This document shows, piece after piece, positions 1-64,000 of a stretch of 64,000 nucleotides of DNA (position 1 is its first letter; each line of letters opens with the position of its first letter). The stretch covers positions 1 to 64,000 of the forward strand of contig JAKSZP010017424.1 in NCBI GenBank assembly GCA_022478985.1, given 5' to 3'. The stretch comes from Massospora cicadina. Lineage: Eukaryota > Entomophthoromycota > Entomophthoromycetes > Entomophthorales > Entomophthoraceae. Below the pieces are notes generated by a model. The model was given only the letters and a program-made list of their open reading frames with translations. It did not search any database and was not told the origin of the DNA. Made by a program: the position numbers and the translations under genes.

Positions 1-34
1 CTTTCTCATAACCGGGACTAAATTTGAAGGAGGG

Positions 35-400
35 TTGCTTCACGAAGATTCCAGTGGTTATTTGGAATCTGATATGAGCTACAAATTTGGTGTTTTTCAA
101 CAAAATCAAATTTTTGAATTTAGCCAAATTCCAAAACCTCATATCTTGTGATTTTTGGGTCTTGAGTTCGATTCCCACCTTGGCTTGTGTCTCAATTAAG
201 CCGTTTTCCTCAACCCTGGCTGTAAAGCCAAAACCCATTTTTGTCAATAACCTTATATAGGTCATTGGTGAACCTTACAGGTTCTGGTCTCTGCCCCAAG
301 GGCTTGTTGGACTTGCCATTAGAAAGGAGATTAAACCCAAGAAATATGTCACTAGCTGTGACAGCAACCACTTCAAGGAGGCGTTTTCAGGAACTACTTT
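35..400 (+). repeat. Possible tRNA-derived SINE-like insertion in element A
   Basis: Positions 121-132 (TAGCCAAATTCC) resemble a pol III A box and 164-176 (GAGTTCGATTCCC) resemble a B box at tRNA-like spacing. The motif TTTGAAGGAGG occurs at about 24-34 and again at about 401-411 and could be a target duplication. Element A coding sequence resumes only to the right of about 400, so something seems to interrupt it. No second copy lies in the window, so the identity is tentative. Confidence 0.25.
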
Positions 401-1263
401 GAAGGAGGCCTTATATAGAAAAAGGCCAAATTACTATATAGCGAGCAATACAACAAGGCATATCTTCTCAGCGACGCTGTAGTTGCGTTCAGCTTTTAAT
501 AGCAGATTGATGAAGTAGGACACGGGATGATTGACCCATGCTCATTCAATTGAGCCAAAATAGCGCCAATGGAATAATCAGAGGCATCCAATAACACCGT
601 AAAGGGCTTGCCATAGTCAGGGTTGCGGAGGATTAGCCTTTACTTTATCAACTTCTTCAGAGTCTCAAACGCGGCCTTTTGTTCAGGCACACTAATGGAA
701 TGATGTGTTCTTAATCAAAAGGCGGATGAGAGGCTCACTGATCTGGGAAGTTTGGGGATGAAATGATGGTAATATCCCATCAAGACCAAGAATACCTGGA
801 TGTTGAGAATGGTTTTGGGTGCAGGCATCTTGGATGCTTCAACCTTATCTTGTAAAGGTTGAAACACAGCTTGAGAGATTAGCGTTATAAAGAAATCCTT
901 TTTTCCTCTTGTAGAAAGTACATCTTGATGGCTTTAACTTAATGTTATAAACCCGCAGGCGTTGGAACATTTCTTTTAGGTGCGTAAGTAATTATTAAAC
1001 GCTTAAAAATAACTGTAATATCATCCAGATAGACGATCACACAGCTCAGTTTCAGATCCTGGAAAATGTATCCCTCGCCCATTGATAGTTGCAAGCGCAT
1101 TGCATATCCCTGAGGTAAACTAATGGGTTTAGATAGGCCTTCTCTGCAGATAATAGCGCATTTCTTCTGTTATTGGGGAGAAAGACTCGTTTTTGCCGAT
1201 AATCAATAGCCAAATTCATAGTGGAAAAGAACTTGGAGTCAGAGAGTTGGACCAGAGCGTCTT
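400..1263 (-). pseudogene. Ty3/gypsy element A: RT core and RNase H, broken
   Basis: On the minus strand this is the second half of a Ty3/gypsy pol. Reading right to left, an RT segment (KDALVQLSDSKFFSTMNLA) is followed by the catalytic motif VYLDDITVIF at about 1,017-1,053. A connection segment (LMGYYHHFIPKLP) lies at about 740-800. An RNase H start (LLDASDYSIGAILAQLNE) lies at about 540-645, with its first acidic residue kept. Several frame changes and stops separate these pieces. The first part of the same gene lies beyond 7,314, because LINE A is inserted exactly inside the RT. The integrase would lie left of the window or be lost. Confidence 0.85.
1248..1263. repeat. Left target-site duplication of LINE A
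   Basis: TGGACCAGAGCGTCTT here matches TGGACCAGGGCGTCTT at 7,314-7,329 with one mismatch in 16 bases. Both encode the DALVQ segment of the element A RT, so this is a duplicated target inside a recognisable gene. Confidence 0.9.
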
Positions 1264-1452
1264 TGAGTTTTTGTGTGCTCGTTAGGGCACCCTGTGCAGG
1301 CAACTTTGCGGGATGAAATCCAGGGTACTGCCCCCGCTGCACTGGGGCTACGCAAATCTAAGCACCACTGAAGTGGGCCTGACCGCGGATGGGGTGGCGT
1401 GAGCCCCTAAACTGACATATTCTTCACTGTTTGGTATACCAGGTAGCAAAGG

Positions 1453-4400
1453 CTACCCAGCCGTTTCAGAGATATGCCTCCCATCCCTTACTGCGAGGAA
1501 TGAGATTAGACTGACCCCCAAGTTGGACTTACTTAAGGAAAGATGATTGCCATAGCTTTCTACAGCTATTTCTAGCCGTTGCTTGACTATGGCCAGGGAT
1601 CTTGTTGCCTGGATTCCTTCTGAAGGGAAGCAACGATGGTTTCTGGCAAGGCATAAACCATACATCACCTCCCCCATATCGTGCACCAGACCCTGAACCC
1701 CTCCTTGTCTGCAAGCATACTCGGTGGGGCATATGCAGTCAGGATCTCTGGCCATGAGAGATGACCAGAGGATAACTTACACCCTGGTTGGTATGCTTCA
1801 TACCAAAGGAGAACACTACTCCACATAACATCCACTGCCGGACACTCTGTGAAGATGTGCTTTTCCATATCCACCCCCTCCGCATACCTTACAGGCATAC
1901 AGAGAGTCATCCTCCTTATGCGCCTCCCACTTATTCAGAGTTGCCCCAGTGTCCAGGATGTTGCTGCGGAGTTGGAGAAGTTCTAAACTGGTATAGACCA
2001 GCATTCCTTAACCCTCCTCCCTCACAGGTCCACCGGGCCAGGTTGCATTTTGCAAGTGATTTGGGACAGTTACGTCAAGCAAAGCTCTGTCTTGTAGCTT
2101 CGGAACCTGGCAGTTGTGAAATATTGAGGCAGACACCTCTACCTCCCCCAACCTTGAGCCAATCCCGAAGGACAAAGAGGCTTTCCCATCTGGAGTATCT
2201 CCAGCCTTCTTTTCCTCATGGGAACACCCGCCGATCCTGCCCTCCACAACCTTCTGAACAGGCTTCCCCAGCCTCTAATGCAGCCAGAGAATGAATTGCT
2301 TCCCTCCAGAAAGAAGTCAGTTCAGTTGTTTCCACAACATTCCATGCCTTCCTTACCAGCCCCTTGGAGGCGCTGGTAACATTATTGGCTGCTTCCACCC
2401 TAAGCACCCTCCAATCATCGCCATCAAGGAGGTCCCCCCAGTGGACCGCCCCAATAAAGTACTTGAAGGCTTTGCGCAGATGAGGTTCCATCTCCAGTCC
2501 CCAAGCTCCTCCCCAAAGGGAATTTTCCGGATCCTTTCAAGGGTCCACTCTCCACCCTCTAATCTACCCTTGCTGCCTGCCCAAGCTCTAAAGTAATCCT
2601 TCCAGTAGCCTATTAGGTTCCCCACACTTGGAATGGCCCCTTGATTGATGCCCCAGATAGCACCAAGGTCCTTGTTTGAACTGTACTTGCAAGCCTTAGA
2701 GAGGTAGTCCTCCAGTATTGGAGACCAACAGATGAATTTTCCCTCCTGAGCAACCCATGTGATCCATTTCAGCTGCAATGCTTTGATCATACTCCCAAAG
2801 TTAATCAGACCGATGCCTCCCTTCTTCACCTCCTGACACAAGTTAGAGTAACTGGTTTTTGAACTCTCGCCCTCGCCAAATGAACTGGATGATTAACTCT
2901 GTATTCTTCTGATGTAAGATGCCGGTGGTGGAATAAAAATGGCAATGTACAATAGTCTGGAAAGAATGAAAGTGTTCTTGACAATGGCCCACCCTGATAA
3001 GATAAGTTAATCCATTGCCACTTCAAAGACGCTTTTTTAAGGTCCGCTTCAAGTTTGAACCAAATTTCGTGCGGTGACGCCTGCCCAGGGATGGGACACC
3101 TGAGGTACAGAAACTCCTCCCCTGTTACCATCCAGGGGATTGAGCTCTTTGGTGCCACACCCAACGTCGCCATTCCGCTGATGGGCTAAGCCCTGGATTT
3201 TGACAGATTGACCTTAGCGTTGCTTGCGTTCTGGTACATCTTTAGAATGTTTATCAACACCTTCTCCATATCCTCTAACAAAACATAAATCCATGTATCA
3301 TCCGCAAACATTGAATGAGAGTACTCCTCACCGTTGATGGTAAGTTTCCTCCAGTCTGACTTTCTGAGAGCCACTGAAAGGGTCTCTATTGCAAGAACAA
3401 ACAACAAGGGAGATAGAGGGTCTCCCTGACTCACTCCCCTACACACCCTAAAGGGGGGATAGGACCCCATTGATATTGACAACTGATGAGGCCTTCTCAT
3501 AAAACCGCTTTAAGCAGTCTCAGCAAATGCCCCTTGATTCCAACCCTACTTAACACTTCTCAAAAAACTCATAATTCACCCAATCATACGCCTTCTCTTG
3601 ATCAAGAAACAGTAGCCACCCCCTCTGGTCATACTGTTTACTTGCCCACTCTTCTATCAAGTGAAGCAGCATCAAGTTGTCAGTAATTGAGCGTCCTGGG
3701 ATGAACCCATTCTGCTCTTTCCCAACAACATCTTCCACAACCTCTTTAGTTGATTTGTTAGGATCTTCATTAGGATCTTATAGTCAACGTTAAGCAGGGT
3801 CAAAGGCCAATAGTTCCCCATGAGGGAGGGATCGCCTTTCTTATACAACACAACCACTACACCCTTTGAAACGCCGACTCAATTATACCAGAGGCTAGGA
3901 GTTGGTTGTACAGCTCAGCAAGCACCTCAGACAATTCTGCCCAAGATAACGTGAAGAGCTCCAGGATCAACCCATCCTTCCTGGGAGCCTTATTATTCTT
4001 GCCCTTGCAGATGGCGTCTGACACCTCTGATTTGCGGATCTTGTTACATAGGTGCAGCTGAGTCTCCTTTGCCAGTACCCCCAGTCCGCTTGAGAATACT
4101 TTGGATGCCTCTGGGTCATTCTCAGAGGGGCCATAAAGGTCCTCATAGTAGGATTTGGCCACCTCAGCCATGCGAGCTGCATCCTTCACCTCAACTCCCC
4201 CATTACAAAGTGACAAGATCCTTACTGAAGGTCTGAATGCCCCTACTGCCTTGCGGAGTAGGGCCACAATGCTGTTAGAATCCTCATCTCATATAGACTT
4301 CCTTTGTTTGAGGCGGACCACCATGAAGGCTCCCATCAATTTTACATACAAATCATCCTTGGCCATATAAGCAGATGCCCCCATGGCCATAGCCTGCTTG

Positions 4401-5419
4401 CAGGTACTTTTGAAACTCCTCTCCAAGGTTTCATACCTCAAACGCATGGCCCCTAGCTGCCTCCCAAAGATTTCACAAGTCATCTTGAGATCAGCCTTCA
4501 TCCACATCCATTTACTGATGCATCTGGCTTCCCTACAATCTGGATTCTCCACCACCTAACCTTATTTCTCATGATATCCTGAAGTGGACTCCACTTCAGG
4601 AGTTCAAGGTTCAGTCTCCAGATCCCTTTCCCTGCAGAAGCAACCCAAGGGTCGCTGATCTGCAGTTCCAGGGGCCTGTGGTCTGAAGCCCCTGGATCAT
4701 GATTCTGAGAAATCAACTTGCAGCGACTCAGGAGAGGCTGGGGCACTAACACAAGGTCAATGCGGGAGAAATGATCCCCCTGGAATTGAGTCCACCCAGC
4801 CTCTCCCTCCTCACCACGGCCAGCTCTATAAACATCCTGTAGGCCAAGGTCAATCTTTAAACTGGCCAACTCGTGGGCTCCAGGATCAGAACTCCAGTTG
4901 CCTGAAGCCCCAGCCCTGTCACCCCTAAAACAGACACAGTCCATGTCTCCCCCTAGCACTACTGACACCCCAATGCCTTCCTCCTGAATCCTTAGGCCGA
5001 CCTTCTGGAAGAGGGCCTTCTGTTCAGATCCAGAATTGGGCGCGTATATGCTAATAAACCAAATTGATTACTCTCCAAACAGTGACATTACTGCCACTGC
5101 TCTTTCAGGAACCAATACCCTTTTATCCAACACCTTAACCTTATCCTCTCACCTAACCAAGATATCCCCCTTGTCTTCTTCCCCTCCATTTTTCCCTCCC
5201 CTAAGGGTGAGTCTGAGTTTGGTTGATCCACTAAATGAGAGTAAAATGATTGTTTCCGAGGGAACTGGAAAGCCAGTCCTCTTCCACCCCAGGTTTGGAT
5301 TTAGTCTCAGTGAGGAAGCCAATATCCATCCCATGCTGTTGCAATCGGAGTTTCACCCACTGCCACTGCTTGAGTCTATTCAGACCCCGCGTGTTAGAAA
5401 GTTCAACTGTGATCGCCAT
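1453..5419 (-). pseudogene. LINE A ORF2: endonuclease, reverse transcriptase, RVT zinc finger
   Basis: The start at 5,419 (MAITVELSNTRGLN) lies 4 nt after the ORF1 stop. The endonuclease shows NTRGLN...DIGFLTETK near the N terminus, LGGDMDCVC at about 4,950, SRIDLVLVP at about 4,770 and SDHRPLELQ at about 4,670. The RT shows NKAPRKDGL (about 3,990), YKKGDPSLMGNYWPLTLLN (about 3,800), GFIPGRSITDNL and DQEKAYDWVN (3,580-3,700), GVSQGDPLSPLLF (about 3,430) and the catalytic FADDTWIY (about 3,300). The C-terminal region (3,173-1,453) includes CKVCG at about 1,895 and KHIFTECP at about 1,850, a typical reverse-transcriptase zinc-binding domain. About 1,300 codons are spread over at least eight frame fragments. 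The catalytic FADD is intact but the gene cannot be translated whole. Confidence 0.88.
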
Positions 5420-5423
5420 AGGT

Positions 5424-6839
5424 TCAAAACCGAAGAGGCCTCAGTGTCAGGATCTGGGGGGTGCCCATCCTCTTCCACCTCAGCTGGTTTAGAAGGACCA
5501 CGTTTCTTCCTCCCTTTTCAGTATTAGACTGAGCCGGGGGTGGAGGCTGCTCAGTCACAGCATCCTCGGGAATCTTGCCATTGCCAGGGTCCTCAATAGA
5601 CCCCTCCACTTTGGTTAGGGGCATTGGGTTAGAAAGCATTGTCCCACTATTGCTAGCAGGCAACACCTCCCTCACCTCCGCCTCTTCCCCTATGGGCCTC
5701 GCGCGCTCAGTCACACCCACATCCCTTATGGTCGCCTCCCAAATGGATGGGGTTCTCCCCACCCATTTGGGAGGCGACCACCTCCATAATGTCCTTTGCG
5801 GACTGTGCCAAAGCGCCACTCAGCTCGATTTGGAGTCTCATCGCTTCCCTCACCTTCCAGGAGTGTTTTGGCTCCTTGTTGACCTTCCTCGCGCTTTTCA
5901 GCACTCCAGTCACCGCCTCTGAAGTGATGCCAGCCGCAGCCTCCTCCCTTGCTTTGGCTGACATCTCAATCAGCTTCTCCAACGCCTTCTGGAGAGCCAA
6001 CTTCTCTTTCTCAGAGGGCGCCATCACTGGCACCCCTACGCTAGGCCCGCTAGGCTTGGCCACTGCCGCAGGAGGTTGAACCTGAGGACAATTGGCTCTG
6101 ATGTGCCCCTTCTCACCACACAAGAAGCACCTGTCCAGCGGTACCACGGGGACACTCCAGGTCTCCACAGTGACTGAACAAAGCACTCCCCAAATGATTT
6201 CAAGAGCTCAACCTTCAAAATCCAGTCCCCAGATCCTACGGTGAACTTTTTCAAGCTACCGTCCTTCTGCTTCAAGTTCTTTACCAGCTTGTTCTCATTA
6301 AAAGGAGATCACTCTGCCAAAGCCTTTCAGCTGAGACATCATGGCCCCTCTAGTGATCACAGGTGGCATGTCCCTCAGAATGAACCTTCCAATCTTGGTG
6401 CCGATGTCAAGACATATGACCTCCTCATTCTTTGTGCTCAAACTGGCAGCCAAAACATGTTCCTTTTTGAAGCTTAGACTGGAAGGTCATAAGTTTTAAC
6501 CCAGAAGCCAAACGTGAAATATGGAGTGGGGCGAACCCACACACCTCAATCACCCTAACCATGATCATCTCCTTAGACCATTCAGTTTTCACCTCCACGG
6601 CGTAAACCCTCTTGAGGCTCTCCATCATGCTCTCCATCAGATCATTGGATGGGCCGGAGTTCCCCCTTCTAAAAGCTTGGTTCCAACATCAAATACATTA
6701 GCAACCGCCGCAGCGAAGGAGACCAAAGCCCCTCTGCAGAAGAAGCCACCCCCGCTGTTGATTTGTTAATGGAGTTGGTCTCTCCAGTTTGGTTTTGCGA
6801 CGAAGTTTGATCTCTGGGCCCTTTTTGTGCAGGAACCAT
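5424..6839 (-). pseudogene. LINE A ORF1 with CCHC zinc knuckle, frameshifted
   Basis: An ATG at 6,839 opens MVPAQKGPRDQTSSQNQ, and frameshifts follow soon after. A basic/hydrophobic segment lies at 6,425-6,637. A CCHC knuckle (CFLCGEKGHIRANCP, spacing C-x2-C-x4-H-x4-C) lies at about 6,090-6,135, followed by an alanine/lysine-rich helical stretch. A proline- and glutamate-rich tail ends at 5,424. This is the usual nucleic-acid-binding ORF1 of L1/Tad-like LINEs. A 50-nt palindrome (5,730-5,779) lies in the C-terminal half. The stop sits 4 nt before the ORF2 ATG, which suggests stop-restart coupling of the two ORFs. Confidence 0.8.
5730..5779. repeat. Near-perfect 23-bp-arm palindrome in LINE A ORF1
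   Basis: The left arm 5,730-5,752 begins GGTCGCCTCCCAAATGG. The right arm 5,757-5,779 is its reverse complement with one mismatch, and the arms are separated by TTCT. The translation therefore contains GGENPIHLGGDHK-like sequence across the fold. It looks like a fold-back duplication made during DNA synthesis. Confidence 0.9.
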
Positions 6840-7313
6840 TGCAGCCCTATCAGTTCAGTCTGCCATTTTGGTACATTTGTTCTCTCGCCTTTTTCTGCAC
6901 CAGTGTGAGCCCATGTAAGCTACTGGCTGCTATCCAGGTTTCAGGCCAGCCTAAAAAACCACAGTGATTATTGTAGACTGGTGAGCTGAAGCTCAGCCAA
7001 TCAGGATTGCCCCACCCTTGTCACTGAGACCTGTTTTTGCAGCGTTCCGCCTCGTAGCAAAGTAGTATAACATATGATATGCTTAACTCTTGCCTCTCCT
7101 CTTCTGCCCATATTCCCCCCAAAGGAGAGTGGAAGCACCCGCAAGAACAAGTTGGGTTACAGTCATTAGCTTCCATCCCACTCCCCATCCAGGCCACTAC
7201 CGGACCTTTCCAGGGCGCCTCTCTGGGTTCTGGTGTTAGCTACTCACTCATGTTTCCACAAGCTTTCCTTGATTGCGCCACGTGAAGGCCCCAGCTTACC
7301 CTACCTAGCTCCC

Positions 7314-7329
7314 TGGACCAGGGCGTCTT
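7314..7329. repeat. Right target-site duplication of LINE A
   Basis: TGGACCAGGGCGTCTT, the partner of 1,248-1,263 (15 of 16 identical). Confidence 0.9.
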
Positions 7330-7720
7330 CAGTGCAGAAGATAGGGATAACTATCTTTTTAATGTGGTTGTCCAATTTGTGGTTGTCCATCACTACCCAG
7401 TGACATCCATTTTCTTCTTATTCAGTAGAAGAGGGTAGAACAAAGGCTTTAGGAAGGCATCAACAACCCAGCGTCTAGTAACTGTTTGAGTTCCGTCCAC
7501 ATTTGTAGCTCCTCAACTTTTGATTTTTGGTATGGTTTGGATCAGATGAGAAGAGCATCCCCAACATTAATAGTATGAGTCCACCCTTAATATGCCCATA
7601 ATCAGTCTCAGATTTAGAGAAAATATTGCTATAGTCCTCTAGTAGAGTGTGGACTTTGCCAAGCTCAGTTGAAGGTCAGTTCCTCAGAAATATGAACGGT
7701 AGGCAGGGTACATTAATATT
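7314..7720 (-). pseudogene. Ty3/gypsy element A: N-terminal RT segment
   Basis: Read on the minus strand, the stretch gives DYSNIFSKSETDYGHIKG, the usual segment just before the gypsy RT fold. It continues through a degenerate region ending in IFCTEDALVQ at the TSD 7,314-7,329. The reading then jumps over LINE A to KDALVQLSDSKFF at 1,263. Together the two parts bracket the insertion point precisely. Several stops are present. Confidence 0.75.
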
Positions 7721-8007
7721 GGTCAGCGGTCAAGCCCATATCCGCCATGGACCAAATATGGTGAACTTGCTAGATGTCCTCAAAGGGAATCAGCAGGCCT
7801 TTTCCGATCTCCTAATTTTTTTTATAACCATTTCCTTCAGGGTGAGATTCCCCAGCTGGGATGATTGGTTGCTGATAGGCTGGGTCTAGAACACCTGGAA
7901 GTACTCTGGGCTCTGGGAGACTATCCTTCTCAACACTGGTTAGGTGCAAAAGCAGTTGTGGGGGATTTTCAGGGTAATCTTAGTGTCAACTACCCTTTGT
8001 TCACCTA

Positions 8008-8517
8008 CTAAATTTCTACCTCTTCTGGAAGCATAAGAAAGATACCCTCTAGGGCATCCACTGATTCAGAAATCTTCTTTGTATTCCGCCCCACTGTAGT
8101 GTAATGTAGGGATAAGGCGGAGGAGGGGTACTCAACTGTAAAAGCATATTCTTTTTTATTAATCTCATTGTTGGCCAGAATCAGGGGGAACCTCATGTTA
8201 AGCAGGGGTAGATAGCCCTGTTTCAGGTTGATGATCACATCATAATTGAGCATATAATAAGTACCAATGAGTAAATCATATGTACTGTTATCAGGGCTAC
8301 CTCTGGGCCGACAGTTAAGCTTCCCAAACTGGATGGGCAAAGAAGAGTATGCACCAATAGCGCAGGTGCTGGCGGGACCAGAAGCTCCAAACTCATTGTT
8401 ATAATCAAGGTCAGGGAACCAGCTTAATCTCTTAGTAAGTTTTGATGAAACACCGTTCACAGGAGATCCAGTATCAAGTATAGCCATGACCCATACTCCA
8501 TTGATGACAACCTTCAA
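8008..8517 (-). pseudogene. Ty3/gypsy element A: retropepsin protease domain
   Basis: An uninterrupted 169-codon minus-strand frame contains AILDTGSPVNGVSSKLTKRL, the aspartic protease active site (DTGS), near its N terminus. It continues with IGAYSSLPIQFGKL and TYDLLIGTYYMLNYDVIINLKQGYLPLL, the second half of a retropepsin fold. The same GAYSxLPIQ signature is found in element B (14,649), so A and B belong to one lineage, and C is probably related. Upstream on the minus strand are gag remnants; downstream is the RT. It is the best preserved domain of element A. Confidence 0.85.
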
Positions 8518-9502
8518 CTTGGTTAAAGTTCCACCCAGGTAAGAAAAGAGCTAGGACCTCCTTCTGACGTGGAGTAGAGGCAAGTCTCTGGGCAATCTTG
8601 GGTATTTCTCTTGGATAGTCTGAAGACTATGAATAAACTGGTGAATCAGATCAGCGTAGCAATGAGCTGGTCAGCGCCACTAGCAGTGTCAATCACCTCC
8701 AAACCCCTCAGCGCTTGACGGAGATAAGTTCTGCAGGGTATCCTAACCATATCCAACGCGCTCTGGGTTCAGGCTGTCAGGTACCTCCACTTCAACTGGG
8801 GCTCCTAAGACATATTAGTTGAAATCCTCACAACCCCCTTCAGATTCGTCATTGGAGGGTTTATAAATGCACTTCAGGGAGCCCATGGGACTTAAGGTAG
8901 GTTCAAGTCTTCCCTTATTGCAGTATAGAACCTGGGGTTGCTCATATGCCTTATTGACTTTTTAGAAGCGTTGAAGTTATAATGGCTCTGAATTTGGATT
9001 TTGAAGTAGAAGGTTTGGACTTCCCTATGGCCTCATATTTGAACTAGGGACATCCAGAGGAGAGATTGAGGGATGAGACAGCGGCTTAGATGGACATGAC
9101 AATTAATTCACCTCAGAAGACCGCTATGAACTAAAAGGAGAGCGAGGCAAAGTGATAACTGACTTCATCAGCTGAGATTTTAGAACTGAAGCTGGAGGGG
9201 AGCGCTGCCCCAGCACTGCCAGTATCCCCTGGCTATCCTCACGTGGTAGAGAAGTATCTTGTTGCTGCAGCTTCTTGGGAGCAGATTATTCAGAAGGAGA
9301 CAGCCATAGAAGAGTCTAGAGAGGGTCTAATAAATTCTCGTCTTAGAGCTCCTTGCATAGGTTCAAGCTCATAAATGTCAGCCACTACTAACAAAGCATC
9401 CTTAATATCTCATACATTACAGAAGGAGCGCTTGACTGCAGAGATATGCATTGCTAAATGGGGATGAGAAGCAAGCTAGCAATGATAGCGCAATGGCATC
9501 AT

Positions 9503-9900
9503 CTAGGGGTAGCATTTTGGCAAGCAACAGATGTTGAGCATTACTATAAAAGCGCTCAACAAAAGAGGTGCCAAATTCCCCTCTTGCAGACTAAGGCACA
9601 TAAAGGCCTGTTTTTGCCTTTGCAAACTCTGTGTGGAGCCAAATTCTTCAATGAGCGCTTGCTTAACCTCCGCCCAGGTGCTGAGGGTGACCATGTTTAG
9701 AACCATTATCTCCTGAGCCATATGACTTATGCAGGGAAGAATGTACTTGGTTTTTCTGATGGTCAGTTGTTCCTTCCATATCAGATTCATAAACAAGAGA
9801 AGGGAGGCAATATTGCCTTGTGTGTGTGGTGTGTGTGTAAAACACATCTGAAAGGGGGTATATTATTGCTAGGTGAGGCGCAAAAGGGCCTTGAAAATTG
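9503..9900 (-). pseudogene. Ty3/gypsy element A: gag capsid remnant
   Basis: The minus-strand translation HMAQEIMVLNMVTLSTWAEVKQALIEEFGSTQ, followed by RQKQAFMCLSLQEGNLAPLLLSAF, matches the general pattern of retrotransposon gag: a tryptophan, then a 'v..aL...Fgs' helix and 'f..L.q..n'. No complete zinc knuckle is visible between this and the protease (8,520-9,500), which is too degraded to read. Placement 5' of the protease and 3' of the PBS at 10,050-10,067 supports gag. Confidence 0.6.
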
Positions 9901-10049
9901 TGCTATTCAAAGTTTTTAAGTTGATGCAAAGCACTGACTAGCTGTTGTTCCAAAGTAGCTAGCCTAGGTTTACTGCAGGGGGAGGTAGTGAGGGTTACTT
10001 TCCCCCCAACCTCCGTTTTTTTCAGGAAGTTTTTGTGCTGTATAAGAGA

Positions 10050-10067
10050 CCCCTGTAGTGAGCACCA
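10050..10067 (-). other. Primer-binding site of element A
   Basis: The minus strand reads TGGTGCTCACTACAGGGG, directly next to a TG...CA type LTR boundary (plus strand TGTTAGAATC from 10,070). Near-identical sites occur at 12,920, 27,843, 29,078 and 35,694 (minus), so one tRNA type probably primes this lineage. I cannot name the tRNA without the genome's tRNA set. Confidence 0.65.
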
Positions 10068-10069
10068 AT

Positions 10070-11854
10070 TGTTAGAATCTTAGCTTCAGATAATCACAAA
10101 GCTTTATGCATAGTAAAAAACATTTTAGCAGGGCTAAGAGTATTGAGACTCTCTGTTGCTGTTATAAATTTAGGGGTTTTAATGCTACTTATGAATTAAA
10201 GCTAAGAAACTTTAATAATAGTAAAATGTTGTAGATTTATAATTCTTTACTAAGTTAAGTGGGGGGCTAAAAAGCAAATTTTATTATGATCTCGCTGAAT
10301 AGTATTTAAAGCAACTCAAGGCTCAAAGTGAGAGGGGCGTGAAATTCATTATAGGCTTTGATTAGCCCAATTAGGATTTAAGGGTTTTTGACCTATCAGA
10401 GCTTTTAAAGACTCACCTCGCTTCAACTTCATGACTGATGGTGGGTCAATGACAGGTAAGATGAACCTGTGTGGAAAAGATTAATACATCTAAACCAATA
10501 ATTTAGCGGGAAAATATTTGCACCTGGTGGGACCCCCTTCAAGGCTATAAAAGGAGTGGTTTCCGCGTAGTTGTTTAAAACTAATTGACAATGGGATGGG
10601 GATGACACTTGGAATAACTCCACTGACTCCGCCGCAGGCTTGGCGCAACCTTACCATCAACTATAGAGCTATTTGTCCGAGTAGTGGAGCTGTAATTATT
10701 ACCCCAATTCAAGGGGATTCCACTGATAATTGACCAGGGGTTTTTTGGACAATCTTATCCTATGTAGAACTAAAATACTCTTTTTACAATATTAACAGGT
10801 AATTGTCTGACAACGTGGATGCCTCCAAGGCCTTTGTAATATGCATCTACATATCTAATACTGTGAATCAAATCTTTGGAAATCTGAAATTGGTTTGCGT
10901 GTTATTTATTATGTGATAATACAATTTAATAAAAGGCTCTAAAGAATTATTTATGGCTTGAGGGAAGTCTTTTAAAAAACTGGAATATAATGAGGCTCAG
11001 ATGGAAGAAAGTGCTTGTTTCTAAAGAAACGATTAGATTTATTACACATGATATCAGCCAAAATGGAGTTGCCTCTAAAAAACAACTGAGTCAATAAGAA
11101 GTCTGAAAGAACTTACCAATACAATAGATGGGTATTTTTCTGAGGATGGTATGTTACTAATGCAGATTAATCCACCATTTAATTGAAATAACTGAACTTC
11201 TCACTACCTATAAAATAAAAGACTAATATCACTTATGGTTTACAATTGGTTTGACAAACCAAATGCTTATATATTATTTATTTAAATTTATAATTTAACT
11301 AATCCTTAATTAAGGGTTCAAAAAGTTACTTCCACTTGCCTTGGCTTGCAAGCCTCAGTTTTATAGGAAGTGTCATAGTTTTTCTTTACTTTTGGTAATT
11401 AACCTTGGCGCCTTTGTTTACAATTAAATATGAGGCAAATCAAATTTTTATTCCCTGCTGGTGCAACTTTGGATGCCTTAATTTAGTGATCACCTCAGCT
11501 CATGGCTCAAAGATCATATTCAAATCATTTATTCTGACCTTAAAAATTCTTTCTTTCCCTGCGCTGGTGTAAATAAATTGTAATAAGGTTAATGTTTTAT
11601 TTTGTCAATGCACCAGTGTCTCAGTTGCAATTAAACGTGACTATTATTAACTCTAAGCCCTAGTCAATTGCTCCTTTGCATGGTTTAGAAATTAAACCTG
11701 TAGGTTACCACTCTTACATGCTTAATAAATATAAACTGTGCATTTAAGAACTCTAGTGAGATAAGGAGCATACATAGGTGGGAGTGCTTATTGAGGGGTG
11801 ATCTTTTTTTCTACACCTCTGAGGAAAGACTGCAGTGGAGAAGACATAAGTTGG
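10070..11854 (-). repeat. Probable 5' LTR of element A plus unassigned AT-rich sequence
   Basis: The LTR edge adjacent to the PBS is clear at 10,070 (TGTTAGAATC on the plus strand). The outer edge cannot be fixed because no second LTR copy lies in the window. The stretch has no coding frame that I recognise. It ends where the 5' LTR of element B begins, around 11,855. Confidence 0.4.
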
Positions 11855-12918
11855 TGTTTTGATATGCTCACATAACCACCTTAACAAATTATAATAAATC
11901 AACTTGTCCATTAGGGCATGTATACCACCAGTGGATGTGAGAGCTATCGCTCACATATGATATCTATTGTTTGGAAAATATTACTAGTGAATATTTGGTA
12001 ATTTGCCAGGCTTTGATCTTCTGGATTGCTAATAGTTTTGTCAGGGACGATCCTTGACAATAAACAAGTGTTATGGTTGCTGATGTTTTTTCTAATTAGC
12101 TTGTTGAAGTCAATTTGGTTTTGTCACCAATTGATTAAGGGTTTATGAGTTTCTAGGCAAGTAATGCCGTCTGTGATAAGAAACTTTTAAAGTTAACCTT
12201 TTAGTGGTTACAACCTGCTGCTATGGTATAAGTCCCATTACCTAAGCGGTTGTTAACCTAATAAAGGTGACACGCTGGGGTTGAGCAAAGGCATTGGGAC
12301 ACGTTATTTAACCCAGAAGAGATCACATTGATAGTTAGCGGCGGAATCCAACTAAACTGATGAGGATGATCATTATTTGGAGCGACCCTGGAGGATTAAT
12401 CCATCAGCGATGGCTGCTGTATAAAATTGGGGTGCCAACAGAAGGGTTAGGCACTGAATTCTCTTATAAATTCCCTTGCATTTTTCTAATTAAAGCAGAT
12501 AAATATAAAAAAGTCAAATGCTTCAAAAAATTAGAATGTTATATATTGCATTTGATACTAGTAGATGGATGGATAGGAAATCCTTTGTTTATTTAATTGT
12601 TATCTCCGCGGACTCTGCTAGAAGAGATGAAGAACCTCTGAAACTAATCCTAGGATAAGTTCCACAAGAGAGGAAGAAGTCCCTACCAATATTCCAGAAT
12701 AGCATTCAAGGTTAGGACAAACACCAGTTTGTCATTAGACCTAATAATCATCTTGGGTATAAGAACTTTAACTAAAGTAATAGTCTTTATACTATTACTG
12801 CCTTATTCAATTAAAGTTAACAACTTATAAACGCACATACAATGAACCTGTGCAGCTAAAAATAGAAGATGAAGCGCTCTACAATTTTTAAAGAGTAAAC
12901 AGCTCCATGATTTTACCA
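11855..12918 (+). repeat. 5' LTR of Ty3/gypsy element B
   Basis: It aligns by eye along its length with 26,662-27,841. Shared blocks include CTTGTCCATTAGGG, AGTGAATATTTGGTAATTTG, TGACAATAAACAAGTG, GGCAAGTAATGCCG, AACCCAGAAGAGATCACATT and CTCTGCTAGAAGAGA. It starts with TGTTTTG and ends with CA immediately before the PBS at 12,920. It is about 1.06 kb. The two copies differ at many sites, so the element is old. Confidence 0.8.
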
Positions 12919-12919
12919 T

Positions 12920-12937
12920 TGGTGCCCACCACAGGGG
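12920..12937 (+). other. Primer-binding site of element B
   Basis: TGGTGCCCACCACAGGGG, 1 nt after the LTR end, is the same type as at 10,050-10,067 (minus), 29,078 and 35,694 (minus). Confidence 0.65.
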
Positions 12938-12979
12938 TAGTTGTGTTTTAAGCTAAATTTAATAAGAATACCACATTAA

Positions 12980-14270
12980 CTATGTCCTATAAGAATGAAC
13001 TATGGAAGCTTTGGACAGAACTAGAAATCATCAGTAAGAACTTTCTCAACTTGGCATCACAGGACAATTTCACTACTTTGAAGGAACATGTGATGAAAGC
13101 TGAGGAAGAGATTGAGCAAGTTGAAAAACACCAATGACATCTATGGGAAGGTCACCTCCTTGAAGTGAAAGGAGGGCGAATTAATTAAATAAGTATTATT
13201 TCAGAAGACTGAGTGAGAAGCATATTGAGTTTTCTTTCGTCGGGTTTATAGTGATATGGCACGCCTGTTCAAGTGCATAGAATAACTGGAGAACAACAAA
13301 TGTTATTGCACTCAAATGGAAGCGAATGAATTTGACAACAATATGCACAAATCTCCCATCAGGAAGATTCAACCACCCAGAGTAATGCCTGGGGCATTCG
13401 CTGCCATTTCATAAATGACTCCTGAAGAAACTCCTATGGTTAATAAAATCGGCCAGGAATCTCCTGCCAGTGGAGCCACAGATAAACTTCATAGTAACCC
13501 CAAAGTTACCCACATTTCAATGGGACTACGCCCCTGCATTTTTCCAATCATTAAAAATAATTATGTTCAAATTTAGTAATTGACATAAGGCAGTGATAGT
13601 AATGAACTACCTGAACCACATTTTTAAAAGATATTTGTTTCCCATCTGAACGGAGACAATTGGACTTATAATGAGATGAAGGAAGCCATTATGATAAAGT
13701 TTGGAAGCCCAACATGGAAGTTCAATTGAAAGCAGTAATTTAGGGGCATTCAATTTTATTAGAATGAGACTTTAGCAGCTTTCGCCAATAGATTCTCCCA
13801 GGAATCACAAAATCTGGCTGGTGCAAAAGTATTATTGGGTTTAGATGCACTAATAGCAATGCACGCAGCGCTTTGTACCTACTAAGAGATTTGCATTGTA
13901 CAATGGATTCAGCGCTAGTGACACAGATGTCCACATCCCAGATAGTGGATTATATAAAGTTGCTAGGAACCACCTTTGAAGCCCTCATTGAAATTCCAAA
14001 GTCTTTCCTGTTAAAAAATATAGTGAAATTTGCTGATCCTATCAAAGAGCAACAGAATTGAGTTGTGATGGGAAACAAGCTAGTGTATAAAAACAAGAGT
14101 TCATGACTCAAATCCGCTGCCATTAATATGGGAAACCTGAACATTTTGGCGCTAAATGTTGGCAAAAAACCCAAGGATCAAGTTACTATTATTTAGGGGA
14201 AAGAGAAGGAAATCAGTCAAGAGTTGGGAAAAGGACCTTCGGTCTAGATAATGAACAATCTGGAACTGTG
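12980..14270 (+). pseudogene. Ty3/gypsy element B: gag with zinc knuckle remnant
   Basis: An ATG near 12,982 begins MSYKNELWKLWTELEIISKN, a leader with coiled-coil character. The capsid signature is at about 13,645-13,880: NGDNWTYNEMKEAIMIKFGSP, then ETLAAFANRFSQESQNLAG. A knuckle-like stretch (YGKPEHFGAKC) lies at about 14,130-14,165, with its first cysteine pair damaged by a stop. Multiple stops and frame changes make it non-functional. It precedes the protease at 14,649, in normal gag-pol order. Confidence 0.65.
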
Positions 14271-14648
14271 GTCAAACTGTTCTTCCCAATATATTGAATG
14301 ATAACATAGATATTTCTGATCTATTTGTAGATGAAGAAACACCTGATCCAATCCATCATGTTGTTAATTTGGACGTTGATGCCATTAACTGAGAAAAATC
14401 AAAGGAGATTGACCCTATAATCGTGAAAGATGCTGATTGGTCATATTCTTGTCAGCTAGAAGACAAGATTAGATTCGCCAAAGCACCAAAAGAATTGCTC
14501 AAGGTGAAATTAAATGAGGCGAACATATCTCTCCCCATTAGTGCAATCAAGGAAACATTCCTGGATTTATCAGGCAATTAATTCATACTCTTTATTTGGC
14601 AAATAATGCTTCTATTTACTCAGTAGATACCTTATAACAATAATCTGA

Positions 14649-14888
14649 GTGTACATATGCGGATATTATAGAAACTGTATAAGAGTACAAGTGATAAATG
14701 ACAGTGGAGCGCCCATTAACATTGTTTCAAACAAATTGTTAAAACGAATGAAGATTTTGCCAGATTTAGATCACCAGAAGAAAAGTGAACTTCCAACAAG
14801 AATTAAAATTTCATATGGAGCCTATAGTGCACTGCCACTTCAAATTAAGATTACTTGTGATATAAGCTTCCACCATAGTGGTGGCTAA
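14649..14888 (+). pseudogene. Ty3/gypsy element B: retropepsin domain
   Basis: VQVINDSGAPINIVSNKLLKRMKILPDLDHQKK followed by ISYGAYSALPLQIKI is an aspartic protease. The active-site triplet is DSG, as is common in gypsy elements, and the GAYSxLPIQ-type signature matches element A. The C-terminal half of the fold continues in a broken frame to about 15,000. Confidence 0.75.
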
Positions 14889-15579
14889 TCAATATTATGA
14901 CATACTTATTGAGACAGAATTACTGAAAGTATGGAGTGAAATGTGATTTTTTGAGGTGAATACCCTGAAAATTTTGGGGCAAACGCTGCCCTTGGTATAT
15001 CAGTTGAAAGAAGAACCACCGCTGACAAAGAAGAGCAATTTTGTAAACTTTATTTACAATGATGGCATAGTTCTCATCCAGTACAAGTTGGTTGAACAAA
15101 AATGGAGGGAAATGCTTAAGGATATCCTAGAAAAATTGTGAGGTATCCTTGAGGATGAAATTGACAATGACCATTCCACCTGGAATGTAATAATCATCTT
15201 CAGGGTTATTGCTCAAAATCTCAGGGCAATTGTATAGAGAAGTCATCAAACCATGAAATAAATTAAGGATCAAGCCATGGGTAGCGCTGGAAGTTATTAT
15301 GCCAGGATATAGAGAAATAAGTGTGCAACTAACCAATTTGGGAGTAAGCCTGATGAATATAGAGAAAAATAAAGTCTTCGCATTTCTGCATTTAATCCTG
15401 ATGAAGGAAATCAGTAAATTCCATGACTTCATAACTTAAACCAAGATGAGATTATCAGCAGATGATTGCTAAAAACGTCAACGTTTTGGTCAATCAATAA
15501 CAGATGGCTAATTTGTCAGAGTGACAGAAAGAAGATGTGCTCCAATTATTTTACAAAATGGATGATATTTGCTTTTGAT

Positions 15580-16402
15580 GACCATGACCTTGGATGTGCG
15601 AAAAATGTGATACATAAGATTGACACTGGGGAAACGCCAATAAGGGTGAGACCTGTACGCTGGTCTAGGGCTACTAAAGCTGTGGTCAGTAAGAAAGCAG
15701 AAAGTTAGTAGAGAATGGGCTTCTTGTTCCGTCATTGAATCCAAAGGTGAGTCCAATCCTAATTGTGAAGAAGAAGGACGTTTAAAACTGTGTGGTGATT
15801 GATTATCACCAATAAATAAAATCAGCAAGAATAATTTCTATCCACTACAAAGGATTAATGACACACTTGATTCCCTAGAGGATGCTAAGTACTTTTCACC
15901 AATGGACTTAATTTCAGGATATTAAAATTGATTTTACAACGGAAAATCAAGAAAAAATGTGCGATACTTACTAAACAGGGACTGTACCAGCCAACCAGGA
16001 CGCCCTAGGAATTGTACAACGCAATGGTGTCATACCAGAGAGAGATGAACACGTCTTCAGTTATTTAAGTTATTCTGTGTTTTAGTATATCTGGATGATA
16101 TCAATATACTCGTCAGGATCTCCACGGATCACCTTGATCACTTAAAAGAAGTGTTCAAGAACCTGGTGATATCAAACTTGAAGATCAAGCTGAGGAGATG
16201 CAATTTCTTCAAGAAAGAGCTTGAGTACATGGGGTTTGTTATAAACAAATTGGACTGCAACCCCAGGCACTGAAGATTATGGCTATTGAGTGGATATCAA
16301 TCCCAAAGAGCGTTTAGGATATACATGTATTTCTGGAAATGTTTGGCTACTATTGTCATTTCATAAAGGATTTTCCAAATTGCTGAGCCATTTTGTAAGA
16401 GC
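15580..16402 (+). pseudogene. Ty3/gypsy element B: reverse transcriptase, first part
   Basis: DLGCAKNVIHKIDTGETPIRVRPVRW is the pre-RT linker at about 15,590-15,665. VYLDDINILV at about 16,085-16,115 is the catalytic YLDD motif, followed by DHLDHLKEVFKNL and ELEYMGFVINK. The block ends with LEMFGYYCHFIKDFPNLLSHF at about 16,330-16,395. The coding continuity then stops at the 5' LTR of chromovirus D and resumes at about 24,089. Frameshifts and stops are present throughout. Confidence 0.75.
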
Positions 16403-17840
16403 TGTGGAACATCCTCATGGTGTCGATCAGACCATTTTCCAGTTCCTGAGCAAGAAGGTACCAAAGAGGATGGCTGTACCCTTTGTTACTCAGAGCGATC
16501 TCGCTCACATGGTAGATGAGTGCTGGGTAACAGATCTTCCACTTCAGATCCCTCCCCCAGTACCCACACTCACCTCAGCAGAACTGCTATGGGGAATCAG
16601 CGAAATCTTCACTGATATCACCAAAATGAAATCAATCAGAACTAAGTTTGAGTGGCAATCAGCCCAATGTTCAGATTTCAAATGGTCAAAAAGGGATGAA
16701 GACCAATATATCAGCTGGAATGCCTAACGGTTTTAATTCATTTAACATGATGATTGAAAAAATCACCCCCTCCCAAAATTGTTGTAGATGATCCCTAACA
16801 GGCAGGTAGCAGCATCAGACACCTTTGACAAGGGTTTGAAGCTCCCTGTTGGCAAATCGGTTGTTGCACCCAATGCAATGCCACTGACCAAATGAATGGC
16901 CCAGCAACCAAGCACAGGCGGGTTGGGCATCCTGAACCTGTTCCCAACCAAATGGGCCCACCCCTATGTGGGGTGGCCTTGGGGGACTTTCACTGCTCAT
17001 TGGGCCAAACGCCATCACGCTAACTGTCAGAAACATAGATGAGCCTCATTTGGACATTTGAGGTTGAACCAAAAGTGACTTGGCCCACCGCTGAATTATT
17101 TGATGTCAGTTCCCAGAAACCTAATCCGCCCCATTCCCAAATAATTCACCAGTTAGGTTGAAATTGAGGGTCCCAATCCTGGCTTGTCACTGCACCAATT
17201 GACCACTATATAATCAGTTTCATTGCACTGAGTAAATAGTTGGTCAATTTTCTTCCTTTTCCTTTGCAGTAAATTTTGCTAAAAAACAAATCAAATTTTA
17301 TTTTTTGATTATATTCTGGATGCATCCCCAATGGCTTTTCCCTGGTGGCCTGTCAATCCGTACACCAGATGGGCTCTACCAGTACTCATGGTCACTATGG
17401 CCCCCACCATCATCAATTGGATTCAGCAAGTCAGATACTTCTGGCACTTTAACCCTTCTATCATAAACTTCCGACAACAGTATACCAGGATCTTGTGGCC
17501 TTACGTCCACCATCTACAAGCAAGGATCCATCTCCTTGTCCCCCAGGCGAAACAACCCCATATCTCAGTGAACTTATTGAAGCTATTTCTGTGACTCCAC
17601 CCCCTATAGTAAGACCTCCAGGGTCTGGGGTGGGCTTGATTTGGTTTATTCTCAGTATCATATTCACTGTTGTTCTACACCAACGATTCATTGTTTCACA
17701 ATGCCCAGCTGCATACAACGTCATTTTGGCCAGCAATGCCTCTGGCATTCTGGCTTGCTTTTTGGGTGCTTACGTATCCTGACTGGCAGGCTGGTCTAAA
17801 CCTCTTCTGTCATTTCCATGACATAATTGACCAACCCTTG
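16403..17840 (+). repeat. 5' LTR of chromovirus D
   Basis: It pairs with 22,650-24,088; long near-identical blocks include ACCATTTTCCAGTT, AAGAGGATGGCTGTACCC, CCAGTACCCACACTCACC and CTGGATGCATCCCCAATGGC. It begins TGTGGAACATCC. A coding-like frame starts at 17,331 inside the LTR. No convincing PBS follows the end near 17,840. Confidence 0.82.
17331..17840 (+). other. Hydrophobic ORF inside the chromovirus D LTR
   Basis: The frame opening MAFPWWPVNPYTRWALPVLM (17,331-17,594) is also present in the 3' LTR (23,577-23,819). In a neighbouring frame both LTRs encode GVGLIWFxLxIIFTVVLHQRF, a plausible membrane segment, and PLAFWLAFWVLTYPDWQAGL. The last frame runs across the LTR end into the internal region (17,670-18,263). 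It could be the start of gag positioned inside the LTR, or a chance open stretch. LTR copies are identical at insertion, so their agreement is not independent evidence of selection. Confidence 0.4.
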
Positions 17841-18499
17841 TTTCCAGCCACTTCCGCCATGCTCTTCAAGATGGGCGCTGCAGTGGTTACCCTTTACCAA
17901 ATGATTGTGCAATCAGTAGCCTGCTGTTTGTTGTTTGTTTGGTCACTTACCAATTTTGGGAATAGTATTCGCTCTACCTTGGAGAATCTTCTGCAGACTG
18001 CCCAAGCTGCGCGGATTTCTGCTCCTCCTCCTCCCACTAGCCTGGAAGGAAGCTCAAGTGTTCCTTCCCGGGAGATAGCCAATCAAGTTCTTGACGTCCT
18101 CACTGAGGTGCAAATGAATACAGCAATTATGCTTAATAATGCTTTCACGTTATCTCATGCCCAGAAAGGGCTCACGTTGTTGGACGCTGCGGAAGGAGAT
18201 GCCTGCCACTGGGTTAGAGGCCTTCTGCGCTCTTCCTCACAAACAGGAGACCCACTCCACTGATGGCTGTCATGTCGGCTGCCTTGAAGCCCCCTGTGTC
18301 ACAATCAGACCACTTATTCAGACTGCTCTATGCCATGGCCAAAGCCCCTAGCTTGGTTTCTTTGATTTCTACCTTCCGTGAACTGGCTCCCACATTGGGT
18401 CTCTCTATCAATATGCTTCAGGCATTCTTTAGATCAGGCTTGGATTCAGTTTCTGCTCATCACAAGGCCTGGTCCACCATTCAAGGAACAGTAAATTAA
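17841..18499 (+). pseudogene. Chromovirus D: gag remnant
   Basis: Coding-like sequence in two overlapping frames (17,670-18,263 and 18,263-18,499) lies between the 5' LTR and the protease. It includes a proline/serine-rich segment (ARISAPPPPTSLEGSSSVPSR-like, about 18,010-18,070), then helical sequence (LDVLTEVQMNTAIMLNNAF) and LFRLLYAMAKAPSLVSLIS. No zinc knuckle is visible. Assignment as gag rests on position. Confidence 0.45.
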
Positions 18500-18757
18500 A
18501 TTTTGTGCCACCGCAACTACTTATAATGACTTCCCCCACCATGTTTCCCATTATCAGAAGTAAAATTTTATGATAGGATTACCCAACGAAGATGCAGACG
18601 AAGTGTCTACCTTCAAACCAGTGGTAGATCCATTTGCTAATCCTACTGCAACTCCTGTGCCCAAGTTGGCTGACACAGAGTCACCTATAAATGAATCTGT
18701 GAAAGCCCCGATGGAGGAAGTCAGTTCCCCGCCCTTGTACTTCAAATTTTTTCTCCT

Positions 18758-19060
18758 GTGAAAGCCCCCAACCTTATCCCCAATTTGCCAGTTATTTCAT
18801 CATTCGCAACAGAGTCAGTCAAATCTTCTGATAAACAAAAATTTTATTATTTCCTAATGCCTATGAGGATTAGTGTTGGCTCGCATCATGTCTCCTTCAA
18901 GGCCCTGGTGGACACTAGAGCCGCGGGGAGATTCATGAGTGTTGAGTTGGCCCAACAATTAGAACTGGAAATGGATGTGGGTCCCTTTGTGATGGTGGCC
19001 TCATCTGCCTCCCAGACCTCATATGTCATCTGTCAGCCAGTACCTTTTTTATTTAACTGA
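18758..19060 (+). pseudogene. Chromovirus D: protease domain, interrupted by a SINE
   Basis: RISVGSHHVSFKALVDTRAAGRFMSVELAQQL is a retropepsin in which the active-site triplet reads DTR instead of DSG/DTG, so catalysis is lost. The frame continues to VICQPVPF and is then cut by the SINE at 19,051. The protease/RT linker resumes after the duplicated CAGCCAGTACCTTTTTT at 19,333. Downstream, LVFLGDIRGG-like sequence is visible at about 19,430. Confidence 0.75.
19034..19050. repeat. TSD of SINE copy 1 (left)
   Basis: CAGCCAGTACCTTTTTT, identical over 17 bases to 19,333-19,349. A third, 16-base copy occurs at 19,369-19,384. Confidence 0.93.
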
Positions 19061-19332
19061 GGCAAGCCGACCAGGGGATAGGTATTACCAAAAGAAAGAA
19101 ATGACATGAAACCTGAACAGGGTCAACTACATCAAAGAAAGTTTTTCCACCTCCGGATCAGGACTCAAATTTTTCTGGTTATGTCATGGGTAAGGTTTTC
19201 ATGTTATTAGACCTATTAACCACCAATAGCTTCCTTTGTCTAGCACCCCAATTGATGTGCTAAGGGCGGGAATAGAACCCACAACCTTCAGGTTGGTAGC
19301 CTTACACCCTTACTGACTCGCCTTCCACTCCC
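19051..19332 (-). repeat. tRNA-derived SINE, copy 1
   Basis: On the minus strand the 5' end folds like a tRNA. The D-arm region is AGTCAGTAAGGG, the anticodon arm is TAAGG-CTACCAA-CCTGA, and the T arm has stems GTGGG/CCCGC around TTCTATT. About 170 bp of unrelated body follows. The 3' tail reads CCTATCCCCTGGTCGGC then TTGCCTCAGTTAAAT, resembling the 3' ends of LINE B/C and of the ORF1-only elements. A perfect 17-bp TSD flanks it. It is homologous over its full length to 39,848-40,134. Confidence 0.88.
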
Positions 19333-19349
19333 CAGCCAGTACCTTTTTT
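19333..19349. repeat. TSD of SINE copy 1 (right)
   Basis: CAGCCAGTACCTTTTTT, the partner of 19,034-19,050. Confidence 0.93.
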
Positions 19350-19639
19350 TAGTACTAGATGGTCCCAACAGCCAGTACCTTTTTCAATCCACCAGTTTAG
19401 CTTCTGTGATCGTTTTTCTGCTATGCCTAACTTGGTGTTTCTCGGTGATATTAGGGGTGGTATGGTGGCGCTGACAACATGTTAAGATTCACTTGGAGTC
19501 TAATATGTTGTTGTTTACCAATGATCAACTGGAGGGGAATTCCCTCTGATTGATACTCTTAGGAAAACACAAGGCCGCAGTTCTATCGCTTCCCTCATCA
19601 CTTCTGCGGGCTACCGGCGAATTTTCCTGAGAGCTTAAT

Positions 19640-20395
19640 GCACTATCAAAGTATCTTTGACTTGGAAAAGGTGGATCGTCTTACTCCTCACACTAGGTTC
19701 AACTGTAAATTTCAAACAACTGTGAAGTTGGTGAATATCAACTGCCCGTTGTATCCCCATAAAGTGTGAAGAAAAAATTGCGCTCAACACCTGGTTAGAT
19801 GATATGCTGAAAAAAGAATGGTTGTTCAAGGAGACCTCGCCCATCACTTTTCCCATCGTCTTTGCCAAGAAAAGTGGATGGTTCTCTCCATCCCTTCATG
19901 GATTACAGCCACTTAAACAAAGTAACAGTTTCTGATCCCTACCCCTTGCCTCTGGAGCAGACGATCAGCCAGGCAATTGCTAAATCCCATGTGTTCTCTA
20001 AGCTGGATCTGGTTAATGCTTTTAACCAAATTTGGGTAATGAAAGGGCAAGTTTGGTTAATAGCAATCTGGACAAAGCGCGGCTTTTTCCAATTTCATGT
20101 AATGCCCTTTGGGCTGAAGAATGCTCCCGCTATGTTCCAACATATGATTAACAATGTACCTGGTGACCTCCGGTTTACCTGTGCATTTGCATACATCAAT
20201 GACATTCTGGTTCACTCCCCAACTACTGAACAGTACGCTACTGATTTAGAAGCAGTTGTGGCCGCCTTGCATAAGGCAGGTTTGTTTGTCAATCCTTCCA
20301 AGTGTGGGTTTTATAAGGAGGAGGTTACGTTCTTTGGGAACCTCATCCTTAAAGACAGTTACGCAATCCCTCCCAATAAGTTGGACGTGATCTGA
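19640..20395 (+). pseudogene. Chromovirus D: reverse transcriptase
   Basis: The 177-codon open frame 19,862-20,395 covers GSLHPFMDYSHLNKVTV, FSKLDLVNAFNQIWV, FHVMPFGLKNAPAMFQHMIN, FAYINDILVHS and FVNPSKCGFYKEEVTFFG, the ordered blocks of a Ty3/gypsy RT. The catalytic YxDD motif reads YIND at about 20,190-20,202, so the first aspartate is asparagine and the enzyme would be inactive. The N-terminal part (19,640-19,861) is in other frames. RNase H follows directly. Confidence 0.88.
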
Positions 20396-20397
20396 GA

Positions 20398-21120
20398 ATG
20401 GCCAACCCCAACTACCCAGAAACAACCAAAGAGTTTCTTGGGAACCATCATTTTCTTAAAGTAATTTTCCCCAGCACTTTCCCAGCTGCTGCCCCACTCC
20501 ACCCCCTTACAGGGAAAAACGTACCATTTTGCTGGACGCCCAAATGCCAACAGGTGTTTGAATTGATTAAAGAGGTGTTCATGTCTCCTCCCATTTTGAA
20601 GCACGCCAATCCCACCAAGCCATATATTGTAACATGGAACGCCTCGTTGGTAGCAGTGGGAGTGGTGTTGCTCCAAGAGCATGATGGCTTAGAAACATCT
20701 GGTTGCCTTTTTTTCTGGAAGTTTACCTCCACAGAGCAGCCTTGGACCATTCATTACAAGGAATTGGCAGCAGCTTCATGGGCCTTAACTTATTGGTGGT
20801 ACCTATTATAGGATGCTCAACATGAATTAATGGTCCATATGGATCACCAGGCCCTTTTGTACTTTTATAAACCCCAAAAATTGGTGCATTGGCAAGCCCA
20901 AACCTATTGGGACCTGTTCAGTTTTAACTTTAAATATGAATTTGTAAAAGGTGCGCTCAATGTACTACCCAATCTTCTCAGCCGCAGCCCCGCCCACTGT
21001 TCCTCAGACCTGGAGGAAGTGGATCTCGTTACTATGATTCCTGCTGCCCAAATCCTGTCAATTGTCCCCCCTGTCATTTTGTCTGTCGATTTGGATCCCG
21101 ACGCCCCACTAGTTGCTTAG
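20398..21120 (+). pseudogene. Chromovirus D: RNase H
   Basis: FLGNHHFLKVIFPSTFPAAA and FCWTPKCQQVFELIKEVFMSPP are the RT-RNase H connection. VTWNASLVAVGVVLLQEHDG is the RNase H start with the expected TDAS aspartate replaced by asparagine. HYKELAAASWALTYWWYLL keeps the glutamate motif, and HMDHQALLYF retains the DH motif. VKGALNVLPNLLSR is the domain's C-terminal motif, with the final aspartate lost. Frames 20,398-20,811 and 20,830-21,120 are separated by one stop. Confidence 0.85.
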
Positions 21121-21239
21121 GTCTTAGCCAGTCAAATGGCCTGCCCTGAGGGTGTGGAGTTGGTTGAGCAGTTGGCCCAACCAAGTCATAAACACTCCCT
21201 ATACTCCTTGGAGGAGGGGCTCATTTATTTTCAGTCTTG

Positions 21240-22030
21240 CATCTGGGTTCCCCCCTCCTTCTGAACTGAGGTATTTCACGCACGTCACAATCCCCCACGG
21301 TTGGTCATCCTGGCAACAAAAAATGCATTGACTTGACCAATCGAACCTACAATTGGGCGGGTTTGACAAAGGAAGTTCCGCTCTGGATTGCCAATTGTGT
21401 TACTTGTGCTAGGGCTAAGTCAGACTGCTCTTGTAAAAAAGGTCTTTTGCAGCCCTTACAGCAGGCGGAGGGCCCATGGACATCAGTGTCCATGGACTTT
21501 ATTGTCAAACTCCCCAGATCTAATGTGTTCACAGTGGTGATGGTGGTGGTAGATCGCTTCACAAAATTTTCCCTCTTTATACCTTGCACTTCCATGAATA
21601 TCTCAGAATAAACTGCCCATCTTTTCATGTGCCATGTGTTTTCAATGTTTGGTCTCCCCCAGGAGATCATCAGTGACCATGGCTCACAGTTCAATGCACA
21701 GCTTTGGAGTGAACTCCTATTGATCCTAAAAAATATCCCCCTGTCACTCCACTGTATATCATCCACCAGTCCGTTGGGTAGACCAAGCGAGTTAACCAAG
21801 TCATTGAATAGTACCTGCGTTGCTATGCTGCAGCCATGCAAGACACCTGAGCTGATGATCTTCCTCTCACTCAATTTGCTTATAATAATGGGACTCACGC
21901 GTCCACGGGGTTTTTTCCATACAAAGCAACGTTGGGTTATAATCCTTTATTTTTGGTTGGACCTTACTTGCGGCCTGAGGTTTAAGATGCCGCAAACCAT
22001 GCTGAACATATCAGGTCAACTCAAGGCTTA
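21240..22030 (+). pseudogene. Chromovirus D: integrase
   Basis: The zinc-binding half is visible as VPLWIANCVTCARAKSDC at about 21,370-21,430, with the HH half broken just upstream. The catalytic core has SMDFIVKLPRSNVFTVVMVV (first aspartate, about 21,495) and IISDHGSQFNAQLWSELL (second aspartate, about 21,670-21,715). After that the frame shifts. Core remnants up to about 22,030 are unreadable in one frame. Confidence 0.8.
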
Positions 22031-22032
22031 GT

Positions 22033-22510
22033 GTGGTACTCCTCACCAAAGCTATAGATGACTACAAGCAGTTTTCAAGTCACAAGCGGCTCCCGGGTCA
22101 CAATTTAACTGTGGGCTCCTATGTTATGCTTGAAACCCGTCATTTAAGAATTCAAGCCCCTTCCCATAAGTTTGCTAGTAAAAGCTCAGGTCCCCATTTG
22201 GTGGAGGAGGTCTTGGGTAACGGTGCGTTCTGTCTGAAGCTCCCTGCTCATTGGAAACAGCACCTCATCTTCCATGTTTCTCAGCTGTCACCCTTCAAGG
22301 GTGTAATCCCCACAGAACCTGAACCGATCATTGTCAAAAATGGGGAAGAGGCTGAGGTAGAGTATATCCTGGCATCCCAAAAATCCTGATGGTCTGTACA
22401 ATACTTCATGATCTGGTAAAGGTATCCAGCATATGAAAACAGTTAGGTCAAGGCGCGCGATTGTGCAAACTGTATGGAACTGGTCGAAGCATTCCATATA
22501 TCCCACCCCA
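22033..22510 (+). pseudogene. Chromovirus D: integrase C-terminus and chromodomain
   Basis: LTVGSYVMLETRHLRIQAPS and GPHLVEEVLGNGAFCLKLP are the GPY/F-like integrase C-terminal domain, ending HVSQLSPFKGVIPTEPEPII. A chromodomain then follows: EAEVEYILASQKS, a stop at 22,387-22,389, WSVQYFMIW, a second stop, RYPA.ENS, and finally CMELVEAFHISHP. Chromodomains of this kind direct integration towards heterochromatin in known chromoviruses. The two stops mean it would not be made whole. Confidence 0.8.
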
Positions 22511-22621
22511 AAGCTCCCCACCCCCCAATAAAAAAGTTGTGATGATTATGGCAATCAAGTTACCCAAGGTGCACAAGAATGTGGCTCTCGTGCATTTTCC
22601 CAGTGGTGGGGCTCTTCCCTT

Positions 22622-22641
22622 GGAAAAAGGAAAGGGTAATG
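22622..22641 (+). other. Polypurine tract of chromovirus D
   Basis: GGAAAAAGGAAAGGGTAATG lies a few bases before the 3' LTR start at 22,650, the normal position for plus-strand priming. Confidence 0.65.
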
Positions 22642-22649
22642 TAAGTCCC

Positions 22650-24088
22650 TGGGAAAATCCTCTGGGCGTTGATTGGACCATTTTCCAGTTACCAAGCAAG
22701 AAGGTACCAAAGAGGATGGCTGTACCCTTTTTTACTCAGGGCAATCTCGCTCACATGGTAGATGGGTGCTTGGTAGCAGCTCTTCCACTTTGGATCCTGT
22801 CCCCAGTACCCACACTCACCTTGGCAGAACTGCTATGGGGAATCAGCAAAAGCTGCACTGAGATCGCCAAAATGAAATCAATCAGAACTAATTTAAGTGG
22901 CAATCAGCCTGATGTTCAGATTTCAAATGGTCAAAAAGGGATGAAGACCAATCTATCAGCTGGAATGCCCAAAAGTTTCAATTCAGTTAACACAACGATC
23001 AAAAAATCACTCCCCTTCCAAAATTGTCAGGGATCATCCCTGACAGGCAGGTAACAGCATCAGACACCATTGATGAGGGTTTGAAGCTCCCTGTTAGCAA
23101 ATTGGGCGTTGCGCCCAATGCAATGCCACTGACTGAACGAATGGCCCAGCGACTGAGCATGGGTGGGTTGGGCGTCCCAAACCCGTTCCCAACCAAATGG
23201 GCTTGCCCCTACATGGGGTGGCCTTGGGGGACTTCCACTGCTCGTCAGACCAAACTCCATCATGCCAACCATCAGAAATGTAGCTGATCCTCAGTTTGGA
23301 CATTTAAGGTCAAACTGACAACGACTTGGCCGTTGCCAAATTCTTTGATGTTAGTTTTCAGTGAACTAATACGCCCCATTCCTGATTAAATTTGCCGGTT
23401 AGATCAAAATTGAGGGTCCAATCCTGGCTTGTCACTGCACCAATTGACCACTATTTAATCAGTTGCATGGCACTGAGAAAATTGTTGGAAAATTTTCTCC
23501 CTTTTCCTTTGCAATAAAATTTTGCTAAAAACCCAATCAATTTTTATTTTTTGATTATATTCTGGATGCATCCCCAATGGCTTTTCCCTGGTGGCCTGTC
23601 AATCCATACATTGGATGGGCTCTACCAGTACTCATGGTCACTATGGCCCCCACCATCATCAATTGGATTCAGCAAGTCAGATACTTCTGGCACTTTATCC
23701 CTTCTATCATGAACTTCCAACAACAGTATACCAGGATCTTGTGGCCTTACGTCTACTATCTACAAGCAAAGATCCATCTCCTTGTCTCCCTCAGGCAAAA
23801 CAACCCCATATCCCAATGAACTTATTGAAACTATTTTGGTGAGTCCGCCCACTGCAGTAAGACCTACAGGGTCTGGGGTGGGCTTGATTTGGTTTGTCCT
23901 CAGGATCATATTCACTGTTGTTCTACACCAACGATTTGTTGTTTCGCAATCCCAGCTCCATACAATATCGTTCAGTTGGCAATGCCTCTGGCATTCTTGA
24001 TTGCTTTTTGGTTACTTATGCATCCTGACTGGCAGGCCAGTCTAAACCTCTTCTTCCGTTTTCATGACACATTTAATTACTTATTGTA
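22650..24088 (+). repeat. 3' LTR of chromovirus D
   Basis: Partner of 16,403-17,840, starting TGGGAAAATCC. It carries the same hydrophobic frame (23,577-23,819), which is broken here. The outer end near 24,088 is set by where element B RNase H-linker coding (DLKKGIVWNDNG) resumes. Confidence 0.82.
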
Positions 24089-24500
24089 GGATCTGAAAAA
24101 AGGAATTGTGTGGAATGATAATGGCCAATAATTATTTGATGAGTTACGCCAATATCTGATGACCAGTCTTGTATAAAAATATTAAAATTTTGACTGGGGA
24201 GAAATCATTAAGACAGATGCCTTATTAATGGTAATCAGTGCAATTTTGAGTCAAGTGGATGATGATGGGGAAGAACATCTGGGGGCCTATGTGAGCAGAG
24301 CTCTAAAGCTAGCGGAAAGAAAATACTCTGTGACAGAGCTAAATACCTTGCATTGTTCTATGCTTACAAGCAATTCCAATTGTATGTCCATGGAACGCAA
24401 TTTAAAGTGGTGACTGAGCGCTCATCTTAACGCTGGCTCCATAACCTTAAGGAACTAGAGGGGCGACTGGCTAATTAGCTTTAAAATCACAAGCATACTA
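24089..24500 (+). pseudogene. Ty3/gypsy element B: RNase H (resumes after chromovirus D)
   Basis: DLKKGIVWNDNGQ and LFDELRQYLMTS form the connection. IIKTDALLMVISAILSQVDDDGEEHLGAYVSRALKLAERKYS is the RNase H core with its first aspartate kept (about 24,205-24,330). Later motifs (VTELNTL, then a frame change) run to about 24,480. The RT half of the same gene ends at 16,402. Confidence 0.8.
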
Positions 24501-24739
24501 TTTTGATATAATACCAATCCAGAGCAGCTCCTCAAAATGCTTACAATTTTATGAAGATTTCCTGCCATCAAAGTTATCAATCAACAAGTGGATGAGTTAT
24601 TACAAAGGATGATTGAAGGCAATATTGGGGATAATCCCCAAGAAATTCAAGGTAAACTAAATAAAGTGATGGAAAACACAAAGATTTAAAATGGACAATT
24701 ATACAAAATGATTGGCAGAAAACAATTTTTATTCTTAAA

Positions 24740-25470
24740 TCCATCAGAATGAGAAGGAATTATTCAAGCCGCACTCAAAGTCGTTGGTCATGGTGGCCTA
24801 AAAACCCTGGACCATATTCACCAGCATTACTACTGGGTATCGATCAATATGATGTTGTGTACTATCTGGCCTGTTGCATGGAATGCCAACTCCACAAGCT
24901 TCATAACAATATTGTAGGATACTGGCTAGTATGCCTTGGTTTCACCTGAAACATGGTGTCAATAGACGTGATGGGACCCCTGAGTGTCAGTACAGGGGAT
25001 CAAAATACATCATAGCAGCGATAGATCATCTGAATAGATGTGTAGAAACGAAAGCCTTGAGCAAAGTGGGTGCTACAAGCATGGCGAGGTTCATCCTGGA
25101 CCAAGTGGTGTTCCAGCATGGTTGCCTGCGAGATTTATTGAGTGACAATGGAACCAATTTTACCTCCTATGTAGTCCCAAGGCTGAAGAATCTGGTGAGA
25201 ATCTGAGGAGTAATGTCAGTTCTATACCAGCCACAAACAAATATAATGGTAGAAAAAGTCAACAAACTCTAGCTGTGATGCTGAGAAAATTGCTTTCAGA
25301 GAAAACTTTCGCTTGGGGAATTTATTTAAGTTCGGTTACCTTTGCCTATAATACCAGTCATCATACATTGACAGGGAAAATGCCATTCAAACTATTATAC
25401 AGACGAGCGACAAAGCTACCTTTGATTTTGTATTCTTCCATAGAACCAGCTTTGAGATGAGTATCATTTG
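24740..25470 (+). pseudogene. Ty3/gypsy element B: integrase
   Basis: The zinc-finger half includes CCMECQLHK at about 24,870. The core reads RDGTPECQYRGSKYIIAAIDHLNRCVETKALSKV (24,965-25,065) and LSDNGTNFTSYVV (about 25,137-25,175). AWGIYLSSVTFAYNTSHHTLTGKMPFKLLYRR (25,310-25,410) is the usual post-core block. Broken by stops and frame changes. Confidence 0.8.
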
Positions 25471-26661
25471 TTACTTGAACTTACTTCAATTATGATGAAA
25501 CAGCAATCACAGTGATACCACATTTAATAGAAGAATCAAAGCAAAGACAACGGATGACAAGAACTTACCAGCGATACAATAGTACCATGTGGGTTAGGGT
25601 AGCCTATTGTGACACCCATGTTTTTGGAAAATAAATAAGCTTTATGCTTTGTGGCCAGGTTCATTTGAGGTGATCATCAAGTTGGCGGCTGCTTTTACAG
25701 TTAGGAACACTGCAGATAGTCATATAGTGAACCAGGTCCATACTAAATATCTCAAGTGTTGAATCTTGTGGAATAATAAGTTACAATGTTCCCAAGGGAC
25801 CAATGAACCTAATAAATATAGGGTAAGACCTACTGCTTTGGTAAAGTACCAATAGGGGACCTCTGAACTATGATATATTCTTGATTCTTAGAAATAGACC
25901 TCTGAATCATGATAGCTAATTAAGTTCAAAAAACAAACCTCCAAACCAGAGTAGGGGTAAGAAAAAAATGGACCTCTGAACCAACTTAAAGGTTAAGTCC
26001 CTTGCAAAAAAAGAGAAAAAATAACATAAGAAAAATACAAAAAATGTATAAGATAAAAAATCATAAAGAAAATTTTATAAATAGATAAAATGTAAAAAAA
26101 CACTTTAAATATTGATTCTTATTTTTAACCATCAAAATTATCTGGTAATGTTCCATTATGTTATTGGTAGGACCAATTTGGGTTGAAACTGGGTCCACCG
26201 TGAGAAGCCCTGAGGCGCTGGAATGAATAAGCATATTATCAGGATCAGGATGGGTTGAAATTGAGTCTGACAGAAATGAGGTCTTGGGAAATGGAGCATA
26301 GTATAGGCGAATACAGGGACCAAGGAATTGGAAAGCCGCAAAGAAGACCTTTAAACAACGAAATTTCAAATAACCCCAACCTTGGAGAATACAGGCTTTT
26401 CAGACCTTTTATCATCAACACCAGCCAAACTAGGCTGGCATGGCATAGGGCTGTTGGAACTACGTTCTGCGGAGGAGGCAGCGAGGTGGACATGGAAAGG
26501 AAACATGCTAAGAAGAAAGATTACCCAGAGAAGCATTGAGCAATGAAAGAGATGGACTAAGGGAACTCCAAGCTAAACCAGGCTGGTGAACTCAGTCAGG
26601 ATCATTGCAGTGTATGATACCAGAAAATCTTCATTGCTGGATAATATGGTAAATTAGTCCA
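25471..26661 (+). other. Element B 3' internal region, no recognisable gene
   Basis: AT-rich sequence between integrase and the 3' LTR. Three imperfect copies of a GACCTCTGAAYCATGATA-like unit lie at about 25,857, 25,898 and 25,968. No polypurine tract is evident directly before 26,662. Open frames here (for example 26,255-26,539) resemble nothing I recognise. Confidence 0.5.
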
Positions 26662-27841
<1,180 letters not shown>

Positions 27842-28542
27842 TTGGTGCTCACTACATGGGGTAGTTGTGTAGCCACCAGCTCCTAGATTTTAACAACATA
27901 CTTTTGTGAGCTTCAGAGCCATTGTCAGAGTAATACTACAGTGTCTTTTCTTATTATATAAAAATACCACTTGCTAAAAATGTTTCTTTTTGCAAGTTCT
28001 AAGAGTTACTGTCATTTGAAAGTACCTTGTATATTTTAGTGTAGTAACCTGTGAACGAAAATATAATGACCCTGTGCCAATTTCAACAGACTCAAATCCC
28101 CATTTTTTTCATTAGAATGATATGACCCATACTATGTTTATTTCATAACTAGTTAAAGTCAAGGCCATATATGAAATTCCAACCACCTCATTACACACAC
28201 TTAAAACCAAGCTAAGCATATTTAACACTTACCCAACTTTGGTAAAGAGTATGTTATATATCAGAGAAAGATGTCAAATAGTTCCCTTTTGCCTTAGTGC
28301 AAACCTCCTGTCCTTACAATCATTTCCCACAATTATGTCATGAGATCTTACACAATGAATTATATATATGTCCCATAATATTCAGTTTTTCTTCTCATAT
28401 TGACATTCAGTACAGTGCTGGGAGCAACAATTTCTTTAGTCATCAAGCCTTACCTTACTATAACCTCAATTTTAAAGCTTATGTTTTCAACCTGTTAACT
28501 AAGAATGGGTCATCATGAGGCAATAAAACATGCATACCCAGT
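27842..28542. other. Spacer between elements B and C
   Basis: AT-rich, no gene seen. It begins with a PBS-like TGGTGCTCACTACATGGGG and a short imperfect duplication of CAGCTCCTAGATTTTAA. It ends at the TG of the 5' LTR of element C. Confidence 0.5.
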
Positions 28543-29074
28543 TGTCAAAGATGTTGAATCAACTTTCATTAATTACCTTTCAAAAGTTAATGGTCAGAAT
28601 GAAAACAAACGATATTTTCCCTTTACTAAAAACGTTCTAAAAATCAACCCTACTATTCAGGTCTCCTAATTATGCCTGAATGGTCACGCAGCACTTTCTA
28701 CCCTCTAAATTAACAACTTCATTTAAATGAATATATTATGCCTATAGTACTCATTGTACGCATTTTGCTATTGTACTCCCCCAAATGTCTTGTTTCTAGC
28801 CTGGAGACATCACTGTTATGTGGTGAGAAATTCCCCCATAAAATACTCCAAATTTATCCTAAAAGGTTGACGTTACATAGAACTAAGTTGTATTCTTGGA
28901 AACCTCTTTTGGGTAGAGATTTCTATCACAGTAAATAAATAAAGTAAACTCTATATAAGAAATTCATTGGAAACAACCTCATGATGGAACAAAGGTTGTA
29001 CAATCAAGTAGGATTAAAGGAGTTACCATAAAGAACTATACCTGTGAAAGTAAGTGTGCTTGTTGCACACTACA
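28543..29074 (+). repeat. 5' LTR of Ty3/gypsy element C
   Basis: It pairs with 37,811-38,349. Shared blocks include GTTGAATCAACTTT, TATTATGCCTAT(A/T)GT, TCTAGCCTG(G/T)A(G/T)ACATCACTGTT, TGTGGTGAGAAA and the ending GCTTGTTGCACACTACA. It starts TGTCAAAGATG. The PBS follows 3 nt later. Confidence 0.88.
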
Positions 29075-29077
29075 TCG

Positions 29078-29095
29078 TGGTGCTCACTAAAGGGG
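29078..29095 (+). other. Primer-binding site of element C
   Basis: TGGTGCTCACTAAAGGGG, 3 nt after the 5' LTR, of the type shared with elements A, B and the TRIM-like element. Confidence 0.75.
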
Positions 29096-30029
29096 TGGCC
29101 CAGTTAAATTAAACATTTAACTCTAAATGGAGTCTCAAAATGGAGAAAAAAAACTAAAAAAACCAAGCTCTCATATTTTATGTCAACCCTCCTAGTCCTT
29201 CTAGACTGGCTCACTCTGTGTAGGATGGAGCTACTCTCCTCACTTTGAGGGATTCAACTTGTACACGTTTACCTCAGAGAATCTATAACAGTTAAGGTGG
29301 ATGTTACTATAAATGTTCCATCTGTTTAGTCAATAACCATCTGACCCTTATACCCACCTTATTTTACAAATAACAATATCAAGATCAGTAGCAGCAAAAC
29401 TATAAGCAGCTCCATAACATGAATTGCATTCAGGTGTTGTCCTTTATAAGCAGCATTAAACAACTAGGACAGTATATTTATGGGATACCTACAGCCTCCA
29501 ATGAGGAACTTCCAAATGGCTACTAACTGTCATCAGACTTTATTTATGGAAGTTTACAACGGAACCAACAAAATGTGAACGCTTTGCACACCCTACATGA
29601 TCAGCTACATCACAGTTTCCAAGGAGTATAACAAGCCGTCATCTTAAATCACAAGCTCAGTTGTCAAGTCTCAAGAATTGGGTGTTCTGATTAGTTAATT
29701 AAACTAGAATGCAGTTTAGATAGTCGTCAAGCCAATAATGAAAGAGGCGTTACTGCCTCCTGGGTACATGAAGTAAGGAAGTTCTTCACTTGGACTAGAA
29801 AACAATAAACTATAAAATAATGTAAGTTCAATAAGTGGAGCTGGCAGAAGAACTTAACCAGTACAACCAACGTGAAATGCAGGTCACCATTAAAAACAAT
29901 GTAGTATTGGTGAAGCGACCACCGTTCTTTAGGATGAACTACAACACATCCAGAGCCAGCAAAAAGCCATGAACTACACCTTTGACGCTTTAAAGAACGC
30001 ATGTGTCTCTGACTAACAATTTAGGGATT

Positions 30030-31170
30030 TTTATAGGCTAATATTGAACTTTACCATATCACCTAAGAGTTATGGGATGCACAAAGACCAAAAGGCTGAG
30101 AATGCAGAGCTCCAGTTTTTAATGTGTGAGCTTCAAAATGAGTTTACCAACCTGAAGCATTTAGAACCCATGCAGAACAGTATCAAGAAAACTGATTGAT
30201 TTGGGAGTGACTTATTGAGACTGACTTGATTGATGGATGGTTCCAATGCAAATTCTGAGTTCACCTCCAGGATAGTATTAGACCTGTTGAGAAAGCCCCT
30301 CTAAAGTATAATCTGCTCAGGCTGAGATTGTTCAGCCTCAACGTTCCGTCAGATGCCCTATTGGCATTAACCCCTTTGACAGGTCCCTCTTATCAGCTGA
30401 AAAGCCATGTGGGTGAACCCAGCAACCCAGTACCCCACGTTGGTTCTTCTCAAGCAACGTTAGAAACTGCCACCTTCAGCATGCCATTCTTGCCGATTCA
30501 GCGATTCAACTTAGTCAACTTGAGTAAGTTTGATTGACATGGGAATGTGCCATTTTTATAAAGATGTCTTGTATGACAAGGCATGGGGCTAACAAATTGT
30601 TAAAGCTTTAACTATGATCAAAGTCTAGATGATTGAAGGCAGGATCAATCATGCCTTACCTACACAAAGGTCTTTGTAGTTACACTGACGTTGAGAACGC
30701 TGTGATAAGCAAATTTGACAGCTCCCAAAAAATGGTTACTTACAAGGCTGAATTTAGACAATTCATGAAAAATGAGACTACTACTAAGTTTGCTGACCGT
30801 TTCATCATGAGGCACAGGTCTATTGGGACTGAAGATCATGGCATAATTGGAAATGAAGATCACCTTACAAAACGCTAACAAGGATTACCCTAAGCTCCAC
30901 CTTTCACTGCTACCTTCATTGGTCAAGGAGTTAGATACCTCCATGATGGTTGATACTTCAAGTGATGCGAGGTTACTTTGGGCCACTATCTATTGACATG
31001 CGCAATAGTCAAACCCAACCTCATCAAGCTAATGCTAAGAACCAATTAGGAACTAGCTATAACCGTGTGGAAATATGGGTCCTTAGCATAACCTTTCAAA
31101 ATGTCACTTGCTGATTTGCAAGTACAAGGTCCATTATGCTGTTAGTTGTCCTAAGAGATGTTACAATATT
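30030..31170 (+). pseudogene. Ty3/gypsy element C: gag
   Basis: A leader with coiled-coil character (MHKDQKAENAELQFLMCELQNEF, about 30,075-30,145) is followed by a capsid segment: YLHKGLCSYTDVENAVISKFDS, then AEFRQFMKNETTTKFADRF (30,655-30,810). A degenerate zinc knuckle (LICKYKVHYAVSCP) lies at about 31,110-31,150, with one cysteine missing. Frames are broken by stops between these blocks. Position after the PBS and before the protease supports gag. Confidence 0.7.
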
Positions 31171-31599
31171 AAACTATATCACTTCACCTGTGGGCGGCAA
31201 TGGCCAGAATTAAGATGGTCAACAATAGAGAAAAAATATCTATTATCAATCCATCATCTATCCCAACTCATAACCATGACTAAGTCCAATCTTTCCCAAA
31301 GCTTTTAGTAACTCAAAGTCAACAAGGCAAACTTGAAAATGAAGGTCAAAAAATTATCTCAAAGCTTTATGCTTCATATCTAGATGAACAGAATAAGTTT
31401 AAAGAAACGGAAATTTCGGGTAGTTTGATTCCCCTGAAAGGAGTCAAAATAGCCCTTCATCTTGAACCTTTGAATATGCTTTTTAAATGTGGGGATTAAT
31501 ATCAAAACTAAGCTTGACCAAACTTATAATCCTTATGTTTACACATTAAATGAGAGCTCCAACCACTGTTATACTTGCCTTTATATCACATATTTGTAA

Positions 31600-31990
31600 A
31601 TAAGAGTTAAATTTTTGGAGTATTTGACAACAGCGCGCCAGCTAGTATATTATTGAGTCATTTTGCAAAGAAGTTAAAGATTGCCCCTGACATGGCCCAT
31701 TGTCAACATTATAATACTATGGGCCGGGCAGAACCATCAGTGAAGGAGCCTACATTACCCTACCCATGAAGTTTGGATCTCTAAGTCAGTTTCCCTTCCA
31801 TAGTATTACCCAGCCAGAAGTGTCAATTCTAATTGTCATATAATTTCTAGATTTTCATAGCCATTTTATCAACTATGAGGAGAATTACTTTAAGATTCTC
31901 AATCAGACTTTGCCCTTCATTACTCTCAAGATGAGCAGGTCTTTTGTACTAATTAAAAAGTAATTATACCAATGTGACATATACTGATAG
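31600..31990 (+). pseudogene. Ty3/gypsy element C: protease remnant
   Basis: VFDNSAPASILLSHFAKKLKIAPDMAHC aligns with the active-site region of elements A (LDTGSPVNGVSSKLTKRL) and B (NDSGAPINIVSNKLLKRM). The catalytic triplet is DNS instead of DTG/DSG, so the domain is dead. The second half is not readable in one frame. Confidence 0.65.
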
Positions 31991-33009
31991 AAGAATCCCA
32001 TTTGTTATCAGCAGATCGGCCATCGCAGTTGGGTCCTAATTCCTGAGATTTCTAAAAGCCATGGCATTCCTTTACGTGCTTCCTTAAATGTGAGCTACTA
32101 CCAGGAGAACAGCGAACTGTAAAAGTGGGACTGACCCTGGATCTCATGATTGGTTTTTTAGAAAAAGTTTATTCCCTGTGAGAAAAGTCTCAACTCAAAC
32201 CTCATGCAGCACCTGGTCTAATTGTCCCTGGGCATCAAGATACTGTGTGCTCCTTGTAAATCTAACCGCTCAGAAGATCACTGTACCCAAATGACAGAAG
32301 TGTCAGGATTCTCCCTTAATTGTGGGAAGCCCAAACTAGGGGTCGCGACCTGCCTATGGGAGGATGTCAGATTGGGCTCACCATTAACTTGGGGTAAGCC
32401 TGATCCAAAGTATTGGGGATTAGCCTAATAATTTATTAAAAAATTAAATAGTAAATTCAGCACCGTCAACTAATGCCAAGGATGACAAACAAACCAATTG
32501 GGCCGCGGGGAATTACTTTCAGATGTGGAAACCAAATCAATTAACCCTTTTGGGCGCACCAGTAACTTATGCCAAGGATGCACCCAATCCCCTTGTATTA
32601 TTTAATCTCTTTCAGCTTCAGCAATCAATGCTGAATCCACCCATTCACTGATCCATTGAGGCTCTATAAATACCTCAAGGATCATTTTAATAAATCACCG
32701 TTTCTCACCTATCTCCTTTCCATTTTTAGCTTTACTTTAAGCCTTAATGGCCTCTTAACTTGCTGGGGGCTTTGGGGCCCTGATTAATAGGGCTGGGTTG
32801 GAGTTTATCCCCCAGAGTCCCGAGAAGGTCACATATGTTTACTTATTGCCCCATATTTGAATTATCAACCATTGAAAGCATTATAGCCCTGTTTAAATTT
32901 GGCATAATAATGTCTCTCCTAATACATGTGAGATTATATTTCAGGACCAGCTATAGGGCCTGTCAGATGAAAAGAATCAAGCATTGTTTTATCTGCAAAA
33001 ATATGCTCA

Positions 33010-33740
33010 TGTATTTGCTACCAGAGATTATGACCTAGGGTGCGCCAAAGGTATTGCATCACATTGACAATGGGATGCTCGCCCCATACATTCTCGACCT
33101 ATACAAGGCAGTCAAACCAGCGAGGAAGTTGTACAGAGTGAGCTTAACCAATTATTATGATAAGGAATGATTGTGCTACTCATGCCCTTGGGCAAGTCCA
33201 GTACTTATTGTTAAGAAGAAGAATGGCTCCAAACAAGTAGTTATTGATTATCGCCGCTTATACAAAATTACTAAAAAAGACTCTTATCCTCTGCCACATA
33301 AAGATGACGCTCTTGATTGACTAGGAGAATAGCTAAGTACTTCATTGATCTAGATCTCATCAGAGGTTATTGGAAAATTGACCTAATAAAGGATGAACAG
33401 GAAAAGTGCGCTACTATCATCTCTTAAGGGCTATATTAATAAACGCGCATGCTCAGGGGCTATGTAATGCACTGTCTACCGTCAAAAGAGGCATGGACTC
33501 CATCCTAGGAGATTTGAAGCTGAGCTGCGTCTTAGTCAACCTCAATGACATCAAGTCTTTTTTGTGTACCTTCGCACATCTGTCTCATTTTGAAATATGT
33601 CTTTAAGCAAATAGAAAAGGCTTAATTAAAATCAAGCGTATTTGAAGTAAGTTTTCAAGACCCAAATGGAGTATCTGGGTCACATTGTCAACACTCAATG
33701 GACTCGTCCTCAGCCTCAAAACTTAGAGCTGTGAATTCAA
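33010..33740 (+). pseudogene. Ty3/gypsy element C: reverse transcriptase
   Basis: DLGCAKGIASHIDNGMLAPYILDLYKAVKPARKLYRV is the pre-RT linker. CPWASPVLIVKKKNGSKQVVIDYRRLYKITKKDSYPLPHKDDALD (33,180-33,315) contains the early RT blocks. Then come a damaged palm (the catalytic box is not readable) and TQMEYLGHIVNTQW (about 33,660-33,700). Stops and small deletions are frequent. Confidence 0.75.
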
Positions 33741-34340
33741 ATGATGAGTCCTAATAGTAAATGGAACCTACAAGTGTTTTTGAGGCATGGTGACGTACTA
33801 CCACAGTTTATACAAAGATTTACTAAGCTGGTTAAGCCTTTGTTCCACCTACTCCGAAGTATAGAGGCCTTCTTCTGGTCCCCAGAATGCATGTTTGCCT
33901 TTACAAGTTGAAGCTAACATTAACTCAAGCGCCAGTGCTATGCTAACCCAATTTTGATCATCCCTTTATCATCCAATTAAACGCTTTGTTAACAATTATT
34001 GGAGCTGTGCTCTCTCACCGTGATAAGCAAGGAGAGGAGCACCTAGTAGCTTTCTTCAGTCGCGCCTTTACCAAACAGGAGATAGTTTATATAGTAACAG
34101 AACAAAAATTTTTAGTCATTATTTTTGCCTGTAAACAATTCTTTGCTTATTTTATTGGGATGTAATTCCAAGTAGTTTCTGATCACGCTTCCTTGCTGTG
34201 ATTATATAACCTAAAAGAGCCCATAGGCCAGTTAGTGAGATGGGCGTTGAAGCTCCATAATTTATGAATATGAGGCGGTACATTGATTGGGGTCATCTCA
34301 CCAAGATGCCAACGGACTTTTGCAACTACCCATTAAGTCC
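33740..34340 (+). pseudogene. Ty3/gypsy element C: RNase H remnant
   Basis: In shifting frames: VAFFSRAFTKQEIVY, VTEQKFLVIIFACKQFFAYFIGM, VVSDHASLL and LVRWALKLHNL (34,040-34,265) correspond in order to the RNase H core and its end. The coding then meets the left LTR of the TRIM-like element at 34,504. Confidence 0.65.
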
Positions 34341-34498
34341 ACACTAGCTCCATGCACTGGTCTATTATTCAAAAATAAAAACTTTGAAGTATGTTAATGA
34401 TCAAAGTGCATATAATGAACTTTAAATTAAATTAATGAATAATACTAAAATCCGAGTTTAGACTTTTTCAAAATTGACAGTGACAATAGAAGATGATT

Positions 34499-34503
34499 AT
34501 AAC
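34499..34503. repeat. TSD of the TRIM-like element (left)
   Basis: ATAAC here and ATACC at 36,712-36,716, a 5-bp duplication with one later change. Confidence 0.65.
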
Positions 34504-35518
34504 TGTTGCAAAATAAATTTTGAGCTCTGCTAATGTGCTAGACCAACCATTATGGAGACTGATTGGACCTTTTCCGTTTTGCCTTTATTAGTGTATCAAC
34601 CCCTTAGGAGTCCACGTTCAACCCACCAACACAGCAGACCAACGACTTTGCCTTAGCCCCAGGTTCCATGGTGTGCCCCAGTGAGTCCTGCCCCATTCTG
34701 GGCGGCCAAGGCACTCCTGCACTGCTTACCATCCTGACCCTTCGCCAATCCATCTGGACATGCCCTGTCAAGTCCTTCCCTCACCTTGGGTGGCCAAGGC
34801 ACCCCCGCGCTGCACCCTGCAGGGTTGGTGGCTATTCAGCAATGTTGCTGATGGCCTGTTGGCCATGTTCCCATCTGTTCCTTCTAAGGCTGAAATATGG
34901 GAGCTGGCAGCATCGGCCACATCAGGCGCATCACCTTGCGCCAACTTCAGGGATCTCTAGTCCTTAAATATAGCCTAGTTGACAAACTACTAACAATTAG
35001 AATAAGTAAGGGAGAAAAAGAGATCTTTATTTGGAGGGAAGAATGACTATTTATACAATAGGCAATTTTTTTTATTAAACCCCTCAGCCATCCAAGCCGG
35101 CACTTCTATATTCCTTGGTCATTCATGGTAACAATTTCCACCCAATCCTCTCATCTATTCACCAAATCTAGATTAGATTGATCCATCCTCCTCACAAGTC
35201 ACCAGTAAATTGTATATAATTTATTCAATAAATACAACTTTGAGAATCCTTGCATGAGTCGCCGTTGCTCCAAATTAGCAGCGGAACAATATTCAGATTC
35301 CTGGCAATAGAATCATCAGCTTTCCGCTGGAAATTCCCACAATCAACCTTCAAATGATCAATTGGCAGTAAATGTAAATTCTACCAAACCTAAATAAACT
35401 TAATAATTATAACATTAAATAATATCAAACTAGTTGATTAGCTTTAAATTATGACTGACTAATATACACCCCTAATTCTGATATTATTGGAAGGATCCAT
35501 CTGGTTAATTTCTTGACA
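34504..35518 (-). repeat. 3' LTR of the TRIM-like element
   Basis: 1,015 bp. It matches 35,696-36,711, with shared blocks such as TATGGAGACTG, CCAACACAGCAGACCAA-type sequence, GACTTTGCCTTAGCCCCA, GAGATCTTTATTTGGAGGG and AAGGATCCATCTGG. Many differences are transitions, as expected of ageing methylated DNA. Confidence 0.9.
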
Positions 35519-35695
35519 TTTCCCCCACTTAACCAGATGGTATCCTTCAGCATAACCCACCCCAAAGGTGGGCCAATAACCCCAGCGCCCCCTTGAGGGA
35601 GCGCTAAGTCTGAAACAGTAGCTTTCACAACCTCCTAACCTGTCCTCCAACTACTTGGGCAACCCACTAGCAGAACCCCCTGTAGTGAGCACCAC
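35519..35695 (-). other. TRIM-like interior: PBS, spacer and polypurine tract
   Basis: PBS at 35,677-35,694 and polypurine tract at 35,519-35,530 (both read on minus). The roughly 145 bp between them hold no ORF and no motif that I recognise. Confidence 0.85.
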
Positions 35696-36711
35696 TGTCG
35701 CAAAATTGACTGTGGGCTCTGCTAGTGTGCCAGGATAACCAGTATGGAGACTGGTTGGCCCTTTGCTGTTTTGCCTTCATAGGCGTACCAACCCCTTAGG
35801 GGTCCGCGTCCAACCCACCAATACAGCAGACCAATGACTTTGCCTTAGCCCCAAGTTCCGTGGTATGCCCTGGTGAGTCCTGCCTCCATCCTGGGCGGCC
35901 AAGGACACCTGCACTGCCCCACCATCCTGGCCCTTCGCCAACCCATCTGGGAATGCCCCTGCGAGTCCTGCCCCTGTCCTGGGTGGCCAAGGCACTCCCA
36001 CGCTGCACCCCGCAGAGTTGATGGCCAGTTGGCAATGTCATTGGTGAAGGTTGGCCAGGTTCCCACCTGTTCCTCCTAAGGTTGAGGTATGGGAGCTGGC
36101 CAGCATTGGACACTCCAGGAACGTCACCTTGTTCCAACTTCAGGGATCTCTATTCCCTAATTAATTTTCCTAGCTGATGAACTAATAACAATTAAAATAA
36201 GGGTGAAAGAGAGATCTTTATTTGGAGGGAAGAATGACTATTTGTATTATGGGCTACTTTGCCTATTAAATCCCTTGGCCATCCAATCTGGCACTTCTAT
36301 AAATCCTCAGTCATTCATGGTAATGATTCCCTCCCAATCCGATCATCTATTCACTGAATTCTAGATTAGGTCAATCCATCCTCAGCACAAGTCACTGGCA
36401 AACTATATATAAAATCATTCAATAAATACAACTTTGAGCATCCTCAGCATGAGTCAGTGGTGCTCCAAATTAGCAGTGGAACCATATTTGGATGTTTGCA
36501 ACAGATTCATTGACTTTCCGCCAGAAATTCCCACAATCAACATTTGAATGGTCATTTGGCGGCAAATGCAAATTCCATCAAAACTAAATCAGGTTTAATT
36601 ATTATAACAAAATACATCTAACTAGGTGATTAGCCAGCAATCATGCCTGACTAAATTGACACCCAGAATTCTAATATTATTATAAGGATCCATCTGGGTA
36701 ATTTATTGACA
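35696..36711 (-). repeat. 5' LTR of the TRIM-like element
   Basis: 1,016 bp, partner of 34,504-35,518. The frames at 35,777-36,137 (minus) lie wholly inside the LTR and are not conserved in the other copy. Confidence 0.9.
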
Positions 36712-36716
36712 ATACC

Positions 36717-37450
36717 ATGTCCATCTGAACAACCTTTTATTATGCAAGCTCATTATATTGTGGATATGGAGGGATAGTTTAAACTTCAAAGCAAATTCAA
36801 AAAAGCTGCTATTGGGAGTCTATGAGGTTTTGCATTCAGCACATCTTATGAAGTGCCTAAAGTTCCAATCACAACAGTATTTTAAGGCTTCCACCACCTA
36901 CCAACTAGTTAAGCCCAACAGGGAATGACACACTATCTCATTGAAGTTATTGGCCCTCTACCAACTAGCAATTTCAATCACTAAAACACTATGATAGCCA
37001 TTGACCACTTAACTAAGTGGGTTAAAGCTAATCCTCTATGCGAGTAAAAAGTTAACACAACCACGATTTTAATGAAGAACATTATTCTCAAACATGGTTG
37101 CCCGCAGGTTATCCTGAAGGTTATTGTTACCAATTTCGTTTCAAAAATTAATTTCATAATCTAAGCAGTTTATGGGACTAAAAAAGTTTTCCGTCATATA
37201 CCACCCAGAGACTAATGAAACTATTGAGATGTTAATGGAACTTTGGAACAAGCTTTTTGTAAATTTGCTGCCTTTCACCTTCCCAGTGGACCCTCAACGT
37301 TAACCCCATTATGTTCTCCTACAGCATTGGATAGCATGATGCCACTGGATTCGTTCTTTTCCAACTGTTGTATGGCTGACAACCCACTTTACCTCTTGTT
37401 TTGTACTCCATTGTTAATTATGAAGCTATAGTTTGGCCTAAGGATTACTT
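36717..37450 (+). pseudogene. Ty3/gypsy element C: integrase
   Basis: After the TRIM-like insertion, IEVIGPLPTSNFN then TMIAIDHLTKWVKANPLCE (about 36,940-37,045) is the integrase core with its first aspartate region. IILKHGCPQVIL and TNFVSKINF (37,080-37,160) cover the damaged second block. ATALDSMMPLDSFF-like and LYLLFCTPLL segments (37,310-37,420) match the post-core block. The second catalytic aspartate motif (DNGTNF in element B) reads VTNF here. Confidence 0.65.
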
Positions 37451-37796
37451 CAATCAACTAGTTGATGCACTAATTAAGAATTAAACCAAGGCTTATGGAT
37501 CTTCGTTAACCTGAAAAAGTATCCAGAATTCACAAGATGATATAATCAAAAACCTCTGCAACAGTTCAAAACGAGTGACCAAGCATTATACTTTAACGCC
37601 TACAATTTTGGATGACTCACAAGATGTTAACTCTCAGGAAAGTGCCATATGTAACTTTGGAGCGTTCATCCTTTGATGTCTATACCATTAAGAGTTTGTC
37701 TAAAGGAAATATTATAATAGGGTTTGCATGAAATTTTTCAGACCTTACTACCGTGCTCAAATTCCTCACTAACCCCCTTTAGAAGATAAGTTAAGT

Positions 37797-37810
37797 CAGG
37801 AGGGCGGAAG
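37797..37810 (+). other. Polypurine tract of element C
   Basis: CAGGAGGGCGGAAG immediately precedes the TG that opens the 3' LTR at 37,811. Confidence 0.8.
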
Positions 37811-38349
37811 TGTCGTCAAATGTGTTGAATCAACTTTTACTAACCCTTTATCAAATGTCAATAGACAGAATGAAATCGAACATAATTGAATCCTCTGCTA
37901 AAATGCCCTAATAATCAACCATAATCCTTGTGTCTCTAATCATTCCAGAATTGTCACTCAACAATTCCTAACCTCAAACAACCTTCACTTGTAACTGGGT
38001 ACAATTATTTTTATTGTTATCATTGTACCCATTATGCCTATTGTGCTCACCTAATGATCTTAATTCTAGCCTGTATACATCACTGTTCTGTGGTGAGAAA
38101 GCCCCATATAAGTACTCCAAATTCTATCTATATATAGTATCGCTATTTACTAAATCCTATCTTGTTTTTTTATACTGTTCCTGGAGTAGAGATTTACTTT
38201 AAAAAATAAAGAATTATAGTATAGCATTATGTACAAATTTAGTGAAATTAACTTTGTGAAATAACATAGGTTGTATAATTTAGTAGAATTGAAGGAGTTC
38301 CTGAAAGGAATATACCTATGCAAGTAGTTTGCTTGTCACACTCACTACT
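37811..38349 (+). repeat. 3' LTR of element C
   Basis: Partner of 28,543-29,074; begins TGTCGTCAAATGTGTTGAATC-type sequence and ends near CACTCACTACT. Confidence 0.88.
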
Positions 38350-39837
38350 CCCATTTTAGAAGATTCAGAGGAACCAGTAGGCCCATATGTCCCAAGGTTC
38401 TTGTGGCCAACATAAACACTTTCATCAGAGGGATCCTTTGGCTCAGATGATCCCTTGGTTCAGTAGGTCTGCTGTGACTGGTGGGACTTGGTGACAAAAT
38501 ATTTCAGTTGTATTTAGAATAAAATCTCATCACCTTTGATTTATCCTTTCAATGGTATGTTAGATACAGTCTATGAATTGACATAAAAAATCAAAAATTA
38601 TGTGGCCAGCAGACGTATTTTGAGATGAAAAGGGGGATTAATAAAGTTGAGATGCAAATCTTTGCTGAAAATATTTGCCCCTTATTTTTGATCCAACTCA
38701 GTTGTTTAATATCCATGCTTTGTTGACGATTGCCGCTCTTAAAATCCATTTGGACCACATGTAAGAACAAGGTTTAAAGCTGTTCCAAAAATGATAAAGC
38801 AATCTAAGGAGATAATACTGTCATGGCATATTTATTAATAGCTTTATATTACCTGTAAGATTTTAGATTTTTAGTTGTACATATCTATGCTTTAAACTTT
38901 GGTATATTTTACTTTAACATCAGTTCTAAGTATATTTGGGAATCATAAAACATTTTTTACGTTTTATAGTCTCCAAACTCAATATAATGGGTATGAAACC
39001 AGAAAATAGGGCGGAAATAAAAAGTCTCCTGATAATATCTGTTACATTTAATGGGCTTATCTAATAAGATATAAATTGTGGATAATGTAGGGCCCAAGAC
39101 TTCTGCTATCAAACTAGACAGAGTCATGCACCCCTTCATGACTAAAAAGGCTTAAACCATAAGGCCCTGCCCCTTAAACAAATCCTTGACTTAGGGCATA
39201 CCCTGAATGAGAAATGGGTAGCCACTGTTACTCAATTATTCACATGTTCCTTTCACCAACCTACTCCTAATCCCACCCTAGCTTCCAAATCTGAAGGCAA
39301 TACATGGAAAAGATTAGACAACTTTGTGTAGATTTAAAAGATTAAGATGCTTAACAACATGGTCCCTAATCCTCATCCCTAACAGGTGGCTCAATAAAGG
39401 GCTAACTTGAATGAAAAAAATATTTTCTAGTAATTCAAATTTGGGAAAGAAGTCAAAGATGAAAGGTCATAATGGGGAGCAAACCCGCCACAAAACTTCA
39501 AAAATGTCAAGATAAATTTGAAATCTTGGAACTTAATAAAATGGCCTGAGAATAGTGCAGGATCTACAGCCAATATTGTTACTATGAGGGGCTCAATTAA
39601 GCAATAATTCCTAATATTTTTAAAATTGGAAATTAGTGTCAAAAAGTGTTACTCATAATGTTCAAAATTGCAACCGTTCCTTATTATCAAAATTTGGCTT
39701 AGTAACTCTCCCCTCCCTAGCACAACACAAAAACAGCACCCAGTTAATGGTTGGTTGTTGTGTTATTTCTATTACTTTTCCTATATTATAAATATCTAAA
39801 GATGTGGTTTATTATATTTAGATATATAAATTAAACA
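38350..39837. other. Unassigned spacer with a faint gypsy-like trace
   Basis: AT-rich. At about 38,690-38,760 the plus strand reads FDPTQLFNIHALLTIAAL, weakly like the RNase H start of element C (FDHPFIIQLNALLTIIGAVL). The remainder, including 38,800-39,837, shows nothing recognisable. Confidence 0.3.
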
Positions 39838-39847
39838 GTTGGTATTA

Positions 39848-40134
39848 GGGGGTGGAAGGTGAGTTGGTAGGGCATATGGCTACCAACCTGAAGGTTGCAG
39901 ATTTGAGACCACCCTTTGCACATTGATTGGGGTGCCAGCCAAAGGAAGCTATTGGCAGTTAGTAGGTCTAATAACACGAAAATCTTACCCAGGATGTAAC
40001 CAGAAAAATTTGAGTCCCAATCCAGAGGTGGAAAAACTTTTCTCAACGGAGTTGACCCTGTTCAGGTTTCATGTCATTTCATTCTTTTGGTAATGCCTGT
40101 CCCCAGGTCGTCTTGCCTCAAATAAATATAAATG
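39848..40134 (+). repeat. tRNA-derived SINE, copy 2
   Basis: It matches copy 1 (19,051-19,332, minus) over its length. The tRNA-like head has GGTGAGTTGGTAGGGC and CTACCAACCTGAAGGTTG. The body runs through GCCAGCCAAAGGAAGCTATT, and the tail reads TGCCTGTCCCCAGGTCG then TCTTGCCTCAAATAAATA. A 10-bp TSD, GTTGGTATTA, lies at 39,838-39,847 and 40,135-40,144. The T arm is more decayed than in copy 1. Confidence 0.87.
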
Positions 40135-40144
40135 GTTGGTATTA

Positions 40145-40767
40145 CTGAAGAAGGATAATATGGTGGAACTATCTATTTACCTTAATTCTGTAGTAGCTTA
40201 AAGAATGTTAAAAACACCTCTTCTTCACCTTCACTAATGAAAGGAACCCAAAACTCCTCTCCCACTTCCCATGAGTTAATCCTAAAGGTAGGACTTCACC
40301 TGGTAGTCTGGACCACTTTTAGGGGTGTCCAAACACCTGAACTTATAGGCCAGTTTTCTCTTGGCTCGCTCTAGTCCTAACATATAATGTAAAGAAAATT
40401 TCATGGTTGCATGGAATTTAATTACTTTCTACAATAATAGATTGTCCCTGTGTTGTCATCAGAGTTATCCCATTTGGTACACTGATGATCCCTTTGAATG
40501 AAAGAAAAATACGCTTAATCTGTTAATTATCATTTATATTATTTCTCAAAGAAGCCCTGAAGGACCTTTCAATAGCACCATTTTTATTGCATTTTCAAAG
40601 GCAAAAGTTGGAAGTTGGCTGCTTATTTCAAAGCTTGCCCAGATTAGAATGGTAAGTTAGCAAATAAGGCCATTTTTAGGATCTTTATGTTTGAAGATTG
40701 GGAAGAGCCAGGATGTTATTTTTGTTGTCATGGTATACATGAGAAGAAGTATGCAAATAGTTTGTTG
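40145..40767. other. Spacer without a recognised feature
   Basis: AT-rich sequence between SINE copy 2 and ORF1-only element 1; no coding frame or repeat identified. Confidence 0.5.
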
Positions 40768-40784
40768 AGGAATCTACCCTGAAA
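40768..40784. repeat. TSD of ORF1-only element 1 (left)
   Basis: AGGAATCTACCCTGAAA, identical over 17 bases to 42,714-42,730. Confidence 0.95.
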
Positions 40785-40801
40785 TAGTTCTTTACGCTTA
40801 T

Positions 40802-40823
40802 TGTAACTTTCTGAGCAAAGTTA
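40802..40823 (+). promoter_or_regulatory. 5' hairpin of ORF1-only copy 1
   Basis: Perfect 8-bp arms GTAACTTT and AAAGTTAC around CTGAGC, 17 nt from the element's 5' end. Copies 2 and 3, and LINE B/C, have hairpins at the same place with different stem sequences. Confidence 0.85.
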
Positions 40824-40868
40824 CATGAACTTATACAAATCAAATTTTCCTGTAGTAGTTTCACTCTG

Positions 40869-42560
40869 ATGTCCTCAGATTCTCCGCCAGCTGCTCCAGT
40901 GTGGGGCAGCAGTGAAACTCCCCCCACCATTTCTTTCCGGCAGGAAAATGCACTAGGACTGGTTCACCCAGTCACTCCTAACACATGGGCCAATTCAATC
41001 CGCCCAAGGACCTAGACGCCCACCTTGCTTGTACCCAAGTGGTACCATGCTGCCCCCTAGTACTCCCCCAGAGCAACAAGCGCCACAGCCTAAGGGTCAA
41101 ATATGGGAAATTTTTCTCATATTATGACCAAGCCATTATCAAAATGGCACAGGAAGTGATGAAACCCACCAGCTTTATTGATTTCTGCCCCTACAAGGGG
41201 TATTTCAACCTTGGCTTCACCTGCAAAGCTGACGCTGCCACTGCAGCAACTGTGCCTCTGGTATTCCAGGGCACCCCTCTCCCCACAACTCGGACTCAGC
41301 TCCCAGCGGACACAACTTTGGTGGTCTAGTTTGCTGGTTTGCCCACCCACCTCCCCCCTGCGGTGCTTTACCAAGAACTGATGGACGGTTTGGAAGCCTA
41401 AGGCTCCAACCCCATCTTACAATTTGTGGTCCCAAATAAGGCCACATGACTTGCTGGGCCTCAGGCGTATGCCACAATAAGCCCTGAATTTAATAAAATT
41501 GTGGTGGCAATTCTGCAACACACCATTATTCCCTCAGTGCCTGACCATCCATTTTGGGCCCACATCGAGGGTGGGCGGATGATCTGTCCATCATGATTTA
41601 AGTTAGACCACTCAAAATGCAAGTGCCCCTTCTTAACCACTTCAGGCAGATTGGATGACTCATCTGCTGACCTCCAATCTGCTGCCCACCCTGTAAAATT
41701 TCTGGCATGGGGCACAATCCTACCTCCTCCGCCCCCAAAGCCTGTTGCTGCAGCTGCACCTGCAGCCACCAATCAGCCTCCTCCTCACCCCAATGCCATA
41801 AATAATTCCTCCAATCAAGCATCAGATTGGATTCCAGTTCAATCCTATGCTTCCTCAAATGAAATGACCAAACCTCAACTGTACGCTGATTCCCCAATCC
41901 AATTCAACCAAAACCCATGGGAATTATTGGCTGAAATTGATGAATCAGGTAAGTTCATTGAAGAACCATCTCTGCAAATTGAACAGTTTGTTAATGCAGA
42001 ATGGGATGCCAGATACCCCCCTCAACTTTATACCCCACATCCAAATGCCGAATCATTTTGCAGTGATCACCAGCTTGCAGTCAAATCAGCTGCAACACCA
42101 GATTGTCATCCCCTGCGTAAAGCTGTTGCTAAATCAGTAGCGATACTCAAAGGAGGAATTCCACCTCATGTTATCCTCACAACCTTACCTCCAAAAAGCA
42201 AAATATTTTTGAACCAGTATTACAAAGCTGCAAATGATGCTATCCAGAATGTGGCAACTATAGCACGGAATCCAAAAGCAAAAATAACCTGAACCAACTT
42301 TACCACATTCGTTAAACTCCCAGATGCCCAAATTAAAGCTGAAAAAGCTTCAACCAAATATCTCAGTGCCATTTACCTAGCTGGCAATTTCCATGAAATT
42401 TCAATTATTAGAGATATTGAACCACATACCACAGATGCCCCAACGCCATTACTGACGACTGTGACATGCACCCTACTATGGGAGGAAGAAGCTGCTGCTG
42501 AAGAGGCTGCTAAAGACGAGCCCCCTGACCCCCCCTCCCATTCTGCCATGGAGGGATAAG
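40869..42560 (+). pseudogene. ORF1-like protein, copy 1, frameshifted
   Basis: Start MSSDSPPAAPVWGSSETPP at 40,869. A frame change leads to NPPKDLDAHLACTQVV and RVKYGKFFSYYDQAIIKMAQ. The family signature SFIDFCPYKGYFNLGF lies at about 41,170-41,220. The zinc knuckle (41,578-41,634) reads ICPS-stop-FKLDHSKCKCP, so the second cysteine codon became TGA. After a proline-rich linker, the C-terminal domain NPWELLAEIDESGKFIEE (about 41,910-41,965) runs through SDHQLAVKSAATPDCHPLRKAV to a stop at 42,290. It resumes in the same spirit to TTDAPTPLLTTV and PPDPPSHSAMEG. Its layout parallels LINE ORF1 proteins. The function of the C-terminal domain is unknown to me. Confidence 0.8.
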
Positions 42561-42713
42561 CGGCTTCCGCTGCCCACCTGGTTGGTCAGTTTTAAAAGCG
42601 TTTCACTCAATCCGCTCATTAGGGCGTTTTGTTTGAACCAAGTAGTTATGTTAGTCTTTAGTATATTTTATTTTCAGTAATGTCCATCCCTGGTCAGCTT
42701 GCCTCAAAAAAAT

Positions 42714-42730
42714 AGGAATCTACCCTGAAA
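42714..42730. repeat. TSD of ORF1-only element 1 (right)
   Basis: AGGAATCTACCCTGAAA, the partner of 40,768-40,784. Confidence 0.95.
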
Positions 42731-43501
42731 ATTTATATAGATAGAAAAGAGACATTTGTATGCCTCATTATAAATACCAAATGATAACAAATAATATAAT
42801 AAGGACAGAACTACCTTTTTTATAGAACTGGGAGATATCTTGAGGCTCTTTAGAGCAACGTCTCCTTGTTATCTTAAAAATTGAGAGAAAGGTCTAGAAG
42901 AGCCTTGGTGAAACCAGCCTCAAATTTTTAATCAGGGTTCTCTATCCTAGCCTTTGGCTCCTCCTTACTTAGACCCTTAACCTTGATTCCTTGTGACATT
43001 TGCTTCCATAAAGCTCATTCTCTGATGAATGGATGAAAAAATAATGATGTTTTACTTTATTTTGCAATTTTAGTGGGTTGAAAGTTGTAGGGGAGGTTGG
43101 AAATAGGTCACAATCCCAATAATTAGAATGTGGGCAACTTCAAAAGTTAGGTTTATGAGTCTTTATTTTACAAATCAAACAAAAAAAGGAAACCTACAAA
43201 TTTGAGAAAGAAAAAATGTTTGCAAAATAGAAAATTTCTATAAAAAACTTTGATTTAACCATCATTTATAAATCAGTAGAAAAGTCAATACCTAAGATAA
43301 ATAGATAATCAAACCTATTATAAAGCAGTATATACTTGATTTTCACTAATTTTTGTTTTAAAAGATCCTTTGTGCATTCTTTAGGTTCAGATATTTTAAA
43401 AAGGCTTGTGGAGGTACATCCCAGTGCTGAGATTAACCAAGTCAAAAAAACACAAAATATGCTTTATAATGAGATTTTATTTGATAATATACAAATAAGA
43501 T
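42731..43501. other. AT-rich spacer, nothing recognised
   Basis: No coding frame, tRNA-like structure or repeat from elsewhere in the window was recognised. Confidence 0.5.
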
Positions 43502-43526
43502 ATGCAATGGTCAATCTCTCTTTAAC

Positions 43527-43549
43527 CGCTCAAAGTCACTTTTTGAGCG
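43527..43549 (+). promoter_or_regulatory. 5' hairpin of ORF1-only copy 2
   Basis: Perfect arms CGCTCAAA and TTTGAGCG around GTCACTT. The loop contains TCACTT, as in the LINE B/C 5' hairpin. Confidence 0.85.
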
Positions 43550-43603
43550 ATTTTAAATTTAAGTCTTATTTATCCACAGCCGTCTGCCCAAACCTATTCT
43601 TTG

Positions 43604-45227
43604 ATGTCCTTGGCTCTGCCGCCTGCTACCCCAGTGTGGGGCAGCAGTGCACCCCCACCTAGCGTTTTCCGCCCTGCAGGCAAGCACGTTCAGACAGGTT
43701 CAAACAGCCCGCCCACTGCTTCCAACCGTTTTGTCCCCCCATGAGACTTAGCGCTCCACCTGGCGCGCGTCCACCCTTCTCGCCCCCATCCTCTCGCCCT
43801 CCCCCGCTCTGCTATTCGCTATTGCCTCAGAGTGGACTATGGGCGTTTGTTCCCACATGCTGATAAGGCAATTATTGACCTAGCCACTACAGCCTTTGCG
43901 CCAGCTGGCTTTATAGACTTCCGCCCTTTTAAGGGCTACTTTGACGTTGGGTTCCAATCTGAGGAGGATGCTGAAGCGGCAGCACAAACTCCTCTAATTC
44001 ATACAAAAACCCCATTCCCACAACCCATACTCGCCTCCCTTTAGACACCACGCTAGTGGTATCCTTTGAAAATCTTCCATCCCACCTTCCACCTCAGGTT
44101 TTGTATGACCAGTTGGTCGCGGGGCTCATGGCTTATGGCACTCAGACTAACCTCATCTTTGCCATTCCATCTGGTGCAGAACGCCTTGCTGCTCCTCATG
44201 CAACAGCCACCATCATACCACACCACCCTACCATAGCCCAACAAATCCCACCCCGCGCTAGTGTGACTGCAGCGCCTGATCATTTTTTTGGGCTCAGGTC
44301 AATAATGGTAGGCAGATTTGTTCCCACTGCTTTGGCCTCGACCATGCAAAAAGAGCGTGCCCTAAGGCCAAATCCGCTGATGCAGCTTCTGAGCCCCCCT
44401 CTGGAGGTTCAATATGGGGCGCTTTGCTGCCCCCTCCCACCCTACCAGCCAATCAGAGCAATGCTTGGACCAACATTCGCACCCAAGCAGCTGCCCATTC
44501 GCCCAATCCTACCCACTCAAATTTAAACGCCACTATTCCAGTGAACCAAAATCCATGGGATCCATTGGCTGAAACTGACGAATCAGGTAATATCCTCATT
44601 AGTAAGCATACAGGTCAACCTCTCTGCCAAGGCAATTATGGTTGGGCAGAATTTTTCCTTTCTGACTTTGATGAAACCCCTACCTCTCGCCATTTTGCTC
44701 TTCTGCCCAATACAGCTCCCTACCAAAGTGATCACCAGCTCACCTTAGCTGCGGTGGCCTCTCCTCAGTGCCCAAAACTATGCACTGTGGTGGCCCAGTC
44801 AGTGGCTCAGCTCCAGCATGGCCTGCCCACCATCTTCTTCCCCCCAACTTCCCCGAATCTCCCTGCAGTGACATCTCAAAACTATTTGATGATGCTGAAA
44901 TCACTGTTATGAATGTTGCAACGCTTGCTTCATTCAACCCCTCAGCCAAAATCACCCGCCACAGTATCTCCCTTTTCACCCAATTTCCTGAAGCCCACAA
45001 AGAAGCTGAAGTTCTCCTCGCAGCTTTTGTTGAAACACTTTCCCATCATTAATTTGATGCAGAAGTGGAAAACTCCTACTACGCTGACCTCAGCCCCCAC
45101 TATGCAGATGCCCCAACGCCCTGGCTCTCTGCTCTGATCCGGTACTGTAACCAACACCCCTTGATCAAGGTGGGTCTTTCTGAAAACCAACCCCCCGACC
45201 CCTCCTCACCCTCTGCCATGGTGGGTT
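43604..45227 (+). pseudogene. ORF1-like protein, copy 2 (best-preserved reading)
   Basis: Start MSLALPPATPVWGSSAPPPS at 43,604, with one TGA at 43,742-43,744 (copy 3 has glutamine there). Then DLALHLARVHPSRPHPLALP and RVDYGRLFPHADKAIIDLA. FIDFRPFKGYFDVGFQSEEDAEAA lies at about 43,911-43,980. DTTLVVSFENLP then LPPQVLYDQLVAGLMAYGTQ is at 44,045-44,140. The knuckle ICSHCFGLDHAKRACPK (44,322-44,374) is intact (C-x2-C-x4-H-x4-C). A proline-rich linker leads to the C-terminal domain: NPWDPLAETDESGN (about 44,550), YQSDHQLTLAAVASPQCPKL, YADAPTPWLSALIRYC, and PPDPSSPSAMVG before TAA (45,227-45,229). Two frameshifts are evident. Confidence 0.82.
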
Positions 45228-45228
45228 A

Positions 45229-45241
45229 AGCAGTTTCTGCT
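45229..45241 (+). promoter_or_regulatory. Stop-codon hairpin of ORF1-only copy 2
   Basis: AGCAG-TTT-CTGCT starting at the stop codon. Copies 1 (42,559-42,571) and 4 (62,118-62,131) have AGCGG...CCGCT, i.e. a paired G-C to A-T change in the stem. Copy 3 has a longer hairpin at the same place. Confidence 0.75.
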
Positions 45242-45340
45242 TCCCACCTGGTTAGTAGTTTGTTTTGCCGTTTTGAGTGTTGTGATTGGTATGTCTGTCC
45301 CTGGTTGGCATATCTCAAATAAATCGAAAATGCAATGTTC

Positions 45341-45578
45341 AGGATCCACCTTTTTGAGGGACTACCTGGCAAAAAGTCTATCAGGTAATTTAATAGTTTA
45401 TTTGTAGAATGCACCATCTTTGTTGATAATCCTTAGGAGGTTATTTCCATGAACTTTGATATATAAAAGTCGAAAAATTTATGAAAAAGATCTAGTAAAG
45501 TTTGCAAACTATTTCCTAAACAATAGTAAAAATAACACAAATTTTTTTCACTAAAACTGTACTCATATTTGTTAACTT
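45341..45578. other. Short spacer before LINE B
   Basis: AT-rich, no recognised feature. Confidence 0.5.
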
Positions 45579-45591
45579 TTGATAGTAATTT
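45579..45591. repeat. TSD of LINE B (left)
   Basis: TTGATAGTAATTT, identical to 50,858-50,870. Confidence 0.92.
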
Positions 45592-45610
45592 TTCAAAACA
45601 TTTCTTTCTC

Positions 45611-45630
45611 GTTGCAATCACTTTTGCAAC
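45611..45630 (+). promoter_or_regulatory. 5' hairpin of LINE B
   Basis: Arms GTTGCAA and TTGCAAC around TCACTT, about 20 nt from the 5' end, identical in LINE C. A second small fold (AATCTC/GAGATT) follows at about 45,662-45,681. Confidence 0.75.
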
Positions 45631-45836
45631 CTATTCAATTCAAGTCTGAATCTAGTTTGATAATCTCGCAGAGGAGATTAGTCTGCGCCCATGTCAGGGA
45701 GAAGTTGGGCAAGTAAGGTAAGAGGAGCAGGTGGAAGGCCCACAGCCTCAAACGTTTGAAAACGCCCGGGAGAAACTGGCGGAATAGACAAAAGTTTTAA
45801 AAAACTGGAGGTCACTATTTCTCCAGAAATCTATAC

Positions 45837-47107
45837 ATGGCAAGCACGATGCAACCAGTACATCAAAACGCCACACTCCCAGCCACTTTTGTTGGTGGAA
45901 TATGGAGTCTGCATGTTTCTGGACATCCAACAAATGGCTTTATGGGAAAATCTGTGAAAATGTGCACACCTTTTTCCCGACCACAGTGTATGTCGCACCT
46001 CACTCCATGTCACGCGGTTGGCTGGACCTAGGTTTCAAAAACAAAGAGGCAGCAGATGAGGCTGCTGCGGTTCACATAGTGGTCAACCTCCCCGAAGGGC
46101 AATGGGTTTGTCAAAACCAAATGCACCAGATGGACAAAATCAAACCAAACTTTCCTCACATTTGACTTTTTGCCTACTATGGTAAAATGTGCCATTTTGG
46201 AACAACACCTGAAAGATGGTATCACCATATATGGTAAAATACAATCTTTCGACATGCAACACTTCACACTGATGCCACACCTGTGCACTGGCAAAGCCAT
46301 TGCAGTTCTGACCCTGACCAAGGAGATCGTGAAGGACCTAACCCAAATCCTGCACTCCACTTTTATTAATATCACAGGGCATACCACCCACCCATTCCAG
46401 GTGACTGTGGACAGCGCGCCCCCCATCTGCACCCACTGTGATGCATTCAGCCATAAGGCGCATGCATGCCCCACCAAGGAGGGCGTCACATTCCAAGAGC
46501 ACCCCTCGGCAGCCATGGCCAGTGGAGAGGCGCACTATGAACCAACCACAAGCACCAAAGAGGCTTTCCCATGGGGAGCACAAGGTTGGTACCTACTGAT
46601 AAAGCCTATCTCCCCGCAAGAGCGGAAGAAGGCCAGGCAGGCCTTCAGGGCCATGGCCAAGGAAGCGGCCAAAGCCACCACTGCTATCCCGCACATCCAA
46701 CACCAGGAGGACATTGAAACCTTTGTGGCAGAAGCAACTCAGGAATCCATCAACCAATCAAATTGGGAAGCCCATGCCAATTGGGCCACTCAATCCAAGG
46801 ATCCGACGGGGGACTCAATCTCACCCAATCGTTGTACCCAAGATCCAGTAGAAACTGACTTGGGGCTCATTTAACTGAAAAAATTTTTTTGACCCACTCA
46901 ATGGTGCACCAAACTCTTCCGCACCACAAAAATTTTTCTGACGTCGGGGAAACAAAAGTGAAGGCAAATGCCAATGCAAAACTTTCTGCAAAAATTAACA
47001 AAATTACTTATAGTGTTGCTGCAAACATCCGCGCTGCTGTGAAGGCCTGTGGGGATCTAGAGGAGGCTAGTGGGCCTGGGTGCCCACCCCTCACACCTAA
47101 GGTGTGA
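45837..47107 (+). pseudogene. LINE B ORF1 with CCHC knuckle
   Basis: MASTMQPVHQNATLPATFVGG opens the ORF and MASTM is aligned in LINE C (MASMM). SMSRGWLDLGFKNKEAADEAAAVHIVVNLPEG follows after a frame change and corresponds to the FIDFRPFKGYF...GF.seeDA block of the ORF1-only elements. A 234-codon frame (46,170-46,874) then holds ICTHCDAFSHKAHACP (about 46,425-46,472), an intact C-x2-C-x4-H-x4-C knuckle, and an acidic/alanine-rich tail. The last part (46,889-47,107: AKINKITYSVAANIRAAVKACGDLEEA) is in another frame and ends TGA at 47,105-47,107. In LINE C this C-terminal half is one uninterrupted frame. Confidence 0.85.
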
Positions 47108-47109
47108 TG
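47105..47109 (+). promoter_or_regulatory. TGATG stop-start overlap between LINE B ORF1 and ORF2
   Basis: The ORF1 TGA (47,105-47,107) overlaps the ORF2 ATG (47,107-47,109). The same TGATG is kept in LINE C (58,597 to 58,593). Overlapping stop/start codons are used for coupled reinitiation in some known LINEs (for example SART1), which suggests the same here. Confidence 0.7.
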
Positions 47110-50100
47110 GGGGAAACCTTTACTTTAGGGATGTTGAATATCGCTGGACTCAAGGCCTCACCATCCCAGGCTAGAAAACTGAGTTTTTTACAAAAATTTA
47201 CCCATGGATATCCTAGCCATCAAGGAGTCCCACTGTCCACAAGGTTCTGAGGAGGCTTGGAAATCCATGCTCCTACCATCCCTATCCTTTTGGTCAAAGC
47301 ACTTTGGGGTGCTAATTTGGAGAAAAAATCTCTTCAAATTTTTATTGTCAAAAACATTCCTAAATGGCTGAGTTCTCATTGTCACTTTCTCGTGGGCTGA
47401 CGTGGTACATGCAATCATCAACATCTATGCCCCAAATGGTGCACGAGAGCGTCAGAAATTTTTCTCATCAGTCAAATTCCTCCTGCTACCCCCAGACCCT
47501 TTTGTAGTCGGCGACATGAACTGTTGGCTACACTCCAACGGACCAGTGGCCTTCCTCACCCCACGCCCCCCAGGGTCACATAGAACTGCGCGTTCTAAGG
47601 CCACCCTCAGGTTAATGGATGCGCTGCTGTGGCATGCCCCGCTGCTCAAAAACATGATGTGCCCCCACATCCACAACGGCCAATTAAGGTCCATGACCCG
47701 CATCAACATTTTCCTAATGCTGACGAAATTCCAACCCCACATCTCCCACTTTAAAACAAAAAAAGTGGAATTCTCTAACCATTGGATGGTCTCAATAACC
47801 TACCACCTACCTGTCACATCTGCTAAGGCCCCACATTGGTGCAAAATCTGCCCCCCGAGCTTGCATCACCAGGATTTTCACTTGAGTGGAAGATACAACT
47901 TTGGCAAAAGAGTTTGTAACGCCGTTTTGCATGGACCCCATCTCCACATGGGCAACCTTCAAAGAGGATACCATCCGCCACTCTTGCCACCTCTCCTTCA
48001 GACACTCACAAGCCACATCGCAATCATTTCGCGCACTCTGGCAGAATTGGCACACCTGGAGTCCAATATCCCCGCTACAGGATATAGCCCTGCATGGGGC
48101 CAGAAGTGGGCAGAGGCAGCCGCCCACCTCAACGCGCTTGAAAGGCAACACAAACATCAGGTTTGTGTTCAATACAGGGCCAAACACATCACAAAGGGTG
48201 ACAAGTGCACCACATATTTTTTTAAAAAATTTTGCACCACGCCAGAGCGTGGCCTGCACACAGGTGTAAAGATATGATGATTCCATCGCGGATACACCAG
48301 CTGAAGTGGCAATCGAAACACAGAAGTATTACTCCAAGCTATACCGATCTGATCCAATTCAGCCAGCCAAAGTGACAGAATTTCTTGACAGAGCCCACAT
48401 CTGCACCATTTCTCAATACCTGGAAATAATGAATTTAATTACTCTGAACAAATTATGGAAATCCATATGCGGTGCACCTAACCGGAAATGCCCAGGCCCA
48501 GATGGCATCCTATATGAATTCTACAAAATACTTCAATATATATCCCCACTGCTGCTCGCTTCACTTAACCAGAGCCTGTTGGATACGCGCCTCCTGCCAG
48601 GAGGACAAGAGGCCTTCACCGTCACACTTTTTCAAAAAAAGGGGATAAGCTAGACTTAGCCAACTGGCGTTCCATTTCTTTAACCAACATGGATACTAAA
48701 ATTTTAACAAAAATCATGGCTAACCATTTAGGGATTATAGCATCTGCCACCATCTCCCCAGAGCAATTCAGCTTTATACCCAGAAGGTCGATCTGGGGTA
48801 ACGTGCACTCTGTGGCTAATGCATCTCAGTCCACAGCCTCTGAGGCACTTGTATCCTTAGACCAACAGAAGGCCTATGATAGAGTAAACTGGGAATACCT
48901 CAGGGCCTGCCTCCATCAATTCTGCTTACCCCCTCGCTTCATCAACTGGGTGATGCTGCTCACAGAATTTGCAACAATGGCAGTGCATGGCCTTGGCTTC
49001 CTAATGGAAGTAGTCCGCCCTCAAAGGGGCTTGCGATAAGGGGACCCCCTCAGCCCCCTCTTATACAACTTCAGCCTTGACCCACTACTGCGAAATGTGA
49101 ATGCCCAACTCACTGGGGTTCATGTGCCAGGCCAAGCCCCAATCAATATGATGGCGTTCGCAGATGATTGTGTGGTTGGGGTGTCTAATAGTCAAGATGC
49201 ATGCGCACTTGAAGCTCTCATCCAGGAGTTTTCCCGGGTAAGTAACGTGGCACTGCATGCTTCCAAAACCAAAATCATCCTCCTTGGTCAGTCTCATAAC
49301 TGCTGGGCCCCAGCAATTAGTTCCCAACCCAGCCCATCTGCTCGCCCATGTCCTCGCCCTACAAGCTCAACACACACCGCCCCACTGGTGCTCCCCTTCA
49401 TGCCACGCCCTACCATAGGACCGGTACGCCATCTGGGCGTGTGGATGGAGGCAGGCAGATACGCGTCAGCAGTAATAGAGAGCCATATTCTGGACAAGGT
49501 GACGAAGCGAATCGCCTCTCTCAGAGTCCACCCTACTTCCCTTACTGGCAGGGTTGTTTTAGCTAACTCTATGCTCCTCTCCAAAGTCTGGTTTGGAGCC
49601 CACGCCATCCCTTTCTCCCCAAGCTTCCCTTAAATCCTTGTATGCCCTGCTGCAAGGATGGCTTTGGTCAGGCCGCCCTCCACCAGTATGGCTAGAGGTC
49701 ATGTTTGGCCCTCATCATCATGGTGCCATTGGTCTACTCGACTTCAGAGCCCATGCTGCCAAGATCTTGGGTACCTGGATATCAGCCGTCACCGCCCCTA
49801 TGCTCCCCTCCCAACACTGGTCCCGCACGGCCTGCCCAACTTCTCCTGAGCCTTGGGCCTCAACAATCCATCGAACCCCCACTCCCTGATGAAATACCTG
49901 GCTTCACACCTATTGGCCACAGGTCCTCACGGTACTAAAACCCACTACAAACTAATCCTACTCCCCATGCGGAGCACTGAGTGGAGAATTTGTATTAGCG
50001 AACATACAGCCCAGAGAGGCCGCCCCTCTCCTCAGTTCACACAAGAGGTACAGGGGCTACCCATCCAAAATGGCATGATCCCCATATAAACCCATGTCCT

Positions 50101-50752
50101 ATCCAGGGTGGACTACCTGGACATGATGGACATCCCTTACTCCATTGAGACCCAAAAAACCATCTGGAAATACGCTCACCACCCTCTGGTGCAGCCTCAA
50201 ATCCGCTCCCACGTGTGTTACTGCCTGAGGCGGGTGTACCATACAGCTGAGCGCTCTAACGCTTTACACTCATCCTGTGTCGTGTGTGGCCAGTATGGAA
50301 CGCTGTTCCACCGCCTGGAGAAGTGCCCTACCTCAAAAGTAATATGGCGCAAAGTTCAACGTTTACTGGGCTAGGATCAAACGCATCCCTTCAGTCTGTC
50401 AATAGATATGTTTGCTCTATCAATGGCCTCCTCCCTTCCACCCTCCCTCCGTGCTTTGGTGGTTGCAAGCCATGTGGACCATCCACACGATTGTCTTAGA
50501 TGCCATCGCAGGCTCCACCCCCACCCTCCCAGAAGCTGTCCACAGATTCCAGTCTCATTTGGTGGACCACTTTCAAGCATGGATGTTTGGATACCTCCCA
50601 CTGCGCCGCTGACAGCTGGTATCCTCCTGGTTCCCAGTTTGGTTCAACAAATCAGACCCCTTCCTCCACACGTGTTCAATTGTGGCTACGGCCCCTTCAT
50701 GCGTTCCCTCCCCTTCCCCATAAGTGGCGTTCCCGCTGACAACAAGAAATAG
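47107..50752 (+). pseudogene. LINE B ORF2: endonuclease, RT, zinc finger
   Basis: MGETFTLGMLNIAGLKASPSQ begins the endonuclease. INIYAPNGARERQKFF and VVGDMNCWLHS (47,415-47,530), TRINIFL, and SNHWMVSI (about 47,775; the usual SDH is SNH) follow. The RT has NRKCPGPDGILYEFYK (48,480-48,530), DLANWRSISLTNMDTKIL, FIPRRSIWGNVHSVANA, DQQKAYDRVNWEYLR and RGLR-stop-GDPLSPLLYNF (TAA at 49,037-49,039 in place of glutamine). The catalytic MAFADDCVVG is at about 49,150-49,180. The C-terminal zinc finger CVVCGQYGTLFHRLEKCPTSKVIW is at about 50,275-50,350. About 1,215 codons. The FADD box is intact; the gene is interrupted at several points. Confidence 0.9.
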
Positions 50753-50857
50753 CATCGCTTCTCTGGTATGCCTTCCCTGGTACTAAGTTTTGTCTCTTCT
50801 GAGTCATATTTGGAAGTGTCCATCCCATGGTCGGCCTTCCCCGCAATAAATTCAGAG

Positions 50858-50870
50858 TTGATAGTAATTT
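50858..50870. repeat. TSD of LINE B (right)
   Basis: TTGATAGTAATTT, the partner of 45,579-45,591. Confidence 0.92.
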
Positions 50871-51697
50871 CATCTCAGCCGGTTTACAATGTTGCACTGG
50901 TCACCCATGTGTACTAAGATATTATCTTTTGTAAAGGTTATTTTAGGGCTAAGTCAGTATAACTTTATATCTGCCTATAATTCAGGTATCCTATTCAGTC
51001 ATGTAATCATTTCTTTTTGTAAAGTCTTACTCATTACTTTTTTTGTATAATTAAAATACGTTTTTAATATATCTAATCTTTTAAGGATATACTTATAGTC
51101 TTACATGTATTCTTAAAATTAGTGAGAGGATTTGGGGAGCCCAAGTTGAATCTGATTACACATTGGTAGGTTCTGATCAGTCACCAGAGTAACTAAGCAA
51201 CTGCTGCAAGTGTGGCTAACAAGTCCTCTAGTTGACGAGAAAAAGGCCATATTTGCAGATGCAACAAAATGGCCTCAGCGGTCTTCATGGTGCAGAAAAA
51301 TGAGAAAGATGGCAAAGTGGAAATGGCGGGAGTGACAAAGATATATTTATAAAATCAAACAACTCTTATAAACAAAATTCCAATACCCTCACTAGTAAGG
51401 GAATTAGCCCTTATATAGAAAAAAAGAGGGGTTACAGTTTGTGACATTGTTCTTAGGTTCTGTGGCTCTGGGTCAGCATCGTCTCCAGCTGCAGGGTTCC
51501 AGGGCTTGCGCTTGAGGGGAAAGAGTCAGTTTACAAATTGGCGCGAGAACCGAGGATGGGAGAGGCTAATTTGCATGGTGGCGCAAGTTCTGAGCTTGGG
51601 GGAGTTGATGGGGCACGCCATGTTGGCTTCCCCCAACTTAGTTTCCTTTAATTTTTTTAGTTTCCTAAATTGAGGTGCTCTCCATCTTTGAAGGTCC
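50871..51697. other. Unassigned region between LINE B and ORF1-only copy 3
   Basis: Mixed composition. A GC-richer block (about 51,200-51,640) contains TATA-like sequence (TTATATAGAAAAAAAG, about 51,411) and short repeats of GGCGCGAG/GGCGCAAG (about 51,540-51,590). No coding frame was recognised. It could be a solo LTR of an unrelated element, but no partner is in the window. Confidence 0.35.
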
Positions 51698-51707
51698 ATT
51701 GCTTTAT
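51698..51707. repeat. TSD of ORF1-only element 3 (left)
   Basis: ATTGCTTTAT, identical to 53,628-53,637. Confidence 0.8.
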
Positions 51708-51811
51708 CTTTTTAGTATTAGTGGTGCCCAACCCAAAAGGGGGAGCCGCCACGCATCTTTATTTGCAAATGGGCCAAACAAAGGGATTATCATAAATTAA
51801 AAAATTCTTAC

Positions 51812-51845
51812 TATAGCCCCTAGGTTATCAGCCTAGGAAGCTATA
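51812..51845 (-). promoter_or_regulatory. Stop-codon hairpin of ORF1-only copy 3
   Basis: Outer arms TATAGC/GCTATA and inner arms CCTAGG/CCTAGG surround the TAG stop (51,833-51,835 on the minus strand). It occupies the same position as the AGCGG/CCGCT hairpins of the other copies but is longer. Confidence 0.7.
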
Positions 51846-53525
51846 TCAGATGGCGAGGAGGCTTTGAGGAAGCATTTGTCCGGCGCCCACTTTAGCTGGC
51901 AGACCATGGCGGACAGCATTGTGGTGGGAGCATCAGCAACATGAGGCATAAGGAGGTATATTTGGGGGTTTTCTTCATTAATGAGGCTGGCGGTGTCCAT
52001 CAACTCAATGTATTGAGCAAGTTGATGCTCAGCAAAATTGATGAGAGCTGGCACACAAGTAATGACTTTATGTGCTGTTGGGTTTGTATATAATTGGGGT
52101 CAAAAAGAGAAGTTTTTTCTGCATAGATGCAAGTGTGGCTCGCACCAAAAGCAAGCTCCTCAATTTTGTACTTCGCATCTTCCTCAAAATCATGAGGAAA
52201 ATTGGGGATAGGATATCCTCAACAAGGGGCTCCATTGCCCCTGGAGTTGCTGGTGGAGGAGGGTGTTGGCTGGGGCAGCTGCAGCCACAACTGCAATATC
52301 ATTGATATTTTTATAAATGGGAAACCCATTTTTTGGATGAAAACAGTGGGAATGTGATTCAGGAAGGTCAATGAAGAACTCCTTTAAAGCAAAATTGGGT
52401 TTCACATGGCACAGCCGTCCATCCTCCTCAATCCATTTGAGAGCCTCAAATGGATTGGATTCAGCCAGCGCTGGGCCAGCCACTAGAATTGGGGCTGTGG
52501 CCAGAGCTGATTGACCACATGCTGTCTACCATGGCAGCTCAGCTGAAACTGGTTCAACCATCAACTCAGGATTCCATAATCCAGTTAAATTTTCAAAATT
52601 TAGTATTTTTTTAAATCTTGATTGGCTGATGCTTTTGAAGCAGCTCCAGGAATTCCCTGACATTGGGAGTGGGAGGATCAAGCCCCATTTAAAAAATTGG
52701 GGCGAGGAAGCCGCCAGGGCAGCACCCAGGCCCTGGGCAGTAGATGCAGCAGAAGTGGCAACCATGGGGCACTTGCACTTCAAGTGGTCAAGCTTAAAGC
52801 ATAAGGGGCAAATGGCGTGGCCATTTTTGGTGCGCGCCCAGAATGGGTGATCCGGGCAGATCTGATCACAGTGCGGGGGGAATTGTGAGGTGAGAGTTTC
52901 AATGAAATGGGCAGATCATTTGCAAAGGCGTGAGGCCCTGCCAAATGATCTGCCCCATTGGAAACTACAAACTGAACATGGGGTCTGCGCCATAAATGGC
53001 CAAACCCTCCATGAGCTTGTGGCAGAGGCGTTCAGGGGGAAAGGAAAGAGGGCAACCTGGCGAACTGGACCACCAAAGTGGTCTCATCCGGGAGCTGGGT
53101 GCAAATGGTGGGAATGGGAAATTTCTATAAATGATTTGCAGCTTGGCTGCTGTCGCTGCATCAGCTTCTGAACAGAATCTGAGGTTGAAATACCCCTTAA
53201 AGGGGCGGAAGTCAATAAAACTGGCGGGTTTGAAAACTTCTGTGGCCATCTCAATGATGGCTGCGCTTGCATATGGGAAAAGTTTCCCATATTTGACCCA
53301 GAGGCTGAAATGCAAATTGCTCCGTGGGAGCACCAAAGGGCTCTGGAGCACCGCCTGAGAGATAGCGAGATGGTGGGCCAAGTCCTGAGGGGGAACATAA
53401 CACCTGGTAGCGTTGGGAGGGCTAGCAGAGCCAGCCCTGGCGCGCTTTGGCGGTGGCTGAAAGATGCCAGATGGCGGCACACCACCACCCCAAGCCAGGG
53501 CAGCAGGCATTGATTGCATTGACAT
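51833..53525 (-). pseudogene. ORF1-like protein, copy 3
   Basis: MSMQSMPAALAWGGGVPPSG opens a 186-codon frame. It contains YVPPQDLAHHLAISQAVLQS, VKYGKLFPYASAAIIEMATE and SFIDFRPFKGYFNLRFCSEADAATA, and ends near 52,965. The knuckle AICPLCFKLDHLKCKCP (about 52,766-52,819) is intact. The C-terminal domain is in later frames: NPFEALKWIEEDGRL (52,405-52,450) and YLLMPHVADAPTTMLSAMVC (about 51,900-51,965), ending SDIAS at 51,833. It matches copies 1 and 2 block for block, with enough divergence to show these are old separate insertions. Confidence 0.82.
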
Positions 53526-53584
53526 CAGTAAGGTTTGTCTTGATTGAGCAGTTGTTTTTTGTATTTTTTAAAAATCCAAATTTT

Positions 53585-53606
53585 GCTTCAATTTGGGTAT
53601 TGAAGC
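53585..53606 (-). promoter_or_regulatory. 5' hairpin of ORF1-only copy 3
   Basis: Arms GCTTCAAT and ATTGAAGC, perfect 8 bp around 6 nt, about 21 nt from the element's 5' end. Confidence 0.85.
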
Positions 53607-53627
53607 GAAAGAAAGATTTTTAGGTTT

Positions 53628-53637
53628 ATTGCTTTAT
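53628..53637. repeat. TSD of ORF1-only element 3 (right)
   Basis: ATTGCTTTAT, the partner of 51,698-51,707. Confidence 0.8.
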
Positions 53638-54829
53638 AAAAGGGTATTTATAAAATTCTTATAAAAGGAAAATTGTGGAAATAGTGGGAGAATGGCTAAA
53701 ATCAGGGTTATAATTTTCAATATTCCTTGGCAAAATCATTTTTTCATATATATGATGTCATAAAAGTAGCACACTTTTAAAAATTTTTAACTTTATAAAA
53801 TGGGTGGCGGTACTGAGGGACTTACCTGGGTACTTCTAACGTCTTGATAAAGATGAGGGATTTCTCTACACAGGAGCTTAACCTTTTCAAAATACCAAGT
53901 GCTAAGCAGGAGGGGTATTGGAAGTGGGAACAAATATAGGATATTTGTAATATAGAATTGCCTTTTTCTACCTGAAAAAGGGGTAGTAGGCACCACCTAG
54001 CTTCTTGTCCTTAGTGGAAGTCCTTATAATTAGTTTTTAACCTCAATTGTTTAACCATTATACTATAGCTAATATATAGGACCAGATAGTACTATAAAAG
54101 AATGCAGTTGAAGTATAGAAGTATAGAAGTATAGAGACTCACTATGTTTATGATACCAAATTAATATAAAAAATAGTTGTTGAGTATCTATATAAACTTT
54201 ATATCAAAGAAAATTAAAATTGATATGCGGTCTTTGGCCACTATTGATACTTTTTTAGATAAGATTGTATGAGAAATCCAATTCTGAGATAAGTAATAAC
54301 AATACCCTTCTAAATGTTCTGAGAGAAAGCTATTATTTACAAAATTCTACTTTTTTATATTATCAAACAAATTTTATGTAAGGTAGGAACATCCTAGGCA
54401 TTGTTCATTAACAAATTTTTTATAAAAGAGGCTAATAAAGTGTAATAATTTTTACATAACCGTTTTCACATATTGACATGAAATACTCTAAATATAAGCT
54501 TTAGTAGGCTAATTTTTGCCTTTTTGGTTTTATCAGAGGCATTTTATTAAGTCATCTTTACCCAGATATCATGTTTTGTAATTTTTGCTTACTCTATAAA
54601 CAAAGTCCTTTATTAAAACCACAATGGTGTGTGAGCTTAAAGATTATACTTAAGTGTGGTAGATAGACACTACTAAAACTAGGACATCCTCTGCTAGACT
54701 GTGCATTTTTATATAAGTATATATTTTGAAAATAAGATAGTGTAAAAAACTGTTTGTATAATTTTAAACCAAAGGTGTATGTTATAGGGTGTATTTAAGT
54801 ATGCGTCTATTATGTAGAGATATATGTAT
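53638..54829. other. AT-rich spacer, no gene recognised
   Basis: Very AT-rich. GTATAGAA is repeated in tandem near 54,114-54,134. A small frame (53,793-53,996, minus) has no recognisable content. Confidence 0.5.
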
Positions 54830-54843
54830 AGGGTAAACTGATT
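54830..54843. repeat. TSD of LINE C (left)
   Basis: AGGGTAAACTGATT, matching AGGGTAAACAGATT at 60,109-60,122 with one mismatch. Confidence 0.88.
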
Positions 54844-54949
54844 TTTTTAAATTTATTGTGGGGAAGGCTGACCATGGGATGGACACTTCCAAAATTGACT
54901 CGCCTGAGACAACACTTAGTAACAGGGAAGGCACCCCAGAGAAGCGATG

Positions 54950-57900
54950 CTATCTCTTGTTGCCAGCGGGAACGCCACTTATGGGGAAGGGGAGGGAACG
55001 CATGAAGGGGCCGTAGCCGCAATTGAACACGTGTGGAGGAAGGGGTCTGATTTGATGAACCAAACTGGGAACCAGGAGGATACCAGCTGTCAGCGGCGCA
55101 GTGGGAGGTATCCAAACATCCACGCTTGAAAGTGGTCCACCAAATGAGACTGGAATCTGTGGACAGCTTCTGGGAGGGTGGGGGTGGAGCCTGCGATGGC
55201 ATCTAAGACAATCGTGTGGATGGTCCACATGGCGATTGCAACATCCAGAGTATGGAGGGAGGGTGGAAGGGGGAGGCCATTGATAAAGCAAACATGTCTC
55301 TTGACAGACTGAAGGGATGTGTTTGATTCTGGCCCAGTAAACGTTGAACTTTGCGCCATATTACTTTTGAGGTAGGGTACTTCTCCAGGCGGTGGAACAG
55401 CGTTCCATACTGGCCACACACGACACAGGATGAGTGTAAAGCGTTAGAGCGCTCAGCTGTATGGTACACCCGCCTCATGCAGTAACACACGTGGGAGCGG
55501 ATTTGAGGCTGCACCAGAGGGTGGTGAGCGTATTTCCAGATGGTTTTTTGGGTCTCAATGGAGTAAGGGATGTCCATCATGTCCAGGTAGTCCACCCTGG
55601 ATAGGACATGGGTTTATATGGGGATCATGCCATTTTGGATGGGTAGCCCCTGTACCTCTTGTGTGAACTGAGGAGAGGGGCGGCCTCTTCTGGTTGTATG
55701 TCCGCTAATATGAATTCTCCACTCAGTGCTCCGCATGGAGAGTTGGATTCGTTTGTAGTGGGTTTTAGTACCGTGAGGACCTATGGCCGATGAGTGTGAA
55801 GCCAGGTATCTCATCAGGGAGTGGGGGTTCGATGGATTGTTGAGGCCCAAGGCGCGGGAGAAGTTGGAGTGGGCTGCGCGGGACCAGTGTTGGGAGAGGA
55901 GTGTAGGGGTGGTGACAGCTGCAATCCAGGTACTTAAGATCTTGGCCGCATGGGCTCTGAAGTCAAGCAGGCCCATGCCACCGTGCTGATGAGGGCCAAA
56001 CATGACTTCTAACCATACAGTGGAGGGCGGCCTGACCAAAGCCATCCTTGCAGCAGGGCATGCAAGATTTGAAGAAGCTTGGGGAGAAGGGGATGGCGTG
56101 GGCTCCAAACCAGACTTTAAAGAGGAGCATAGAGTTGGCCAAAACGACCCTACCAGTAAGGGAAGTAGGGTGGGCTCTGAGGGAGGCGATGCGCTTTGTC
56201 ACGTTGTCTATAATATGACTCTCCATTACTGCTGATGCATATCCGCCTGCCTCCACCCACACGCCCAGATGGCGGACTGGCCCTGTGATAGGGCGTTGCA
56301 CAAAGGGGAGCACCTGTGGGGCGGTGTGGAGTGAGCTGGGAGGGAGAGCGCGTTTGTGAGAAGATGGGCCAGGCTGGGCACTGGTTGAAGGGGTCCAGCA
56401 GTTTTTATCTGACCAAAGAGGATGATTTCGGTTTTGGAGTCGTTCAGCGCAGCGTTACTTACCCAGGAATACTCCTGGATGAGAGCTTCAATTGCGCGTA
56501 CATATTTATTATTAGACACCCCATCACACAGTCATCTGTAAACGCCATCATCTTGACTGGGGATTGGCCTGGCACATGGACCCCAGTGAGTTGGGCATTC
56601 GCGTTTTGAAGTAGTGGTTCAAGGCTGAAGTTGTATAAGAGTGGGCTAAGGGGGTCCCCTTGTCGCAAGCCCCTTTGAGGGCGGACTACTTCCATTAGGA
56701 AGCCAGGGCCATGCACTGCCATTGTTGCAAATTCCGTGAGCAGCATCACCCAGTTGATGAAGCGAGGGGGTAAGCAGAATTGATGGAGGCAGGCCCTGAG
56801 GTATTCCCAGTTTACTCTATCATAGGCCTTCTGTTGGTCCAAGGATGCCAGTGCCCCAGAGGCTGTGGACTGGCACGCGTTAGTCACCGTGTGCACGTTG
56901 TCCCAAATCGACCTTCTGGGTATGAAACCAAATTGTTCTGTGGAGATGGTGGCAGATGCTACAATCCCTAAACGGTTAGCCATGATTTTTGTTAAAATTT
57001 TTGTATCCGTGTTAGTTAAAGAAATGGAACGCCAGTTGGCTAAGTCTAGCTTATCCCCATTTTTTGAAAAGTGTGACGGTGAAGGCCTCTTGGCCTCCTG
57101 GAAGGAGGCGCATTTCCAAAAGCTCTGGTTAAGTGAGGCCAGCAGTAGTGGGGATATATATTTGAAGTACTTTTTATAGAATTCATATAGAATGCCATCT
57201 GGGCCTGGGAATTTTCAGTTTGGTGCACCATGAATGGCTGTTCATAATTTGTTTGGTGTGATCAAATTCATTATTTCCGGGTATCAGGAAATGGTGCAGA
57301 TGCGGGCTCAGTTGAGAAATTCTGCCACTTCAGCTGGCTGAATTGGATTGGATCGGTACAACTCAGAGTAATACTTTTGTGTTTTGATTGCCACTTCAGC
57401 TGGTGTATCCGCAATGGAATCATCCAATCTTTGCACCTGTGTGCAGGCCACGCTCTGGTGTGGTGCAAAATTTTTTTTATAAAATGCGGTGCACGTGTTG
57501 CCTTTTGTGATGTGTTTGGCCCTGTACTGAATACAAACCCGATGTTTATGTTGCCTTTCAAGCGCGTTGAGGTGGGCAGCTGCCTCCACCCACTTCTGAC
57601 CCCATGCAGAGCTGTATCCTGTAGCCGGGATGTTGGACTCCAGGTGTGCCAACTCTGCCAGAGTGCACAAAATGACAGCTGACATGGCTCATGAGCATCT
57701 GGAGGAGAGGTGGCGAGACTGGCAGATGGTATCTTCTTTGAAAGTTGCCCATGTGGAAATAGGGTCCACACAAAACGGTGCAACAAACTCTTTTGCCAAA
57801 GTTGCTGATTCCACCCATGTGGAAAATCCTGGTGATGCAAGCTTGGGGGGCGGATTTTGCACCAATGTGGGGCCTTAGCAGCTGTGACAGGTAGGTGTTA

Positions 57901-58595
57901 GGTTATTGAGACCATCCGATGGTTGGAGAATTCCATTTTTGTTGTTTTAAAGTGGGAGATGTGGGGTTGGAATTTCGTCAGCGTTAGGAAAAGGTCAATG
58001 CGGGACATGGACCTTAATTGGCTGTTGTGGACAGGGGTGCATCATGTTCTTGAGCAGCAGGGCTTGCTGCGGCAGCACATCCATTAACCCAAGGGTGGCC
58101 TTTAGAATGCAAAGTTCAATGTGGCCCTGGGGGGCGTGGGAGGAGGAAGGCCACTGATCCGTTGGAGTGTAGCCAACAGTTCATGTCACCGACTATGAAA
58201 GGGTTTGAGGGTAGCAGGAGGGATTTGACTGATGAGAAAATTTTCCGACGCTCTTGTGCACCGTTTGGGGCATAGACATTGATGATAGCGTGTACCACGT
58301 CAGCCCACAAAAAGTTGACAATGAGGACTCAGCTATTGAGTAAGGTTTCTAACAATAAAAATTTTAAAAAATTATTTTTCCAAATTAGCACCCCACAGTG
58401 CTTTGACCAAAAGGATAGGGATGGGAGGATCATTGTTTTCCAAGCCTCCTCAGAACCTCGTGAACAGTGGGACTCCTGGATGGCCAGGATATCCATGGGT
58501 AAATTTTGTTGTAAAAAACTCAGTTTCCTAGCCTGGGATGGTGAGGCCTTGAGTCCAGCGATATTCAACATCCCTAAAGTAAAGGTTTCCCCCAT
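54950..58595 (-). pseudogene. LINE C ORF2: endonuclease, RT, zinc finger
   Basis: MGETFTLGMLNIAGLKASPSQ at 58,595 opens the endonuclease, followed by DILAIQESHCS. INVYAPNGAQERRKIFSS and IVGDMNCWLHS lie at 58,180-58,290. The RT part (56,983-56,459) keeps FGFIPRRSIWDNVHTV, DQQKAYDRVNWEYLR and QRGLRQGDPLSPLLYNF. The catalytic box reads MAFTDDCVM (about 56,530-56,556), where LINE B has FADD. The zinc finger CVVCGQYGTLFHRLEKYPTS (about 55,345-55,420) has its last cysteine changed to tyrosine. Frameshifts break the rest. Confidence 0.88.
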
Positions 58596-59867
58596 CACAC
58601 CTTAGGTGTGAGGGGTGGGCACCCAGGCCCACTAGCCTCCTCTAGATCCCCACAGGCCTTCACAGCAGCGCGGATGTTTGCAGCAACACTATAAGTAATT
58701 TTGTTAATTTTTGCAGAAAGATTTTGCATTGGCTTTTGCCTTAACTTTTTGTTTCCCTGACGTCGGACAAATTTTTTGTGGTGCAGATGAGTTTGGTGCA
58801 CCATCGAGCAGAGCAAAAAAAAATTTTCAGGTAGGTTGAAGGCTAAGTCAGTTTCGACCAGAGCTTGGTTGCAAAGATTGGGAGAATTCAAGTTGCCCAT
58901 CAGATCCTCAGATTGGGTGGCCCAATCGGTATGGGCTTCCCAATCTGATTGGTTGGTGGATTCCTGATTTGCTTCTGCCGCAAAGGTTTCAATGTCCTCC
59001 TGGCGTTGGGAGTATGGGATAGTGGTGGTGACTTTGGCCACTTCCTTGGCCGCAGCCCTGCGGGCCTGCTTGGCCTTTTTCCACGTCGTGGGGAAATAGG
59101 TTTTACCAGAAGGTAGCAGCCTTGTGCTCCCCACGGGAAAGCCTCTTTGGTGCTTACGGTTGGTTTGTAGTGAGCCTCTCCGCTGGCCATGGCCGCTGAG
59201 GGGTGCTCTTGGAATGTGATGCCCTCCTTGGTGGGGCATGTGTGTGCCTTATGGCTGAACGCGTCACAGTGGGTGCAGATGGGGGGCGCGCTGTCCATGG
59301 TTACCCAGAAGGGTGGGTGGTATGCCCTTCAATGTTAATAAAAGTGGAGTGTGGGATCTGGGTTAGGTCCTTTGCAATCTCCTTGGTTGGGGTCAGAACT
59401 GCAATGGCTTTGCCAGTGCACAGGTGTGGCATCAGCATAAAGTGTTGCATCTCAAAGGATTGTATTTTGCTGTATACAGTGTGACCAGCTTTCAGGTGCT
59501 ACTCCAGAATAGCACACTTGACCATAGTGGGCAAAAAGTCGAACATGAGGAAAATTTTGGTTGGATTTTGTCCATCTAGTGCATTTTGTTTTGACGACCC
59601 ATTGCCCTTTGGGGAGGTTGACCACTATGTGCACCGCAGAAGCCTCGTCTGCTGCCTCCTTGTTTTCAAGACCTAGGTCCAGCCAACCATGTGACATGGA
59701 ATGAGGTGCGACGTACACTGCTTTGGGAAAAAAGTGTGCACATCCCCACAAAGTTTTCCCATAAAGCCATTTGTTGGATGTCCAGAAACATGCAGACTCC
59801 GTATTCCACCGATGAAAGTGGCTGGGAGTGTGGCGTATTGATGTACTGGTTGCATCATGCTTGCCAA
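58595..59867 (-). pseudogene. LINE C ORF1
   Basis: MASMMQPVHQYATLPATFIGG at 59,867 opens the ORF. A frame change follows, to YVAPHSMSHGWLDLGLENKEAADEASA (about 59,650-59,740). The knuckle ICTHCDAFSHKAHTCP is at about 59,240-59,285. A 214-codon frame (59,239-58,595) carries the basic and acidic linker and the helical C terminus AKINKITYSVAANIRAAVKACGDLEEA, ending TGA overlapped with the ORF2 ATG. Confidence 0.85.
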
Positions 59868-60108
59868 GTGAGGATTTCCAGGGAAATAGTGACCGCTGGT
59901 TCTTTAAAATTTTTGTCTATTCTGCCAGTTTCTCCGGGGCATTTTCAAATGTTTGAGGCTGCAGGCCTCCCACCTGCTCCTCTTACCTTACTTGCCCAAC
60001 TGCTCCCTGACATGAGCGCAGACTAATCTCCTCTATGAGATTTATCAAACTAGATTCAGACTTGAATTGAATGAGTTGCAAAAGTGATTGCAACGAGAGA
60101 GAAAAGTT

Positions 60109-60122
60109 AGGGTAAACAGATT
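60109..60122. repeat. TSD of LINE C (right)
   Basis: AGGGTAAACAGATT, the partner of 54,830-54,843. Confidence 0.88.
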
Positions 60123-60337
60123 AGTCATCTATAAATACATCCTTGTATTAAATATGTGATACAAAAAGTTCTACATCTATAGATAAAGATGAGTTAATGA
60201 TTCTATACCTAATTGTATTTTTAAATAGTTTATCTTCAATATTACTGAGGTAACTTTAAATATTTGTAGTAGTCAAAAATTTGTCAATTTTTTTCTAAAC
60301 CTAGTTGTACTAAAATTTTACAATCATCTTTTCTTTC

Positions 60338-62253
60338 CGCTTAATCTCATTTTTGAGTGAATTTTATTAAAAAAGTTTATTTTACCACCGCCTCTAGCCA
60401 CGTCCATTCTCCAATTGATGTCCTCAGATCTGCAGCTGGATGTTCCAGTGTGGGGAAGCGGTGCTCCGCCACCTAGAATTTTTTCTCTGCGGGAAAATGC
60501 ATTTTAAGGGGCTCAAGTAATTCACCAACCTCCTCTGGCCAATTTGTCCCCCATGGGACTTAACGGTCCATTTTGCGTGCATCCACCCTTCTTGCCCACA
60601 CCCTCTCGCCCTTTCTCATTCCAAAACTCATTTTTGCCTCCATGTTGACTACAGGCGTTTATTCCCTATGCCAACAAAGCAATAATTAAGTTATCTACCA
60701 CTGTCTCTGCACAGGCTGGCTTTATAGATTTTCGCCCTTTTAAGGGCAATTTTGATATAGGCTTCCAAATGGAGTAGGACACTCCAGCATCGGCTTTGAC
60801 TCCCCTAATTTACAAAAACACTCTAATTCCTACTACCCATACTCACCTCCCATTCAACACCACTTTGGTAGTGTCATTTGCTCCTCCCTTCCCACCTCTC
60901 ACCCCAAATTTTGTATGAACAGTTGATGGTGTGGCTTTTGGCTTATAGCTTATGGCTTATGGCACTCAACCCAACCTTGTCTTCACTATTCCCTATGGTG
61001 CAGAGCGCCTTGCTGCACCTCGCTCCACTGCCACCATAAGCCCAAACCACCCCACCATAGCCCAATGAATCCCCATGCTCATATCACATCGGTGCTAGAG
61101 CATTTCTTTTAAGCTTGTGTTGATAATGGTTGAAAAATTTGTCCTCTCTGTTATAGGTTTGACCATTTAAGAAATCCTGCCCCTAAACCACTTCCTCTGT
61201 TGTGGCTTCTGGACAATTGTCACTGGCATCTAAATGGGGTGTTTTTTTGTCGCCTAACACCACCCACATGAGCTTACAGGGGTCAGAGTGGGAAATCTGC
61301 CCCCACCAAATCATCTGACCACATTCACCCACCTGAATTCAACCCAGCCAATCAGAGTCAGGTTTGGACTACTATTTTCACCCAAGCATCCACCCATTCT
61401 CCTACTACAACCCACCAAATTCAGCCTCCACTTTCTAGTGAACCAAAATTTCTTAGGACCTATTGGATGAGGTTGATGAATCAGGTAAAATTATCGCAAA
61501 TGAGAACGCGGTCAACCTATCAGCTCAGGTGTTTATGAATGGGCCAAATTATATAATTCTGATTTTTACAAATCCCTCTCGCCCAAACGCTTCACTCCTA
61601 AACCCAATGCCATCCCCTACCAAAGTGACTACCAGCTCGCCTTAGCAGCGGTGGCCTCACCCCATTGCCACCACCTCCACAAAGTAGTGGCTAATCAGTT
61701 GCTCAATTCCATGAAGGGCTAACCACAATTGACTTCCCCCCTGATTTACCTAAAGCAGCGCAGAATAAAATCATCAAATTGAAAGATGATGTCCTAGATG
61801 CTGTCTTTCTTGTTGCAAAACTAGCAGCATTCAACCCATCTTCTAAAATCAACTGGCTTGTTATATCCAGTTGAGCACAATTACCAGATTTCTGCCTTCA
61901 AGTTGAACATCATGTAACAGAATTAGTTGAGGCCATCTTCCAAGATGATCTTGAGGAAGGTAACCAATATTTCAACCACATCCATCCTCACCACGCTGTT
62001 GGCCCAACGCCCTAGCTCTCCACTTTTGTCCGCTACTTAAACCATTGTGATTCTGTCATGAGCAACAATCCTGTAGCGGAGCTGCTTGACCCCCCTCCCC
62101 CTCTGTCATGGTGGGTTAGCGGTATTCCGCTCCCTGCCTGGTTAGAGGTTCTGCTTTGTTTTAATTTTCTTTTTGTCCAGTTTTTTTGCTCGATGAATAT
62201 TGGTAATGTCCATCCTCTGCTTGGCGTACCTCAAATAAATTAGAAAAAATATC
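60338..62253 (+). mobile_element. ORF1-only LINE-derived element, copy 4 (most decayed)
   Basis: About 1.92 kb. ACAATCAT plus CT-rich flank at 60,320-60,337 and at 62,254-62,270 looks like an imperfect TSD. The ORF start, stop-codon hairpin (62,118-62,131) and tail (TGTCCATCCTCTGCTTGGC then GTACCTCAAATAAATTAG) all match the family. The 5' hairpin (CTCA/TGAG near 60,346-60,358) is short. Confidence 0.82.
60418..62118 (+). pseudogene. ORF1-like protein, copy 4
   Basis: Start MSSDLQLDVPVWGSGAPPPR at 60,418, with a TAA after about 32 codons. In later frames: AGFIDFRPFKGNFDIGFQME (about 60,718-60,775), ILYEQLMVW (60,908), LDEVDESGKIIANEN (about 61,465-61,510) and LAAVASPHCHHLHKVV (about 61,645-61,690). 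The knuckle region (61,120-61,180) is too damaged to confirm. It is inactive and clearly older than the other copies. Confidence 0.75.
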
Positions 62254-62270
62254 ACAATCATATCTCTTTC

Positions 62271-62900
62271 TACTAAAAAATCACTTTTTGAAAATAATCC
62301 GACTTGATTTACTCCATTAGAGAAATTTTTGAGAACTAGTATCAATAATAGTGGGAAATCCCGAAAAAGTACTCCATGAATCTTATAGATGAACCAAAAA
62401 CTCCCCCTAAGCATAATAACCTCGGTTCCCAACCTCAGTGTCAGCCAGTTTCACCCACTCTCAGGCATCAGCTGCAAAAGCAGCCACCTCTGTATATGCG
62501 TCCACTTCACCAGACATCAGCTTACCAGATCATGTCTCTTGAAACTGCACGCCCATTATATCAGTGTGCACTACATATCAACAACCTTCTGGGACCCCAC
62601 CTACTATGAAGAACATCTCTCAGGCAGCTTAAATAGCATCAAATTAATTAGATGAACCTTAGCCTTCCAAGGCACTTTCTTCACCAGTTGAGTTAGATGC
62701 TTCAGCCCATCCTACTATTACTAACGTTGAATTTCTAAAGCCCATCATATGAGGCTCCCAACAATCTAATTATCAAACCTTCCCCATAAGGTTGGGTCTG
62801 CTGACCAATCTGGTTAGCAGATCACTAGAGTGGGTCATCCTAATTCGCTTAATGGAGAACCTACAGACTTGCAATTCAGTTTAAACCAGTTCCAAATTTC
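62271..62900. other. Region upstream of the terminal ORF1-like relic
   Basis: Proline- and glutamine-rich open frames (62,376-62,655) could be part of the following relic's N terminus, but show no motif. Nothing else was recognised. Confidence 0.3.
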
Positions 62901-62919
62901 TTTTCCCATTTAAATCTCT

Positions 62920-64000
62920 CAAATGGCACTTCTCAAGTTGGAACTTACTCATCTCAAGCTGAAAATTGACCAACTTTCTAATCATTGGTGAGTTGACGCA
63001 TTAAATTACACCCAAACTTTGGATCGCTTTTTGAAGCACAAATTTAAGATCTGATGATTGTTCCCCCCCCCAATTGGCTGAAGGAAACTCTGATCTAAAT
63101 GGTAAACCAAACTGGCGATGCTCAAGCAATTACCCCCAGCGCCAGGCATCATCAGCAACTACTGAATTGCACCAGCAAACATTTAACCACACAAACTTGC
63201 CCTCACTACCTACTAAAGATTTACCTGCAGTTTCAGCCAAAGTAACCATAATCACACCAAAGGACATTGGGACTGGAAAAAAATCCCTTGCACCAGTGAT
63301 ACCTAAAGCTGATCCTCGTGAAGTGGCAATTATTGCTGATGTTAGGAAGGAATGGGAAGAAACTAGAGCGCAAAATTTTTTTACCCCACTCAACACTCTC
63401 CTATGCAAATTCGCCTTTACTATGGGCATAATACTGTTGAATACTACACAGAGGATTACTTCTTATACTTTGCAGCAATTGCATAGACATTCCAATTAAC
63501 ACCACTATCCATGAATTGAGGGTGACACTACATTGATTTTGGATTCATTAAAGCTGCCCATGATTACCATGCGTCCACCCTTCATGTCTTTATTAAGTGT
63601 GCATCGCTATGTATCTCCTGCATATGTTATCACCTGGAGAAAATCTCATGGGCTACGTTTTCCAACTTCCCAATGACTATTGATCCTAAAACACTTAAGC
63701 TTGCGCTCCATTGTAGTTTAATGGAACTTGGGTCTTTAACCACAATAGCTTTTAGTGTCCCCTCTTACTATGCTCCCACTCAAAGAGCCCACCTGGCAAG
63801 GGCATCATTTATCCCCTCCCCCAATGAAGCTCGCAATATAAAGGTAAATCCTCGTGTGGCAGTAGTTGGGATATTCCCAGAGATCTTTTTTGTTGACCCT
63901 AACCAAGCGCGCCCTCGTTGTTCATGGTTTAACGCCCTTGGACACCTGTATAATGTCTTAAAGATTGAAAAAGATCCCTCTCAGCCACCAATTAGGGGCT
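62920..64000 (+). pseudogene. Degenerate LINE ORF1-like relic of another family, runs off the window
   Basis: A leucine/lysine heptad-like stretch (MALLKLELTHLKLKIDQL, about 62,922-62,975) suggests a coiled coil. A 141-codon frame (63,074-63,499) includes REVAIIADVRKEWEETRAQNFF. Next comes HYIDFGFIKAAHDYHASTLHV (about 63,532-63,592), which recalls the FIDFRPFKGYF...GF block of the ORF1-only family. VAVVGIFPEIFFVDPNQARPRCSWFNALGHLYNVLK (about 63,858-63,965) looks like a zinc knuckle that has lost two of its cysteines. Family membership is an inference from order and shape only. Confidence 0.4.

Follow-up and report, generated by a model that had tools for sequence, protein, structure and literature searches.

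Background

HAL1 elements encode ORF1 only, are flanked by target site duplications (TSDs) and rely on the reverse transcriptase (RT) and endonuclease of full-length LINEs (PMC5322556); they are described as having several independent origins in mammals (PMC5753468). Another non-LTR element that encodes no RT is HeT-A of Drosophila telomeres (PMC5537684). Stringent-type LINE/SINE pairs, such as eel UnaL2 and zebrafish ZfL2, are reported in the CR1, Tad1 and RTE clades, and in zebrafish LINEs the 3′ stem-loop is read mainly by its loop, ZfL2-1 tolerating a stem swap at about half rate (PMC4176376).

The window analysed here, a stretch of 64,000 nucleotides, contains four ORF1-only insertions. 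It comes from Massospora cicadina, a giant-genome fungus and cicada parasite. We consider it probable that these insertions are non-autonomous, LINE-derived ORF1-only retrotransposons, HAL1-like, and we infer that they are moved in trans by a tail-recognising LINE of the type of two neighbours, LINE A and LINE B. No ORF1-only LINE family in a fungus was found in the literature searched, which comprised titles, abstracts and open-access papers, most subscription papers lying outside it. A LINE expansion is reported that sets M. cicadina apart from its relatives (PMC11105155), and ORF1-only families may bear on this expansion. They also raise the question of why a parasite that borrows its RT keeps ORF1.

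HAL1, proposed in an earlier note on this DNA as the nearest parallel, is indeed a counterpart in layout: the fungal elements also encode ORF1 only, with no endonuclease or RT found, between TSDs. They have neither poly(A) nor mammalian L1 ancestry and are thus not HAL1 members. Their host is a fungus and their ORF1 core is homologous to that of the local LINE; their 3′ tail is structured, whereas that of HAL1 is poly(A); their ORF1 bears a CCHC knuckle and extends into a large, matchless C-terminal half; and the 5′ end, too, is common to element and LINE, in the form of a hairpin. HeT-A, whose single protein is Gag, is likewise a non-LTR element without RT, but it lies in telomeric arrays, whereas the fungal copies are dispersed with flanking repeats. 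The likeness to stringent-type pairs is a 3′-terminal stem-loop with a constant loop, common to the partner and an RT-bearing LINE; in contrast to these pairs, the fungal passenger encodes a protein and has a 5′ hairpin in common with the LINE as well, and RT binding is here a predicted step.

Four ORF1-only insertions and two neighbouring LINEs

Four insertions with a shared layout and near-equal length had been claimed, and all four were recovered, at about 1.8–1.93 kb and flanked by TSDs. Copy 1 (c1 subfamily) occupies 40785–42713 on the plus strand (TSD 40768–40784 / 42714–42730, 17/17 matching) and copy 2 (c2) 43514–45329, also on the plus strand (43502–43513 / 45330–45341, 11/12). Copy 3 (c3) occupies 51708–53627 on the minus strand (53628–53637 / 51698–51707, 10/10), and copy 4 (c4) 60328–62245 on the plus strand, with an imperfect TSD (60312–60327 / 62246–62261, 14/16). 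These repeats agree with the 17, about 11 and 10 bp and the fuzzy fourth of the earlier note, whose coordinates largely stand; two points need correction: copy 3 is a minus-strand insertion, and the start of copy 4 is near 60328 instead of 60338. When the four units were searched against the window by blastn (E 1e-5), no further copies appeared, and long alignments among the units were 69–70% identical. The window c2 copy is without 78 nt found in its relatives. The 3′ ends consist of an AATAAAT-like motif and a few A/T-rich bases, with no poly(A) tail.

The window also holds two RT-bearing LINEs and two SINEs, absent from the earlier note, with shared termini. LINE A (45592–50860, plus strand; TSD 45582–45591 / 50861–50870) is 5.27 kb long and encodes an ORF1 with a CCHC knuckle and an RT. 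LINE B (54844–60107, minus strand; TSD 60108–60122 / 54829–54843, 14/15) is 89% identical to it over 5274 bp. Their RT domain matched RVT_1 (E 1.6e-19). Its best PDB match was LINE-1 ORF2p (E 5.1e-11), with an RNA-directed DNA polymerase (6.7e-11) and R2 (5.8e-10) scoring nearly as well.

ORF1 of the insertions is related to the LINE ORF1

Each copy carries one ORF1-like frame that starts with ATGTC 84–102 nt from the 5′ end and contains frameshifts and stops. It comprises an RRM-like core, a C-x2-C-x4-H-x4-C knuckle and a large C-terminal half. As had been noted, the knuckle is damaged in copies 1 and 4 (c1 has a stop in place of the second Cys, and c4 lacks the last one); it is intact in c2 (44319–44360, plus strand) and c3 (52769–52810, minus strand). 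No RT or endonuclease profile was matched in the pieces of the units scanned (five ORFs from copies 1–3 and four read-through ORF1s), as the earlier note had it. The only profile matches in these ORFs, Kunitz_legume (E 0.048) and MCP_C (E 0.29), were below cut-off or at chance level. No RT was seen to follow the ORF, the flanking repeats immediately adjoining the ~1.9-kb unit on both sides.

The proposed LINE derivation was borne out by profile comparison. The ORF1 of the insertions matched that of LINE A/B (hhalign E 9.8e-8) over 145 columns covering the RRM-like core and the knuckle, the alignment ending at or shortly after the knuckle; in a control with three of the four rows, the score was 57.9 against a maximum of 25.9 in 100 column shuffles. 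ORF1 gave nothing above chance against Pfam and PDB, C-terminal half included. In two protein searches, the second of which scored 8000 candidates, all matches (4/4 and 1/1) were from Massospora cicadina. One protein, P0005, seems by eye to be chimeric, joining part of an ORF1-only element to part of a LINE ORF1.

Copies with fixed ends elsewhere in the genome

Genome-wide searches were made in a 1.47-Gb Massospora cicadina assembly. The copies scored for each query were those sharing most words with it, a selection that favours complete copies, so the full-length share is biased upward. Among the best 39 other copies for each query, 38 (c2), 36 (c1), 32 (c3) and 24 (c4) matched it end to end. 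A 5′-terminal 24-mer of the c2 subfamily occurs exactly 867 times in the genome, compared with 0 for a reversed control. With flank bases only, and window copies counted, 42 of 53 c2- and c4-type copies had a flanking repeat scoring at least 10, compared with 6 of 1000 mismatched flank pairs; the count was 44 of 53 once element-end bases were allowed. The copies are dispersed, each with private flanking repeats, and do not form telomeric head-to-tail arrays. Each window insertion thus represents one subfamily with fixed 5′ and 3′ ends, and the claim of a propagating family, as opposed to random truncation, is supported by these ends and private repeats.

These data bear on the view that the insertions are internal-deletion or 5′-truncated derivatives of ordinary LINEs, arisen many times. 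Matches that start well inside the unit, as this view would have it, were seen among the best 39 for c3 (5), c1 (1) and c4 (12, in which the 5′ part is absent), but at least two of the c4-type exceptions (L038 and L056) are apparently complete units split by some 0.9 kb. Length and ends are equal in the four subfamilies, and fixed ends disfavour repeated truncation. Moreover, LINE A/B yielded no equivalent of the C-terminal ORF1 half, and for this reason simple deletion derivatives of LINE A/B were rejected. We regard multiple truncation as highly improbable.

ORF1 evolution and the c2 frameshift

All 15 comparisons of ORF1 between subfamilies gave dN/dS values of 0.17–0.50, each below the minimum of its own neutral simulations (averages 0.62–0.75); as one sequence enters all 15, they are not independent, and with dS of 0.96–4.1 the ratios are rough. 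By these substitution ratios, ORF1 divergence is judged to be under purifying selection. In the HAL1-like reading that we prefer, the element would be transcribed from its own 5′ end, and the transcript would be translated into ORF1p, with its RRM-like core, CCHC knuckle and matchless C-terminal half, which would coat its own RNA.

Alternatively, the elements could be pure RNA parasites like large SINEs, with a relic ORF and all proteins supplied in trans from the LINE. All 28 c2-type copies have a −1 shift inside ORF1 at an A-run (7 A in 22 of them), yet c2 is the youngest burst seen, its copies lying 1.5–3.2% from the majority sequence; an open c2-type frame would need another A-run length. 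A genuine shift would imply that the element can do without intact ORF1p in cis. Against the RNA-parasite reading stand the dN/dS values and a frame that is continuous at the shift site in 16/25 c4-type and 5/6 c1-type copies. In addition, the shift may itself be an artefact, because the assembly seems to shorten homopolymers: run-length ratios for A/T were 0.13–0.20 for 8/7 versus 0.37–0.43 for 7/6, and for G/C 0.04–0.05 for 7/6, the genome loci counted being mostly copies of the same families and the window count being cleaner. If the assembly searched is MCPNR19, it is a Nanopore R9/wtdbg2 assembly (PMC9584336), which strengthens this suspicion. Programmed frameshifting in c2 was set aside in view of these apparently shortened runs. 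Overall, a pure RNA parasite appears unlikely.

The 3′ stem-loop and the putative helper LINE

LINE A/B share with the ORF1-only elements the ORF1 core, a 5′-terminal hairpin and, for three of the four subfamilies, a 3′ stem-loop. The latter was located at 42677–42702 (c1), 45288–45314 (c2), 62202–62230 (c4) and 50812–50840 (LINE A) on the plus strand, and at 54862–54890 in LINE B and 51721–51752 in c3 on the minus strand. The tail of a c2-type copy (L006) aligned with that of LINE A over 42 nt with a score of 42, the maximum being 22 in 5000 shuffles and 29 in 4988 window 50-mers. All five fetched c2/c4-type tails tested, together with the window c1 and c4 tails, exceeded all 5000 shuffles against LINE A. 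The window c2 tail matched weakly (14/5000 shuffles and 32 window 50-mers score as well). The c3 sequence was not above chance (1802/5000 shuffles score as well), so c3 may use another helper.

In the c1, c2 and c4 types and the LINE, the loop is constant and the stem covaries: 216/255 cells were paired compared with 25–52% in slid controls, a count that omits unanchored rows (4/28 c2-type, 12/25 c4-type and 2/9 LINE) and does not include c3. Pair 5, for example, is mostly C-G in c2, A-T in c1 and G-C in the LINE. RNAalifold on the MAFFT alignments returned no structure, and single-sequence folds of the 3′ ends were weak (z −0.7 to −1.6). Together, these comparisons make the two 5.27-kb, possibly L1-like LINEs of the window the likely helper of the ORF1-only elements. 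Their RT/endonuclease would bind the 3′ stem-loop, mainly via the constant loop, nick the target and copy the element RNA in trans by target-primed reverse transcription. Subfamilies would diverge in stem and coding sequence while the loop read by the enzyme is kept.

The same mechanism could be run by another enzyme, a reading that overlaps ours: the main helper would be an unseen LINE, perhaps with the same C-terminal ORF1 half and a better-matching tail. The differing c3 tail would fit such a LINE, as would the c1-type and SINE tails, which are closer to each other (91–93% identity over 44 nt) than to LINE A. However, no autonomous LINE with the C-terminal NPWxxLAExDESG half was present among the best 24–40 copies scored per query, and four LINE A copies whose matches stop early carry the usual tail. 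We hold this reading to be less likely than not. As for those copies, matches stopping near query position 4690 had raised the idea of a LINE A form with a different 3′ terminus, which was rejected since 4/4 copies read reach the usual tail.

A 5′-terminal hairpin

The 5′-terminal hairpin was found at 43527–43549 (c2), 60338–60359 (c4) and 45611–45630 (LINE A) on the plus strand, and at 53585–53606 (c3) and 60075–60094 (LINE B) on the minus strand. That of c1 (40802–40825, plus strand) has a register unlike its relatives and is weak (z −1.24). Pairing was observed in 335/392 cells versus 25–53% in slid controls, omitting unanchored rows (5/25 c4-type, 1/9 LINE) and with c1 and c3 not included. 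Between the c2 type and the LINE, both sides had changed in 4/7 pairs and the loop TCACTT was constant. For the c4 and c1 groups, the best 5′ stems did not exceed chance: 14% and 19% of shuffles, respectively, reached the group mean. In LINE C, a minus-strand element that begins near 7313 and served as a contrast, no such hairpin was seen by eye at the 5′ end. The shared hairpin may mark an RNA end on which translation or full-length insertion depends.

SINEs with the shared tail

A SINE at 39851–40128 (plus strand; flanking repeat 39832–39847 / 40129–40144) ends in the shared 3′ tail, which forms its last 44 nt. A second copy at 19050–19328 (minus strand), 84% identical to the first, has a perfect 17-base flanking repeat, and flanking repeats were present at 4/4 SINE copies read. 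SINEs carrying this tail would use the same LINE enzyme as the ORF1-only elements.

A wider reading, which we advance tentatively and put slightly short of even, is that an L1-like LINE, at least four ORF1-only families with a selected nucleoprotein and a SINE form a guild on one enzyme, nearly all via one 3′ loop, the 5′ hairpin being a signal for full-length copying. Since stems drift while loops stay fixed, the subfamilies would then record how passenger RNA and helper enzyme have evolved together. Because covarying ends are shared by several diverged families, a SINE and the LINE that is their likely helper, cis-preference of ORF1p, tail-loop recognition and the role of the 5′ hairpin become testable by end swaps.

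ARAGORN gave no tRNA in the window or in two further loci (L058 and L042). In Rfam, the tmRNA model picked up only a short T-arm-like piece of one SINE head, at E 6.5e-4 and with 14.3 bits, below the gathering score of 47. Together with A- and B-box motifs, this piece suggests that the SINE is probably tRNA-derived.

ORF1-only elements form a propagating family with fixed ends

Comparison of each copy with the whole window by blastn recovered exactly four ORF1-only copies in the 64 kb at E 1e-5. These are the four insertions claimed in an earlier note, each about 1.82–1.93 kb long and flanked by direct repeats (target-site duplications): copy 1 (c1, 40785–42713, plus strand, repeat 17/17), copy 2 (c2, 43514–45329, plus, 11/12), copy 3 (c3, 51708–53627, minus, 10/10) and copy 4 (c4, 60328–62245, plus, 14/16). 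Each carries a single ORF1-like frame with a C-x2-C-x4-H-x4-C knuckle, which is intact in copies 2 and 3. Reverse transcriptase (RT) and endonuclease profiles gave zero matches in the scanned ORF pieces of c1–c4; for these pieces, the note's description of a single ORF1-like gene without either enzyme was upheld.

The 1,469,884,898-base assembly containing the window contig (C15061) was then searched with each 1.9-kb unit. In every search the 40 candidates with the most words in common with the query were scored, so that copy counts tilt toward complete copies. With c2 (6225 candidates), 38 of the 39 other best-scored matches span base 1–12 to base 1815–1820 at 93–96% identity, and the 39th was ended by a contig boundary; these matches fall in two pieces because the c2 query lacks 78 nt. 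Unbroken single-piece matches were obtained for 36/39 with c1 (13225 candidates) and 32/39 with c3 (15310 candidates). With c4 (9149 candidates), 24 of 39 were in a single piece, 3 in two pieces and 12 without the 5' part, at least two of which (loci L038 and L056) appear to be whole units split by about 0.9 kb. A flanking repeat score of at least 10, computed on flank bases only, was found in 42 of 53 copies (28 c2-type and 25 c4-type, window copies counted, five incomplete c4-type loci excluded) versus 6 of 1000 mismatched flank pairs. A score of 10 was also reached by 5/6 c1-type and 7/7 c3-type copies read. A 24-base word marking the c2-subfamily 5' end, unchanged in 23/28 c2-type copies, occurs 867 times in the genome (reversed control, 0), a 5'-end count that is less biased than the best-40 scoring. 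Most of the best-scored genome copies thus share ends and have private flanking repeats, and the main point of the note, a propagating ORF1-only family, is correct. By eye, from the tail and the ORF1 C-terminal end, L048:4388–4448 and L013:2320–2394 probably represent more diverged extra subfamilies.

The ORF1 protein is related to that of the LINEs and was under selection

Two RT-bearing LINEs, both with an RVT_1 match, lie in the window: LINE A (45592–50860, flanking repeat 10/10) and LINE B (54844–60107, minus, 14/15), which are 89% identical across 5274 bp. The read-through ORF1s of c1–c4 measure 562, 545, 562 and 515 residues. Their core, labelled RRM-like from its layout without a profile match, is together with the knuckle homologous to ORF1 of the window LINEs (hhalign probability 94.3, E 9.8e-8, 145 columns). 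A rerun with three of the four rows scored 57.9; none of 100 column shuffles exceeded 25.9, and reversing the profile gave 19.2. For the C-terminal half, with its NPWxxLAExDESG motif, no counterpart was found in LINE A/B, nor any match above chance in Pfam and PDB.

One c2-type copy (L006) was compared with 12 of the 25 c4-type copies and window c1, c3 and c4. Across these fifteen comparisons dN/dS was 0.17–0.50, ratios that are rough and non-independent because dS is 0.96–4.1 and L006 is common to all. Neutral simulations (30 per comparison) gave means of 0.62–0.75 and minima of 0.41–0.62, and every observed value (15/15) lay below its own minimum. Therefore, selection acted on the ORF1 proteins as the subfamilies diverged. 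The five protein relatives detected all carry the name Massospora cicadina; these annotated hypothetical proteins (P0001–P0005: L0F63_002177, 004282, 001756, 000295 and 007425) appear to be element pieces rather than host genes.

ORF1 switches to the -1 frame partway along in 28/28 c2-type copies; at the corresponding place, 16/25 c4-type and 5/6 c1-type copies stay in frame. It is possible that the c2-subfamily master is truly frame-broken, in which case the subfamily would be a parasite for ORF1 protein (ORF1p) too. The shift sits at an A-run (7 A in 22 copies, 6 in three, 8 in one, two unparsed). Window A/T runs of 8 are below trend (8/7 ratio 0.13 versus 7/6 ratio 0.37) and G/C runs of 7 almost missing (7/6 ratio 0.04); the loci read show the same depletion, as if runs had been shortened. 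The published M. cicadina draft is described as 1.488 Gb, 92% transposable elements, from Nanopore R9 and Illumina data with wtdbg2 (PMC9584336). Given the depleted long homopolymers, the c2-type shift may be an assembly artefact, and reading frames in repeats of this assembly need caution.

5' hairpins and most tails are shared with the LINEs

LINE A ends in GGAAG-TGTCCATCCCATGGTCGGC-CTTCC..AATAAAT and the ORF1-only elements in GGTAC (or GGTAA)-TGTCCATCCCCTGGTCRGC-GTACC (or TTGCC)..AATAAAT. The tail of one c2-type copy aligned with that of LINE A over 42 nt with a score of 42, versus a maximum of 22 in 5000 shuffles and 29 for the best of 4988 window 50-mers, related tails being among them. 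All five copies tested from genome loci, and window c1 and c4, scored above all 5000 shuffles; 3 window 50-mers equalled or exceeded the score for L044 and 4 that for c1. The window c2 tail was equalled or exceeded by 14/5000 shuffles and 32 window 50-mers, and the c3 tail, unrelated in sequence, by 1802/5000 shuffles.

When anchored on the loop, the 3' stem is paired in 216/255 cells, versus 25–52% when slid (rows omitted without a recognisable loop: c2 4/28, c4 12/25, c1 0/7, LINE 2/9). Depending on the group, the commonest bases are T-A, T-G or A-T at pair 3 and C-G, A-T or G-C at pair 5, the latter being unpaired in most c4-type copies. RNAalifold on MAFFT alignments returned no structure, and single-sequence folds of the 3' ends were unremarkable.

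At the 5' end, a pyrimidine-rich tract precedes a hairpin in the LINE (GTTGCAA-TCACTT-TTGCAAC), the c2 type (CGCTCAA-AGTCACTT-TTGAGCG) and the c4 type (typically CGCTTGA-TCTCACTT-TTGAGCG). Pairing holds in 335/392 cells, versus 25–53% when slid (rows omitted: c2 0/28, c4 5/25, LINE 1/9), and c2 type and LINE differ on both sides in 4/7 pairs. For the c1 and c4 groups, the best 5' stems were not above shuffles.

The same tail closes a 278-base SINE (39851–40128, plus), whose last 44 nt are 91% identical to one c1-type copy. A second copy (19050–19328, minus) has a flanking repeat; repeats score 10–17 in four copies (two in the window, two in loci read). Among 5001 genome candidates the best 40 were scored: the 39 others are 90–92% identical and 36 are full-length. 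The head contains a short T-arm-like piece and what we take to be A/B-box motifs; ARAGORN called no tRNA. From these sequence features, the family is probably tRNA-derived.

A likely helper and a proposed mechanism

The LINE A/B family is the likely helper of the ORF1-only elements. LINE A is end-to-end in 17/32 other best-scored genome copies, with a flanking repeat score of at least 11 in 6/7 copies read at both ends. Among solved structures, human LINE-1 ORF2p narrowly ranks first as a match to the LINE B RT piece.

Fixed ends, flanking repeats, ORF1 homology, selection and tail sharing are established by the present analysis. We propose that a LINE A/B-type RT would read the 3' loop and copy three RNA classes (LINE, ORF1-only and SINE) by target-primed reverse transcription; ORF1p from the ORF1-only RNA would coat its own RNA, and the 5' hairpin may mark the RNA start. 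For a zebrafish LINE, the tail is reported to be read mainly by its loop, a stem swap being tolerated at about half rate (PMC4176376), which matches the constant loop and changing stem of the Massospora elements. HAL1 is probably similar in its way of working, but the ORF1-only elements lack its poly(A) tail and differ from it in ancestry. HeT-A likewise lacks RT, but they are set apart from it by its telomeric arrays. ORF1-only coding and stringent tail sharing, known separately, are combined here, and the presence of the likely helper and the SINE inside the same window makes the mechanism testable.

Other features of the window

A separate element, LINE C (minus strand, from about position 1500 or lower up to 7313), has RT-like and CCHC ORFs by eye, and most matches place its 5' boundary near 7313. 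The region, along with its 5' flank, is matched at 99% by contig C5919, perhaps an allelic or duplicated contig. LTR-retrotransposon pieces lie at 17670–22031 (plus), Ty3-like by eye from an RT-like ORF (19862–20395), and an ORF with a long proline run at 27081–27449 (minus).
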